NCBI GenBank assembly: GCA_964019135.1
Contig: OZ025249.1
Span: 5,072,039 to 5,136,038, forward strand
Direction of reading: 5' to 3'
Source: Arenicola marina
Taxonomy: Eukaryota > Annelida > Polychaeta > Arenicolidae
Length of the DNA: 64,000 bases
The stretch's first letter is position 1. The number at the start of each line of letters is the position of its first letter. Made by a program: the position numbers and the translations under genes. Of this stretch, positions 1 to 64,000 are shown one piece after another. The notes beneath the pieces are model-generated. The model made no database searches. It was not told the DNA's origin and was given only the letters and a program-made list of their open reading frames with translations.

Positions 1-600
1 AGTGTTTTTGATATCGTGAATCATTATGGATAAAGATATATGCAATCTGTTGCTGATTACTTCACTTCTTTGGGATGTAACCGGAGGTAAGTAAGCTCGT
101 CAGAAATTTTGACCTTTCCACAAAATTCCAGTTTCGTCTTCAATAATCCAATGAAGTTCCATTTTCATTTTGACACTGACAGTCGTCAGTCACTTACACT
201 AAGTTACAGTTTACTTACTGCGTCCGCCGTGCACTGATTGTGTGCGAAACACCCTGACTGTATTGGTGTCTGTGGCTATTTTTTGGTCTTCAGCTATTTT
301 TGTGCTATCCCACATAGAGGTCTATGTCTGTCTTTATGAAAGTTTATCAGAAATTATGTCATTTGTGTTTTGTGTCAATTAATACATAATAACCACCCAT
401 CTCAATCCCCCATCACTGGGGTACTTCTCCACCTCTGCTTAATAAATAATACTCTTAATACACACCATCTGGGCAGGCCTCCATCCCCTCAAACATTAAC
501 TACTAAAGCCTCTTATATCACACCCCTTTTGATCGTTTTCGGACCCATGGCCATGTGTCATAATGACAAAACGACCCTCAGGAATTCGGCAATGTGTATA

Positions 601-785
601 CAGTGCGCGCCACTTAATCGCACTTTGGTTAATCGCAACTTCGGCTTAATCGCAATAATTTTTAAATTCAAATGTCATTTTCTATGCATTCCCATGTTAA
701 CAACTTCGGTTAATCGCAAATTCCGCTTAACCGCAACACATATTTACCTGAAAATGGACTGGAGCTTCAGATAATTGCAACATTT
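601..785. mobile_element. Terminal fragment of a pogo/Tigger-like DNA transposon
   Basis: A TA dinucleotide at 599-600 is followed by CAGTGCGCGCCACTTAATCG, the form of a Tc1/mariner-pogo end. Five subterminal copies of TTAA[TC]CGCA follow between 613 and 740, a layout common in Tigger-like ends. No opposite end or transposase was found, so this is a single-ended remnant. Confidence 0.45.
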
Positions 786-1201
786 GAGGTCAGACCTGGG
801 TTTTGTTAGTGGGCATATAGAGACAATGGGCTATCAGCTGACACTTAACACGTTTCTAGCTTTGTTGTTATGGCTGGATTAACAGGCTCCACTAACAAAT
901 ACAAGCCACATGCTTTGTTATTCTTTTGGTCTCTTTTTATTCGGGTGATTGCATTTTCACTCAAAAATCACACAGTTACATGATATTACAAAAATTTTAC
1001 AGTGTCAAAAATAGAACTTGTAGGTAACATAAAAATTTATTGGGCTACTTAAAATAAATAAATAAATTATTCAGATCTGAACATCTTAGACAAAAGGATA
1101 AAAGTTATTTTATGATCTTAAATTGATGAAATTCCATTGTTTCAACTGTTCATTTTAAATGTCTTGATGTTCAATCTTAATTAGCAATTACCGTATTTCA
1201 C

Positions 1202-1298
1202 GTATGTTTCCGGACACTTAAAAATAATTGTTTTTCTGGCTGTCCAAATATTTACAGTCAATAAAATGGACTCCAGCATCCACTGTCCGAAAACATAC
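1202..1298. mobile_element. Short palindromic-end element (MITE-like)
   Basis: The 15-bp ends at 1202-1216 (GTATGTTTCCGGACA) and 1284-1298 (TGTCCGAAAACATAC) are inverted copies with one mismatch, enclosing about 67 AT-rich bases. The true outer ends and any target duplication are unclear. Confidence 0.35.
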
Positions 1299-1410
1299 AT
1301 ACATAGCAAAATATTGATTAAGAATTACTATAATGCGAGTCAACTGATACCGATTATATCACTTAACACCCAGGTGTGGCTGCTTCACACCTTAACAGCG
1401 GGTAAGGTGA

Positions 1411-1515
1411 TAACGAGTTTCAGTCAAACTTTTTAACTGAAAGAGAACTGCCGGTGTTTGACATTGCGGCCCAAGCTTAAAGTGTACGAGACGGACAGGC
1501 TGCACCGAAAGGATG
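1411..1515 (+). repeat. Left arm of a perfect 105-bp inverted repeat
   Basis: By direct reading, this 105-nt arm is identical to the reverse complement of 4292-4396. Identity stops abruptly on both sides. The arms enclose 2.8 kb containing a 52-bp minisatellite and otherwise unique DNA. No transposase coding is seen between them. Confidence 0.9.
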
Positions 1516-1904
1516 TAGTGTACATACCCCTATGTAGTATATACCCCCAAGTTTAAACAGTATACAAGTAACTAAATCATGCAAAAAAGGCTTAAGGATT
1601 CTGAGACAAAATTGTTATCCCATTTACCTAACTATAATGAAATATTCATTTAACTGCTTTCTTTGAATAAACAATGTGATTGTGATTCACCTGAGGTTTA
1701 TTTTCTACTAATACTCTGCCTTGTTATGTTGATGGTTTAATCTACCGGTAACTATGAGGGGAAAAGTAGATATCAGGTAGGATAAGTAAAAAATGAAACT
1801 ACTTAAAACTTGTCCTACAAGACAAGTAAATGTTGTAACTTGTGTAGAGCCCTGTATATATATATGTAGGCATTTCGCATTTCACATGTGAGCAAGCTTA
1901 CATC

Positions 1905-2554
1905 ATGGACATGTTGGTTTGACATATATATCATATAGTCACCACAGTCTTACAGGCTTGGGATAAGTTGGTTTTGTCATGTACAGATGTATACAGCATG
2001 AGTTATAGTCTTACATGTATGGGACAGGTTGGTTTGACATGTACACCAAAGGTGCCACAGTTTTGCAGGCATGGGACAGGTTGGTGTGACATGTATGCCA
2101 TAGTGGCCACAGTCTTACAGGCCTAGGACAGGTTGGTTTGACATGTACACCAAAGGTGCCACAGTCTTACAGGCATGGGACAGGTTTGTTTGACATGTAC
2201 ACCAAAGGTGCCACAGTCTTACAGGCATAGGACAGGTTGGTTTGACATGTACACCAAAGGTGCCACAGTCTTACAGGCCTAGGACAGGTTGGTTTGACAT
2301 GTACACCAAAGGTGCCACAGTCTTACAGGCCTAGGACAGGTTGGTTTGACATGTACACCAAAGGTGCCACAGTCTTACAGGCCTAGGACAGGTTGGTTTG
2401 ACATGTACACCAAAGGTGCCACAGTCTTACAGGCCTAGGACAGGTTGGTTTGACATGTACACCAAAGGTGCCACAATCTTACAGACCTAGGACAGGTTGG
2501 TTTGACATGTACACCAAAGGTGCCACAGTCTTACAGGTATGGGACAGGTTGGTT
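1905..2554. repeat. 52-bp minisatellite, about 12 copies
   Basis: Unit contains GACATGTACACCAAAGGTGC and CACAGTCTTACAGGC. Central copies are near identical; the first two copies (to about 2,035) are degraded, the usual pattern of older array edges. Confidence 0.93.
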
Positions 2555-4291
2555 GGAAACCCTGAAGGCACTTAATTTACAGCACCCAGTTCCCCAGTCC
2601 TATTGGAATTATTCGTGGGATGCAGTTCTTCTCGGTTGACTGATGTCACAAGTCGCCCTTGGTTCGTTTTGTGCCTTGAGGCGTTCAGGGTGGGATGTCC
2701 CACAATGCTCTGGACAAGACTCTCTTTAACCTCAGAAATACTAGTTGCAACCGTTCTTTATTGAATTGGTTTCATTGAATAAATGCGGCGTTAGGGACCT
2801 TAGTCGCTTGAGGTGTATTCAAAGCACACCAGACCCAGGTTTGTTCACCGTCTTCATGTACGATGAACCGGTGTAGGGCACCTGCTAAACACCCGCCGCG
2901 GTGTCTTTTTTTCCAACGTTTCCCGCCTGTCTTGAATGTGAAAACGGGCGTCTGTTTGGAAGCGGCCTTGGTAAACAAATACGTTGCCCAAAAAAATGCC
3001 GTTGTTTATTTTTTACGTCTCTTTGAACTTTGACCTGCTGTGGGGTGGAGCACCGGCGGGAACACTCGTCGCTTATGTACGGCCTTCTCTAACGAGGCTT
3101 GTCCATCCACGGCCATGATGAAAAATGTGGCGCTCACAGATCTATGTAACACCTGTTGTTATATGTTGGCCTGTCGGCTCAAGGCATTGAAATTAATAGT
3201 GAGATTGCATGTAACACGCATTGCATTATGCGTCGTCGCGATGCAGTATTTTGCTTATCTTTTGTTTGTCCGTTGTGATTATTTGGTCTTATTTTAGGAG
3301 GATGTCGTTATCAAATCAATCTTGTAATTTATTGTATAACGCCGTTGGATCCTTCCTTGACTCATGTAGTGCGTTCGATCGAGTTGAGTGTTCTCTCTTG
3401 GGTGCGGGGAATGAGTCCTGTTTTTTCTTATTGACTTCAATGAGTCATGACTAAGTGGCAGAAATCTCACGCAGGACGATCGGAGAGTAAACGAATATTC
3501 TCGACGCCGTGGGACCCCGTGAGTGACGTCATGCAGTGACGACACATCCGGCCAGTCGCAAAGAGCCCTCGATTGGCAAGATAAAGAGGTCGTGGCTATT
3601 ATGTCATTACGGGTCTGAAATGGAGCGTAGAGATAGCCTAACTTTTATTAGCCGCGCCTCTGTCTGGAACTGTAATATGTATTGCCCTCTGCTGTCTCAT
3701 ACCAGGGACGCTTGCTCATTTCCGACGATAAGTCAACTAAGTGCTCTGTAGCTCGAACATTATTTTCGTCTCCGGCGAAGGGTATTTCGCACATGTATAG
3801 GGCATAGCTACTTGTTGTACGTTGTCGCCCTGGGATAATATTAGTTATTATGCAAGGCCGTTTTAAGCTGTTGCAGATTTGTTATTACTCTCGTTTTGTT
3901 GAATGAGTGATGCTGCCTTGCCCGCTCTATGGATATCCGTACACATTTTTGCACAAGGCGCATTCCGATGATTTAAACAGCTTTTGTATTTTTTGCCGTA
4001 ATATGTGGCGCTTTGGAGCTAATGTTGGGAAATTTTCGAAGTAAGCTTAGTTTTGCTGTAATTTGCATCGCTTGACTCGTGAAGAGCGTGGAGAGAGAAA
4101 AATGCCGTTTAGTGTCCCGCTGTGTGGTCGCCTGGTCTTGAGCTATTGCTAACGCCCCTGGCGGCGGAGAGTGGCCGCTGTCTGCGCTGGCGTGTGTGGG
4201 ATGACGTAAGTGTTTTGGGCCAGTGTAGACAGATCTAGACAGACGGTGTGGTGGGGGGCGGGGGGGGGGGGGTGCTCGCCATCGGCCGACC
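2555..4291. other. Non-repetitive stretch without a supported gene
   Basis: Mixed composition with several CpG-rich parts. Short open frames exist on both strands, but none has a domain, a coherent splice structure or a signal peptide that I recognise. A G-rich run lies at about 4,256-4,272. Confidence 0.6.
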
Positions 4292-4396
4292 CATCCTTTC
4301 GGTGCAGCCTGTCCGTCTCGTACACTTTAAGCTTGGGCCGCAATGTCAAACACCGGCAGTTCTCTTTCAGTTAAAAAGTTTGACTGAAACTCGTTA
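4292..4396 (-). repeat. Right arm of a perfect 105-bp inverted repeat
   Basis: Partner of 1411-1515. Its inner end lies just after a G13 tract; its outer end runs into a 75-bp tandem repeat and shares the CTCGTT of that unit. Confidence 0.9.
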
Positions 4397-4625
4397 CCTC
4401 AAGAGATTTCTATGTCCAATGCTTTCCTGGTGTCAGTCTGAGGATTGTTCCCATACCGTCTTATCTCGTTGCCTCAAGAGATTTCTATGTCCAATACTTT
4501 CCTGGTGTCAGTCTGAGGATTGTTCCCATACCGTCTTATCTCGTTGCCTCAAGAGATTTCTATGTCCAATACTTTCCTGGTGTCAGTCTGAGAATTGTTT
4601 CCATATCGTCTGTCTCGTTATAAAC
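4390..4625. repeat. 75-bp tandem repeat, three copies
   Basis: Unit begins CTCGTT[AG]CCTCAAGAGATT and contains CCTGGTGTCAGTCTGAG; starts are at 4390, 4465 and 4540. The third copy has diverged at its end. Confidence 0.93.
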
Positions 4626-7001
4626 CACCTGAATATAAAGGATTTCTAAATCACCAATCAGAGCGCCCCGACGCGGTTTCCTTGCCAACCGGACCATGAG
4701 ATAAGAATGCACGTGGAACGCTTACCCGTTGGCCGTAATGTTGATATCCTCCTGCAGTTAGTACCCTTCACCCCCCACCCCCTCCCCCCCGCCGCGCACC
4801 TCAGTGAAATACATCAGCGGCCGCAAAATGACTTTTCACTTCAAAAATATCAGTGCAAACAACCAGGGAGTCGGAAAGTGTCTTTAGAGGTCAAAGTTTG
4901 AGACTAAGTCATTAAAAAGTGCGACATGTGGACTGTCGGTTTACCCATTATATCCGCCGCCGTGTCTATATGATGGCCGGGGCCGTTGCATGATGGTACA
5001 AAGTCCCGGTGTGGGGGAGGAGGTGACACTGGGGGTCGGTAGACGGGACAAACCTGGGTGTCTCGCGGGAGTAAAATACACCTGCGCGCCACATGTATAT
5101 AAAGGTACATACAGTCACGTACAAACCGCTCCAATTTCCTTTAAACTCTCCAAGGGTTGTCGGCCAAAAGGGATTCACTCTAAAATTCTTTAATTTGAAC
5201 ATGAGACAGTTGTGTGTACCTCGTTGTTATCGCTGTCTCTACCGCAAATAAAGTCGCCCTGTAGTTATTCAGTCCCTGCTTGACTTTTTAACCTGTGCAA
5301 GATGATGGAATTGAGAAGGGAGCTCTTTCCATATCCTTGTCCCCACTTATGGGGGGTGGGGGTAAAGGATACAGTATTTTATGGACTCACTGGCCTCACT
5401 GTCCGAAGATCGCCTGCCAAGACAAGAATTGACATATTAGTAATTAACAATAGTAACTGCTATACCCTGCTTACATTGAGTAGTTAAATCACCCTAATAG
5501 GTAACTTAAAGAAAATAGATCTTTGCCTACTGACTGGACTTCCTTTCATGATAACTAACATTGTTGCTACGCGGAATACGAAACGTTCCTCAACTGATTA
5601 CTATTCCACTTCTGGACATATTTCCCATGCAAAGTTTCCTTTTTTATAACCCTACGCATGCGCTGTCTCCGTTCACATCACCATCTTTAAAGAGCTATCC
5701 ACAACATGTACACGTGGCTACAGACAAGGGTGGGGCAGTATTGACAAGCTTTGGTAACAGATCCAGCGACCATATTTTACAAATGCAAGCTGTCATGTGA
5801 GGTGATGATTCACTGCCAAGTGTGGGCTGAAACCCAATTCACCCATAATATTAGCCCTAGTTCCGTGGCTGTTGCACGGGCAAATATCAAATTTTTGCCC
5901 GTCCTGCAGCTACAGAACTGGGGCTACCATTATATATGCCATCAACACCGCCTGGGTCTGAATCTCACTGGGGAACGGTTACAACCTGACAGCGGCGCCA
6001 ATTCAGCAAAACAATGATCCAACCTGCAATTCGGTCAATTATTCTGGGGCGCAGGGTACAAACCCATTTGTATTGTCGCATAAAATGACTGGCTTTCGCA
6101 TTGGCCAAATATTCACACAGTCGCAACTGACTTTCTCTTTATGGTTCTCCAATATCAGCGGTTAGCGCTGTTTGTGTGTTTTTTTCCTGTTTAAAGCTCT
6201 GTTTGTTGTCTTCTGTTTACCTGGTTAAAGCGCTTTTTGTGTGTTTTGTGTACAAGGTTAAAGTGCTGTCTTTCTGCTTGTGCGGGGTCAGCTTTCTTCG
6301 CCGTAACTTAGTGTTGTGTCTCTGACCAATCATAGCATAGCCTACATAGTCATCACACAATATAACAGGTCTGTAACCGCTTGTGTTATAGACTGGGTTT
6401 TCTTGTAAATAACGGTCTAGCATGCTGTCATTGCTTATGGCAATGGAAGCTCAGGTTTGCTATTAGGTAACCTAATATGTTAAATGCGGCCCTCCCCAGA
6501 TAATTATAGTGTCCGTCAGCCAAATGTCCCAGAGGGGGTGTCCGGTCGGTGTGTAGTATGTTGCTCTGTATCGTACAGCGCCGCTACCAAAAATGTGAAA
6601 GTAGTCTCAATGAGGCGGTCGCCGAATGGGTTAATGTTGCCGATTGAGATAATGGCGGTACCTGTATTACCCCCCCCCCCCCCGCCCCCACCCTCCACTC
6701 CCCTCAGTAGGTAAGTGTGCTCTCAAAAGGGACTCCATATGTACATATACAAGGGCCATCGTGTGCGTTTTGCACGGCGGGGACATACATGTAAGACAAT
6801 CGCGCCTGAGGCCTGGGCTGGCTTTTTGAATTTCGTACCCGAGGCTCTTGGCCTCTTTAGAGTCTCTTCCGCTGGCTTGACTCGGTAGCCGGGATACTGA
6901 GGCATGAGAGGGGGTGGGGTGGGGGGCATTTGAGGATTTCCCTGGAGCCCGCGGGGTCGGGTGTCTGACTTGGGGTCCTGTCTACACTAGTGCCCCCTGC
7001 C

Positions 7002-7003
<2 letters not shown>
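4626..7003. other. Non-repetitive stretch without a supported gene
   Basis: GC content varies. C-rich runs occur at 4,770-4,800 and 6,671-6,686. No exon with recognisable domain content was found on either strand. Confidence 0.55.

Positions 7004-7033
<30 letters not shown>
7004..7033. repeat. (TA)n microsatellite
   Basis: About 15 uninterrupted AT dinucleotides. Confidence 0.97.
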
Positions 7034-7034
<1 letters not shown>

Positions 7035-7153
7035 CACGGGTTGAAGTGGATTGTGGGTATTTTGCTGGAGTATTGCAAAAATATTACTGGAGTGTATGTT
7101 TCCTATTGTTAAGGGGCTTGTGTTTGGGTTTCTTCCTTTTCTTATCTGCGGAG

Positions 7154-7320
7154 TCTCCCTAGTTTAGTTGGTAAACGGGCTGGGCTGCAGATCAACAGGT
7201 CGCGGGTTCGCGCCCCGACACCGGCATCTGGGCACGCTTCATCCAGCCACACGTCATCATCCGGGGATTGGCCCAGTTTAACCTTCATGTGCCGGAAAGT
7301 GGTTTAAAACACCAACATTG
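7154..7320 (+). mobile_element. tRNA-derived SINE copy 1
   Basis: A-box-like TAGTTTAGTTGGTAAACGGG and B-box-like GGTCGCGGGTTCGCGCCCC are followed by a body with CACCGGCATCTGGGCACGC, CATCCAGCC and a 3' part CATGTGCCGGAAAGTGG. The same body motifs recur at 26,636 and 28,654. It does not fold into a full tRNA, so it is not a tRNA gene. Confidence 0.75.
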
Positions 7321-10250
7321 CTTTGGTTTAGCCTCGGTAGGGACCAGCTAAAAGTGGCTGGAGTACCTGTTATGGGTTGTATCACGGTTCACATGTGAGG
7401 ACTCGCGTTATGGTCTTAATTCAATTATTGCCTTGCCCACGTTTGAGGAATTTGATTGGTGTTGGTCCATCGTGGTTGCGACAGTCAAAGGGGCGGTAAT
7501 AAATCTCTAGTTGTGGACAAGTTGTTGTCAAGTGAGTGTCAAGCCGGTAGCGTTCGGCAAAGGCTCCATACCCCCCGGCCACAGCCCCCACCCCCCTTCC
7601 AGTGTAGCTTACTACTGTCACCGTGGAGTGCCATCCCTTCAAAGCAGACATGCATGACAAGACAGGTAATAAAATCGCGAAAAAGGCTTTTTGTCGAAGT
7701 AGGCACTCTTATAGCCGCACGCTTTACCTGGCTTGTCGGGGGACTGCGAATTTGTAAGCTGATGTGAAAGTCTATACTGCATATGGTCACCTGTCATTCG
7801 AAGTGTCAACTGTTTGTTAACACGCTGACGATTCGATGGCGCTATAGGGTAATATGCGGACACCTAGGCGGACTGCCTTTAATATCGTTGGAAGGAACAA
7901 AATCATTTGTAAACAAGATGAAACACCATGGGTGCCGGCTGTTTAAATACGTGCGGTAAAAAAAGCGCAAAAGTGGATATGATTGCTGTTTACAGACGGC
8001 TTAATCAATGTCGAACAGGGTTTTAAAGTAAATGCCAGTGACAATAGTTGATATTTTATGTCCCCAGCGCAGAATCTCGTAACCGACGGGCGTGTGTAGC
8101 GAGGCCTTGTAGTCAGTTTTGTGGGATCGGTGAAGGTGTTGGCCACAGGGAACACGAGAAGGCCGGGCTCCGTCCACCAAGAGGTGCCTGCCGGGGATCT
8201 CATCACTGGGGGTCCAGGTCTACAGGTCTACAGCGTTCCTTCCGCCGATATACGGCAGTCGTGGTCCCCTATCGGTATGTGTGTCTGTCTCTCGCGGATC
8301 TCACAACTGCAGAAGAGAAGAAAACTGCTACGGGTTTGTCTCGGGTTTACCCGGGTGGCACACGAAAAAGGTACTTGTTCCTCTACACCCCCCCCCCCCA
8401 CCACCACCGTCCGCCTTGTCCCCAGCCTCCTCCCGCCCCTCCCTCCTCCCCCTCACTCGTAACTAGCGTTTGGTGTCTCCTACATGTGTTTTGAATTGAT
8501 TTTGTCCCCGCACTATATCCGGTTTTTGAGTTAAATCAGCTGCTGGTATAAGAAATGAGCCGGTATAGTAGCCTATAGGTCACTGCGGTCCTCCGGTCCC
8601 CTTCCTGTCGTCCCAGCAGTGGCAACCAAAGGGTGACGTATCGCTGGATGCGTTCCACCGATGTGAAAGTGTTTCCCCGTGGAAGTCCGTCCTTCCAGTG
8701 GAGCTCCCTATATTATGTGCTGAACGCTTTTTTGTATAGTTCCTGTTAATGGACTGATTATCGCAGCCCTAAGGAATACCGCCTTTAAGCGCCTGACCCC
8801 TAATAAAACACCGATCAGACGCGTGTTATAATAACCTGCTCGCTTGTCCCATGGTGGAGATTGATGAGGGATGTGCGCCCAGTGAGTCGGGCTGGGCCAG
8901 GGGGACGGGCTGGGCTAGGGAGACGGGCTGGGCGTCCAGTGTGTCGGGCAGGGCTGGGGAGACGGGCTTTATGGCGCCATGTGGTCCCGTGACTGGGTGA
9001 CCGCAGCACGGCGTGGCAGGACGACCTCGTGTTGTGGGTTCCCACGTGTAATCCGATAGCGCCACCTGTTGGGCGTGAGTCGCACCGCTTGGAATGACAA
9101 GATGTCTCCCATGGCCGGTCAGGATGTACGTCAGCGGGCCTCTAACCCTCCCTCTCGCCAACTGCGTCGTCGTTTCTCCTCAGTACCCGTGTTGTACCCT
9201 TGTGGCCGGGTCATCGCCTCCGCAAGTCATCACATCACGCCGGGATGGATGCTTCCACTCTCAGAGTGTGCCTCTTTCGGAAAGAGGCTGGCGGTATTTT
9301 GTACTGAAAACTAAACTAAATGTCCACTTTCCAACCCTTCCCGTTGAGTCATTTGTAAACATGGCAAACAAAGCGAATCGTCCCCGATATGTGTTGCTCT
9401 TGCTGTGGTTATTGGTTATTTGAGCATTTTCCATCGTAGCAATATAATTAGATAACTCTTTTTTGCAACAATATTGCGACGAGAACGGCCTTCAAAATTC
9501 TGCGGCATGCGGTTGAGTTCAGGCTAACGGTTCGCGACTTTGATTCGGTGTCTGAGAGCGACAGTTCTTGGCGACATAGAATGTATGTATACGGTACGTA
9601 TAGCTTTGTGTGTTGCTGAAAACCGTTTGACCCTCTGGCCTCCTATTGAATGGACGAGCCACGGTCGTTTTCGGTAGTCCTTAGTTTTATTGTCACGCGA
9701 TATTAACACGGGACGGCTGCACGATGTGTTTTATCAGTTTTTTTACTCACGATTTTTGACGTATATCGCGCGTATACAGGGTGCTAGAACGTTGCGACCA
9801 TAATCATGCCAGTACCCCCCCCCCCCCATCCCGCCTTCCTCTAACACGGGCTATCTATCACCTAGATGTATGAGTAGATTTATAACCGACCATTATACTA
9901 TTGCCACAATGCCATTCATGGTGGGATAATAAATGATATGTCAAAATGTTGTACCTTTTGCGAGAATGAAGCCAATATTAAGTGTCATTATTCGGTTGAC
10001 CTGTCGTGCCGTAATATATTTACTGTCTGTTTTTGAGGCCTCGTGACACAGACACGCGCCACGATAGAGACAGACCACGCCGATACGTGTCGGACTCAAT
10101 GCTAGGTCCATAGTCAAACAAGTTCTAGACGAATATGGTTTGAAATAGGCTGGATGGACGCATCGACCTGTCATGACCCTGGTCTCCCGAGTGTGGCATG
10201 TCCTGCCATTAAAGCACATGCGTTCGCAGGGAAACCCGCGACTCGGTATT
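7321..10250. other. Unique stretch, CpG-rich in parts, no supported gene
   Basis: It contains a G-rich short repeat of about 20 bp (CGGGCTGGGC[TC]AGGG[GA]GA) at 8,886-8,968 and C-runs at 8,390 and 9,815. A 20-codon reading frame at 9,361-9,423 begins in a good start context (AAACATGG) and encodes MANKANRPRYVLLLLWLLVI, which looks like a signal peptide, but it ends in a stop and has no convincing donor. Confidence 0.5.
9058..9072 (-). promoter_or_regulatory. CTCF-like motif
   Basis: On the minus strand the 15-mer reads CCAACAGGTGGCGCT, 14 of 15 matches to the bilaterian CTCF core CCASYAGRKGGCRSY. Motif only; no binding evidence. Confidence 0.35.
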
Positions 10251-13070
10251 TACAGCATAGCTGCCGCGGTCTGTCATAGTTCCAAGAAGTCCCTGGGCCT
10301 GGGCCTCCTTTACAGCATAACTGCCGCGGTCTGTCATGGTTCCAAGAAGTCCCTAGGCCTGGGCCTCCTTTACAGCATAGCTGCCGCGGTCTGTCATAGT
10401 TCCAAGAAGTCCCTGGGCCTGGGCCTCCTTTACAGCATAGCTGCCGCGGTCTGTCATAGTTCCAAGAAGTCCCTGGGCCTGGGCCTCCTTTACAGCATAG
10501 CTGCCGCGGTCTGTCATAGTTCCGAGAAGTCCCTGGGCCTGGGCCTCCTTTACAGCATAGCTGCCGCGGTCTGTCATAGTTCCAAGAAGTCCCTGGGCCT
10601 GGGCCTCCTTTACAGCATAGCTGCCGCGGTCTGTCATGGTTCCAAGAAGTCCCTGGGCCTGGGCCTCCTTTACAGCATAGCTGCCGCGGTCTGTCATGGT
10701 TCCAAGAAGTCCCTGGGCCTGGGCCTCCTTTACAGCATAGCTGCCGCGGTCTGTCATAGTTCCAAGAAGTCCCTGGGCCTGGGCCTCCTTTACAGCATAG
10801 CTGCCGCGGTCTGTCATGGTTCCAAGAAGTCCCTGGTCCTGGGCCTCCTTTACAGCATAGCTGCCGCGGTCTGTCATAGTTCCAAGAAGTCCCTGGGCCT
10901 GGGCCTCCTTTACAGCATAGCTGCCGCGGTCTGTCATGGTTCCAAGAAGTCCCTGGGCCTGGGCCTCCTTTACAGCATAGCTGCCGCGGTCTGTCATGGT
11001 TCCAAGAAGTCCCTGGGCCTGGGCCTCCTTTACAGCATAGCTGCCGCGGTCTGTCATGGTTCCAAGAAGTCCCTGGTCCTGGGCCTCCTTTACAGCATAG
11101 CTGCCGCGGTCTGTCATAGTTCCAAGAAGTCCCTGGGCCTGGGCCTCCTTTACAGCATAGCTGCCGCGGTCTGTCATAGTTCCAAGAAGTCCCTGGGCCT
11201 GGGCCTCCTTTACAGCATAGCTGCCGCGGTCTGTCATGGTTCCAAGAAGTCCCTGGGCCTGGGCCTCCTTTACAGCATAGCTGCCGCGGTCTGTCATAGT
11301 TCCAAGAAGTCCCTGGGCCTGGGCCTCCTTTACAGCATAGCTGCCGCGGTCTGTCATGGTTCCAAGAAGTCCCTGGGCCTGGGCCTCCTTTACAGCATAG
11401 CTGCCGCGGTCTGTCATGGTTCCAAGAAGTCCCTAGGCCTGGGCCTCCTTTACAGCATAGCTGCCGCGGTCTGTCATAGTTCCAAGAAGTCCCTGGGCCT
11501 GGGCCTCCTTTACAGCATAGCTGCCGCGGTCTGTCATGGTTCCAAGAAGTCCCTGGGCCTGGGCCTCCTTTACAGCATAGCTGCCGCGGTCTGTCATGGT
11601 TCCAAGAAGTCCCTGGGCCTGGGCCTCCTTTACAGCATAGCTGCCGCGGTCTGTCATGGTTCCAAGAAGTCCCTGGGCCTGGGCCTCCTTTACAGCATAG
11701 CTGCCGCGGTCTGTCATAGTTCCAAGAAGTCCCTGGGCCTGGGCCTCCTTTACAGCATAGCTGCCGCGGTCTGTCATAGTTCCAAGAAGTCCCTGGGCCT
11801 GGGCCTCCTTTACAGCATAGCTGCCGCGGTCTGTCATGGTTCCAAGAAGTCCCTGGGCCTGGGCCTCCTTTACAGCATAGCTGCCGCGGTCTGTCATAGT
11901 TCCAAGAAGTCCCTGGGCCTGGGCCTCCTTTACAGCATAGCTGCCGCGGTCTGTCATGGTTCCAAGAAGTCCCTGGGCCTGGGCCTCCTTTACAGCATAG
12001 CTGCCGCGGTCTGTCATGGTTCCAAGAAGTCCCTGGGCCTGGGCCTCCTTTACAGCATAGCTGCCGCGGTCTGTCATGGTTCCAAGAAGTCCCTGGGCCT
12101 GGGCCTCCTTTACAGCATAGCTGCCGCGGTCTGTCATAGTTCCAAGAAGTCCCTGGGCCTGGGCCTCCTTTACAGCATAGCTGCCGCGGTCTGTCATAGT
12201 TCCAAGAAGTCCCTGGGCCTGGGCCTCCTTTACAGCATAGCTGCCGCGGTCTGTCATGGTTCCAAGAAGTCCCTGGGCCTGGGCCTCCTTTACAGCATAG
12301 CTGCCGCGGTCTGTCATAGTTCCAAGAAGTCCCTGGGCCTGGGCCTCCTTTACAGCATAGCTGCCGCGGTCTGTCATAGTTCCAAGAAGTCCCTGGGCCT
12401 GGGCCTCCTTTACAGCATAGCTGCCGCGGTCTGTCATAGTTCCAAGAAGTCCCTGGGCCTGGGCCTCCTTTACAGCATAGCTGCCGCGGTCTGTCATAGT
12501 TCCAAGAAGTCCCTGGGCCTGGGCCTCCTTTACAGCATAGCTGCCGCGGTCTGTCATAGTTCCAAGAAGTCCCTAGGCCTGGGCCTCCTTTACAGCATAG
12601 CTGCCGCGGTCTGTCATAGTTCCAAGAAGTCCCTGGGCCTGGGCCTCCTTTACAGCATAGCTGCCGCGGTCTGTCATGGTTCCAAGAAGTCCCTGGGCCT
12701 GGGCCTCCTTTACAGCATAGCTGCCGCGGTCTGTCATAGTTCCAAGAAGTCCCTGGGCCTGGGCCTCCTTTACAGCATAGCTGCCGCGGTCTGTCATAGT
12801 TCCAAGAAGTCCCTGGGCCTGGGCCTCCTTTACAGCATAGCTGCCGCGGTCTGTCATAGTTCCAAGAAGTCCCTGGGCCTGGGCCTCCTTTACAGCATAG
12901 CTGCCGCGGTCTGTCATAGTTCCAAGAAGTCCCTGGGCCTGGGCCTCCTTTACAGCATAGCTGCCGCGGTCTGTCATAGTTCCAAGAAGTCCCTGGGCCT
13001 GGGCCTCCTTTACAGCATAGCTGCCGCGGTCTGTCATAGTTCCAAGAAGTCCCTGGGCCTGGGCCTCCTT
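10251..13070. repeat. 60-bp minisatellite, exactly 47 units, very homogeneous
   Basis: 2,820 nt in strict 60-nt register. The unit contains CTGCCGCGGTCTGTCAT[AG]GT and CCAAGAAGTCCCTGGGCCTG. Most units differ only at the A/G site; rarer variants (CCTAGG, GGTCCTG, CCGAG) recur in a few units. The period is a multiple of three and the unit lacks stops in several frames, so frames of about 1,000 codons exist on both strands. I treat these as by-products of the repeat: no start context, splice site or domain supports translation. Confidence 0.97.
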
Positions 13071-13135
13071 TCTCGAGTTTGTCGCCGACAGATACGCGAT
13101 AGGCGCTTCCAGTTTGGGCAGACGACACCCATCGA

Positions 13136-13190
13136 AGCGCCATCTGGTGTTTGTCTGCTGCGCCTTGCCCGCCGCCCGGTAGGGGGCGGT
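13136..13190. promoter_or_regulatory. Pair of CTCF-like motifs at the edge of the 60-bp array
   Basis: 13136-13150 on the minus strand reads ACACCAGATGGCGCT and 13176-13190 on the plus strand reads CCGGTAGGGGGCGGT; each matches CCASYAGRKGGCRSY at 14 of 15 positions. They point in opposite directions, 25 bp apart, about 65 bp after the array ends. Confidence 0.4.
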
Positions 13191-13460
13191 GGCTTCGTGT
13201 GAACTCTGGGGGAGGTGTTATTTCGGTCTAAGCCAGTGCGTATGGGTAACATACACTGGCTCCTTAGCATGGGATTGCTTACAGACATACTTCAGGCTCC
13301 CTTTGGTATGGGTGTCTGTGTGAGTAGGTGTCCATGACCATTAGCTATTGTTTACCCGAACAATTTGTTTGTGTTCACCAGTTTGAGATAACGAGGATGT
13401 CTTGGGGGTCACTGTCTTTAGTAGATCTGTCCTTGTATATGGCCTACCTGACCGTGTATC

Positions 13461-13890
13461 TGATAGACCCATCTCTGTCAGAAATAGACCCATCTCTGTC
13501 AGTGATAGACCCATCTGCCAGTAATAGCCCCATCTCTGTCGGTAATAGACCCATCTCTGTCAGTGATAGACCCATCTCTGTCAGTGATAGACCCATCTCT
13601 GTCAGTGATAGACCCATCTCTGTCAGTGATAGACCCATATCTGTCAGTAATAGACCCATCTCTGTCAGTGATAGACCCATATCTGTCAGTAATAGACCCA
13701 TAGTTGTCAGTGATAGACCTATATCTGTCAGTAATAGACCCATCTTTGTCAGTGATAGACCCATCTCTGTCAGTGATAGACCCATCTCTGTCAGTAATAG
13801 ACCCATCTCTGTCAGTAATAGACCCATCTCTGTCAGTAATATACCTATCTCTGTCAGTAATATACCTATCTCTGTCAGTGATAGTCCCTT
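13461..13890. repeat. 21-bp minisatellite, about 20 copies
   Basis: Unit GATAGACCCATCTCTGTCAGT with alternating A/G at the junction (AGTAATAG or AGTGATAG). The period is a multiple of three, which explains the open frames on both strands. Confidence 0.95.
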
Positions 13891-15130
13891 CCCTTTCTGG
13901 TAGACTGTCATGTATTTGATCCCCCCTATGTCTGATATCTAACCTTGCATCAAGCCATATTTGCCTGGTAGACTTATTGTATCTGGTAGAGCTATCCCTC
14001 TATCTTAGAATATCATTTTCCATATCTCACAGATGATATATTTCCCTATATATCATGTCCATCTCTGTTAGATCATTCCGGACTGGCTCTATATTCTGAG
14101 TTGTAATCTGCTCAAAGGATGCCCCCCCCCCCCTCTCCTACCGCCACCCACGGTACCCACTCCATCCGGTATAACACTTCTTTCTGTCCCTTTCTGTTAT
14201 CGAAGTCCCCACTCTCTATCTCCGCATATTAAACCCATGTTCACTTCACGTAGCGGCCTCTAAACAGGGTGAGCCCGACCACTTAACTCGCATTACCATA
14301 TTGGTTCAGCCCGCCTCTCTGCCACTGTTTATTTGGCTTACCATCACCGAAACGGCTGCAGAGCCCATAAAACCCCGCCCACGCCAATAACACCCCTCCT
14401 ACACCCATGCGCCACCCCCCCCCCCCCCCACCCCCCGACCACATATATATCCCTCCAAATTGAGCCCCGCGGTAACATGTTATATGTATATGGGACACGA
14501 TACGTGAGATCTGTTGTCAGAGCTCCAGGGACATCCCAACAGCTTGGGTTTAAAGCTCTTTGTCTGGCGAGTTATTTAAACGTGACTTCCCGGAGACTGT
14601 CGCCCGGCACGTTCCGCTCTGCTCGGATATGTGTTTGGTATAGTATAGTTGACATTGCCTGAAGTATGGGTAAACAAACCTGTATGCCGTTATTTTTAAA
14701 GCATGACGGGCCGGGATTCGGGGGGGGGGGGGCACTCACTGCCTGGGGGCAAGGGAGGGGAGGGCACTCACTGCCGGGGGGAGGCGCCCACTGCCTCGTG
14801 GGGAGGGAGTGGAGGGCTATCTCTGCCTGGGGGGATGGAGATGGGCATTCACTGCCTGTGGGGAGGGTGGGGGGGGGGCACTGACTGTCTGCGGTCGCCA
14901 TTGAGTGGCCCGTATGTCGCCGTCTGCGGTGTGTGTATGTGCAGGAGACATGCTTTAGCGATTAGGATGCCAGGGAGGGACACCCTTAACTGTGGTTGGC
15001 GATGATCTACAGATGCCTGCGGTATGGAGCGGGTCTGACTGTCAGCGAGTGATGCGGCGGGGACCGCGTCAAGGTGAAGGCGGCGACCTCCAGGTTCTCA
15101 TAGCTGACCGCCCCTTACACCACCCCTCCC
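13891..15130. other. Spacer with poly-C/G tracts, no supported gene
   Basis: C and G runs at about 14,119, 14,417 and 14,719, and a G-rich loose repeat around GGGGCACTCACTGCCTG at 14,727-14,885. No coding signal recognised. Confidence 0.55.
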
Positions 15131-17627
15131 GTCACCCTCTTCCCTTACCGCCTCCACCGCCACCCTCTTCCCTTACCGCCTCCACCGTCACCCTCTTCCC
15201 TTACCGCCTCCACCGCCACCCTCTTCCCTTACCGCCTCCACCACCACCCTCTTCCCATACCGCCTCCACCGCCACCCTCTTCCCTTACCGCCTCCACCGT
15301 CACCCTCTTCCTTTACCGCCTCCACCGCCACCCTCTTCCCTTACCGCCTCCACCGCCACCCTCTTCCCTTACCGCCTCCACCGCCACCCGCCTCCACCGC
15401 CACCCTCTTCCCTTACCGCCTCCACCGCCACCCGCCTCCACCGCCACCCTCTTCCCTTACCGCCTCCACCGCCACCCTCTTCCCTTACCGCCTCCACCGC
15501 CACCCGCCTCCACCGCCACCCGCCTCCACCGCCACCCGCCTCCACCGCCACCCTCTTCCCTTACCGCCTCCACCGCCACCCTCTTCCCTTACCGCCTCCG
15601 CCGTCATCCTCTTCCCTTACCGCCTCCACCGTCATCCTCTTCCCTTACTGCCTCCACCGTCATCCTCTTCCCTTACCGCCTCCACCGTCATCCTCTTCCC
15701 TTACCGCCTCCACCGCCACCCTCTTCCCTTACCGCCTCCACCGTCACCCTCTTCCCTTACCGCCTCCACCGCCTCCCTCTTCCCTTACCGCCTCCACCGT
15801 CACCCTCTTCCCTTACCGCCTCCACCGTCACCCTCTTCCCTTACCGCCTCCACCGTCACCCTCTTCCCTTACCGCCTCCACCGTCACCCTCTTCCCTTAC
15901 CGCCTCCACCGCCACCCTCTTCCCTTACCGCCTCCACCGCCACCCTCTTCCCTTACCGCCTCCACCGCCACTCTCTTCTCTTACCGCCTCCACCGTCACC
16001 CTCTTCCCTTACCGCCTCCACCGTCACCCTCTTCCCTTACCGCCTCCACCGCCACCCTCTTCCCTTACCGCCTCCACCACCACCCTCTTCCCTTACCGCC
16101 TCCACCGCCACCCTCTTCCCTTACCGCCTCCACCGCCACCCGCCTCCACCGCCACCTTCTTCCCTTACCGTCTCCACCGTCACCCTCTTCCCCTACCGCC
16201 TCCACCGCCACCCTCTTCACTTACCGCCTCAACCACCACCCTCTTCCCTTACCGCCTCCACCGCCACCCGCCTCCACCGCGACCCGCCTCCACCGCCACC
16301 CGCCTCCACCGCCACCCGCCTCCACCGCCACCCTCTTCCCTTACCGCCTCCACCGCCACCCTCTTCCCTTACCGCCTCCGCCGTCATCCTCTTCCCTTAC
16401 CGCCTCCGCCGTCATCCTCTTCCCTTACCGCCTCCACCGTCATCCTCTTCCCTTACTGCCTCCACCGTCATCCTCTTCCCTTACCGCCTCCACCGTCATC
16501 CTCTTCCCTTACCGCCTCCACCGCCACCCTCTTCCCTTACCGCCTCCACCGTCACCCTCTTCCCTTACCGCCTCCACCGCCTCCCTCTTCCCTTACCGCC
16601 TCCACCGTCACCCTCTTCCCTTACCGCCTCCACCGTCACCCTCTTCCCTTACCGCCTCCGCCGTCACCCTCTTCCCTTACCGCCTCCACCGTCACCCTCT
16701 TCCCTTACCGCCTCCACCGCCACCCTCTTCCCTTACCGCCTCCACCGCCACCCTCTTCCCTTACCGCCTCCACCGCCACCCTCTTCTCTTACCGCCTCCA
16801 CCGTCACCCTCTTCCCTTACCGCCTCCACCGTCACCCTCTTCCCTTACCGCCTCCACCGCCACCCTCTTCCCTTACCGCCTCCACCACCACCCTCTTCCC
16901 TTACCGCCTCCACCGCCACCCTCTTCCCTTACCGCCTCCACCGCCACCCGCCTCCACCGCCACCTTCTTCCCTTACCGCCTCCACCGTCACCCTCTTCCC
17001 TTACCGCCTCCACCGTCACCCTCTTCCCTTACCGCCTCCACCGCAACCCTCTTTTCTTACCGCCTCCACCGCCACCCGCCTCCACCGCCATCCTCTTCCC
17101 TTACCGCCTCCACCGTCACCCTCTTCCTTTACCGCCTCCGCCGCCACCCTCTTCCCTTACCGCCTCCACCGTCACCCTCTTCCCTTACCGCCTCCACCGT
17201 CACCCTCTTCCCTTACCGCCTCCGCCGCCACCCTCTTCCCTTACCGCCTCCACCACCACCCTCTTCCCTTACCGCCCCCACCGCCACCCTCTTCCCTTGC
17301 CGCCTCCACCGTCACCCTCTTCCCTTACCGCCTCCACCGTCACCCTCTTCCCTTACCGCCTCCACCGCCACCCTCTTCCCTTACCGCCTCCACCGCCACC
17401 CTCTTCCCTTACCGCCTCCACCTCCACCCTCTTCCCTTACCGCCTCCACCACCACCCTCTTCCCTTACCGCCCCCACCGCCACCCTCTTCCCTTGCCGCC
17501 TCCACCGTCACCCTCTTCCCTTACCGCCTCCACCACGACCCGCTTCCCTTACCGCCTCCACCGTCACCCTCTTCACTTACCGCCTCAACCACCACCCTCT
17601 TCCCATACCGCCTCCACCACCACCCTC
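15131..17627. repeat. 28-bp pyrimidine-rich minisatellite, about 89 copies
   Basis: Unit CACCGTCACCCTCTTCCCTT followed by ACCGCCTC. Variants: GTC/GCC/ACC at one triplet, and shortened units lacking the CTCTTCCCTTAC part. The plus strand is overwhelmingly C and T. A frame of 913 codons arises because the 28-mer and its three phases lack stops; the product would be only Pro/Ser/Leu/His repeats and I do not call it a gene. Confidence 0.96.
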
Positions 17628-19374
17628 CCCTTCTTTTCGAGTGAGACACATCAAACTGCCTCTCAGCCTTGCCGTGTGCTGGACCCTTTTATTTGCCCGA
17701 AGCAACCAGGAGGAGTTTAAGCTTATTTTATAGCCAGAATATCTGGCGCAAATAGCATTTCTTCAAGCGCATGTTTTCTTATGTGTGTGGGGTTGGGGGG
17801 CTATTACAGCGAGTGAACGCGATTCAGTTTACTTCATATTGAGTTAGTATGCACGTTGCACAGGATAATTTTTACACATAGCTTTGTACCGGGATATGGC
17901 GAGTCTTCTCTCTTTCAAGTCAATCCCCCCTGCCCGCCCGACCTCCCTCCGCCGGACACCTCACTCAACCCTCTCGCTCCCCCGGACACCCCACCCCATG
18001 CCTGCCTGGGGAGCGGCCTCTCGACGGGATGTGGGCGGGTGGGGCCTTTCACTGTGTCCACTGATGTACTGAGGATTTAATGGGGTGAAATAAGACGGAG
18101 ATTGCCATCCACTGTGTCTTTACAAACAAACCTGTACAGCTGACCTGCTTTCTTTCACGCCGCCCGACACGTCTCGGCGTCAGGGGGTAGGGAGAGGGGG
18201 GGGGGGGGGGGAGGGGAGGGGGGCGGTCTTGGTTCGTTAGTTGACAATGACTGTTGTTGTTCACGATTCAAAAAAAGTGGATGGATAGAGAGTATGCAGT
18301 GCTGGTGACAACTCCTGAAGGCTTTATGTCCTCCACATACCAGCAGCTATCCAGGGTGTCATAGATTCTGCACAACGTGTTTTGTAACGCGTTGAGCGAG
18401 CAGTGGTCCTGGCTCAGTCAGTGAGCGGACCAAGCTGGACGAACCACGGCTTTACGTGCAGAGTAGTGGCCTAAAACATATCTCCTTCCAAAGCTCATTC
18501 ATAACATTGTGCTAACACCTCTGTAGGGTGACGTCATGACGAATGAAGTGGTCACGTGATGTTGGCGGCCATTGATTCCCACGTGACTGCGCAGCATGTT
18601 TGCGGCTGTGAACCTCTGACACCTTGGTTACACTGCCCACTGTAATACTTTTGCTTTAGGGGGACACAACTTAGCTTCTCTTTTCTATTCGCCACTGGGG
18701 CTGGCAGATAGTGGTGTGTGACCGGTGTGCAGGCAGCCTTAGTCCAGTGTGGTAGGTGAGCCTCACTAGCTCAGTTGGTAAGCAGACTGAGCTGTAAATG
18801 TACAGGTCGTGGGTTCGAACCCAATGTCCTGGAAGGTTTATCGGGCCACTTTAGCCTTCATGTCCACAAAATCGGCCTAAACCCACCACTTTGCTTTTTT
18901 CTAGTTTGGTCTATGGTATTATCTGGTCTGAGAGTTAAACAGGGACTGGCACGGGCGGGATGCGAACTACCGACTCTGGTACCCCTCCTTCTGGGGAATG
19001 GTCCTCGATAAACGCGTGAAAAGTGTGACAATTCAACCCTGTATGAGGGGGAGCGGAGTGAAGCATAGCGACCCTCTTGGAGAATCACCCACCCCCACTC
19101 GGCCTCTCGCCGCCCCCCCCCCCCCCATCCATGTCATCAACACTCACTGTTATTACTCCAGAAGACGCCCTTTGCACTCCCCGGAACCGCCAACCGTGGC
19201 TTACGCTCTCTGGACCATGTGTAACTACGCTGCACTTGCCAGATTTTCTGCACACATTTATCTGTAACCACTAACACCTTCCCACTCCCTCTTCACTGAG
19301 TGGCTAGTGTACACACAGCCTGGGTTAGAGACGGAGGGCCATGGATAGCCTCCACCCACCCACGACCCACACAC
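17628..19374. other. Unique spacer with SINE fragments
   Basis: It contains a G run at about 18,196-18,212, a probable SINE remnant at 18,405-18,500 (GCTCAGTCAGTGAGCGG and AGTGGCCTAAAACAT), and a fuller SINE at 18,757. No gene recognised. Confidence 0.5.
18757..18900 (+). mobile_element. tRNA-derived SINE copy 2
   Basis: Best preserved head of the family: A box TAGCTCAGTTGGTAAGC and B box GGTCGTGGGTTCGAACCC. The body keeps CCTTCATGT and CGGCCTAAA. The 5' and 3' acceptor-stem halves do not pair, which rules out a working tRNA. Confidence 0.78.
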
Positions 19375-19668
19375 GGTTGCCTGGGCTAGGGGCCCATGGT
19401 GACCTGGGCTAGGGGCCCATGGTTACCTGGGCTAGGGGCTCATCGTTACTTGGGCTAGGGGCCCATAGTTACCTGGGTTAGGGGCCCATGGTTACCTGGG
19501 CTAGGGGCCCATGGTTACCTGGGCTAGGGGCCCATCGTTACCTGGACTAGGGGCCCATCGTTACCTGGACTAGGGGCCCATGGTTACCTGGGCTAGGGGC
19601 CCATCGTTACCTGGGCTGGGGGCCCATGGTTACCTGGGCTAGGGGTCCATCGTTACCTGGGTTAGAGG
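19375..19668. repeat. 23-bp minisatellite, about 13 copies
   Basis: Unit GGTTACCTGGGCTAGGGGCC plus CAT; variants CGTT and GGACT. Clean register from 19,375 to 19,650. Confidence 0.95.
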
Positions 19669-20759
19669 GTGCGGGCCATGGAAAGCCGGGATAGATGCCG
19701 AGGCCCTTGGATACCTGGGTTTAGAGGCCTTGCCCTGCCGCACCCCTCACCCTGCCGCTCCTTCCTCAGCCCTCCCCCTCCCCACCACCATCTGCCCTCG
19801 GTCTGCGGGTTAACGACGCCCACCGTCGTAACCAGGCCGTTGGGGCGGTGTTGGCAGTTCGTAAAAGAAGGCGAGTGCGCCAGGCAAACCGCTTGAGGGC
19901 GCTGGGGTCTAGCGGCCGCCGACTGGCTTCAATGAACGCCGTAACAGATGTGGAACGGAAGTGAACGGGATGGGTGCAGACATGGATTGGCCAGATAACG
20001 AGATATGAGGGCGCTGGGGGAGAGATCCAGTGGCCCAGGCCAATGGTGTGGGGTGTAGGGGAGGGGTGGGAGGAGATTCCTTGGGGAGGGCGAGAAGGGA
20101 AGATGTTGAGCGACAGAGATAGAAGATGGAGGACGGTGGGGGGGTCGGGGGTGGGGGGTTGCGGGGGAGTCTGTATGGGGGCGCGCCCCTATCTTTTGTG
20201 GCCCACGCTTCCTGCGTCGGGCTAAGTGGCCGAGGAGACTGCCTTACTTCAGGCCTTGGGCTTCTGGCCTGGGCTTCCGGGCGGCAACAACTTGCACTGC
20301 ATATGTCATCGTGAGTGAGGGGTCTGACGGATGGACGGAGGGTTGAGAGGCGCAGAGAAGGAACGGGTCCCCCCCCCACCATCTCTTCCCGACCCACCCG
20401 CCCCTTTCCACAATGGCATGGTCTGCTTAATGAGGAAACCTGCTGAAATATGGCCTTCCCGATGTGTCTGTCTCGCTCACTGACTGGGCTGGCCCTGCTC
20501 GTGGCCTGTACTGCTTGTTAAAACTGGAGGGGCCAAGGGCAGGACCGCCCATCCCGGAGCGACACCCCACCTCCACCACCACCCCACCCTCCCGGCCGCC
20601 CGGTTCCCGGCTGCCCCCGTCGCACTAACGCACCCCCCCCCCCTCCCCCGGAGCCAGCCTTCCTCCTGAGCCACCAGCTGATGGTCTGGATTCTCCAGCC
20701 AGCAGATAGTGGCTCCCCCTGGTAGTACTTCATGGCCTTCTAGCTCACTCTGCATTCGG
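19669..20759. other. GC-rich spacer, no supported gene
   Basis: G-rich to C-rich low-complexity DNA; two copies of GAGGGCGCTGGGG at about 19,896 and 20,008. Frames here are proline or glycine rich and lack domain features. Confidence 0.5.
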
Positions 20760-21175
20760 CCAAATGGTCCTGTGTTTGTCGCTGTTTGGTGATAATGGTC
20801 CTTTATTATGGGCCAATCACTGGTGATAATGGTTATGGTCCTGTGTTGATGATTGATTGAAAATAATCTGGTCTCTATTGGTCACTAATTGGTGATAATG
20901 GCCCCCTGTTACTGGTTGGATGCTTTGTGATAATGGCCCCCATGTTACTGGTTGGATGGTTTGTGGTAATGGCTCCATGTTACTGGTTGTGGTTTGTGAT
21001 AATGGCCCCATGTTACTGGTTGGATGGTTTGTGGTAATGGCCCCCTGTTACTGGTTGGATGGTTTGTGATAATGGCCCCATGTTACTGGTTGTGGTTTGT
21101 GATAATGGCCCCATGTTACTGGTTGGATGGTTTGTGGTAATGGCCCCATGTTACTGGTTGTGGTTTGGGTTAATT
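20760..21175. repeat. Variable 32-36-bp minisatellite
   Basis: Unit around GATAATGGCCCCATGTTACT then GGTTGGATGGTTTGT; shorter copies lack GGATGG. Copies become regular after about 20,890. Confidence 0.9.
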
Positions 21176-21194
21176 GCTGCTGTTCCTGTGTAGG

Positions 21195-21590
21195 ATTGCC
21201 GTGTACTGTGGGCTGAGGCCGTGTACTGCGGACTGTGGCCGTGCGGGTTGCCGTGTACTGTAGGCTGTGGCCGTGCGGGTTGCCGTGTACTGTAGGCTGT
21301 GGGTGTGCAGGTTGCCGTGTACTGTAGGCTGTGGCCGTGCGGGTTGCCGTGTACTGTAGGCTGTAGCCGTGCTAGTTGCCGTGTACTGCGGGCTGTGGCC
21401 GTGCGGGTTGTGGTGTACTGCGGGCTGTGGCCGTGCGGGTTGCGGTGTACTGCGGGCTGTGGCCGTGCGGGTTGCCGTGTACTGTGGGCTGGGGCCGTGC
21501 GGGTTGCCGTGTACTGTGGGCTGGGGCCGTGTACTGCGGGCTTTAGCCGTGCGGGTTGCCGTGTAATGCGGGCTGGGGCCCTGTTTGTGG
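21195..21590. repeat. 32-bp minisatellite, about 12 copies
   Basis: Unit GGCTGTGGCCGTGCGGGTTG then CCGTGTACTGTA, with point variants. It begins some 20 nt after the preceding array. Confidence 0.93.
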
Positions 21591-21790
21591 TCGGGGCCTA
21601 TCAGCGATGCCATCTCGTTGTAAGCCCACACGAGGAGGGGTCAACAACTCTTCACGTGCGCCATGGCAGCGCTCCACTCCATCATATCTAAACCAGTGTC
21701 CTTGTAAAATTAAGCTCGAAAATGTTTAGCTAGTTTTAGCTTTGTGTGATTGACTCTCGGTATAATCAATAAAAGTTCACATTCAGTGTT

Positions 21791-22222
21791 TCCCATATCT
21801 GATTATTACCCATATCTGACTTTGTATAACCCATATCTGATTACAGATAACCCGCATCTGACTATATAACCCATATCTGACATTGTATAACCCATATCTA
21901 ACGATATAACCCATATTTGACTATATAACCCATATCTGACTATATAACCCATATCTTACTATATAACCAATATTTGACTATATAACCCATATTTGACTAT
22001 ATAGCCCATATCTGACTATATAACCCATATCTTACTATATAACCCATATCTGACTATATAACCCATCTTTGACTATATAACCCATATCTGACTATATAAC
22101 CCATATCTTACTATATAACCAATATTTGACTATATAACCCACATCTGACTATATAACCCCATATTTGACTATATAACCCATATCTGACCATATACATGTA
22201 CATGTATATAACCCATATCTGA
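21791..22222. repeat. 19-bp AT-rich minisatellite, about 22 copies
   Basis: Unit CTATATAACCCATATCTGA with TTTGA and CTTA variants. Confidence 0.93.
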
Positions 22223-23032
22223 GTTGAGATGGACTTCCTTGACGAATATGAGTTCTTAGAAGTCCCAGAAAGTGGTCTCATGGTCTTATGATGATGAGGG
22301 GTGGACGCCCCACCCACACCTCACACCCTCGCCCGCCTTTCTCCACGCCAGGGCCGCCCCCACTCCCTTGCGTACCCGCCCCCGCACACCCTGTCTGTGT
22401 TCTGTTGCCGTGTCCCGCCCGTCTCTACCCAGCTACCGGCGTGAAGGTTACACACCCACAGAGATATGGACATGACTGGTATCCTGGCACCTTCTTGTCC
22501 GCTTGTCAGGGCACCAGTCAGCGCATTCCTCGCCTGTCTGTGTCGGCACCCTCAGACCCCTCCCCCCCCCCCCCCCTACACACCCCCGTCGCCAACCCCG
22601 GCAACCTCATAAACAGACACATCAGCACCCGTCCCCCTACAAAGCCATAGCCCCCCCCCTAGCGCCCACCACTACACAGACACAGCCCCCCCCCAGACAC
22701 AGTCCCCCCCCCCCCTACACAGGCACCTCAGCACCCATCTGAACGCTTCTATATATTGTGGCCGAGGGGGTCCACTCGGTATGACAGGGCTTGCTTCCTT
22801 TTGTTATCGGTATGGGTTGTGGCGCTGGGTAAGGTGTACCCAAGACTATTAGGCCCAGTTGGGGTAGATGCACTATATGCTGTTATGCCACCTTTGTGGT
22901 AGGTGTAGGCTACTTAAGACTGTAATGGTCAATTAGGATATTAGAGACTCTAGTATAGGATATGGTCAAGCCAACAGCAGCACCGGATGCATACGTTTAG
23001 TTTAGGACCCCCCCCTCCAATTGTTAGATTGT
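22223..23032. other. C-rich spacer, no supported gene
   Basis: Many short C runs and CACACCCCC-like stretches at 22,560-22,735, then unique sequence. No coding signal. Confidence 0.5.
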
Positions 23033-23279
23033 CAAGGGCGGATAGGGGGGGGGGGGGGTAGGGGGGTTGCAACCCGCCCCTTGGGAACTTGTGGGAACAT
23101 ACACTGTAAACGTCTGGTTTTCCGACGAAATACGTAGTGACATATTGTAGACCAATGGCGGATTCAACGGGCATGCCAATGTTAAGGACTGCTAAAGTAG
23201 ATTTTCTTTCCAAATGACCCTTATTGAGGAAGAATGCCTCCTCCCCCCCCCTCCCCGCAAATTTCAAAATCCGCCCCTG
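23033..23279. mobile_element. hAT-like MITE, about 247 bp
   Basis: Left end CAAGGGCGGATAGGGGG and right end ATCCGCCCCTG are inverted copies over 11 bp with one mismatch; CAGGGGCGGAT is a frequent terminal motif of non-autonomous hAT elements. GATTGT lies directly outside both ends (23,027-23,032 and 23,280-23,285). It appears to sit at the first unit of the following array. No coding capacity. Confidence 0.5.
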
Positions 23280-23280
23280 G

Positions 23281-24642
23281 ATTGTTATAGTCATTACCCC
23301 CCCCCCCCCCCCGACCACGTGGCGCGGTTGATTGGACGTACATCTGTGGCCTGTACCACCCACGCCACGTGGTGAAGGCCCCCCCCCCACCTTGTTATAG
23401 TCATTACCCCTGACTCACATTGGTAGTGGCGCAGTAGATTCGACCTACATCTGTGGCCTGTACCACCCACGCCTCGTGGTGAAGGCCCCCCCCACCTTGT
23501 TATAGTCATTACCCCCTGACTCACATTGGTAGTGGCGCAGTAGATTCGACCTACATCTGTGGCCTGTACCACCCACGCCACGTGGTGAAGGCCCCCCCCC
23601 ACCTTGTTATAGTCATTACCCCCTGACTCACATTGGTAGTGGCGCAGTAGATTCGACCTACATCTGTGGCCTGTACCACCCACGCCACGGGGGGAAGGCC
23701 TCACATTGTTATAGTCATTACCCCCTGACTCACATTGATAATGGCGCAGTAGATTCGACCTACATCTGTGGCCTGTACCACCCACGCCACGGGGGGAAGG
23801 CCTCACATTGTTATAGTCATTACCCCCTGACTCACATTGATAATGGCGCAGTAGATTCGACCTACATCTGTGGCCTGTACCACCCACGCCTCGTGGTGAA
23901 GGCCCCCCCCCCACTATGTTATAGTCATTACCCCCTGACTCACATTGGTAGTGGCGCAGTAGATTCGACCTACATCTGTGGCCTGTACCACCCACGCCAC
24001 GTGGTGAAGGCCCCCCCCCACCTTGTTATAGTCATTACCCCTGACTCACATTGGTAGTGGCGCAGTAGATTCGACCTACATCTGTGGCCTGTACCACCCA
24101 CGCCACGTGGTGAAGGCCCCCCCCCCCCACCTTGTTATAGTCATTACCCCCTGACTCACATTGGTAGTGGCGCAGTAGATTCGACCTACATCTGTGGCCT
24201 GTACCACCCACGCCACGGGGGGAAGGCCTCACATTGTTATAGTCATTACCCCCTGACTCACATTGATAATGGCGCAGTAGATTCGACCTACATCTGTGGC
24301 CTGTACCACCCACGCCACGTGGTGAAGGCCCCCCCCCACCTTGTTATAGTCATTACCCCTGACTCACATTCATAGTAGCGCAGTAGATTCGACCTACATC
24401 TGTGGCCTGTACCACCCACGCCACGTGGTGAAGGCCCCCCCCACCTTGTTATAGTCATTACCCCTGACTCACATTCATAGTAGCGCAGTAGATTCGACCT
24501 ACATCTGTGGCCTGTACCACCCACGCCACGTGGTGAAGGCCCCCCCCCCACCTTGTTATAGTCATTACCCCCTGACTCACATTGGTAGTGGCGCAGTAGA
24601 TTCGACCTACATCTGTGGCCTGTACCACCCACGCCACGTGGA
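23281..24642. repeat. 106-107-bp satellite-like array, 13 copies
   Basis: Unit contains TTGTTATAGTCATTACCCCC, TGGCGCAGTAGATTCGACC and CACCCACGCCACGTGGTGAA then a C run of 7-11. Length variation is mostly in the C run. Most units hold the palindrome CCACGTGG. Confidence 0.95.
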
Positions 24643-25517
24643 GCCGGACATGTTGACCTGCGAGTGTCCGGTCCACGTTCCCATTCACATCTGCCCTCTG
24701 TCAAGGTCAACCTGGCGTTTCTACGTTGCCTTGACGTTCGCGAGGTCCCGTCGCGAGGTGAACTGGCTTCCGGGCCTTTAACATACATGACACAAGGTCT
24801 GGGGGTATGGGGGTGGGGGGGGGTGGGAGTCATGTCAACTCTGACCACCTCCCCCCCCCCCACCTTCCCCATCACCCACATACCCCAGCCCTGTCCCTGC
24901 CCCCCCCCCGGGGGGTGTGCAGCTCGTGCCGGGTTGAAAACAGTGACCGGTTTGTGTTACATGCGAGGTGTCCCGCCGACAAACATCGCTCTGAAAGCGA
25001 CGATAAAGCGGTCGACTGGCTTGATGCTGACAGCGCCATTCATAACCGGTGTACCGCCTACCTACCTGCCTGCCTGCCCGCCTTCCACTGGGTGAGGCGG
25101 CGTGGTCACTGCTCAACCTACGTCTGTCATGGTACCTCGGTCCAACCTAAGGGCTGCAGGCGCGATGGAAGGTTCTTTCTGTTTGCTTAATGCGATATAT
25201 GTGTGGGTTTTACAGGATTACCGGGAAAAGACCCCTCAGGGGTGGCGTATTCTTACGTTTAAAAGTATCCCAATACAAGTGTCTGGGCGTGGCCAGTTCA
25301 GCTTTGTATGGGTTTTTCTTTCTCATTTATTCGCTTCCTGACAATGTCCTTGAGGTGTGTGTTCAAAGGAAACAAGGCCGTTAACCTTGGTCGACGGTGG
25401 GAGAGGGGGAAGGGGTGTCAGATGGGATGGGGTAGGGGTGAGTTAACCGGTGGGGTCCTCTCCATGTCACGCAATATACAGTGTCGGCAGCTACCGGTAG
25501 AGGGTGTTGCGTGTAGT

Positions 25518-25585
25518 GGCGCCCTCTGTGGGTCGCGCCGAGAGTCCCGGTCTGCGCCGTTCGAGGATGTACGGTAGAGGGCGCT
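25518..25585. promoter_or_regulatory. Pair of CTCF-like motifs
   Basis: 25518-25532 on the minus strand reads CCCACAGAGGGCGCC and 25571-25585 on the plus strand reads ACGGTAGAGGGCGCT, each 13 of 15 to the CTCF core. As at 13,136-13,190 the minus-strand site comes first. The distance to the first known exon is 1.5 kb. Confidence 0.32.
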
Positions 25586-26635
25586 AGGGGTCTCCCGGGG
25601 AACCTGCCACCCTCACGGCCACTCTTCCCTGGTGGGGGGGGGGCGGGGCGGCGACCGACCCCTGCCCTCCTCCCTCCGGGGGATGGGGGTGTTGGGGATG
25701 TGAGGGCGACCGACCCCTGCCCTCCGCCCTCCGGGGGGTGGGGGTGTAGGGGAGGTGGGGTCGACCGCCCCCTGCCCGCCGCCCCGCCTTGCGGGCTCCC
25801 TGTAGACCCAGACTCTAGGATGTCGTGTATATGTAGCGTGCGCCCTGTAATTGGTTCCCGCCGCGATACCTCTCCAACACAGCCGCCGACCTCGACAGTT
25901 ATCTAAATACAACAACACGCCATACACTTGCACCTCCTACGATGTACTTCCCCATATTTTCCCCAGCCCGGTTTGTTATTGAACGGCGCGCCGCGTCTCT
26001 ATGACCTTGGGCCACCACGTGACCTTTCACGGCCGCGCACATGATTACACTATGGTTTTGAGTACCGACCCAGTGCTGTCTTTCCCAGCGATGTACCTCG
26101 GTTCATTACTCGGCATGCAATGTACTTTACGATGCTTAATTTGACGTTTCATTATTTTTATGATATAGCCTCCAGTTTAACTGTAGGCACGACCGTTTAA
26201 CTAGAGGGTCATTGGATGGCATATTTATCGTTATTTGCGCGATGCAGCTAACCTGTGAACCAGTCTTGGAAACTCACGGACCATGCAGTCAAATGTAAAT
26301 TACGGTAAATAGTTTATAATTAGAGGATGGTCGCTTGTCAACAGTGACAAAAAAGTGAAAAATTGGTGTCCTCATTACTGCTGTCACCGGACAGTGGGCG
26401 AGAGGGTTGGGAGAGGGTCTCCTAGGGATAGTTCTCGTCATTCAGGATGCCTAATGATGAAAAGCTTGTCCAGAATTGTGTGTTGATCACGTTAAAGCGG
26501 GCTACATCGCGCTCGGTGACGTCACGCCGATACACAAGTTTCTTGGACTCCTCAAACTTTAAACAAACCGATAAATACCCACAATAACATTGTAATTCTT
26601 TACATTTTAATGTCTGGTTATTTCATGAATTGGCT

Positions 26636-26760
26636 CTGTATAGCATGGGTTCGCACCCTGGCACCTGCATCTCGGGCAGGTCTCATCCAACACCTTGTCA
26701 TCGTCCCTGTTTTACCTGTATGTACCCGAAAGTGGCCTGAAACATAAACAATTCCTTTCC
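26636..26760 (+). mobile_element. tRNA-derived SINE copy 3, lacking its head
   Basis: Starts at the B-box remnant CATGGGTTCGCACCC and keeps the body: GGCACCTGCATCTCGGGCAG, CTCATCCAAC, TGTACCCGAAAGTGGCCTGA. Same order as in copy 1. Confidence 0.65.
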
Positions 26761-27053
26761 TCCGTGTCGCTATTACATGTAACTGCGTTCGTCTATATGT
26801 CTGTGTCATCACATGTGTGTGTATAAGTACATACAGTATGTCTAATGTCTTTTATGGCGATGATTCCTTCCGATGTCATCACTAACAGAGGAACCAAAAT
26901 TATGAAGATGCGTTTACATAAATACAAATTATTCCATACGTGACAACAAAACACGATTTGAAATCACGGCATGCATTTGTAGATCAATTGTACCCATTTA
27001 AAGTTTGGCCCAACCCGAGAATCTAAACACAGCGCTGTTATCTCTGTTAACAG

Positions 27054-27194
27054 GTGTCCGAGTGTGTCCGTACATTGCCGAAGAGGGCCGAGCGGCGTGC
27101 TCCGCCCCGGCCGCTGGTCAGGTCGACTGTGAGGCCCAGCACTGTTGCTGGGACCCGCAGGCCAGGGACGACAGCCTCAAGTGCTTCAGGGAAG
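27054..27194 (+). CDS. Exon 1: trefoil (P-type) domain
   Basis: Residues about 1-47 form one phase 1-1 exon. The spacing R-x2-C, then C-x4-C-C-W and a last K-C-F gives six cysteines in the order expected for a trefoil domain; the segment [10 protein letters not shown] matches the CC-[FYW]-D core. The usual glycine after the second cysteine is replaced by serine (ACSAPAAG), so it is a divergent copy. Trefoil domains are secreted or extracellular modules found in mucosal peptides and in some mosaic proteins. It is the most N-terminal exon I can place; what precedes it is unknown. Confidence 0.85.
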
Positions 27195-30100
27195 GTAAGA
27201 AACTTATCACTTAATCTAGCATATAGCGCGATCAGTGTTAGAGTTTGACTTCACGACAACAATTAAATGTGTAAATTGACATTTATCCGCGTGACTATGA
27301 TTGGGGTGGAGTGGGGGGGGTGGGGGGCTCCGTATTTTTGACGGAAGTGACGAAATCGATGATCGGTTAGTAAACGAGATGTTATTTAGTCTGCAAGTTG
27401 CTGGGTCTTTCCCCAGTTTCTTTCTTCGTGTCATGTTGCATTCTATTTATATTTATCAGCGTGTTAGCTAAGCTGAGGCTAATCGATACTGATCATTTTA
27501 CCGTCTTATATTTAGTGCGTAAATTACAACTTTTTCTTGCAATTATCAACATATAGTTGAAAAGGTATTTAAATTAAAGAATATGTATATATACGTTATA
27601 ACGGAAAGTTTTCTTGCGATTCTTGCAGAATGTCGGGAGGGTTATTTCGGCTGGGGGTGCCGCTTCCAGTGTCGCTGTAAGACCGGCGAGGTGTGTGACC
27701 GCTACACAGGGCAGTGTCCCTCGGGTTGCCCTAGCAACGGATGGGGCAAAGGATGTCTACTAGGTAAGTCTCGCCTTGTGTGCTGTGGTGCGACTTGAAG
27801 ATGCGGTGCGTGCCCAATGAGTGGGTTGTCAGTGTAAGTGGTGAGTCCCTCCCAGGTATCCCGGCAGCGATGGCTGAGTCGTGTTATAGTGGACACCAGC
27901 CAACAGTACCGATAAATCAATGGTAATGTTGAATGTGGTTGGAAGTCCATGTCCTACTAAAGTGTGGAGCATACACACGCAGCCGGGTGTTTTGTCCACA
28001 TACATGTATGTATGTCGTGGTCAACGTTGCGGATTCCATTCCTAGTGACAAGCGCTTGTCATGGCCGTGAACTTATATGGAGACGTTATGACGTGTGATG
28101 TTCGCATGCATGTAGGTCAAGATTGAAGTGGTCTGAAAGTCTCCGTATCAGCGCCCCCCCCCGCCCCCCCCCCCCCCCGTGGCATGATTACGCATACTGT
28201 CATCTGTGACGACACCTGATCTTTTCTCTTCAGATTTATTGTGATAAAAATAGTTACAGATAAATGTTATATTACCATGGTGATTTGACCACTGTACATG
28301 GTGGCATTATCTGGTCTTGTATCCCCTCATTTCGTATGGCCCATCCCTCACATACTTCTCCATAGGATTATACCACGAGACGTTCATAATGTAAGACGTC
28401 ATCCGCGCGTTTAATTAACATTCAAGCTCACACTTTTTTCTTGAGCGACTCCGCCTCGGCATCTGAGCGTTACGAGTAGTGGTCTGGCTACACATGTTAT
28501 TAAGCCTCTAACTGCCCACAAAAGGCTCTTATTTATCAATGTCACTGGTAGCCGAGAAATGGAGTTCTGGAGTAAACGTTAATCGTGAGTGACCCGTGAG
28601 CTATGGGCAACAACGAACCATACTAACGGTACTCTCGTGTCGCCCCAGAAACGGGGGCCCCCCTGGTGTAGTTGTTAGCGGATCAATAGGTCCTGGGTTC
28701 GAATCCGGGCCTGGACAGCTAATCCGGGGCATGTTTCATCCTCTCATCCTTCATCGTCCTTGGCCCAAGTTACCTCATGTCTGCACACAAACGGCCTGAA
28801 ACACCGATTTATTGCTTTATATATTACATTGCGATTCATTGCTTTATACCCCCTCCCCCCCCCCCACCCATCCAGACAATGGCTGCACGTACAACGATGT
28901 GTTCGGTGCGGAGTACATGGGGAAGAACGTGCGGACGGAGAACGGCCACACGTGCGGGGGTTGGACCAACCAGCGGGCCTACCCCGGCGACCAGTTCCCG
29001 GACGGCGACATCCAGCTGGCCGAGAACTTCTGCCGCAACCCGCAGCCCCAGGACCACCGCACCTGGTGCTACTACAGGTTCGGGTCCAACCGCCGCTGGG
29101 ACTACTGCCGGCTCAACAGCTGTGGTGAGTGCCCCGGGCCAACTCGCTGGGGATTGGTCTCTATGTATCTGTATATATATTTTACTTGAAGAATCCAACA
29201 AGGCATATATTACACACAGAAAGTCGATGCTGTGGTATATTTTAATAGCGAGACACTACTGCTATAGACATTGGTTGAGGTATGGATCACGCACAGAAAG
29301 TGCCGCAGTGACCTATGTGTAGTTAATTGAGCCGGCGACATGACTAAAGGAAGACTCATTAAGAGAATGGGGGATAACGTATTTTTACGTAGCTTTATGA
29401 CATCTGAGTCTGAGATAAATATACTTAATTACAAAAATGATTTTTTACAAAAAAAATTAATATTGATCATGGTCCGAGTTAGCATTTGCACAGTTTTGTA
29501 CAGATTTGCAAACACATTTGCCATTTGCACAGATTTGATGCATATGGGTAATACATATAAGCTTGTTTATTGATTTACGTGTAACTCTTCTTTTTTACAC
29601 GTTGCACCATTACCATTATGTCTGGGAGGGTCATTCCATGTTGCCTCCCCCCCCCCCCGGGTTCTGTCCCTTGTCATCTCGCCATCTGGCCCGTGCGTCC
29701 CTTTGCAGACTGCCCCCAGGGTCTATTCGACGTGAACTGTGCCGGGGAGTGTCACTGCGCGGACCCCGCCGAGGCGTGCCACCAGAAGACCGGCGCCTGT
29801 CAGTCCGGCTGCGACCGCCGCTGGACGGGGGTCGGCTGTCAAGGTGAGTGCGACGCACAGACAGACAGAGAGGCTGAGAGCAGACGACATTTGTCGGCCG
29901 TGGCGCCGCGATCGGCGGATCCGCGGTTTATACCTAACATTGTGGTCTAAATCAGCAAATCATGTATTTGGGCGTAAACTACAAGGGAATGGTTGACAAA
30001 GGTGTATGTTATTGTCAATTTGTGTCCAGTGTAAATGATTATTATGTGTTATAAAAATGGAGAATTGTTTCGATTTAATATGAATGTGCGAAATGTGAGA

Positions 30101-33100
30101 AAGTGTGAAAAATGTATTGCTCGCGTTGACCGTAAACATCGGCTATAAGCTTAGGGAGAAAGTAAAAGTCCAGGATCATGCGCTACCCTCGTCTCATTAG
30201 TTTATCTGTGAATTAGACCTAGAGCGCCCGCTACTGTATTCGTCAAAAACAGTGAAGTTTAAACTCTGTATTCGCTGACATTACGTGGATGTGTCTAATG
30301 ATACATTCTGCCAGGAGGTTCAGAATACCTCCATATGTGGTGTGTTCCTTTTGAAATGTACGTCTCACAACACGTTATCCATCCTATGTGCTGAATGTAT
30401 AGACTCGAAAGGTAAGGTAACCTATAAGTCTGCAAAGAACTGAAAAGAATTGAAATCATGAGGAATAAAAAAAAATATAGAAATTTATTCCGCAATATAC
30501 AACACGGAAGTAGTTTGCGACCGGAAGCAGTTTCCGGCGGTCCACATTTTCCCTCCCGTCACTGACTGGTTTAGTTCGCGCGTTGGGCGCGTGGTGGCTT
30601 ATTTGCAGCCTGTGCGGATGGCCACTTTGGTCGGCAGTGCGAGAAGCTGTGTCACTGTGACCGCGCCGAGGAGCTGTGCCACAAGGACTCTGGTCACTGT
30701 GAGAGCGGCTGTGCCCTGGGCTGGGCCGGTGCCGACTGCCAAGCAGGTCTCTCCTGGCTCCCTGCCCTACATATACATACCACTCACTGTATTCACGTGT
30801 ATTACTTTAACCCCCCGCCCACCCTCCCCGCCCTTCGCTTTCTCACTGGTGGCGACATGTTTTTCAGCCTTTGGTTCTTTACGCTTTGTTTCACATTTAC
30901 TCTTGTGTTTTACGTACTTGTATGTCATGTACCCGTCTAGCTGTGGTGATGGTCAGATACACAATGGCACTCTATGACACTTTCTTTGCTTTATTCATTT
31001 CCGTATATGGCAGATAATAATTCAAAGTATATTCTGCTTCATTTATCGCTGATTTCATCTCGTGTTTAAGTGTATTGACACATGTAGTCGTTGTACAGAC
31101 CCGCACCTTGGCTCGTTATTCCACGTACTGATGCCTTTCTGTTGACAATACATGGATAATAATCAAGAGCGACAGCGGTTTAATTTCCCAATCGATAACA
31201 TACTCATGGTTAACATGGTTAACTGGACCTCATCACTTACCGCCTTTAATTTTAACTTTTTAACCAACCTAAAACCATTAATCAATTTGTTCACTGTATA
31301 ATTTATAATTCTCGAATACATCGGATGATGCGGTGTCCAATTGCTATTACATATGTGCTAAATATGTAATCATGCTTTGGTGAATAATGTTCTCGGTTTT
31401 GGTTTGCTTAGTCTTTGTACTGTCTGTATGGTGAATGGGACACTCCAGTGTCATACATAGTACGGTCACGCTACATACCGAACGGCCAATAGTTAAGGTT
31501 CACTTGTGAAATACGATGATTGTTTTATGTATTCGTCATATTTTATATCTTGTTTATGGTTGAAATTATTTTCTTCGCTTGGTTCTTCGCTTGTCTATTG
31601 TCAGTGTATCTATTATTCCACTTATCAAGTCTATAATGAGCGCCTAGTACGACGTATTCAATACAAATGACTTAGATTGTGCTTGGATTATGATATATTG
31701 TCTGTAAGAAGTCCCGATTGGTTGATATATGATATATATTAAAAGTCCCGATTGGGTGGTGACGCGTATGCTTAACATCACTAAACTTCTACATCTATTT
31801 AAACCTCGTGTAGCGGTATAAGGTGTGCAGAGCTAAGAGTTATGCAGTCAAATCTACCTGGGTGTTTTTCGCAGCGTGTAAAGTGTGCTCATACTTATCG
31901 TTGTTTCTGTTTCTGGGACAGCTTGTAACACTGGCCGATACAGGAAAGTTTCTGTGTCAGAGCTGTTAAACTGTGTGATAACTGTTGTGTTTCTGTTTGA
32001 CAGCCTGCCAGGATGGCTGGTACGGCCGCAACTGCGAGGAACGCTGCAACTGCCGCGACCCACAGGAAGTCTGCGACAAGGAGAGCGGCGCATGCGTGAC
32101 CGGATGTAGCCCCGGTTACTCCGGCGATGGATGCCAAATACGTAAGCCAGTCCCTTAGTGTCGCCAGCCGCCAGAAGGGCCCGTATCTCTCGGCGTTTTG
32201 CTAATATACTCGGATGGACAGTAAGTTGACCCTGCTTTGGAACGGACATCTAGTTAAGCTGTTGCAATTCTGACTTATATCTTTCATCCCACCCCAATTA
32301 ACAAATTAATTAATTAAGACACTGCTTGGTGTGGCCAATAATCGCTGAGATGTCTGTTGCGTCTGTTAAAACCTGACCAGGCATTCGTTGTCTGTGTGGG
32401 AGTGTCTCGTCACGGGCTAAACAGGCGTAGAACTTCGGAACAAACGGTTCGTTTACCCCTCTAAAGTTTTTTTAATTCCTCGCCATTGTAATGGTCAGAG
32501 GCCATGACTCTTTCTTCGACAAAATGCCCTGATTTGCTGTACAGAAACCTAGAGGCCAATTGACTCTGTGCCGAGAATAGACTTTGTTGCATACTTTGGC
32601 ATGACTGATGTTTACTACGCACATCTCAGGCGCTTCTGCCAGTCATACCCGGTTTTGTGATATATATATATATATATAATATGCGTGTTGTTCTAACCAT
32701 GATGATTGTTGTTTAGTCGATAATTGATGTTGTCTTATCATTCCAAGCTACCTAACCTGCGTGTCATGTGTCGTCCAATCAGTGTTGTTTGTCGTCCATT
32801 AGTTACAATGATGTTAAATTCCAGTTACAAAGGAAATGGTTAAAAATTCTATTTCATTAATACTATGTTAAGTGACATAATTTGCCGTTCTTCACTTTAA
32901 GAAGATATGATTTTTCTTCACGCCAGGTGACATTTTCTGTTATATAGCACATGATTGCCTTCGAGTGTCTTCTTCATTCAATGACCATGCTCACTGATTG
33001 CGGGTTAAGGTCGCATTGTTGTGGGAGGCTGATGGTCCTGATGGCATATCAGCCTTTAGTCTTCACTTTGTAGCTACTCTTTACTTCTCGCTTTCGTTGC

Positions 33101-36100
33101 CCGCAAGGCAGTATCTCTGGTCATCTCTTAGTCACTGGATGCTTCTTCGGACTCCTACTCTACAATAATATAGATTAGACCTCCGTGCAGTGTGAAGTAT
33201 AGTTCAAGAGCTGGCTCGGGTCTTGCTTCCCGTCTGTACTCTACTCGTCTGTACTCGCTATTGTTAGGAGTGATCTCTAACCTGTATACATCGGTGATGC
33301 TCATACTGGTGTTCGTGTGTACAGTTTAGTCTGATGGAATGGACCTCCAAACAACAGATTAAAAGCTTTGGGATATACAGGCAGTTTGATTTGCAGAGAA
33401 ATCACGGGGAAGGGTTTGGCAATGGTGGAAACGTCCTGGTGTGTGATCCTGGTCTGCTCGCGTCTAAGCGGCGCCTGATTGTTTGCATGTACACGTATTA
33501 AAGGCCGGTCACGTGCCCATCTGGACATGCATCAATCTCTCTGTCACACATGTAGGGTATCTATTCTTACTCACCATCCCATAGCGCTTCGCTTTCTCCC
33601 TCCACCGCGCCTCCTAGTGGCCGAGTCACGAAGAGACTCGTTCCTCGCTCCAGTAGTAGCCTCGTTTTGATTAACTCTAATCCTGATATTGCATGCGCCG
33701 CATGGCATGGTTTGACACCTACGCCAATGACCCTGATCACGTGACGACCTCGTGGCGCCTAACGAATATACCACGTGACGCCATGGCCTCGTGACCACTA
33801 ATGCCACGTGCTCCCCGGCCCCTCAGACTGCCGCTGCTTTCGCCCCACCGAGGCGTGTGACCCCCAGGCGGGCCGCTGTCGCACCGGCTGCTCCCCCGGC
33901 TGGGTTGGGGCCCTGTGTCACATAGGTACACGCACTCTGATGATTTACCCTCACCACCCTTTCTTTGTAATAGCCTGGTTAATGGGTCACGTGACTTATC
34001 ACTGACTGACACGTGGCTCGCCCGCGGGGAATTCCGTCTATACGTTGTTCATTATCATTCAATGTTATTGGTCCTCAATCTTTTATTATTATCGTTATAC
34101 ATCTCGCATTGTTACGTCACCATATGCCTCGAAAAATTAACGTTGAACCCGTCATGTAAGTTTTAGATGAATATGGATCAGACGTCGAACCCTGCAACCC
34201 AATGGCATTAACCCCTCACACCTTTGTGTTTGTGTTTGTGTATTGTCCCCTTGCATGTCGTACTTAAGGCCAATCAAGTAGCCTAGTAACTTACCGTCGT
34301 GTAGCAACTCGCAGTGTTATGAAGCCGACAGGACCCACAAGCCTGGACGACGCCATGTTACCTCGGCACTCATGCGTGGGCTTAGTGAATGGTGCTTCAC
34401 CAATAAAATGGCCGCCAGTGCGCGGTATAACATCGCGAACATGTCGCTCTCATTGTTTCGTGGCTTATAATAGCATTAGCTGGGAAAGCCATCTCTAATA
34501 TATTAAATAAAGCTATGGAATTTAATGTAACATCACTGTTGAATATTACGTGTGATAGCATATGTTTCCAGAGTGAAATTCACAACTAATTGGGATTTGC
34601 AAAGAGATCGTCTCTCCTCGTTGTAGAACTACCCGCCATGACACGCGCCCCGGTAACCAAGTCTCGCGGAGCCTCGTCCATCACGGTCACGTGGCCCGCG
34701 TGGGCCAGTCCCCCGGATGTGGGCGATGGCCCGGTCAAAGGTTACTTCCTGTACTTGAAGACGTGGAACGACACGGTGTGGCGCTCGCTCCGGGCGGATG
34801 ATCGGGAGATTACGGTGGACAACCTGACGCAGGGCACCGCCTATCAGTTCAAGGTGGTGCCCATCCACTTCGAGAACTTCGTCGGTCTGCCCTCCCCCAT
34901 CCACAACGTCTCTACCTGTGGCAGTAAGTGTGGTGGAGTGACCAGAACATGAATACTAAAAAACATGGCGAATGCGATGGAATGGCATAAGGTAACACAT
35001 GACCTTCGACAAAGAGCGTTTTATATTGCAACGGTTATTGTCATTGACTTTATTATACTTATTTTACATTTGATAATAAATTTCCCCGAAACGTTGACAA
35101 AAGAGAAATGGTGAAGATGCTGAAGAGATATTGTATAGTCTAAAGTTGGTTTGCATGCCATCCCCGCATTCAAAACATCCTCCCTATTCGTTAAGCCTCT
35201 ACATATTTCTGACGACTGGTGTTGTCTTTCAGAGCCGCTCTCCGGCCCGACTGACATCCGCCTGACTCCCGAGGAGAGCAGCGGTCGGCGTGGGGCTCGA
35301 GGCCCGTCCGCCAGCGCCGAGGAGGAGGGGGCCGAGCCACACCTCATCCAGCTCAGCGTGGCCTGGCGGGTCGGTGCACCACTGGGCACTGCGGGTGGGG
35401 GGGTGGGGGGTGTCCGGGGGGTGGGGGCCGCCGGGGGCTCCCTTTGATAAAATATTCTTTAGTGATATCTTATGAGGGATGAAGAGGAATGACATAAGTT
35501 CTTTAGTGTTGTGCATGAAGGCGTATAACTCATTCATTTATTTGTATACATGTGCATGATTTTGGGATCTACATGTATTGTTATCCTTTTGGTTGATATT
35601 TAAAAAAAAAACATTTATGAATATTATCCTATAACTATGTGCCTAATGTTATGTTTGATGGTTTTCAATGTTAGATTCCGCCCAGCGCGGAGTGGGGCTG
35701 TGACCGCGTCACGCACTACGAGATCTACTTCCGGCAGCCCGGTGACGCTGACTTCCGGCGCTACTCGGCGAGCACGGCGACCCACTTCTCACTGGAGGAC
35801 GTCGACATGTACTCCAACTACACGGTGGGCGTGGCCCTCGTCAACAGCGCCGGGCTGGAGAGCGACCTCACGCGGGACACCTTCGTCGGAAGTACGTCGT
35901 CACGTGGGCTGCGTCCCATACATGTGGCCTGTCTACACACACATATATGGGCTGTGTAACGAATATATGTGGCAGTCATGGGTTGAGTGACATGTATGGG
36001 ATGCACAGCCTCATTATCGGTACAATATTTGTGATCCGCCGGATAAAGGCTTTAATCGAATCGTTGATTAAACTCTAACCCTTTTATTATGTGAAATATA

Positions 36101-39100
36101 TTACATGATGTGGGAGTCGTTATTGTCTCTCGGACAGAGAGAACGCAGCATATTTTGCAAATTTTTTTGATTTTGACACGTGTGTATCGGTGACTTGCGC
36201 GCGCAGAGTCCGGTCCGGTGGAGCGTCTCTCGCTGACGTCACAGGCGCCGACAAGTCTGGCGGTGCTGTGGAGCCCGCCCGCCAACAGCAACGGTCAAGT
36301 GCTCTATTACGTACTGCGCTACAAACGGACCCGCCTGGGGGACTGCGGCGAGGACCAGTCCTCTTGGAGCCCGCGTCTCGACGTCGATCCGGACCGCAAG
36401 ACGTACGTCATCAGCGAGCTGCAGCCCTACTCCAGGTACCAGGTGAAGGTCTGGCCCCAGACAGCGGCCGGCAAGGGCATGGCCGTCTTCATGGCTGAGA
36501 CCACGCAGGCCGCAGGTGAGTTTGTCTCAGTGGGACCCCTACGTTACGATTCGCCAGGGGTACCGCCCCAGTGAAACCCCCCGTCTGATGTGGTATGGCC
36601 GAGTGCTCGCAGTTCGTATGTGAGTGAGATATGCCCAGGTTACTGGTACATAACACTGAATAGATGTCCAGCAACTGTGATGATGGACTCCTTGACTCAC
36701 AGTGTATTGCGCAATGGTTGTTCAAAATAACTGTGGTCGCGATCCCACAGAATAGCAATAGATACTGACAGGTCAATCGTCACCAAATGATTTTCAATAC
36801 TTGGGTGCGACTGATGTGAGAATTGCTTACTTAAAACAGAGTGTAATGTTTATTGACATAGAGAAGTATATAAGGCAGAATAACATTTGTCGTTTTCTGA
36901 GCAGGCCGCAGAAGCTCTTTCAGGTAAATATTATTTTTTTCTAATCCAACTCGCACTGATGAATATTGACGTTTACTCCTCCCTCCCCCCAACCCTACCC
37001 CACCCCTGCACCACCCCTGCACCACCTCTGCCCCACCCCCACAGCGCCCACGGAGACGGTGGCTGACTTCCACCAGGTGGAGGTGGGAGCGCGCTCGGCC
37101 TCCTTCGAATGGAAGGCGCCACCTTGCGAGACGAGGAACGGCGCCTTCAGCGGCTTCCGGTACGAGCTGGTCGCTAGGGGCGACCCAGGCGGCGAGGAGG
37201 CCATGACCTCTGACCTGGTGAACGCCACAGAGGTGATGCTGCGGCCGCTGGTGCCCTACACGGACTACAGTCTCCAGGTGTGGGTGGTCAACCACGTGCT
37301 GGAGGGACCCAGGACCCGGCCCAGCATGTTCAGGACTTTGGAGGCCGGTGAGCGCGCGAAGGCTTCAGTAGCGAGATCCACTTAAAGATATGTGTACAAT
37401 GTATAGTCTAACAACCTGGTACAACATGCAAACAAGTTTCACACATTTAAAGAGCGCTATCCTGTCCACAGGCGTTATCGCCTGAGCGTGTGTGTTCTAA
37501 CAATTGCAATAAGCCGGTGACACTAGTCCTTCCGCCAGCCGACAACCGATCGAATTAGGGAATATAAAAATGGGGCTTTGGGACCAAACTGATCGATCGA
37601 CTTACAGAGTAGGGAGGTGGTCGGGTTATAGACTACTTTTGCAAGGCTAAGACATAGGCCGACCGTCGAGACTGGAAAAAATGGATCGGGTTAGGGAGGC
37701 GATCGGGTTCGGGAGGTGATCGGGTTAGGGAGGTGATCGGGTTCGGGAGGTGATCGGGTTCGGGAGGTGATCGGGTTAGGGAGGTGATCGGGTTCGGGAG
37801 GTGATCGGGTTAGGGAGGTGATCGGGTTAGTGAGGCGATCGGGTTCGGGAGGTGATCGGGTTAGTGAGGCGATCGGGTTAGGGAGGCGATCGGGTTAGGG
37901 AGGTGATCGGGTTAGGGAGGTGATCGGGTTAGGGAGGCGATCGGGTTAGGGAGGCGATCGGGTTAGGGAGGCGATCGGGTTAGGGAGGTGATCGGGTTCG
38001 GGAGGTGATCGGGTTCGGGAGGTGATCGGGTTAGGGAGGTGATCGGGTTAGGGAGGTGATCGGGTTCGGGAGGTGATCGGGTTAGTGAGGCGATCGGGTT
38101 CGGGAGTTGATCGGGTTCGGGAGGTGATCGGGCGGGGAGCTGTTACTGTACATGTACTTGTACCAAGGTGGGCCAACCGGTCGGCTCGCTTAAGTGGGCC
38201 ACTTATGTTCTGAAGCTCTGATCGCGCTGTGGGACGGGTCAGGGTAGGAAGGAGCCATGCCTGCTGGGGTAACCCCTATCCTCTTTGCAAGAAGGACATG
38301 GAATCTTTATGCTGTATGGCGTTTACTGAGGTTTATACCACATGCCGTCTTGCATATCAGACAGTGAGCATCTAGAGTTCCGTGTGATCTCCTAGTCATG
38401 TCGCGCGTACTGTCCACACAACAAATGTTACATTGTCACCCGTACCCCCCCCCCCCCCCTATACCCCTGCAGTACCCCCGGCGCCTGGTAACCCCCACGT
38501 GCGGGTCGCTGCCAGCGACAGTCTGACGGTGGCCTGGAGCCCCCCGTCCCCGCCCCACGGCATTATCACTGGGTACGAGTTCAAGTTCTGGTCATCCCGT
38601 AACCTGGGCCAGCGGCCGGTGGCCATCAAGGTGGCCCCCACCACCACGGACTTCGACATGATACAGCTGCTGCCCAACGCCAGCTACGGCGTCCAGGTCA
38701 GACCAGGGACTCTGGCACTTACAGGTCCTCACGTTTGCTCGTAAACTTTAAAATGTTGCCGGTCGGCGAAAACTGTTGAATTAATCATAAATATGATAAT
38801 AACTATATACAATGCAACTACAGTATCACTCATCCCATTCAACGTTACAGTTAACGTTCCTAACCATGTGATTTGAGTTTCTGTTTACATTTAACGTTCC
38901 TAACAATGTGGTTGGAGTATCTGTTAGCATTTACCGTTCCTAACCCTGTGGTTTGAGTTACTGTTGTTGTTCTGTGCTAGGTTCGAGCCTCCACAGTCGT
39001 TGGTCCTGGGCAATGGAGCAGTGTCATCTATGGATTCACAGAGGAAGCCAGTGAGTAGTACCACCAAAGTCTGGTCTGTCCGGTGAACGTCCACGTTTTT

Positions 39101-42100
39101 AACGGCGTGTTCCATTAACGTTTCGAGCAAACCGGTATCGACAAATACATACCTAGAACTTGGCCAATTCGAGTGCCAAAAGAGAAAAAAAAGCATCACG
39201 TTGGGATTATGAGTAATACCGCCACTAGCTTAGGAGGCTACGAGGAGGGGGGTTCTTCTCACGCAAGGTCCGACAGGATTATAAAGGCGGCCTGTGGTGC
39301 TGCTGCTATTGATGGTACTTACTGCCTGTGAGGAGCCATTGCTGTCTGTGCGAAGTGCCTCAGTGTCCATGCCTCCCTGTGTGTTCCAGTCCCGGGCGAG
39401 CCGGCCATGTTCACCAACGCCACCCGCACCATGGACTCCATCACCTTCAAGTGGAGCCCGCCCGAGAAGCGCAACGGCGTGCTTCGCAAGTACAAGGTTA
39501 GCATGGCGCGACGGGCGATAATAGGGGACCACGTGGTGGTGCGGTGTAATTCTGTTCCTTTTGAGAATGTGTGGTCTCAGTATTATGAACCTATCGTTAT
39601 TCTCTCCATTCTACGGTTGTCTTTGATTATCTGCCTACGCATCTATGTTGAAAATGTTTGATTAACTACTGACGGTAACCGTAGACACCTTCTTTATCAA
39701 AGATTGTACCAAAGATGATACTCTTTAGCAGTACATACGTTACCCCGTTGAAGACTGATTCCCCTGCTTCTAATGTGATAATATACCAGCAGCCATTAAC
39801 CAATTGGCTGACTTTGTTTCGTGCTTCTAATAGATACACTTTACTCTGCGTACACATTGTTTGACACAGTGCCTTTAACAGATTAAACAGCCGTTAACTC
39901 TTTGATGCCTGAGCACCCAGTTTTGCCGCCTCTCCCAGGTGCTGTGCTCCCCGCTGAGCACGCTGGCTCGCTACCTGGACTCTGACCGGGAGGAGGAGGT
40001 GGAGTCTGACCAGGCCCAGTACACCCTGCGGGGCCTCCAGCCCGGCACGGGGTATGTCTGCACGCTGCGGGCCAGCACCAGCAAGGGCTACGGCCCCGCC
40101 ACCAGGAACACCTTCTTCACCAAGCCCAAGTGTGAGTACTGACGTACCGGGGTGCTGGAGTGTCGGGGTACCGGTGTACCGGGGTACCGGGGTGTCGGGG
40201 TCTCGGGGTACCAGAATACCGGGGTACCAGAGTACCGGGGTACTGGGGTACCAGAGTACCGGGGTACCAGAGTACCGGGGTACCGGGGTACCAGAGTACC
40301 GGGGTACCGGGGTACCGGGGTGTCGGGGTACCAGAATACCGGGGTATCGGAGTTCTGCAGTAGACCTGTACCGCCTCGTCTTCCATTGAAGATGGAGTCT
40401 CCCACCCGATCTCGACCCTCTCATTGGGTCGTACTCAGCGTCTGGCAATTGTCTCACATATCATGCAGTTCATAATCCCACGAAGTCCCGTGGGCAACAA
40501 CGACATTTCAGCCAATTCAGTGTTGGAACGCTCATAGCATTTAATGGAAAATATACGACAGTAGTGAATTTTTGCTACAGTTTGTAGCTGTGATATTATC
40601 TTGTGTGTTTCATTAAAACTCGTGCTGGTAGGTGATAGTGGGTGTCACTGAATGTATCTCTCTCCGCTTTGCAGTGGCTGGCCACCCGGCGATCCCTAAG
40701 CTGGACAATACTTTGTCAACGGACAACTCCCTGACTATCAAGCTACAGTCGAGCCCCATGCTACAGTTGGACTTGGCACACGCCACGAGGTGAGGGAGTG
40801 ACCCCCGGCATCAGCCTCCTCGCCATTGTTAGGGGGGTCTGTGTACAGTAGAACGTGTATACATCGGTGATGCTGATACTGGTTTATGTAGAGTAGAACG
40901 TCTATACATCTCCCCGCCGCTGACCTATCTCCCCGCCGCTGACCTGTCTCCCCGCCGCTGACCTATCTCCCCGCCGCTTACCTGTCTCCCCGCCGCTGAC
41001 CTGTCTCTCCGCCGCTGACCGGTCGCCCCTATCTCCCCTCCGCTGTCCTACCTCCCCTATCCCCCCGCCGCTGACCTGTCTCCCCTATCTCCCCGTCGCT
41101 GATCTGTCGCCCATATCTCCCCGCCGCTGACCTTTCGCCCCTATATCCCCGCCGCTGACCTGTCGCCCCTATCTCCCCTCCGCTGTCCTACCTCCCCTAT
41201 CTCCCCGCCGCTGGACTGTCGCCCCTGTCTCCCCGCCGCTGACCTGTCGCCGATATCTCCCCGCCGCTGACCTGTCGCCCCTATCTCCCCGCCGATGTCC
41301 TACCTCCCATATATCCCCGCCGCTGACCTGTCGCCCCTATCTCCCCACCGCTGACCTGTCGCCCCTATCTCCCCGCCGCTGACCTGGCGCCCCTACCTCC
41401 CCGCCGCTGACCTGTCGCCCCTATCTCTCCGCCGCTGACCTGTCGCCCCTATCTCCCCTCCGCTGTCCTACCTCCCCTATCTCCCCGCCGCTGGACTGTC
41501 GCCCCTATCTCCCCGCCGCTGACCTGTCGCCGATATCTCCCCGCCGCTGACCTGTCGCCCCTATCTCCCCGCCGATGTCCTACCTCCCATATATCCCCGC
41601 CGCTGACCTGTCGCCCCTATCTCCCCACCGCTGACCTGTCGCCCCTATCTCCCCGCCGCTGACCTGGCGCCCCTACCTCCCCGCCGCTGACCTGTCGCCC
41701 CTATCTCTCCGCCGCTGACCTGTCGCCCCTATCTCCCCTCCGCTGTCCTACCTCCCCTATCTCCCCACCGCTGACCTGTCTCCCCTATCTCCCCACAGCT
41801 GACCTACCTCCCCGCCGCTCACCTGCCACCCTACCTCCACGCCGCTCACCTATCTCCTCTCCGCTGACCTGTCGCCCCTGTCTCCCCGCCGCTGACCTGT
41901 CGCCCCTATCTCCCCGCCGCTCACCTGTCGCCCATATCTCCCCGTCGCTGACCTACCTCTCCGCCGCTGACCTGTCGCCCGTCTCCCCGCAGCCTGTACC
42001 GTATCGTGGTTGAGAGGCTGAGGGAGCGGGAGGAGAAGGAAGGGTACACGCTGGTGCGGCGTGACGTGAGCGGGCAGGGGGACGCCACCCGGCCCTGCGG

Positions 42101-45100
42101 CCTGCCCGAGGCCGCCCTGCTGCCCTACGCCGAGGCCCACCAGCAGGGCCACGCCTGCTACGTCGCCGCCCAGATAGGCCGCATCAAGGGCGAGTTCGTC
42201 TTCGTCGTGGGCGATAATAAGACGTATGGCGGCTTCTACAACGCACCGCTCCAGAAAGGTGGCACCTACGACGTGTGGTTCGGCATCGTCGTCACGGTCG
42301 ACGGGGTGAGTGCAGCCTCGTTCTCAATCTGGGTCATGCAGCCTCGTTCTCAATCTGGATCATGCAGCCTCGTTCTCAATCTAGGTCATGCAGCCTCGTT
42401 CTTAATCTGGGTCATGCAGCCTCGTTCTCAATCCGGGTCATGCAGCCTCGTTCTCAATCTGGGCCATGCAGCCTCGTTCTCAATCTGGGTCATAGCCAAT
42501 TATAATCCTATAATGAGGTTTATAGTACAAAATGTATTTGGTACATTCAATAATTTCATTCACGTTATTTCCACGACACATTCTGGGACACTGCCACTAA
42601 GCCTCGGCAACACTATATGTAATGAAAACAATATGGCAAAATCGCCTTATATTTCAAACTGTTATGATGTCATGTCCGTAGCGCTTCGTTTGTACTTTTG
42701 ATACCTCGGGAAAATGAATGGCAGTTGTGCTCTAAACCTACGTTATGTATGTTGAAGATATGTATTGTTTTGTCCCTTAACAGGAAACTGCCGCGTCATA
42801 CTCCAAGACTGACGGACCTGCTATTGGTAAGCTGGCTGAGTGCTGGCTGAATGCGGCACGTGGTGACACAGACTGAACAAAATACTATCATCAATATCAG
42901 TAAATTACATATAATCATTGTGCAATCGATATATCATTGTGTAATTAGTAATGGTTTTAAAGTATTATATGAAGATATATGGAATATTGGTAGCTTGCGT
43001 AAGTAATAAAACTCTTATGCAGTGTATTGTTAACACACTGACTTTGATCCCTGTCTATATTGTTTAAAAAAACATGGGAACCTGCCTGATTGACCTGGTT
43101 CCCTGTCGGTACTGTTCACAGACAGACCTGGATCCCTGCCTGTACTGTTCACACCCTGACCTGGTTCCCTGCCTGTACTGATCACTCCCTGACCTGGTTC
43201 CCTGTCAGTACTGTTTACACACTGACCGGGTTCCCTGCCTGTACTGTTCACACCCTGACCTGGTTCCTTGCCTGTACTGTTCACTCACTGACCTGGTTCC
43301 CTGTCAGTACTGTTTACACACAGACCGGGTGCCCTGCCTGTACTGTTCACACCCTGACCTGGTTCCCTGCCTATACTTTACATACACTGACCTGGTTCCG
43401 TGCCTGCTTCCAGCGGCCTTCGTGGTGCCTGATGACGGGGGTTCCATGGCGCTGGCCGGCGCCAGTATCGGCGTGGCCCTGGCCATCATCCTGCTCGTGG
43501 CCATCCTAGTCATCGTCTGCATCAAGAAGTAAGTCCGGGGCCTCCCGGTGTCACTTATATGTTTGAGAGGTTATACTGGCGTAATATGTATGACATTGTT
43601 CACACATGACGATAAAATAGAGGCAGATGGCCAAATGAAATACCTAGACAACATGAAAAGGTTGGTGCCACGGATATACAAATGCACACTGTCAAACCAC
43701 GGTTGCTTCTGTGCATAGCTCAGTCCATGAAAACGGTGCCCTAATCAAACAATAGTCAAACTGATAGTTAAGATACTAAGGCGTCGGCTACAGGTTTATC
43801 CGTACCTGTCCAATAGTTACTGCAAGGACATATCATTTAGAAACTATTGGACATTAAATCCGGACAACATTATCTTAATATAGGGTTTGTGTATATGAAA
43901 CTGAAGATGGTGTTGAGTCCTCGTTTGCGCCGGTTGGCGTCGCTGATGTGTTTGGTTGTTGGTCGTGTCTTCAGAAAGAAGCAGAATCGCGAGGCTTGTC
44001 ACACCGAGACCACTGACACAGAGCGACTGGACGCTTCCCCCAAGATGTACAACAACCACCATGAGAAAGGTACCCGCCAACCCCTGTTTGGCCGACCTCT
44101 CTATCAGTACCTCTACCCTGTTCCACAGTGGTCCTCTCTATCAGTACCTCTACCCTGTTCCACAGTCACTGTGGTCCTATCTATCAGTACCTCTACCCTG
44201 TTCCACAGTCACTGTGGTCCTCTCTATCAGTACCTCTACCCTGTTCCACAGTGGTCCTCTCTATCAATACCTCTACCCTGTTCGGCAGTGTTCCTCTCTA
44301 TCAATACCTCTACCCTGTTCCGCAGTGGTTCTCTTTATCAGTACCTCTACCTTGTTCCGCAGTGGTCCTCTCTATCAGTACCTCTACCCTGTTCCACAGT
44401 GGTCCTCTCTATCAATACCTCTACCCTGTTCCGCAGTGGTCCTCTCTATCCGTACCTCTACCCTGTTCCGCAGTGGTCCTCTCTATCCGTACCTCTACTC
44501 TGTTCCGCAGTGGTCCTCTCCATCTGTACCTCTACCCTGTTCCGCAGTGGTCCTCTCTATCAGTACATCTACCCTATTCCGCAGTGGTCCTCTCTATCAG
44601 TACATCTACCCTGTTCCGCAGTGGTCCTGTCTATCAGTACATCTACCCTATTCCGCAGTGGTCCTCTCTATCAGTACATCTACCCTATTCCGCGGTGGTC
44701 CTCTCTATCAGTACATCTACCCTGTTCCGCAGTGGTCCTGTCTATCAGTACATCTACCCTGTTCCGCAGTGGTCCTGTCTATCAGTACATCTACCCTGTT
44801 CCGCAGTGGTCCTCTCTATCCGTACTTCTACCCTGTTCCGCAGTGGTCCTCTCTATCAGTACATCTACCCTGTTCCGCAGTGGTCCTGTCTATCAGTACA
44901 TCTACCCTGTTCCGCAGTGGTCCTGTCTATCAGTACATCTACCCTGTTCCGCAGTGGTCCTGTCTATCAGTACATCTACCCTGTTCCGCAGTGGTCCTCT
45001 CTATCAGTACATCTACCCTATTCCGCAGTGGTCCTCTCTATCAGTACATCTACCCTGTTCCGCAGTGGTCCTGTCTATCAGTACATCTACCCTGTTCCGC

Positions 45101-48100
45101 AGTGGTCCTGTCTATCAGTACATCTACCCTGTTCCGCAGTGGTCCTCTCTATCCGTACTTCTACCCTGTTCCACAGTGGTCCTCTCTATCAGTGCCTCTA
45201 CCCTGTTCCGCAGTGGTCCTCTCCATCTGTACCTCTACCCTGTTCCGCAGTGGTCCTCTCTATCAGTACCTCTACCCTGTTCCGCAGTGGTCCTCTCTAT
45301 CCGTACCTCTACCCTGTTCCGCAGTGGTCCTCTCTATCAGTACCTCTACCCTGTCCCGCAGTAGTCCTCTCTATCAGTACATCTACCCTGTTCCGCAGTG
45401 GCCCTCTCTATCAGTACCTCTACCCTGTTCCGCAGTGGCCCTCTCTATCCGTACCTCTACTCTGTTCCGCAGTGGTCCTCTCTATCCGTACCTCTACCCT
45501 GTTCCGCAGTGGTCCTCTCTATCAGTACCTCTACCTTGTTCCGCAGTGGTCCTCTCTATCAGTACATCTACCCTGTTCCGCAGTGGCCCTCTCTATCAGT
45601 ACCTCTACCCTGTTCCGCAGTGGTCCTCTCTATCCGTACCTCTACCCTGTTCCACAGTGGTCCTCTCTATCAGTGCCTCTACCCTGTTCCACAGTGGCCC
45701 TCTCTATCAGTACCTCTACCCTGTTCCGCAGTGGTCCTTTCTATCAGTACATCTACCCTATTCCGCAGTGGTCCTTTCTATCAGTACCTCTACCTTGTTC
45801 CGCAGTGGTCATCTCTATCAGTACCTTTACCCTGTTCCGCAGTGGCGCAGTGGTCCACTCTATCAGTACCCCCACCTTGTTCCGCAGTGGTCCTGCCGGA
45901 CCTGTGCAGCACCGTGCTGGAGGATGACGGGGCCGACTGCGCGGAGACTGAGCCTCTGTACGCTAACGCAGCGGACGAGGAGCGACACCCGCCCATAGCC
46001 GTGGAACACCTCTGGAACGTCGTCAAGGAGAAGCGATCCTACAAACCTGACGGGCTCAAGGCCGAATACGACGTACGTCTTTAACTTACCGGTTACTTCA
46101 AGTGTAATTCGGTATTTCACGCGCGTTGACTTTATGGCTCATTGGGATTAGATTAACTGTCTGTACAAGCGTTTATCTGTATCTTTTTATGTGTATGTAT
46201 GTGTGCCTGCGCTTCCAACTGCTGCTTGTGTATACTGCAAGGGAGGGGGGTGGGAGTTGTAGTTGTGTGTTGTATTGAAGAGTAGTAATTTTGTAAAGCT
46301 GTATCACTCTAAATTCGGATCATCATATTGTTTCTTATCTGACGCAAACACGTTTTTGTCTTAAGTATTTTAGAGTTTTATGGGTGGCCCAGGCGGCAGC
46401 GACAACATGTCTTAGCCTGGGTCTCCTAACCGATAAGCTGTACCAACGTATGATCGCATTATTATTGTTTTTCTTTTTGGTTGAATAAACGTCACTGAAT
46501 CTGAATCTGAATCTGTGTTTTGGCGCGTGGACGACTTATCAATCAGATTTCAGATTATTCCACTGTCAGGCATTGGGTATTTTTTGGTATTTGCGCAATG
46601 TTGCTACTTTCTAACTTACAGAAGCTGTGGGCTGACTTGGTAATGTTTCTTTGATACTTCCTCACCGCCAGGAGCTGTGGGCTGACTTGGTAATGTTTCT
46701 TTGATACTTCCTCACCGCCACGAACTGTGGGCTGACTTGGTAATGTTTCTTTGATACTTCCTCACCGCCAGGAGCTGTAGGCTGACTTGGTAATGTTTCT
46801 TTGATACTTCCTCACCGCCAGGAGCTGTAGGCTGACTTGGTAATGTTTCTTTGATACTTCCTCACCGCCAGGAGCTGTAGGCTGACTTGGTAATGTTTCT
46901 TTGATACTTCCTCACCGCCAGGAGCTGTAGGCTGACTTGGTAATGTTTCTTTGATACTTCCTCACCGCCAGGAGCTGTAGGCTGACTTGGTAATGTTTCT
47001 TTGATACTTCCTCACCGCCAGGAGCTGTAGGCTGACTTGGTAATGTTTCTTTGATACTTCCTCACCGCCAGGAACTGTAGGCTGACTTGGTAATGTTTCT
47101 TTGATACTTCCTCACCGCCAGGAGCTGTGGGCTGACTTGGTAATGTTTCTTTGATACTTCCTCACCGCCAGGAACTGTGGGCTGACTTGGTAATGTTTCT
47201 TTGATACTTCCTCACCGCCAGGAACTGTGGGCTGACTTGGTAATGTTTCTTTGATACTTCCTCACCGCCAGGAGCTGTAGGCTGACTTGGTAATGTTTCT
47301 TTGATACTTCCTCACCGCCAGGAGCTGTAGGCTGACTTGGTAATGTTTCTTTGATACTTCCTCACCGCCACGAACTGTAGGCTGACTTGGTAATGTTTCT
47401 TTGATACTTCCTCACCGCCAGGAGCTGTAGGCTGACTTGGTAATGTTTCTTTGATACTTCCTCACCGCCAGGAGCTGTGGGCTGACTTGGTAATGTTTCT
47501 TTGATACTTCCTCACCGCCAGGAACTGTGGGCTGACTTGGTAATGTTTCTTTGATACTTCCTCACCGCCACGAACTGTGGGCTGACTTGGTAATGTTTCT
47601 TTGATACTTCCTCACCGCCAGGAACTGTGGGCTGACTTGGTAATGTTTCTTTGATACTTCCTCACTGACAGGAGCTGCCGATGGGTCTACGTGCCAAGTG
47701 TGAAATCGCCAGGAAACAGGAGAACAAAACCAAAAACCGATACGGCAACATCGTCGCCTGTGAGTCCCTCTGGTGCACTGTAGTAATAGGACGGGGTGGG
47801 TGGGGGGGGGCCTTATTACTGGAGGTTCTAACTAGCTCAGTGTGTAAGCGGGCTGAGCTGCAGACCTACAGGTCATGAGGGTCACCCCGTTGCCCAGTAG
47901 GTGGCGCGTTCGTCTTGTCGAGTGTGCTCTGCTAGGCCAGCTATGGCGGCCGGTCCGGAGGCATGGCCCCTCTGTTCCTTGACCCCTGGCGATATAACAC
48001 AGGTTAAAGCGCCCTATATAAGCTGAATTAAGCATGCCAACAGGTCATGGGTTTGAATCCCAGCGCCTGCATTCTGTCGGGCCATGTTTTACCCAAACCC

Positions 48101-51100
48101 ATTATCCCGGAAGGTTTCTGGACTCAACGTGTCATGTCTTTCATTCCATTCTCTGGGAGATAATGCGAAGATGCTGGATGGGTGTCGTTGCACATATTCA
48201 TATAGATGTCTACATAGGTACCCTTTGGAGGATTATGTTGAGTATATTGTCCGCTGACCGGTGTGTTGTTACCGCAGACGACCACTCGCGAGTGTTGCTG
48301 GACTGTCTGGAGGGCGACCCGCATTCCGACTACATCAATGGAAACTATATAGATGTAAGTGGGGCCAAAACTATGAGGAAACTATGTAAATGTCAGTGGG
48401 GCTAAAACTATGATGAAACTATATAGATGTCATTGGGGCTAAAACTACGAGGAAACTATATAGATGTAAGTGGGGCAAAAACTATGATGAAAACTCTCCT
48501 CATTTAACGGGGCTAATGTCCCAATTTATGTACAATATTCAGATAATTTATTAGTGGATTTGATTCTCTCCAAATGGAATATAATAAAGGGATAGTGATA
48601 TATTCAGCAGATGTATACATATCATGATTGTATCTTGTCTTTCTGTACTATTGCAGGCCTACATGAAGCCCCAAGCCTACATTGCCACACAAGGTGGGTG
48701 GTCAACCTTTAACAACCAGCCTTGGTTAACGGTGTGAGGGGCGTAGGGACAAATCTTGTCCACTTGTCATTCCGTATCATTCCCACAGTGGGTTAAATCT
48801 TACCGATGAAATCTTATTATTATACCTTGGTGATGACGACATGGGCTCTGACCATATGTAACGTGGTTGTTGACTGGATATATCATCCATGACATGATAT
48901 AGGTTGTTACCGCTATTTATCCTCGAGAGCTTACCCCTTGATTCATTGTCTATTGCGACTGAACGTCTCGACCGTGCCTTGACCTGTGACGTGTGACACG
49001 TGTTGCAGGTCCCAGCAAATACACGCTGAACGACATGTGGCGGGCGGCCTGGCAGCTCAACTCTCACCGCATCATCATGGTGACCAACCTGGTGGAGGAT
49101 GGCCGGGTAAGCTCAGTCCCTCTCTTATCGTCATGGTGACCAACCTGGTGGAGGATGGCCGGGTAAGCTCAGTCCCTCTCTTATCGTCATGGTGACCAAC
49201 CTGGTGGAGGATGGCCGGGTAAGCTCAGTCCCTCTCTTATCGTCACGGTGACCAACCTTGTGGGGGATGGCCGGGTAAGCTCAGTCCCTCTCTTATCGTC
49301 ATGGTGACCAACCTGGTGGAGGATGGCCGGGTAAGCTCAGTCCCTCTCTTATCGTCACGGTGACCAACCTTGTGGGGGATGGCCGGGTAAGCTCAGTCCC
49401 TCTCTTATCGTCATGGTGACCAACCTGGTGGAGGACGGCCGGGTAATCTCAGTCCCTCTCTTATCGTCACGGTGACCAACCTTGTGGGGGATGGCCGGGT
49501 AAGCTCAGTCCCTCTCTTATCGTCATGGTGACCAACCTGGTGGAGGATGGCCGGGTAAGCTCAGTCCCTCTCTTATCGTCATGGTGACCAACCTTGTGGG
49601 GGATGGCCGGGTAAGCTCAGTCCCTCTCTTATCATCATGGTGACCAACCTTGTGGAGGATGGCCGGGTAAGCTCAGTCCCTCTCTGATCATCATGGTGAC
49701 CAACCTGGGGGAGGATGGCCGGGTAAGCTCAGTCCCTCTCTGATCATCATTGTGACCAACCTTGTGGAGGACGGCCGGGTAAGCTCAGTCCCTTTCTTAT
49801 CGTCATGGTGACCAACCTGGTGGAAGATGGCCGGGTAAGCTCAGTCCCTCTCTGATCGTCATTGTGACCAACCTGATGGAGGATGGCCGGGTAAGCTCAG
49901 TCCCTCTCTGATCATCATGGTGACCAACCTTGTGGAGGATGGCCGGGTAAGCTCAGTCCCTCTCTGATCGTCATGGTGACCAACCTTGTGAAGGATGGCC
50001 GGGTAAGCTCAGTCCCTCTCTTATCATCATGGTGACCAACCTGGTGGGGGATGGCCGGGTAAGCTCAGTCCCTCTCTTATCGTCATGGTGACCAACCTGG
50101 TGGGGGATGGCCGGGTAAGCTCAGTCCCTCTCTTATCATCATGGTGACCAACCTGGTGGAGGATGGCCGGGTAAGCTCAGTCCCTCTCTTATCGTCATGG
50201 TGACCAACCTGGTGGAGGGTGGCCGGGTAAGCTCAGTCCCGCTCTTATCGTCATGGTGACCAACCTTGTGGGGGATGGCCGGGTAAGCTCAGTCCCTCTC
50301 TTATCGTCATGGTGACCAACCTGGTGGAGGGTGGCCGGGTAAGCTCAGTCCCTCTCTTATCGTCACGGTGACCAACCTTGTGGAGGATGGCCGGGTAAGC
50401 TCAGTCCCTCTCTGATCATCATGGTGACCAACCTTGTGGAGGATGGCCGGGTAAGCTCAGTCCCTCTCTGATCGTCATGGTGACCAACCTTGTGAAGGAT
50501 GGCCGGGTGAGCTCAGTCCCTCTTTGATCATCATGGTGACCAACCTTGTGGAGGATGGCCGGGTAAGCTCAGTCCCTCTCTGATCGTCATTGTGACCAAC
50601 CTGATGGAGGATGGCCGGGTAAGCTCAGTCCCTCTCTGATCATCATGGTGACCAACCTTGTGGAGGATGGCCGGGTAAGCTCAGTCCCTCTCTGATCGTC
50701 ATGGTGACCAACCTTGTGAAGGATGGCCGGGTAAGCTCAGTCCCTCTCTTATCATCATGGTGACCAACCTGGTGGGGGATGGCCGGGTAAGCTCAGTCCC
50801 TCTCTTATCTTCATGGTGACCAACCTGGTGGGGGATGGCCGGGTAAGCTCAGTCCCTCTCTTATCATCATGGTGACCAACCTGGTGGAGGATGGCCGGGT
50901 AAGCTCAGTCCCTCTCTTATCGTCATGGTGACCAACCTGGTGGAGGGTGGCCGGGTAAGCTCAGTCCCGCTCTTATCGTCATGGTGACCAACCTTGTGGG
51001 GGATGGCCGGGTAAGCTCAGTCCCTCTCTTATCGTCATGGTGACCAACCTGGTGGAGGATGGCCGGGTAAGCTCAGTCCCTCTCTGATCATCATGGTGAC

Positions 51101-54100
51101 CAACCTGGTGGAGGATGGCCGGGTAAGCTCAGTCCCTCTCTTATCGTCATGGCGACCAACCTGGTGGGGGATGGCCGGGTAAGCTCAGTCCCTCTCTGAT
51201 CGTCATGGTGATCAACCATCAGTTCAAGTTCAGGGAGGAAGGTGTCAGTGAAGCTGTATATCTCACATATCTGTGGATGTCTTGGTCACGTGTTTTAGTT
51301 TCCTGTTTTAGTTTCCCTGTCACGGCTGGGACCGATGAACAAGGCGCCCTCTGTAGGAGGGGGATCTCTGTTGTATTTAATGAACTCCACAGTCCTATCT
51401 CGTTGACCAACGATGATGAGATGGGACAGTGTTGTATAAGATCTATAAAGGGAGGGACATTGTATGAGGTCATGGTGCTCAATGGAATGGGAGGGCGTGT
51501 GGTGAGAGAGCAGCTGTTACAGAGAGCGAGGGCAGCCGTTACAGAGAGCTAATTGAAACTGTTAATCGGATTAAAACAGCCACAATGCGGTTTGTGAGAA
51601 GGAAAGATTACGACATAATTCGCCTCTGCATCAGACACCTTATTGCGGCCTGGCCTCTCAGTGTGACCTAGTTAAGCTGCGCTGTTATTTTTTATTTAAG
51701 GTAAATAAGGATCTTGGTATCTCTGATTAACTTAAGCATTCCCTCAGAAGAATTTGCCTTCTCTATTATTATCGTTGTTATCATTTTGGCTGTGTACTCC
51801 TGTTTTTGTGGGTCACGATGTACGTTCTATTTTCGTGGCTTGAGCCACTATTTACTTTGCGTTCTATACAACGAACAGCCATTTTACAAAGCGAAATGAT
51901 GTTTGTTTCAATTCCTTTTAGATATCGTTAAGTGCTGAGCATAATCAGGTATATAGTGTAGACATGGTCTAGACGGCTCTGTAATGTTGATCTACAACCA
52001 TTTTCTGTGGTCCACTGTGAAATACGCCGCTCACCTCTGGGTTTCGTTTGTCGCTGTCGGAATAATGCTTTTTAACGCGATGAATCGGAATTAATACAGC
52101 TTTGTTGGCTACAACATGAATATATAGAGCCGGTTTTTTACCTGTGATCACAAATCTGATTATTATAAATAAGTTAAATGTGTTGTCTTGTTGACCTGCT
52201 ATAATAGATATCGTCTTTCACTCTTGGTTATCTGATTCGCATATCAGTCGTGATCTCGTCCGCATATCATCTCTTTCATTTCTTGCCTATCGTCTCACTA
52301 ATGCTTTAGTAATCTAATCATGGAACTTGCTGGTAACATGTGTTGAACAAGAAGCCCTTGTGGATTTTAAAGCGAGGTGCGAGGTGTAGGAGGGCCGGAC
52401 CATCCGAGTTCGTCGAGGTACGCCATTTATAGAGTCAACTCGTGCATCGTGGGTGGCGAGTCGTGCTGGAACAAAATGAACAGTTGATGGTGGCAGCGGC
52501 AGCGGCAGTGGTGGTGTGCATGTATGAGCAACAGTCTCCATGCTGGTTTGGGGTTAATGGACCCACAGTATATGTTACCTCAGCCGCTATCGGTGGCCGC
52601 AACCGCGGCATTTTGCATCGTGGGGAAATAGTTGCATTGGAACAAAATGACCAGTTTTGCCAGTTTTGTACGGCAGTTGCAGTGGTGCACGTGTTGGCAA
52701 TGACAATGGGGCAATATGGTTTCTATATGTTATGGGATAGGCTGGACCTACCGTGTAGTATTTTATAAATACCGACGGCTGAAGGTGTCAGAACGTTGGT
52801 ATTAATGCCTTTATTAAATATGAGATGTTAAGGAACTATTCTGAAAGGTGTTGTTTTGTATTAGTTGGCGATGGGTATTCCCTTATAGCTGCTTGTTAGA
52901 ACTCCTAGTTGAGACGGTAACGGTGGCGTTGTTAATGCCAGTGGGCGATGGTGAATATTTACTCTTCTGTCGCATTCCTTGTGGGTGTTGGGAAGCGTAT
53001 ATCTGTGCGAGGCAATGAGGGTATTAATTTTCTCTCCCTACTAACTCCGCAGATGAAGGCGAAGATTGTCCTTTTGTATATATAATTCCAAGTGTTTTCA
53101 ACCTGGATTTTGTTTATAACCTTTACCCGATCTTACCGTATGTTATTTTATTTAATATTTTCACATAAAAGATAAGAATGAAATTAAGTTCAGGGAAATA
53201 TATTATACTATTCCCTCGTTTGTTTTAAATGGGAGGCAGGACAAGGTAGCCGTATGTAGTCGCTCGGTACACCCACCCTTTACACCCACCCCTATACACC
53301 CACTCCTATACACCCACCTCGATACACCCACCCCTATACGCCCACCCTATACACCCACCCCTATACACCCACCTCGGTACACCCACCCCTGTACACCCAC
53401 CTCGGTACACCCACCCCTATACGCCCACCCTATACACCCACCCCTATACACCCACCTCGGTACACCCACCCCTGTACACCCACCTCGGTACACCCACCCC
53501 TATACGCCCACCCCTATACACCCACCCCTATACACCCACCCCTATATACTCACCCCTATACACCCACCCGGTACACCCACCCCGGTACACCCACCCCTAT
53601 ACGTCCACCCCGGTACACCCACCCCTAAACAACCAACCCTATACACCCACCCCTATACACCCACCCCGGTACACCCACCCCGGTACACCCACCCCTATAC
53701 GCCCACCCCGGTACACCCACCCCTTTACACCCACCCCTATGCACCCACCCCTGTACACCCACCTCGGTACACCCACCCATTAACGCCCACCCCTATACAC
53801 CCACCCCTATACACCCACCCCTATATACTCACCCCTATACACCCACCACGGTACACCCACCCCGGTACACCCACCCCTAAACGCCCACCCCGGTACACCC
53901 ATCCCTTTACACCCACCCCTATGCACCCACCCCGGTACACCAACCCCGGTACACCCACCCCTGTACACCCACCCCTATACACTCACCCGGTCCACCCAGT
54001 GTGGCCCTGCACTGTGAGGTGACAGTGTTGCCCCTGGCTGTGGCCGTGCACTGTGATGTGACAGTGTTGCCCCTGGCTGTGGCCGTGCACTGTGATGTGA

Positions 54101-57100
54101 CAGTGTTGCCCCTGGCTGTGGCCGTGCACTGTGAGGTGACAGTGTTGCCCCTGGCTGTGGCCGTGCACTGTGAGGTGACAGCGTTACCCCTGGCTGTGGC
54201 CGTGCACTGTGAGGTGACAGCGTTGCCCCTGGCTGTGGCCGTGCACTGTGATGTGACAGTGTTGCCCCTGGCTGTGGCCGTACACTGTGAGGTGACAGTG
54301 TTGCCCCTGGCTGTGGCCGTGCACTGTGAGGTGACAGTGTTGCCCCTGGCTGTGGCCGTGCACTGTGAGGTGACAGCGTTGCCCCTGGCTGTGACCGTGC
54401 ACTGTGAGGTGACAGCGTTGCCCCTGGCTGTAGTCGTGCACTGTGAGGTGGCAGTGTTGCCCCTGGCTGTGGCCGTGCACTGTGATGTGACAGTGTTGCC
54501 CCTGGCTGTGGCCGTGCACTGTGATGTGACAGTGTTGCCCCTGGCTGTGGCCGTGCACTGTGAGGTGACAGTGTTGCCCCTGGCTGTGGCCGTGCACTGT
54601 GAAGTGACAGCGTTACCCCTGGCTGTGGCCGTGCACTGTGAGGTGACAGCGTTGCCCCTGGCTGTGGCCGTGCACTGTGAGGTGACATCGTTGCCCCTGG
54701 CTGTGGTCGTGCACTGTGAGGTGGCAGTGTTGCCCCTGGCTGAGGCCGTGCACTGTGAGGTGACAGTGTTGGCTGTGGCCGTGCACTATGAGGTGACAGC
54801 GTGGCCCCTGGCTGTGGCCGTGCACTGTGAGGTGACAGCGTGGCCGTGCACTGTGAGGTGACAGCGTGGCCCCTGGCTGTGGCCGTGCACTGTGAGGTAA
54901 CAGCGTGGCCCCTGGCTGTGGCCGTGCACTGTGAGGTAACAGCGTTGCCCCTGGCTGTGGCCGTGCACTGTGAGGTGACAGCGTGGCCCCTGGCTGTGGC
55001 CGTGCACTGGGAGGTGGCAGTGTTGGCTGTGGCCGTGCACTGTGAGGTGACAGCGTGGCCGTGCACTGTGAGGTGACAGCGTGGCCGTGCACTGTGAGGT
55101 GACAGCGTGGCCCCTGGCTGTGGCCGTGCACTGGGAGGTGGCAGTGTTGGCTGTGGCCGTGCACTGTGAGGTGACAGCGTGGCCGTGCACTGTGAGGTGA
55201 CAGCGTGGCCCCTGGCTGTGGCCGTGCACTGGGAGGTGGCAGTGTTGGCTGTGGCCGTGCACTGTGAGGTGACAGCGTGGCCGTGCACTGTGAGGTGACA
55301 GCGTGGCCCCTCGCTGTGGCCGTGCACTGGGAGGTGGCAGTGTTGGCTGTGGCCGTGCACTGTGAGGTGACAGCGTGGCCGTGCACTGTGAGGTGACAGC
55401 GTGGCCCTTGGTTCCAGCACAAGTGCGAGCAGTACTGGCCGGAGGGGGAGCCCCGTACGTATGACGACATCACCGTGGAGATGACAGACGTCGAGCAGTT
55501 CGCAGACTTCATGATCCGCTCCTTCAACATCACAAAGGTAGGGACGGGGTCCCTGTAACTTAGTGTAAGGCCTAATTAGCCTCGGAAAGGGTCCCAATAG
55601 GGTCCAAATTGGGCCTCGAGATGGCCTCTATAAGGTCCCAATAGGGTATGTACTGCGGTGTTTTAGGTTAACTTCCAATGCTGCCGCTCACCACTATTCA
55701 ATATAGCTCACGTATTACTCATATCTAGCATTTCGTACAAAGCCCCAATGGATGGTGTCCAGGGCGTGGTAGACGTTGTGACTGACACGGGGTGGTTGCC
55801 TTGCAGGACGGGACGACCAAACCCATCCACCAGTTCCACTTCACCTCCTGGCCGGACCACGGGGTGCCGCAGTACGCCACCTCCCTCCTCGCCTTCAGGA
55901 AGAAGGTCCGGAGCTATGACGACCCCACGGCCGGACCCACCATCGTGCACTGCAGGTGAGTCCTTATATACGCTGCCCAGCTAACGGTCTGGTTAACGCT
56001 TGCTGTGCAGTATACTGTTGAAGGCATGATGTACATTTTTATTTGTACTACATGGGTACACTCTCCGGTGTACACTGCACATGGTGTACTGCGGGTGTAC
56101 ACAATGTATACGACAGGTCACATTAGGGCACTACAAGTGTACACAGTGTATTTGTATGCAATGTGTACTGCATTTTTACGAAATGTGTACTGCATTTGTA
56201 CGCAATGTGTACTGCATTTTTACGAAATGTGTACTGCATTTGTATGCAATGTGTACTGCATTTGTATGCAATGTGTACTGCTTTTGTACACTATATACTA
56301 CATGTGTACACTAAATATACTAGAGATGTACTCTCTACATACTATACACTACATGTGTTTCCATGCTGTGTACGTGTGTTGGGTCCGCCTTCAGCGCCGG
56401 GGTGGGGCGGACGGGCACGTTCATCGCGGTGGACTACCTGCTGGACCAGGCCAAGACCGAGGGTCAGGTCGACATCTACCACTGCGTTAAGCAGATGAGG
56501 ACCAAGCGAACAAACATGGTGCAGACGCTGGTAGGTACAGCCCCCCCCCCCCCCACAACCACCACCACCACCACCGCCACCACCACAGCGCGGGGATAAT
56601 ATCAGCCAGGACCTGAGCGGTATAGCCCAGATCGTAGTCAATATAAACCGAGACGTTGCCAATATGAACCGAGACGTTGCCAATATAAACCAAGACGTTT
56701 CCAATATAAACCTGGACGTGGTCAATATAAACCGAGACGTTGCCAATATAAACCGAGACGTTGCCAATATAAACCAAGACGTGGTCAATATAAACCAAGA
56801 CGTTGCCAATATAAACCAAGGCGTGGTCAATATAAACCAAGACGTTGCCAATATAAACCAAGACGTTGCCAATATAAACCAAGACGTGGTCAATATAGCC
56901 AAGACGTGGTCAATATAAACCAAGACGTTGCCAATATAAACCTGGACGTGGTCAATATAAACCAAGACGTTGCCAATATAAACCAAGACGTTGCCAATAT
57001 AAACCAAGACGTGGTCAATATAGCCAAGACGTGGTCAATATAAACCAAGACGTTGCCAATATAAACCAAGACGTGGTCAATATAACCAAGACGTGGTCAA

Positions 57101-60100
57101 TATAAACCGAGACGTTGCCAATATGAACCGAGACGTTGCCAATATAAACCAAGACGTTTCCAATATAAACCTGGACGTGGTCAATATAAACCGAGACGTT
57201 GCCAATATAAACCGAGACGTTGCCAATATAAACCAAGACGTGGTCAATATAAACCAAGACGTTGCCAATATAAACCAAGGCGTGGTCAATATAAACCAAG
57301 ACGTTGCCAATATAAACCAAGACGTTGCCAATATAAACCAAGACGTGGTCAATATAGCCAAGACGTGGTCAATATAAACCAAGACGTTGCCAATATAAAC
57401 CTGGACGTGGTCAATATAAACCAAGACGTTGCCAATATAAACCAAGACGTTGCCAATATAAACCAAGACGTGGTCAATATAGCCAAGACGTGGTCAATAT
57501 AAACCAAGACGTTGCCAATATAAACCAAGACGTGGTCAATATAACCAAGACGTGGTCAATATAAACCAAGACGTTGCCAATATAAACCAAGGCGTGGTCA
57601 ATATAAACCAAGACGTTGCCAATATAAACCAAGACGTTGCCAATATAACAATGCCATAGTCATTATAAGCCGGTAATTGATCAATATAACCGGGACTTGT
57701 TCAATTTAAGTCATGACGTCGTCAAGTGCTGTGGTGTATGCGGTATGTAGCAATATGACGTCATCACTTGCTGTGTTCTCGTTCCAGGAGCAATATTTGT
57801 TTGTGTACGACGCGCTGTTGGAGGCTCTGAAGAGCGGCGACACGTCATATCCGTGTAACAGCTTCCGGCAGAAATATGCCGAGCTGCTGCAGGTCAGCCA
57901 GGACACGGGGCGAGTCCGGCTGGAGGAGGAGTACGAGGTCAGGGTCCGCCGGTGACACCCAAGTCATCCACCCATCCATCTTCGTCTTCCCCTGTGTCTG
58001 GGGCCTTTCATCCCACACATTGCATCATCCCGGCGGGTTTCACGGCCGAATTAAACCGTCAGGTTCAAAACAGTATCCTAAAACATCGACAGTCCATTCT
58101 ATTTCCATCCATCTTGTAATTGTTCATGATTTGTTTGTTCCCACTGTCATCTCATCCTAATGTAAAATCAATATACGTGTAGATCTAACAATATTATTCC
58201 TCAAGTATTTAGTTTATGCTTGATTTGATTTTCTTGTGTGTCTGCAGCTCCTGGGTACGATGTCGCCCTCTGTCGGTGGCACCAACTCTAAAGACATCTT
58301 GGATCCTGAAAATCTGGAGAAAAACCGACACCAAGACATTGTGCCGCGTGAGTGCAGATTACTAACAGTCGACTGTATCGAACGCCCTAATGACGTCTAA
58401 CAAGCTGTTTGACACATTAAGCCTTTAATCGCGATACACATACATGGAGATATGCATTGTATTTATACTTAGGTAGATTCTGTACACTTTGTAGGCACAG
58501 CGGAGTGCTTAATAAGTATAACATAGATATATCTTATTTCATTTACGTGTAATGTCAGAGTATAGTAAAGGTGTGTATTTAAGTATATTGATAACTATTC
58601 ACTTCACCTATTGCCTGTATGTGCGGTGAGTATAAGCTGGCTGTGTCTGTGTTCCCCTAGTGGACAACCTGTCGAGGCCTTACCTGTTGACGTACATTCC
58701 CGGTGCAACAGACTACATCAACGCTGTCTTCGTCGATGTAAGCTTCCCTCATACCTCCTATAACACCCTAGACCTCGATACAAGGCCTTGTAGTCCCGGG
58801 GCCACATAGGACGTGTGGGTGGGTGGGTGGGGTGGGGTGGGTTGGGGTGGGGTGGAAATCCGAGATATGTTGTATGACAATTGTATGATCTAGCTAGGAA
58901 ATGTGCACATGGTGGTCGATCTGCTTGCTATGTAAGGCGAAATCAGTGTTTTGTATCGCTCACGTATAACTCACGCGTAGTGTTTAGTTAAATGGTCGAT
59001 TTTGTAGAGCTCCAAATGACTAGGTGAAATGTTGAGTTCGTTTGTTGATATTTTACATGTGAGTGAAATGGGTCTTAAACAAAAGGGACTTTTCGAAATG
59101 ACCACTATTTACATATGGGCGATAATGGGTGTTTGTTGCAGGGCTACAAGCAGCGCGATGCCTTCATCATCACCCAGATGCCTCTCCCCAACACGCTGGT
59201 CGACTTCTGGGCCATGGTGTACGACCACGACTGCCGCACGGTCATCATGATGAACGACCTTGACCCTGAAGACCCCGTATGTAATGTGAACACGCTGGGT
59301 GACACGTGCTCTGGTCTCGTCAGGAAGGGGGAGGGGGGCTGCAACGTCGTATATATTGATTGAGTGGCGTTCATATTTTTATAATAATTAATATATATAA
59401 TATGTTTATGATGCTAATTTACTTTTTGCAATGTTCCGTAATTATAGATCATACGGAAATTATTACATTGAGTTTGAATCGCCTGAAATTGATAGGAAAT
59501 AATGAGTAAGTATTAGCGGTGACTCCTAATTGATCCCTTGTACCCAAGCCCTCTTTTAGCTGCTAATAAGGCCCACGTTAGCCGAAGTGGGAGTCTGTGC
59601 CCCTTACTGAAGTCTTGCTCCATCGCACAATAGTCTCTCTCAGCGATGGTGCATCTTCAGACCCCATTGGAAGTCTCGACGGGCCGGTCAGTTTGATGTA
59701 ACTTACCGTTGAGTCCTGGTTTGGCTGTGTTGTTGACTGGCTGTTGTCTTGCAGACGTGTGCCAGGTACTACCCGGAGGACGCCGGCACAGTGAAGCACG
59801 GACAGTTCTCCGTGGAGACCGTCGCCGTGGACCCCAGCGTCGCCAACGTCCTCGTCCGAGATCTCAGTCTCACCTACAACAAGCGGGTCAGTACTCGGGA
59901 GATTCCAGTACTCGGTATACGAATTTGGGTATTCGGTACTCGGATTCCGCGCTCAGCCCCAACACATTGTTATGATATTCGTTTAGTGACCGCCGATATT
60001 ATGGAATCAACCTTTGCTAAATAATTTGAAAATATAATTTGTGAAAAATCCTACGCGTATAAATTTAAGTGTCCGTGGCAAACGCTGGCGTTGAGCGTTA

Positions 60101-60977
60101 TTATAGATCGGAATCTGTTTGGAATGTAACGGAAAAGTAAAAAATCACTGTTTATTTCATTATCTTTTTTCAAAATATATATATAATATATGTATATATA
60201 TACATGTTTTATTGTGATATATATTTGTCCCCCCCCCCCCTCTCGTGGCGGTGCAGGGGTTGGACGAGGCGCGGACGGTGCGCCAGTTCCAGTACCAGGG
60301 GTGGGCCCGGGGCCAGAGTCTGCCCTCCTCCTGCCTCTCCCTCATCACCCTCCTCGGCATGGTGGAGAAGTGGCAGCAGCGCTCCGGCAACCAGACCATC
60401 ATCGTCCACTGCATGTAAGGCTGTCTGGGCAACATGGGGGAAGGGGGAGAGACTGTCACCATGGAGTCAGTGATGGGGAGAGGCAACATGGGAACAGACT
60501 GTTCTAGTCAGTGATGGGGTGGGCGGGGAACTAGACTCTTAGACTAAGAACTAAACGAGGTTTTACCAATGTGAGGCCGACAATACAACGGATTAATTAA
60601 TCTGGTATCATGGGACAATCTTGTAATTATTCATTATGGAACACATTAATGATGGTAATGACAATGTTCAAAGAATAACATCAGTGTTGGTTTTAGAGGG
60701 TTACCCAGAATGTCTGCAGTAGTTTGCACGGCATGTGATACCACCACACAGCAGTTTGTCCTCTGTAACTGTACACGTCTTTAAGGTTGCTTGTGTGTGT
60801 CTCTCGTGGCGTGGTGACCCGTGTCGTGTTTCGTTGAGCAGGAACGGCGCGGACCGGAGCGGCCTGTTCTGTGCCATCAGCTACATGGTCGAGCGACTCA
60901 AGGTGGAACAGGAAGTGGACGTCTTCCAGAGCGTCAAGCACACCAGGGTCAACAGGCCACAGATCGTCCCCAGTCTG
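27054..60977 (+). CDS. Receptor protein tyrosine phosphatase, R2B-like catalytic half, trefoil/EGF/kringle/FN3 ectodomain (partial gene, 36 exons)
   Basis: This gene encodes a single-pass membrane receptor with two cytoplasmic tyrosine phosphatase domains; the expected role is dephosphorylation of phosphotyrosine proteins under control of an extracellular ligand or cell contact. Exons: 27054-27194, 27629-27763, 28876-29124, 29709-29843, 30609-30746, 32004-32141, 33827-33925, 34627-34923, 35233-35369, 35675-35891, 36207-36515, 37045-37347, 38473-38696, 38981-39050, 39390-39496, 39939-40131, 40675-40789, 41993-42305, 42784-42826, 43414-43528, 43975-44069, 45888-46072, 47672-47759, 48278-48354, 48657-48693, 49009-49106, 55418-55537, 55807-55955, 56395-56530, 57788-57937, 58248-58347, 58661-58737, 59142-59276, 59755-59886, 60257-60414, 60842-60977. 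All join in phase with GT-AG borders and no internal stop. Residue numbers in the other entries count from the first codon here. The first exon opens in phase 1, so a start/signal-peptide exon is missing upstream; the last exon is beyond the window. Confidence 0.93.
27629..27763 (+). CDS. Exon 2: EGF-like repeat 1 (Tie/MEGF type, eight cysteines)
   Basis: Residues about 48-92, a 135-nt phase 1-1 exon between TTGCAG and GTAAGT. It shows the pattern C-x2-G-x-F-G-x2-C-x3-C-x-C-x5-C-x6-C-x3-C-x4-W-G-x2-C, as in the laminin-like EGF repeats of Tie receptors, MEGF proteins and scavenger receptors (segments [10 protein letters not shown] and [14 protein letters not shown]). It is separated from the other EGF exons by the kringle exon, which suggests that the kringle was inserted into an EGF run at a phase-1 intron. 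Confidence 0.88.
   Translation, partial: NVGRVISAGGAASSVAVRPARCVTATQGSVPRVALATDGAKDVY
27764..28653. other. Intron 2, non-repetitive part
   Basis: Unique sequence with a C-rich tract at 28,155-28,178. No extra exon recognised. Confidence 0.6.
28654..28820 (+). mobile_element. tRNA-derived SINE copy 4, just upstream of the kringle exon
   Basis: A-box-like GGTGTAGTTGTTAGCGG, B box GGTCCTGGGTTCGAATCC, body GGGGCATGTTTCATCC and tail AAACGGCCTGAAACACC. The element lies within the 3' part of intron 2 and ends about 55 nt from the kringle exon. Confidence 0.72.
28876..29124 (+). CDS. Exon 3: kringle domain
   Basis: Residues about 93-175, a single 249-nt phase 1-1 exon. Six cysteines lie in kringle order. 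The signature [FY]-C-R-N-x8-W-C is met by [14 protein letters not shown], and the closing [11 protein letters not shown] matches the family C-terminus. Kringles bind proteins, lysine side chains or lipids in plasminogen, HGF and ROR kinases. I know of no vertebrate receptor tyrosine phosphatase with a kringle, so the combination is unusual. A tRNA-derived SINE ends less than 60 nt upstream of this exon. The acceptor is preceded by a C-rich tract. Confidence 0.93.
29709..29843 (+). CDS. Exon 4: EGF-like repeat 2
   Basis: Residues about 176-220. Eight cysteines in the same Tie/MEGF arrangement as exon 2 (start [11 protein letters not shown], end [12 protein letters not shown]). It has the same length (135 nt) and phase as exon 2, which supports descent by exon duplication. 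Acceptor TTTGCAG, donor GTGAGT. The usual G-x-F-G motif reads G-L-F-D here. Confidence 0.87.
30609..30746 (+). CDS. Exon 5: EGF-like repeat 3
   Basis: Residues about 221-266 (138 nt). Cysteine pattern as in the neighbours; key segments [10 protein letters not shown] and [14 protein letters not shown]. Acceptor TTTGCAG. I chose the donor CAG|GTCTCT at 30,746 because it is the GT that keeps phase 1; it is weak by sequence, so the exact 3' border is less certain than for other EGF exons. Confidence 0.83.
32004..32141 (+). CDS. Exon 6: EGF-like repeat 4
   Basis: Residues about 267-312 (138 nt). Eight cysteines, with [10 protein letters not shown] at the start and [10 protein letters not shown] at the end. 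Acceptor TTTGACAG, donor GTAAGC, phase 1 on both sides. Together with exons 2, 4 and 5 it forms an array of similar modules interrupted only by the kringle. Confidence 0.87.
33827..33925 (+). CDS. Exon 7: shortened EGF-like repeat 5
   Basis: Residues about 313-345, only 99 nt against 135-138 nt for its sisters. It keeps the C-terminal six cysteines ([12 protein letters not shown] and [10 protein letters not shown]) but lacks the first loop C-x2-G-x-F-G-x2-C. Splicing is phase 1-1 with acceptor CCTCAG and donor GTACAC. Either the repeat is truncated in the protein, or a small exon with the first loop lies in the 1.7-kb intron 32,142-33,826; I saw none. It is the last EGF module before the fibronectin repeats. 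Confidence 0.78.
   Translation, partial: TAAAFAPPRRVTPRRAAVAPAAPPAGLGPCVT
34627..34923 (+). CDS. Exon 8: fibronectin type III repeat 1
   Basis: Residues about 346-444, one complete FN3 domain in one phase 1-1 exon of 297 nt. Landmarks are the B-strand tryptophan (SITVTWPAW), the C-strand GYFLYLKTW, and the F-strand tyrosine ([13 protein letters not shown]). The GDGP turn before the C strand resembles the first FN3 of R2B phosphatases. FN3 domains form the rod of adhesion-type phosphatase ectodomains. Confidence 0.88.
35233..35891 (+). CDS. Exons 9-10: fibronectin type III repeat 2
   Basis: Exons 35233-35369 and 35675-35891 encode residues about 445-562, joined in phase 0 inside the domain. 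The AB region carries a polar insert ([16 protein letters not shown]) before the core SVAWR. The second half has HYEIYF and the F-strand [15 protein letters not shown]. The paired cysteine position WGCDRV recalls the second FN3 of R2B proteins. An N-glycosylation sequon (NYT) is visible. The donor CGG|GTCGGT is weak but is the one that preserves frame. Confidence 0.85.
36207..36515 (+). CDS. Exon 11: fibronectin type III repeat 3
   Basis: Residues about 563-665 in one 309-nt phase 1-1 exon. Core landmarks: [14 protein letters not shown], then VLYYVLRYK, then [20 protein letters not shown]. Acceptor GCGCAG, donor GTGAGT. This is a canonical FN3 with both the Trp and the Tyr of the fold. Confidence 0.9.
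37045..37347 (+). CDS. Exon 12: fibronectin type III repeat 4
   Basis: Residues about 666-766 in one 303-nt phase 1-1 exon. Core landmarks: [24 protein letters not shown] and [15 protein letters not shown], with one NAT sequon. Cysteine in the BC loop parallels cysteine-bearing FN3 repeats of R2B phosphatases. Acceptor CCACAG is preceded by a pyrimidine-rich CACC repeat. Confidence 0.89.
37684..38132. repeat. 17-bp minisatellite in intron 12, about 26 copies
   Basis: Unit GATCGGGTTAGGGAGGT with TTCGGGAGG and GTGAGGC variants. Single GATCGAATTAGGG-like precursors occur upstream at about 37,547. Despite GGGTTAGG it is not a telomeric hexamer array. Confidence 0.95.
38473..39050 (+). CDS. Exons 13-14: fibronectin type III repeat 5
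   Basis: Exons 38473-38696 and 38981-39050 join in phase 0 and encode residues about 767-864. Landmarks are [31 protein letters not shown] and then [13 protein letters not shown] from the second exon. The split just before the G strand is typical of two-exon FN3 modules. Upstream is an intron with a 17-bp minisatellite and a C16 tract directly before the acceptor. Confidence 0.88.
39390..40131 (+). CDS. Exons 15-16: fibronectin type III repeat 6 (closest to R2B)
   Basis: Exons 39390-39496 and 39939-40131 join in phase 0 and encode residues about 865-964. Landmarks: [20 protein letters not shown] and [18 protein letters not shown] followed by YGPAT. From memory, vertebrate R2B proteins have T-x-Y-x-F-T-I-R-A-S-T-x-K-G-F-G-P at the same place, so similarity to that group becomes clear from here on. 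The exon 16 donor GTGAGT is followed within 15 nt by a GGTACC-rich repeat. Confidence 0.9.
40142..40360. repeat. GGTACC-rich short tandem repeat at the donor of exon 16
   Basis: Units of 8 or 16 bp built from GGGGTACCGGGGTACCAGAG start about 10 nt after the exon 16 donor. Many copies contain the palindrome GGTACC. Confidence 0.92.
40675..42826 (+). CDS. Exons 17-19: membrane-proximal module of R2B type
   Basis: Exons 40675-40789, 41993-42305 and 42784-42826 (phases 2 and 0 between them) encode residues about 965-1121. The segment [10 protein letters not shown] and then [14 protein letters not shown] followed by [11 protein letters not shown] match the last extracellular module of PTPRK/M/T/U, where the order is YQIVVEE, GDNKTYNGYWN and YRIYF. 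R2B proteins carry a furin site here; I see no R-x-[KR]-R motif, only LREREEK and LVRRD. The intron between exons 17 and 18 is almost entirely a 28-bp minisatellite ending at the acceptor. Confidence 0.87.
40909..41992. repeat. 28-bp minisatellite filling intron 17 and ending at the exon 18 acceptor
   Basis: Unit CTGACCTGTCGCCCCTATCT then CCCCGCCG, about 38 copies. The last unit is changed from CCCCGCCG to CCCCGCAG, which is the acceptor used by exon 18. A ten-unit block (about 41,213-41,492) is repeated 280 nt later. Confidence 0.94.
42311..42492. repeat. 26-bp minisatellite at the donor of exon 18, seven copies
   Basis: Unit GCAGCCTCGTTCTCAATCTG followed by GGTCAT. The first unit begins five nt after the GT of the exon 18 donor. 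Confidence 0.95.
43093..43410. repeat. 33-bp minisatellite before the transmembrane exon, about ten copies
   Basis: Unit GACCTGGTTCCCTGCCTGTA then CTGTTCACACCCT. The last unit reads GACCTGGTTCCGTGCCTG and passes into the acceptor CTTCCAG of exon 20. Confidence 0.92.
43414..44069 (+). CDS. Exons 20-21: transmembrane helix and juxtamembrane start
   Basis: Exons 43414-43528 and 43975-44069 join in phase 2 and encode residues about 1122-1191. After VVPDDGGS comes a strongly hydrophobic stretch of about 25 residues ([18 protein letters not shown]), then CIKKKKQNR, a positive stop-transfer signal that puts the C-terminal side in the cytoplasm. The following part is polar ([20 protein letters not shown]). 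Intron 21 (44,070-45,887) is a 37-bp minisatellite and its length is a multiple of three. Confidence 0.92.
44092..45887. repeat. 37-bp minisatellite with about 48 copies of the exon 22 acceptor
   Basis: Unit GCAGTGGTCCTCTCTATCAG then TACCTCTACCCTGTTCC. The true acceptor and first exon bases are TTCCGCAG|TGGTCCT, and the same string occurs in most units. The array fills nearly all of intron 21 and is open in all three plus frames for long distances. Confidence 0.96.
45888..47759 (+). CDS. Exons 22-23: wedge and N-terminus of phosphatase domain D1
   Basis: Exons 45888-46072 and 47672-47759 join in phase 0. They hold a short acidic juxtamembrane stretch, the helical start of D1 ([14 protein letters not shown]), and the phosphotyrosine recognition loop KNRYGNIVA, completed by exon 24 to [15 protein letters not shown], near-invariant in active PTP domains. 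The juxtamembrane region is clearly shorter than in vertebrate R2B proteins. Both exons begin directly at the end of a minisatellite whose units contain the same acceptor. Confidence 0.92.
46073..46620. other. Unique part of intron 22, with a possible retroelement 3' tail
   Basis: At about 46,375-46,515 a stretch ends in GAATAAACGTCACTGAATCTGA and a short CTGAAT repeat; an AATAAA plus short tandem tail is typical of non-LTR retroelement 3' ends. No coding part is left. Low confidence on the family. Confidence 0.35.
46621..47671. repeat. 50-bp minisatellite, 21 copies, carrying the exon 23 acceptor
   Basis: Unit GGAGCTGTGGGCTGACTTGG then TAATGTTTCTTTGATACTTC and CTCACCGCCA. The exon 23 border reads CTCACTGACAG|GAGCTG, and each unit carries the cognate CTCACCGCCAG|GAGCTG. 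Units also hold a donor-like TTG|GTAATG. Confidence 0.96.
47829..48125 (+). mobile_element. tRNA-derived SINE copy 5, split by a younger insertion
   Basis: Head with A box TAGCTCAGTGTGTAAGCGGG at 47,833, then a break at 47,877; the B box GGTCATGGGTTTGAATCCC and body resume at 48,042. It lies in intron 23. Confidence 0.72.
47878..48039 (+). mobile_element. 162-bp SINE-like insertion nested in SINE copy 5
   Basis: Flanked by a 10-bp direct repeat ACAGGTCATG at 47,868-47,877 and 48,040-48,049, a target-site duplication. It contains an A-box-like TTGCCCAGTAGGTGGCGCGT and ends with GCGCCCTATATAAGCTGAAT. Part of the head (47,894-47,908) also matches the CTCF core at 14 of 15 positions. Confidence 0.6.
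48278..49106 (+). CDS. Exons 24-26: D1 core (NYID, ATQG and MVTNLVE motifs)
   Basis: Exons 48278-48354, 48657-48693 and 49009-49106, phases 0 and 1 between them. Motifs in order: [35 protein letters not shown], then [19 protein letters not shown] and TNLVEDGR. These are the standard conserved blocks of classical PTP domains. Exon 25 is only 37 nt. The donors of exons 24 and 26 are both included in tandem repeats that continue into the intron. Confidence 0.93.
48340..48490. repeat. 37-bp repeat spanning the donor of exon 24, four copies
   Basis: Unit GGAAACTATATAGATGTAAG then TGGGGCTAAAACTATGA. The first unit is the real exon end and donor; the fourth recreates the same donor exactly at 48,466. 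Confidence 0.93.
49080..51225. repeat. 56-bp minisatellite with about 38 copies of the exon 26 donor
   Basis: Unit GTGACCAACCTGGTGGAGGA, TGGCCGG|GTAAGCTCAGT, CCCTCTCTTATCGTCATG. The first 27 nt are the 3' end of exon 26 (coding VTNLVEDGR), then its donor, then intron sequence and a copy of the preceding ATCATCATG. A thirteen-unit block is repeated at an offset of 728 nt (landmark ACCTGATGGAGG at about 49,868 and 50,596). Confidence 0.96.
51226..53262. other. Unique middle part of intron 26
   Basis: AT-rich. A diverged tandem duplication with shared GCATCGTGGG and TGGAACAAAATGA lies at 52,443-52,510 and 52,616-52,690. A CTCF-like 13-of-15 match lies at 51,343-51,357 on the minus strand. No exon recognised. 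Confidence 0.5.
53263..53995. repeat. 14-bp minisatellite, about 50 copies
   Basis: Unit TACACCCACCCCTA with CGG, TCGG and CG variants. Larger blocks recur within it (for example TATACTCACCCC twice). Confidence 0.94.
54000..55411. repeat. 39-bp minisatellite ending at the exon 27 acceptor
   Basis: Unit GCTGTGGCCGTGCACTGTGA then GGTGACAGTGTTGCCCCTG, about 36 units, the downstream third with shortened units. The last unit passes into TTGGTTCCAG, the acceptor of exon 27. The 13-codon period makes it open in several frames on both strands; I do not regard it as coding. Confidence 0.95.
55418..56530 (+). CDS. Exons 27-29: D1 with WPD loop and catalytic P-loop
   Basis: Exons 55418-55537, 55807-55955 and 56395-56530, phases 0 and 2 between them. 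They carry [11 protein letters not shown], the WPD loop [10 protein letters not shown] with the general acid Asp, and the P-loop [10 protein letters not shown] made across the exon 28/29 border (nucleophile Cys near residue 1,441), followed by [11 protein letters not shown]. Every catalytic element expected for an active tyrosine phosphatase is present. The preceding intron is 6.3 kb and starts and ends in minisatellites. Confidence 0.94.
56120..56300. repeat. 21-bp repeat in intron 28
   Basis: Unit around AATGTGTACTGCATTTGTAC, seven or eight imperfect copies between exons 28 and 29. Confidence 0.85.
56637..57650. repeat. 21-bp minisatellite in intron 29 with a large internal duplication
   Basis: Unit ATAAACCAAGACGTTGCCAA plus T, with GTGGTC and CCGAGACG variants. 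A block of about 459 nt starting near 56,643 recurs near 57,102; long stretches read identically in both. Confidence 0.95.
57788..57937 (+). CDS. Exon 30: D1 C-terminus and linker
   Basis: A 150-nt phase 0-0 exon. It completes the Q-loop (MVQTL from exon 29 plus [13 protein letters not shown]), where the first Gln activates water in the second catalytic step. It then gives the C-terminal helix and a linker ending LEEEYE, as R2B proteins end this exon with EEF. The donor GAG|GTCAGG is weak; reading on instead gives a stop six codons later. Confidence 0.9.
57938..60256. other. Introns 30-34 around D2 exons
   Basis: Short introns without minisatellites. A GGGTGGGTGGGTGG stretch lies at about 58,815-58,855 and an AT-rich run with (TA) repeats at 60,172-60,205, followed by C12 just before exon 35. 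Confidence 0.6.
58248..59276 (+). CDS. Exons 31-33: N-terminal half of phosphatase domain D2
   Basis: Exons 58248-58347, 58661-58737 and 59142-59276, phases 1 and 0 between them. They hold [20 protein letters not shown], which matches the R2B D2 signature KNR-x-M-D-x-L-P and lacks the KNRY loop tyrosine of D1. Then come [27 protein letters not shown] and [14 protein letters not shown]-x-PLPNT-x-DFW is characteristic of receptor PTP D2 domains. The donor of exon 33 is CCC|GTATGT. Confidence 0.91.
59755..60977 (+). CDS. Exons 34-36: C-terminal half of D2, probably catalytically weak or dead
   Basis: Exons 59755-59886, 60257-60414 and 60842-60977, phases 0 and 2 between them. They hold [10 protein letters not shown], a degenerate WPD loop ([16 protein letters not shown], Asp missing) and the P-loop VHCMNGADRSG, in which Cys and Arg are kept (compare VHCLNGGGRSG in R2B D2). 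Exon 36 ends [10 protein letters not shown] at the usual border before the last helix exon. Known R2B D2 domains have little or no activity and are thought to regulate D1 or bind partners. The final exon is past position 64,000. Confidence 0.91.
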
Positions 60978-61017
60978 GTGGGTGGAGGGTAGGGGGGACG
61001 ATGGGGGGGGGGGAGTG

Positions 61018-61085
61018 GACGTCTTCCAGAGCGCCAAGCACACCAGGGTCAACAAGCCACAGATCGTCCCGTCTGGTTGGTGGAG
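61018..61085 (+). pseudogene. Duplicated 3' end of exon 36 in the following intron
   Basis: About 60 nt with landmarks GTGGACGTCTTCCAGAGCG and CACCAGGGTCAACAAGCC repeat the end of exon 36 (60,918-60,985) with its downstream GGTGGAGGG. There are three substitutions and a small deletion before the donor, where GTGGGT has become GTTGGT. The original is the spliced copy. Confidence 0.9.
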
Positions 61086-61163
61086 GGGGCGCGGGCGGGG
61101 GAGGGGGGGGGGGGGGTGAACGGGAGAGGTATGTCCCTGTGTATTGCTTATTGTTCTATTTTA

Positions 61164-64000
61164 ATTTCTCCAAGATAACCGCCAGTATAGGACTATGTAT
61201 TTGGATCTTTCTCCATGGTAACCGCCAGTATAGGACTGTGTATTTGGATCTTTCTCCAAGATAACCGCCAGTATAGGACTGTGTATTTGGATCTTTCTCC
61301 AAGATAACCGCCAGTATAGGACTGTGTATTTGGATCTTTCTCCAGGATAACCGCCAGTATAGGACTGTGTATTACGATCTTTCTCCAGGGTAACCGCCAG
61401 TATAGGACTGTGTATTACGATCTTTCTCCAGGGTAACCGCCAGTATAGGACTGTGTATTTGGATCTTTCTCCAGGATAACCGCCAGTATAGGACTCTGTA
61501 TTTGGATCTTTCTCCAAGATAACCGCCAGTATAGGACTGTGTATTTGGATCTTTCTCCAGGATAACCGCCAGTATAGGACTGTGTATTTGGATCTTTCTC
61601 CAAGATAACCGCCAGTATAGGACTGTGTATTTGGATCTTTCTCCAGGATAACCGCCAGTATAGGACTGTGTATTACGATCTTTCTCCAGGGTAACCGCCA
61701 GTATAGGACTGTGTATTACGATCTTTCTCCAGGGTAACCGCCAGTATAGGACTGTGTATTTGGATCTTTCTCCAGGATAACCGCCAGTATAGGACTCTGT
61801 ATTTGGATCTTTCTCCAAGATAACCGCCAGTATAGGACTGTGTATTTGGATCTTTCTCCAGGATAACCGCCAGTATAGGACTGTGTATTTGGATCTTTCT
61901 CCAAGATAACCGCCAGTATAGGACTGTGTATTTGGATCTTTCTCCAAGATAACCGCCAGTATAGGACTGTGTATTTGGATCTTTCTCCAAGATAACCGCC
62001 AGTATAGGACTGTGTATTAGGATCTTTCTCCAAGATAACCGCCAGTATAGGACTGTGTATTTGGATCTTTCTCCAGGGTAACCGCCAGTATAGGACTGTG
62101 TATTTGGATCTTTCTCCAAGATAACCGCCAGTATAGGACTGTGTATTTGGATCTTTCTCCAAGATAACCGCCAGTATAGGACTGTGTATTAGGATCTTTC
62201 TCCAAGATAACCGCCAGTATAGGACTGTGTATTTGGATCTTTCTCCAAGATAACCGCCAGTATAGCACTGTGTATTTGGATCTTTCTCCAGGATAACCGC
62301 CAGTATAGGACTGTGTATTACGATCTTTCTCCAGGATAACCGCCAGTATAGGACTGTGTATTTGGATCTTTCTCCAAGATAACCGCCAGTATAGGACTGT
62401 GTATTAGGATCTTTCTCCAAGATAACCGCCAGTATAGGACTGTGTATTTGGATCTTTCTCCAAGATAACCGCCAGTATAGGACTGTGTATTGGGATTTTT
62501 CTCCAAGATAAGCGCCAGTATAGGACTGTGTATTTGGATCTTTCTCCAAGATAACCGCCAGTTTAGCACTGTGTATTTGGATCTTTCTCCAGGATAACCG
62601 CCAGTATAGGACTGTGTATTTGGATCTTTCTCCAAGATAACCGCCAGTATAGGACTGTGTATTACGGTCTTTCTCCAAGATAACCGCCAGTATAGGACTG
62701 TGTATTACGATCTTTCTCCAGGATAACCGCCAGTATAGGACTGTGTATTTGGATCTTTCTCCAGGGTAACCGCCAGTATAGCACTGTGTGTTTGGATCTT
62801 TCTCCAAGATAACCGCCAGTATAGGACTGTGTATTACGATCTTTCTCCAGGATAACCGCCAGTATAGGACTGTGTATTTGGATCTTTCTCCAAGATAACC
62901 GCCAGTATAGGACTGTGTATTACGATCTTTCTCCAGGATAACCGCCAGTATAGGACTGTGTATTTGGATCTTTCTCCAAGATAACCGCCAGTATAGGACT
63001 GTGTATTACGATCTTTCTCCAAGATAACCGCCAGTATAGGACTGTGTATTTGGATCTTTCTCCAAGATAACCGCCAGTATAGGACTGTGTATTACGATCT
63101 TTCTCCAGGATAACCGCCAGTATAGGACTGTGTATTTGGATCTTTCTCCAAGATAACCGCCAGTATAGGACTGTGTATTTGGATCTTTCTCCAGGATAAC
63201 CGCCAGTATAGGACTGTGTATTTGGATCTTTCTCCAAGATAACCGCCAGTATAGGACTGTGTATTTGGATCTTTCTCCAAGATAACCGCCAGTATAGGAC
63301 TGTGTATTACGGTCTTTCTCCAAGATAACCGCCAGTATAGGACTGTGTATTTGGATCTTTCTCCAAGATAACCGCCAGTATAGGACTGTGTATTTGGATC
63401 TTTCTCCAAGATAACCGCCAGTATAGGACTGTGTATTACGGTCTTTCTCCAAGATAACCGCCAGTATAGGACTGTGTATTTGGATCTTTCTCCAAGATAA
63501 CCGCAAGTATAGGACTGTGTATTTGGATCTTTCTTCAAGATAACCGCCAGTATAGGACTGTGTATTACGGTCTTTCTCCAAGATAACCGCCAGTATAGGA
63601 CTGTGTATTACGATCTTTCTCCAGGGTAACTGCCAGTATAGGACTGTGTATTTGGATCTTTCTCCAAGATAACCGCCAGTATAGGACTGTGTATTACGGT
63701 CTTTCTCCAAGATAACGGCCAGTATAGGACTGTATTACGATCTTTCTCCAGGGTAACTGCCAGTATAGGACTGTGTATTTGGATCTTTCTCCAAGATAAC
63801 CGCCAGTATAGGACTGTGTATTACGATCTTTCTCCAGGGTAACTGCCAGTATAGGACTGTGTATTACGATCTTTCTCCAGGGTAACTGCCAGTATAGGAC
63901 TGTGTATTACGATCTTTCTCCAAGATAACCGCCAGTATAGGACTGTGTATTACGGTCTTTCTCCAAGATAACCGCCAGTATAGGACTGTGTATTAGGATC
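61164..64000. repeat. 43-bp minisatellite, at least 65 copies, running off the window
   Basis: Unit ATAACCGCCAGTATAGGACT, GTGTATTTGGATCTTTCTCC, AAG. Variant positions: TTTGG/TTACG/TTAGG and AAG/AGG/AGGG. It lies in the intron after exon 36; the exon that closes the phosphatase gene must lie beyond it. Confidence 0.97.

What the first reader, a model, noticed from the sequence alone, without database searches (positions are those of the whole stretch)
44070..61085. Minisatellites that contain the exon edge and the splice site, at five or more borders of one gene
Seen: tandem units include acceptor plus first exon bases (exons 22, 23) or last exon bases plus donor (exons 24, 26, 36); arrays also end exactly at the acceptors of exons 18 and 27 and begin within 5-10 nt of the donors of exons 16 and 18. 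Chance cannot explain so many. Known: amphioxus boundary minisatellites have been reported as 'mirages' (from memory). Inference: splice junctions, or R-loops or breaks at them, seed tandem duplication here.
Basis: partly seen in the sequence, partly recalled or inferred. Interest (0 to 1): 0.86.

Follow-up and report, generated by a model that had tools for sequence, protein, structure and literature searches.

The report
Minisatellites copying a gene's splice sites
In one receptor gene, short tandem repeats have several times copied the very edge of an exon together with its splice site, up to dozens of times over, while the gene still reads as intact; this kind of repeat is known from amphioxus, but so many in one gene makes it a good test of whether splice sites attract such duplications.

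Summary
A 36-exon model (27054-60977; one frame, no stops) encodes a receptor tyrosine phosphatase with two phosphatase domains. Repeat units contain the splice junction at the acceptors of exons 22 and 23, the donors of exons 24, 26 and 36 (two copies only), and, in diverged form, the acceptor of exon 18. Of 18 arrays, 11 lie across or within 20 nt of a junction against 4.7 expected when exonic overlap of almost a unit is allowed (P 0.0002). With 40 nt of overlap allowed everywhere the excess is weaker (within 15 nt 10 against 5.1, P 0.004). Crossing alone is not secure (4 of 18 against 2.8, P 0.28; 6 of 19 against 3.0, P 0.04, after post hoc additions). The reading frame uses the copy next to the exon; the rest are intact decoys (donor GT in 38 of 38 full units of intron 26, the true one included) that change like untranslated DNA. 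Published amphioxus 'mirages' are the same kind. Junction seeding is partly supported, R-loops are not. One gene, chosen for the pattern, species unproven: a genome-wide test is decisive.

The parts
27054..60977 (+). 36 coding exons of a receptor protein tyrosine phosphatase (fn3 domains, a transmembrane segment read by eye, two phosphatase domains); the gene continues past the last modelled exon, and its first exon was not found
   Evidence: single open frame without stops; Pfam Y_phosphatase, fn3, Fn3_PTPRU; PDB sequence matches to PTPRS, LAR, PTPRM, PTPRT, PTPRK
40134..40353 (+). array in intron 16, starting 2 nt (self-alignment) or 12 nt (TRF) after exon 16
40908..42006 (+). 28-nt array of intron 17, running in diverged form through the acceptor of exon 18 (exon starts 41993)
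42311..42493 (+). 26-nt array of intron 18, starting 5 nt after exon 18
43091..43406 (+). 33-nt array of intron 19, ending 7 nt before exon 20
44096..45894 (+). 37-nt array of intron 21 with the acceptor and first 7 nt of exon 22 in its unit (47 full units)
46619..47677 (+). 50-nt array of intron 22 with the acceptor and first 6 nt of exon 23 in its unit (21 full units)
48340..48516 (+). 37-nt array with the last 15 nt of exon 24 and its donor (4 full units)
49071..51217 (+). 56-nt array with the last 36 nt of exon 26 and its donor (38 full units)
54000..55411 (+). 39-nt based array of intron 26, ending 6 nt before exon 27
60914..61090 (+). two-copy duplication (offset 100) of the last 64 nt of exon 36 with its donor; second copy has a 2-nt deletion

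Best explanation
These are boundary minisatellites. A short tandem duplication that spans or abuts a splice junction arises (inferred); the array then grows and homogenises by unequal exchange inside the intron (inferred from shared unit variants and block-like similarity); and splicing keeps using the copy next to the exon body, the first copy at donors and the last at acceptors (inferred from the open frame, and from gapless protein alignment at the joins after exons 22, 24 and 26). The other copies are untranslated decoys that drift neutrally (supported by the changes in exon 26 copies, a stop in an exon 24 copy and a frameshift in the exon 36 copy). Founder duplications lie at or beside splice junctions more often than uniform placement in introns predicts (shown for this gene only). 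Why junctions would be favoured is unknown; no function is needed.
For: Gene model with 0 stops over 36 exons and gapless matches to known phosphatases across the exon 22-23, 24-25 and 26-27 joins. Near-or-cross (20 nt) 11 of 18 against 4.7, P 0.0002, with exonic overlap up to nearly a unit; 12 of 19 against 4.9, P 2.5e-5, with the exon 36 duplication added; edges within 20 nt of a splice site 10 of 36 against 2.96 in circular shifts, P 0.0006 (10 nt: 6 against 1.5, P 0.005; 40 nt: 13 against 5.9, P 0.005). Arrays with more than 500 nt of free room: crossing 3 of 8 against 0.31, P 0.002 (post hoc). Decoys: GT in 38 of 38 and GTAAGC in 36 of 38 full units of intron 26, the true copy included; AG in 46 of 47 full units of intron 21 and 18 of 21 of intron 22. 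Exon 26 copies: 10 replacement to 3 silent changes, expected replacement fraction 0.72.
Against: Crossing alone: 4 of 18 against 2.8, P 0.28; 5 of 18 against 2.9, P 0.12; 4 of 18 against 3.7, P 0.52, if every array may overlap exons by 40 nt. In that null near-or-cross is 8 against 4.7 at 10 nt (P 0.04) and 10 against 5.1 at 15 nt (P 0.004). The window was chosen for the pattern. Short direct repeats that could seed slippage are not enriched at array-free junctions, so no cause of a hotspot was found. Frame alone does not exclude use of earlier acceptors in intron 21, whose array is open in two frames over long stretches. No RNA data.
Confidence: 0.6

Rival explanations
1. No junction preference. 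Duplications arise anywhere in introns; arrays are so dense and introns so short that many touch junctions, and unique intron sequence beside an array is lost by deletion until the array reaches the splice signals, where selection stops it.
For: With extra copies removed, the 14 array-bearing introns are shorter than the 21 array-free ones (medians 294 and 434, recounted from the lists, which prints the upper median 304; Mann-Whitney P 0.03; 5 of 14 fall below the shortest array-free intron of 269; 0 of 20000 length-proportional draws give so low a median). Among 11 arrays with 500 nt or less of free room, crossing is as expected (3 against 2.65). Crossing alone is not in excess in the permissive nulls.
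Against: Near-or-cross remains in excess in the same 11 arrays (8 against 4.4, P 0.016) and most of all in roomy introns (4 of 8 against 0.49, P 0.0004, post hoc split). Erosion does not put exon bases into the units.
Confidence: 0.27
2. Transcription-linked R-loops or breaks at splice junctions seed the duplications.
For: Excess of edges at junctions; three of the six crossing arrays have positive GC skew on the coding strand.
Against: GC skew of crossing arrays is mixed in sign; no break or R-loop data can be reached.
Confidence: 0.07
3. The decoy arrays are kept because they act in splicing, for instance by slowing or regulating it.
For: Most decoy sites are intact.
Against: Donor columns are not clearly less variable than the rest of the unit (2 of 6 donor hexamer columns vary, 18 of 56 in all; no formal test); 3 of 21 full units of intron 22 have lost the AG; exon-derived changes look neutral.
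Confidence: 0.04
4. The arrays are steps towards new introns, as proposed for amphioxus globin genes and in the Rogers model.
For: Tandem copies carry splice signals; models published (passages of PMC3087553; PMC4974935).
Against: None of the six crossed junctions reads AG|GT (borders); each crossing lies at an intron of the model and lengthens it; no new intron is seen.
Confidence: 0.02

Closest known systems
Amphioxus 'mirages' (Adh3, troponin C, globins BflGb6 and BflGb9)
   Same: Minisatellite-like tandem duplication of an exon-intron boundary, on either side of an intron, with many copies carrying AG or GT and splicing reported as undisturbed (passages of PMC3087553 and PMC3902484).
   Different: Those passages give 6 and 3 units for the two haplotypes of BflGb6 and one duplicate in BflGb9, with units of 10-160 bp over Adh3 and the globins; here six junctions of one gene are involved and arrays reach 38 and 47 full units. 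Species, RNA and haplotypes were not tested here; the original Adh3 and troponin C papers were not seen.
Lancelet PGBD5 tandem repeats
   Different: Imperfect repeats; the passage mentions a triplication of the 108-bp one.
[quoted passage not shown] potato RdRp case)
   Same: Tandem duplication involving splice signals (passages of PMC4974935).
   Different: There a new intron forms from an AGGT-bearing exonic segment or a copied intron-exon unit; here an intron of the model only grows.

Membership tests
Amphioxus boundary minisatellites ('mirages') | tandem unit spans an exon-intron boundary | tested here: met
   five junctions clear (one of them two copies only), one diverged
Amphioxus boundary minisatellites ('mirages') | copies carry splice signals but the transcript is spliced normally | tested here: inconclusive
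   signals present; use of the copy next to the exon inferred from frame and protein alignment; no RNA
Amphioxus boundary minisatellites ('mirages') | length differs between haplotypes or somatic cells | not testable with these tools
   one sequence only; no genome held
Amphioxus boundary minisatellites ('mirages') | occurs in a cephalochordate | not testable with these tools
Intron gain by AGGT duplication (Rogers) | duplicated segment contains AGGT that supplies both new splice sites | tested here: not met
   borders of exons 18, 22, 23 (acceptor) and 24, 26, 36 (donor): none reads AG|GT

The most novel reading that the evidence does not exclude
Splice junctions are mutational hotspots for the birth of minisatellites in this genome, and the resulting arrays hold a bank of exon-edge variants (13 different peptides for the last 12 codons of exon 26 among 38 units) from which gene conversion or unequal exchange could rewrite the true exon end.
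Probability: 0.25. Interest if true: 0.75.

Novelty: new member of a known kind. Interest (0 to 1): 0.5.

Why it matters
If junctions really seed tandem duplications, exon edges would be a hidden source of intron growth and exon-end variation. The arrays are also natural experiments in splice-site choice: dozens of near-identical donors or acceptors, of which the one touching the exon body gives the conserved protein. The question should be directly testable in amphioxus assemblies.

Tried and rejected
Slippage between short direct repeats as the reason for a junction hotspot: exact 6-mer direct repeats 12-60 nt apart that flank a site average 0.33 at 21 donors and 0.43 at 21 acceptors of array-free introns, against 1.12 at 517 intron-interior points. 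R-loops: GC skew mixed. Array of intron 21 reaching its own donor: extension from 44096 towards the donor is no better than shuffles (score 0). Exon 27 start being part of its neighbouring array: extension stops after 6 nt, before the exon (P 0.32). Intron 26 array reaching further back into exon 26: weak alignment (P 0.004, one of 12 extension tests over 11 edges), not claimed. Relatives: one 33-nt unit pattern searched in viral contigs, 0 hits; none of the collections I could search is of animal genomes. Coding exons in 1-27000: the codon-usage scan gave six hits there, proline- or glycine-rich or otherwise without known likeness by eye and not searched further, so I did not use the arrays there as a junction test.

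Choices behind the counts. Distance cut-offs tried were 10, 15 and 20 nt and 10, 20, 40 nt for the circular shifts; overlaps allowed were 10 and 40 nt, and 10 nt, half a unit and a unit less 2 nt. Rows left out of the 18 arrays: periods under 10 (such as 56553-56586 and 58817-58855), TRF scores under 50, the 24-nt repeat inside exon 18 (42092-42137), and the array 61165-64000, which runs off the window and starts 187 nt after exon 36. Overlapping TRF rows were merged by hand. The exon 36 duplication is not a TRF row; adding it, and the refined edges of introns 17 and 21 used, came after the first nulls. In one search a subset labelled as introns with more than 500 nt of free range wrongly left out intron 12; one search repeats it with intron 12 and only that figure is used.

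Full report
What was checked. I rebuilt the gene from the sequence. Thirty-six exons between 27054 and 60977 on the + strand, chosen by hand with AG before and GT after each, join into one reading frame with no stop (1783 residues). Pfam finds two tyrosine phosphatase stretches, five fn3 stretches and the Fn3_PTPRU model among nine families; the cytoplasmic half matches PTPRS, LAR, PTPRA, PTPRM, PTPRT and PTPRK among 253 solved-structure sequences, 60 shown. It is a receptor tyrosine phosphatase.

What is there. Tandem Repeats Finder gives, after merging, 18 arrays of period 10 or more and score 50 or more lying in introns of the model (rows left out are named under Tried and rejected). In four of them the TRF limits include exon bases: acceptor of exon 22 (37-nt unit), acceptor of exon 23 (50), donor of exon 24 (37) and donor of exon 26 (56). 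The repeated exon part is 7, 6, 15 and 36 nt. A fifth, at the exon 18 acceptor, aligns with its unit through the acceptor and about 14 nt of exon in diverged form. Exon 36 has a two-copy duplication at offset 100 of its last 64 nt with the donor; the second copy has a two-base deletion in the exon part. Arrays in introns 11, 13, 16, 18, 19 and the right array of intron 26 come within 20 nt of a junction without crossing it.

Is it more than chance. Adding copies moves flanks apart without changing the distance between an array edge and its neighbouring exon, so placing each array uniformly in its own intron is the same as placing its founder unit uniformly in the intron as it was (my reasoning). 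With exonic overlap allowed up to a unit less 2 nt, 11 of 18 arrays lie across or within 20 nt of a junction against 4.7 expected (P 0.0002), and 8 against 3.9 at 10 nt (P 0.009); crossing alone is 4 against 2.8 (P 0.28). If every array may overlap exons by 40 nt, crossing is 4 against 3.7 (P 0.52), near-or-cross 8 against 4.7 at 10 nt (P 0.04) and 10 against 5.1 at 15 nt (P 0.004). With the refined edges, crossing is 5 of 18 against 2.9 (P 0.12), and with the exon 36 duplication 6 of 19 against 3.0 (P 0.04), near-or-cross 12 of 19 against 4.9 (P 2.5e-5). Circular shifts give 10 of 36 edges within 20 nt of a splice site against 2.96 (P 0.0006). Splitting by free room, a post hoc step, shows where the signal lies: in roomy introns crossing is 3 of 8 against 0.31 (P 0.002), in tight ones 3 of 11 against 2.65 (P 0.52), though near-or-cross is still in excess there, 8 of 11 against 4.4 (P 0.016). 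All these P values ignore that the window was brought forward because of the pattern.

Which copy is used. The match to known phosphatases runs without a gap across the exon 22-23, 24-25 and 26-27 joins, which fits use of the last acceptor copy of intron 22 and the first donor copies of introns 24 and 26; units of 50, 37 and 56 nt would shift the frame if one copy were kept. For exons 18 and 22 only the open frame speaks, and the array of intron 21 is itself open over long stretches in two frames, so earlier acceptors there are not excluded. For exon 36 the next exon lies outside the window. The other copies are near-perfect decoys: in intron 26, GT in 38 of 38 full units and GTAAGC in 36 of 38, the true copy included; AG in 46 of 47 full units of intron 21 and 18 of 21 of intron 22. 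Their exon-derived part changes like untranslated DNA: 10 replacement and 3 silent changes in exon 26 copies, with 72 per cent replacement expected, and 3 to 0 in exon 24 copies, one making a stop. Splice-site columns are not evidently protected (no formal test). In intron 26 strength cannot explain the choice of site, as decoy and true donor are the same in sequence; proximity to the exon body is the likely reason (inference, in line with exon definition, recalled).

Mechanism. I take the arrays to be by-products of tandem duplication near junctions, grown by unequal exchange; intron 26 units are most alike at a spacing of 13 among spacings with at least 25 pairs (best five listed), a sign of block duplication. 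What would make junctions prone is open. R-loops get no support from strand skew, and short direct repeats are not enriched at array-free junctions. A rival is erosion: after removing extra copies, array-bearing introns are shorter than array-free ones (medians 294 and 434, P 0.03), as if unique sequence were lost up to the splice signals. That could place edges at junctions without a hotspot, but it does not explain exon bases in the units, nor the excess in roomy introns.

What is known. Passages of PMC3087553 describe such repeats in globin genes and cite them for Adh3, with length and somatic instability; a passage of PMC3902484 adds PGBD5 and cites troponin C. The original Adh3 and troponin papers were not seen. 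PMC2206037 (passages) mentions tandem repeats in the amphioxus huntingtin scaffolds; the passages seen do not place them at borders. Eight text searches showed no title or abstract start, among the papers listed, that reports a genome-wide test of array edges against splice sites; several listings were cut, and subscription papers are mostly not held. So the kind is known; the number per gene, the array sizes and the placement test are what this window adds to the passages I saw.

Noticed in passing
27054-33925: The ectodomain seems to start with trefoil-like, EGF-like and kringle-like modules, read by eye from cysteine patterns; Pfam did not list them at E 0.001, and from memory this would be an unusual front end for a receptor tyrosine phosphatase.
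   Followed up: no
60257-60977: The second phosphatase domain reads GWARGQ where a WPD loop is expected and HCMNGADRS at the active site, by eye, so it is probably inactive.
   Followed up: no
10149-13227: A 60-nt array of 47 copies leaves open frames of over 1000 codons on both strands, as its period is a multiple of three; spurious gene calls are likely here.
   Followed up: no
61165-64000: A 43-nt array of 66 copies in intron 36 runs off the window end; whether it ends at exon 37 cannot be seen.
   Followed up: no
40908-41990 and 56621-57648: Higher-order repeats within arrays: blocks of about 280 nt in intron 17 (by eye) and 459 nt in intron 29 (TRF).
   Followed up: no
41993-61090: At the three crossed acceptors 6 to about 14 exon bases are copied, at the three crossed donors 15 to 64; with six cases this may be chance or may mean that decoy acceptors with longer exon parts are not tolerated.
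   Followed up: no
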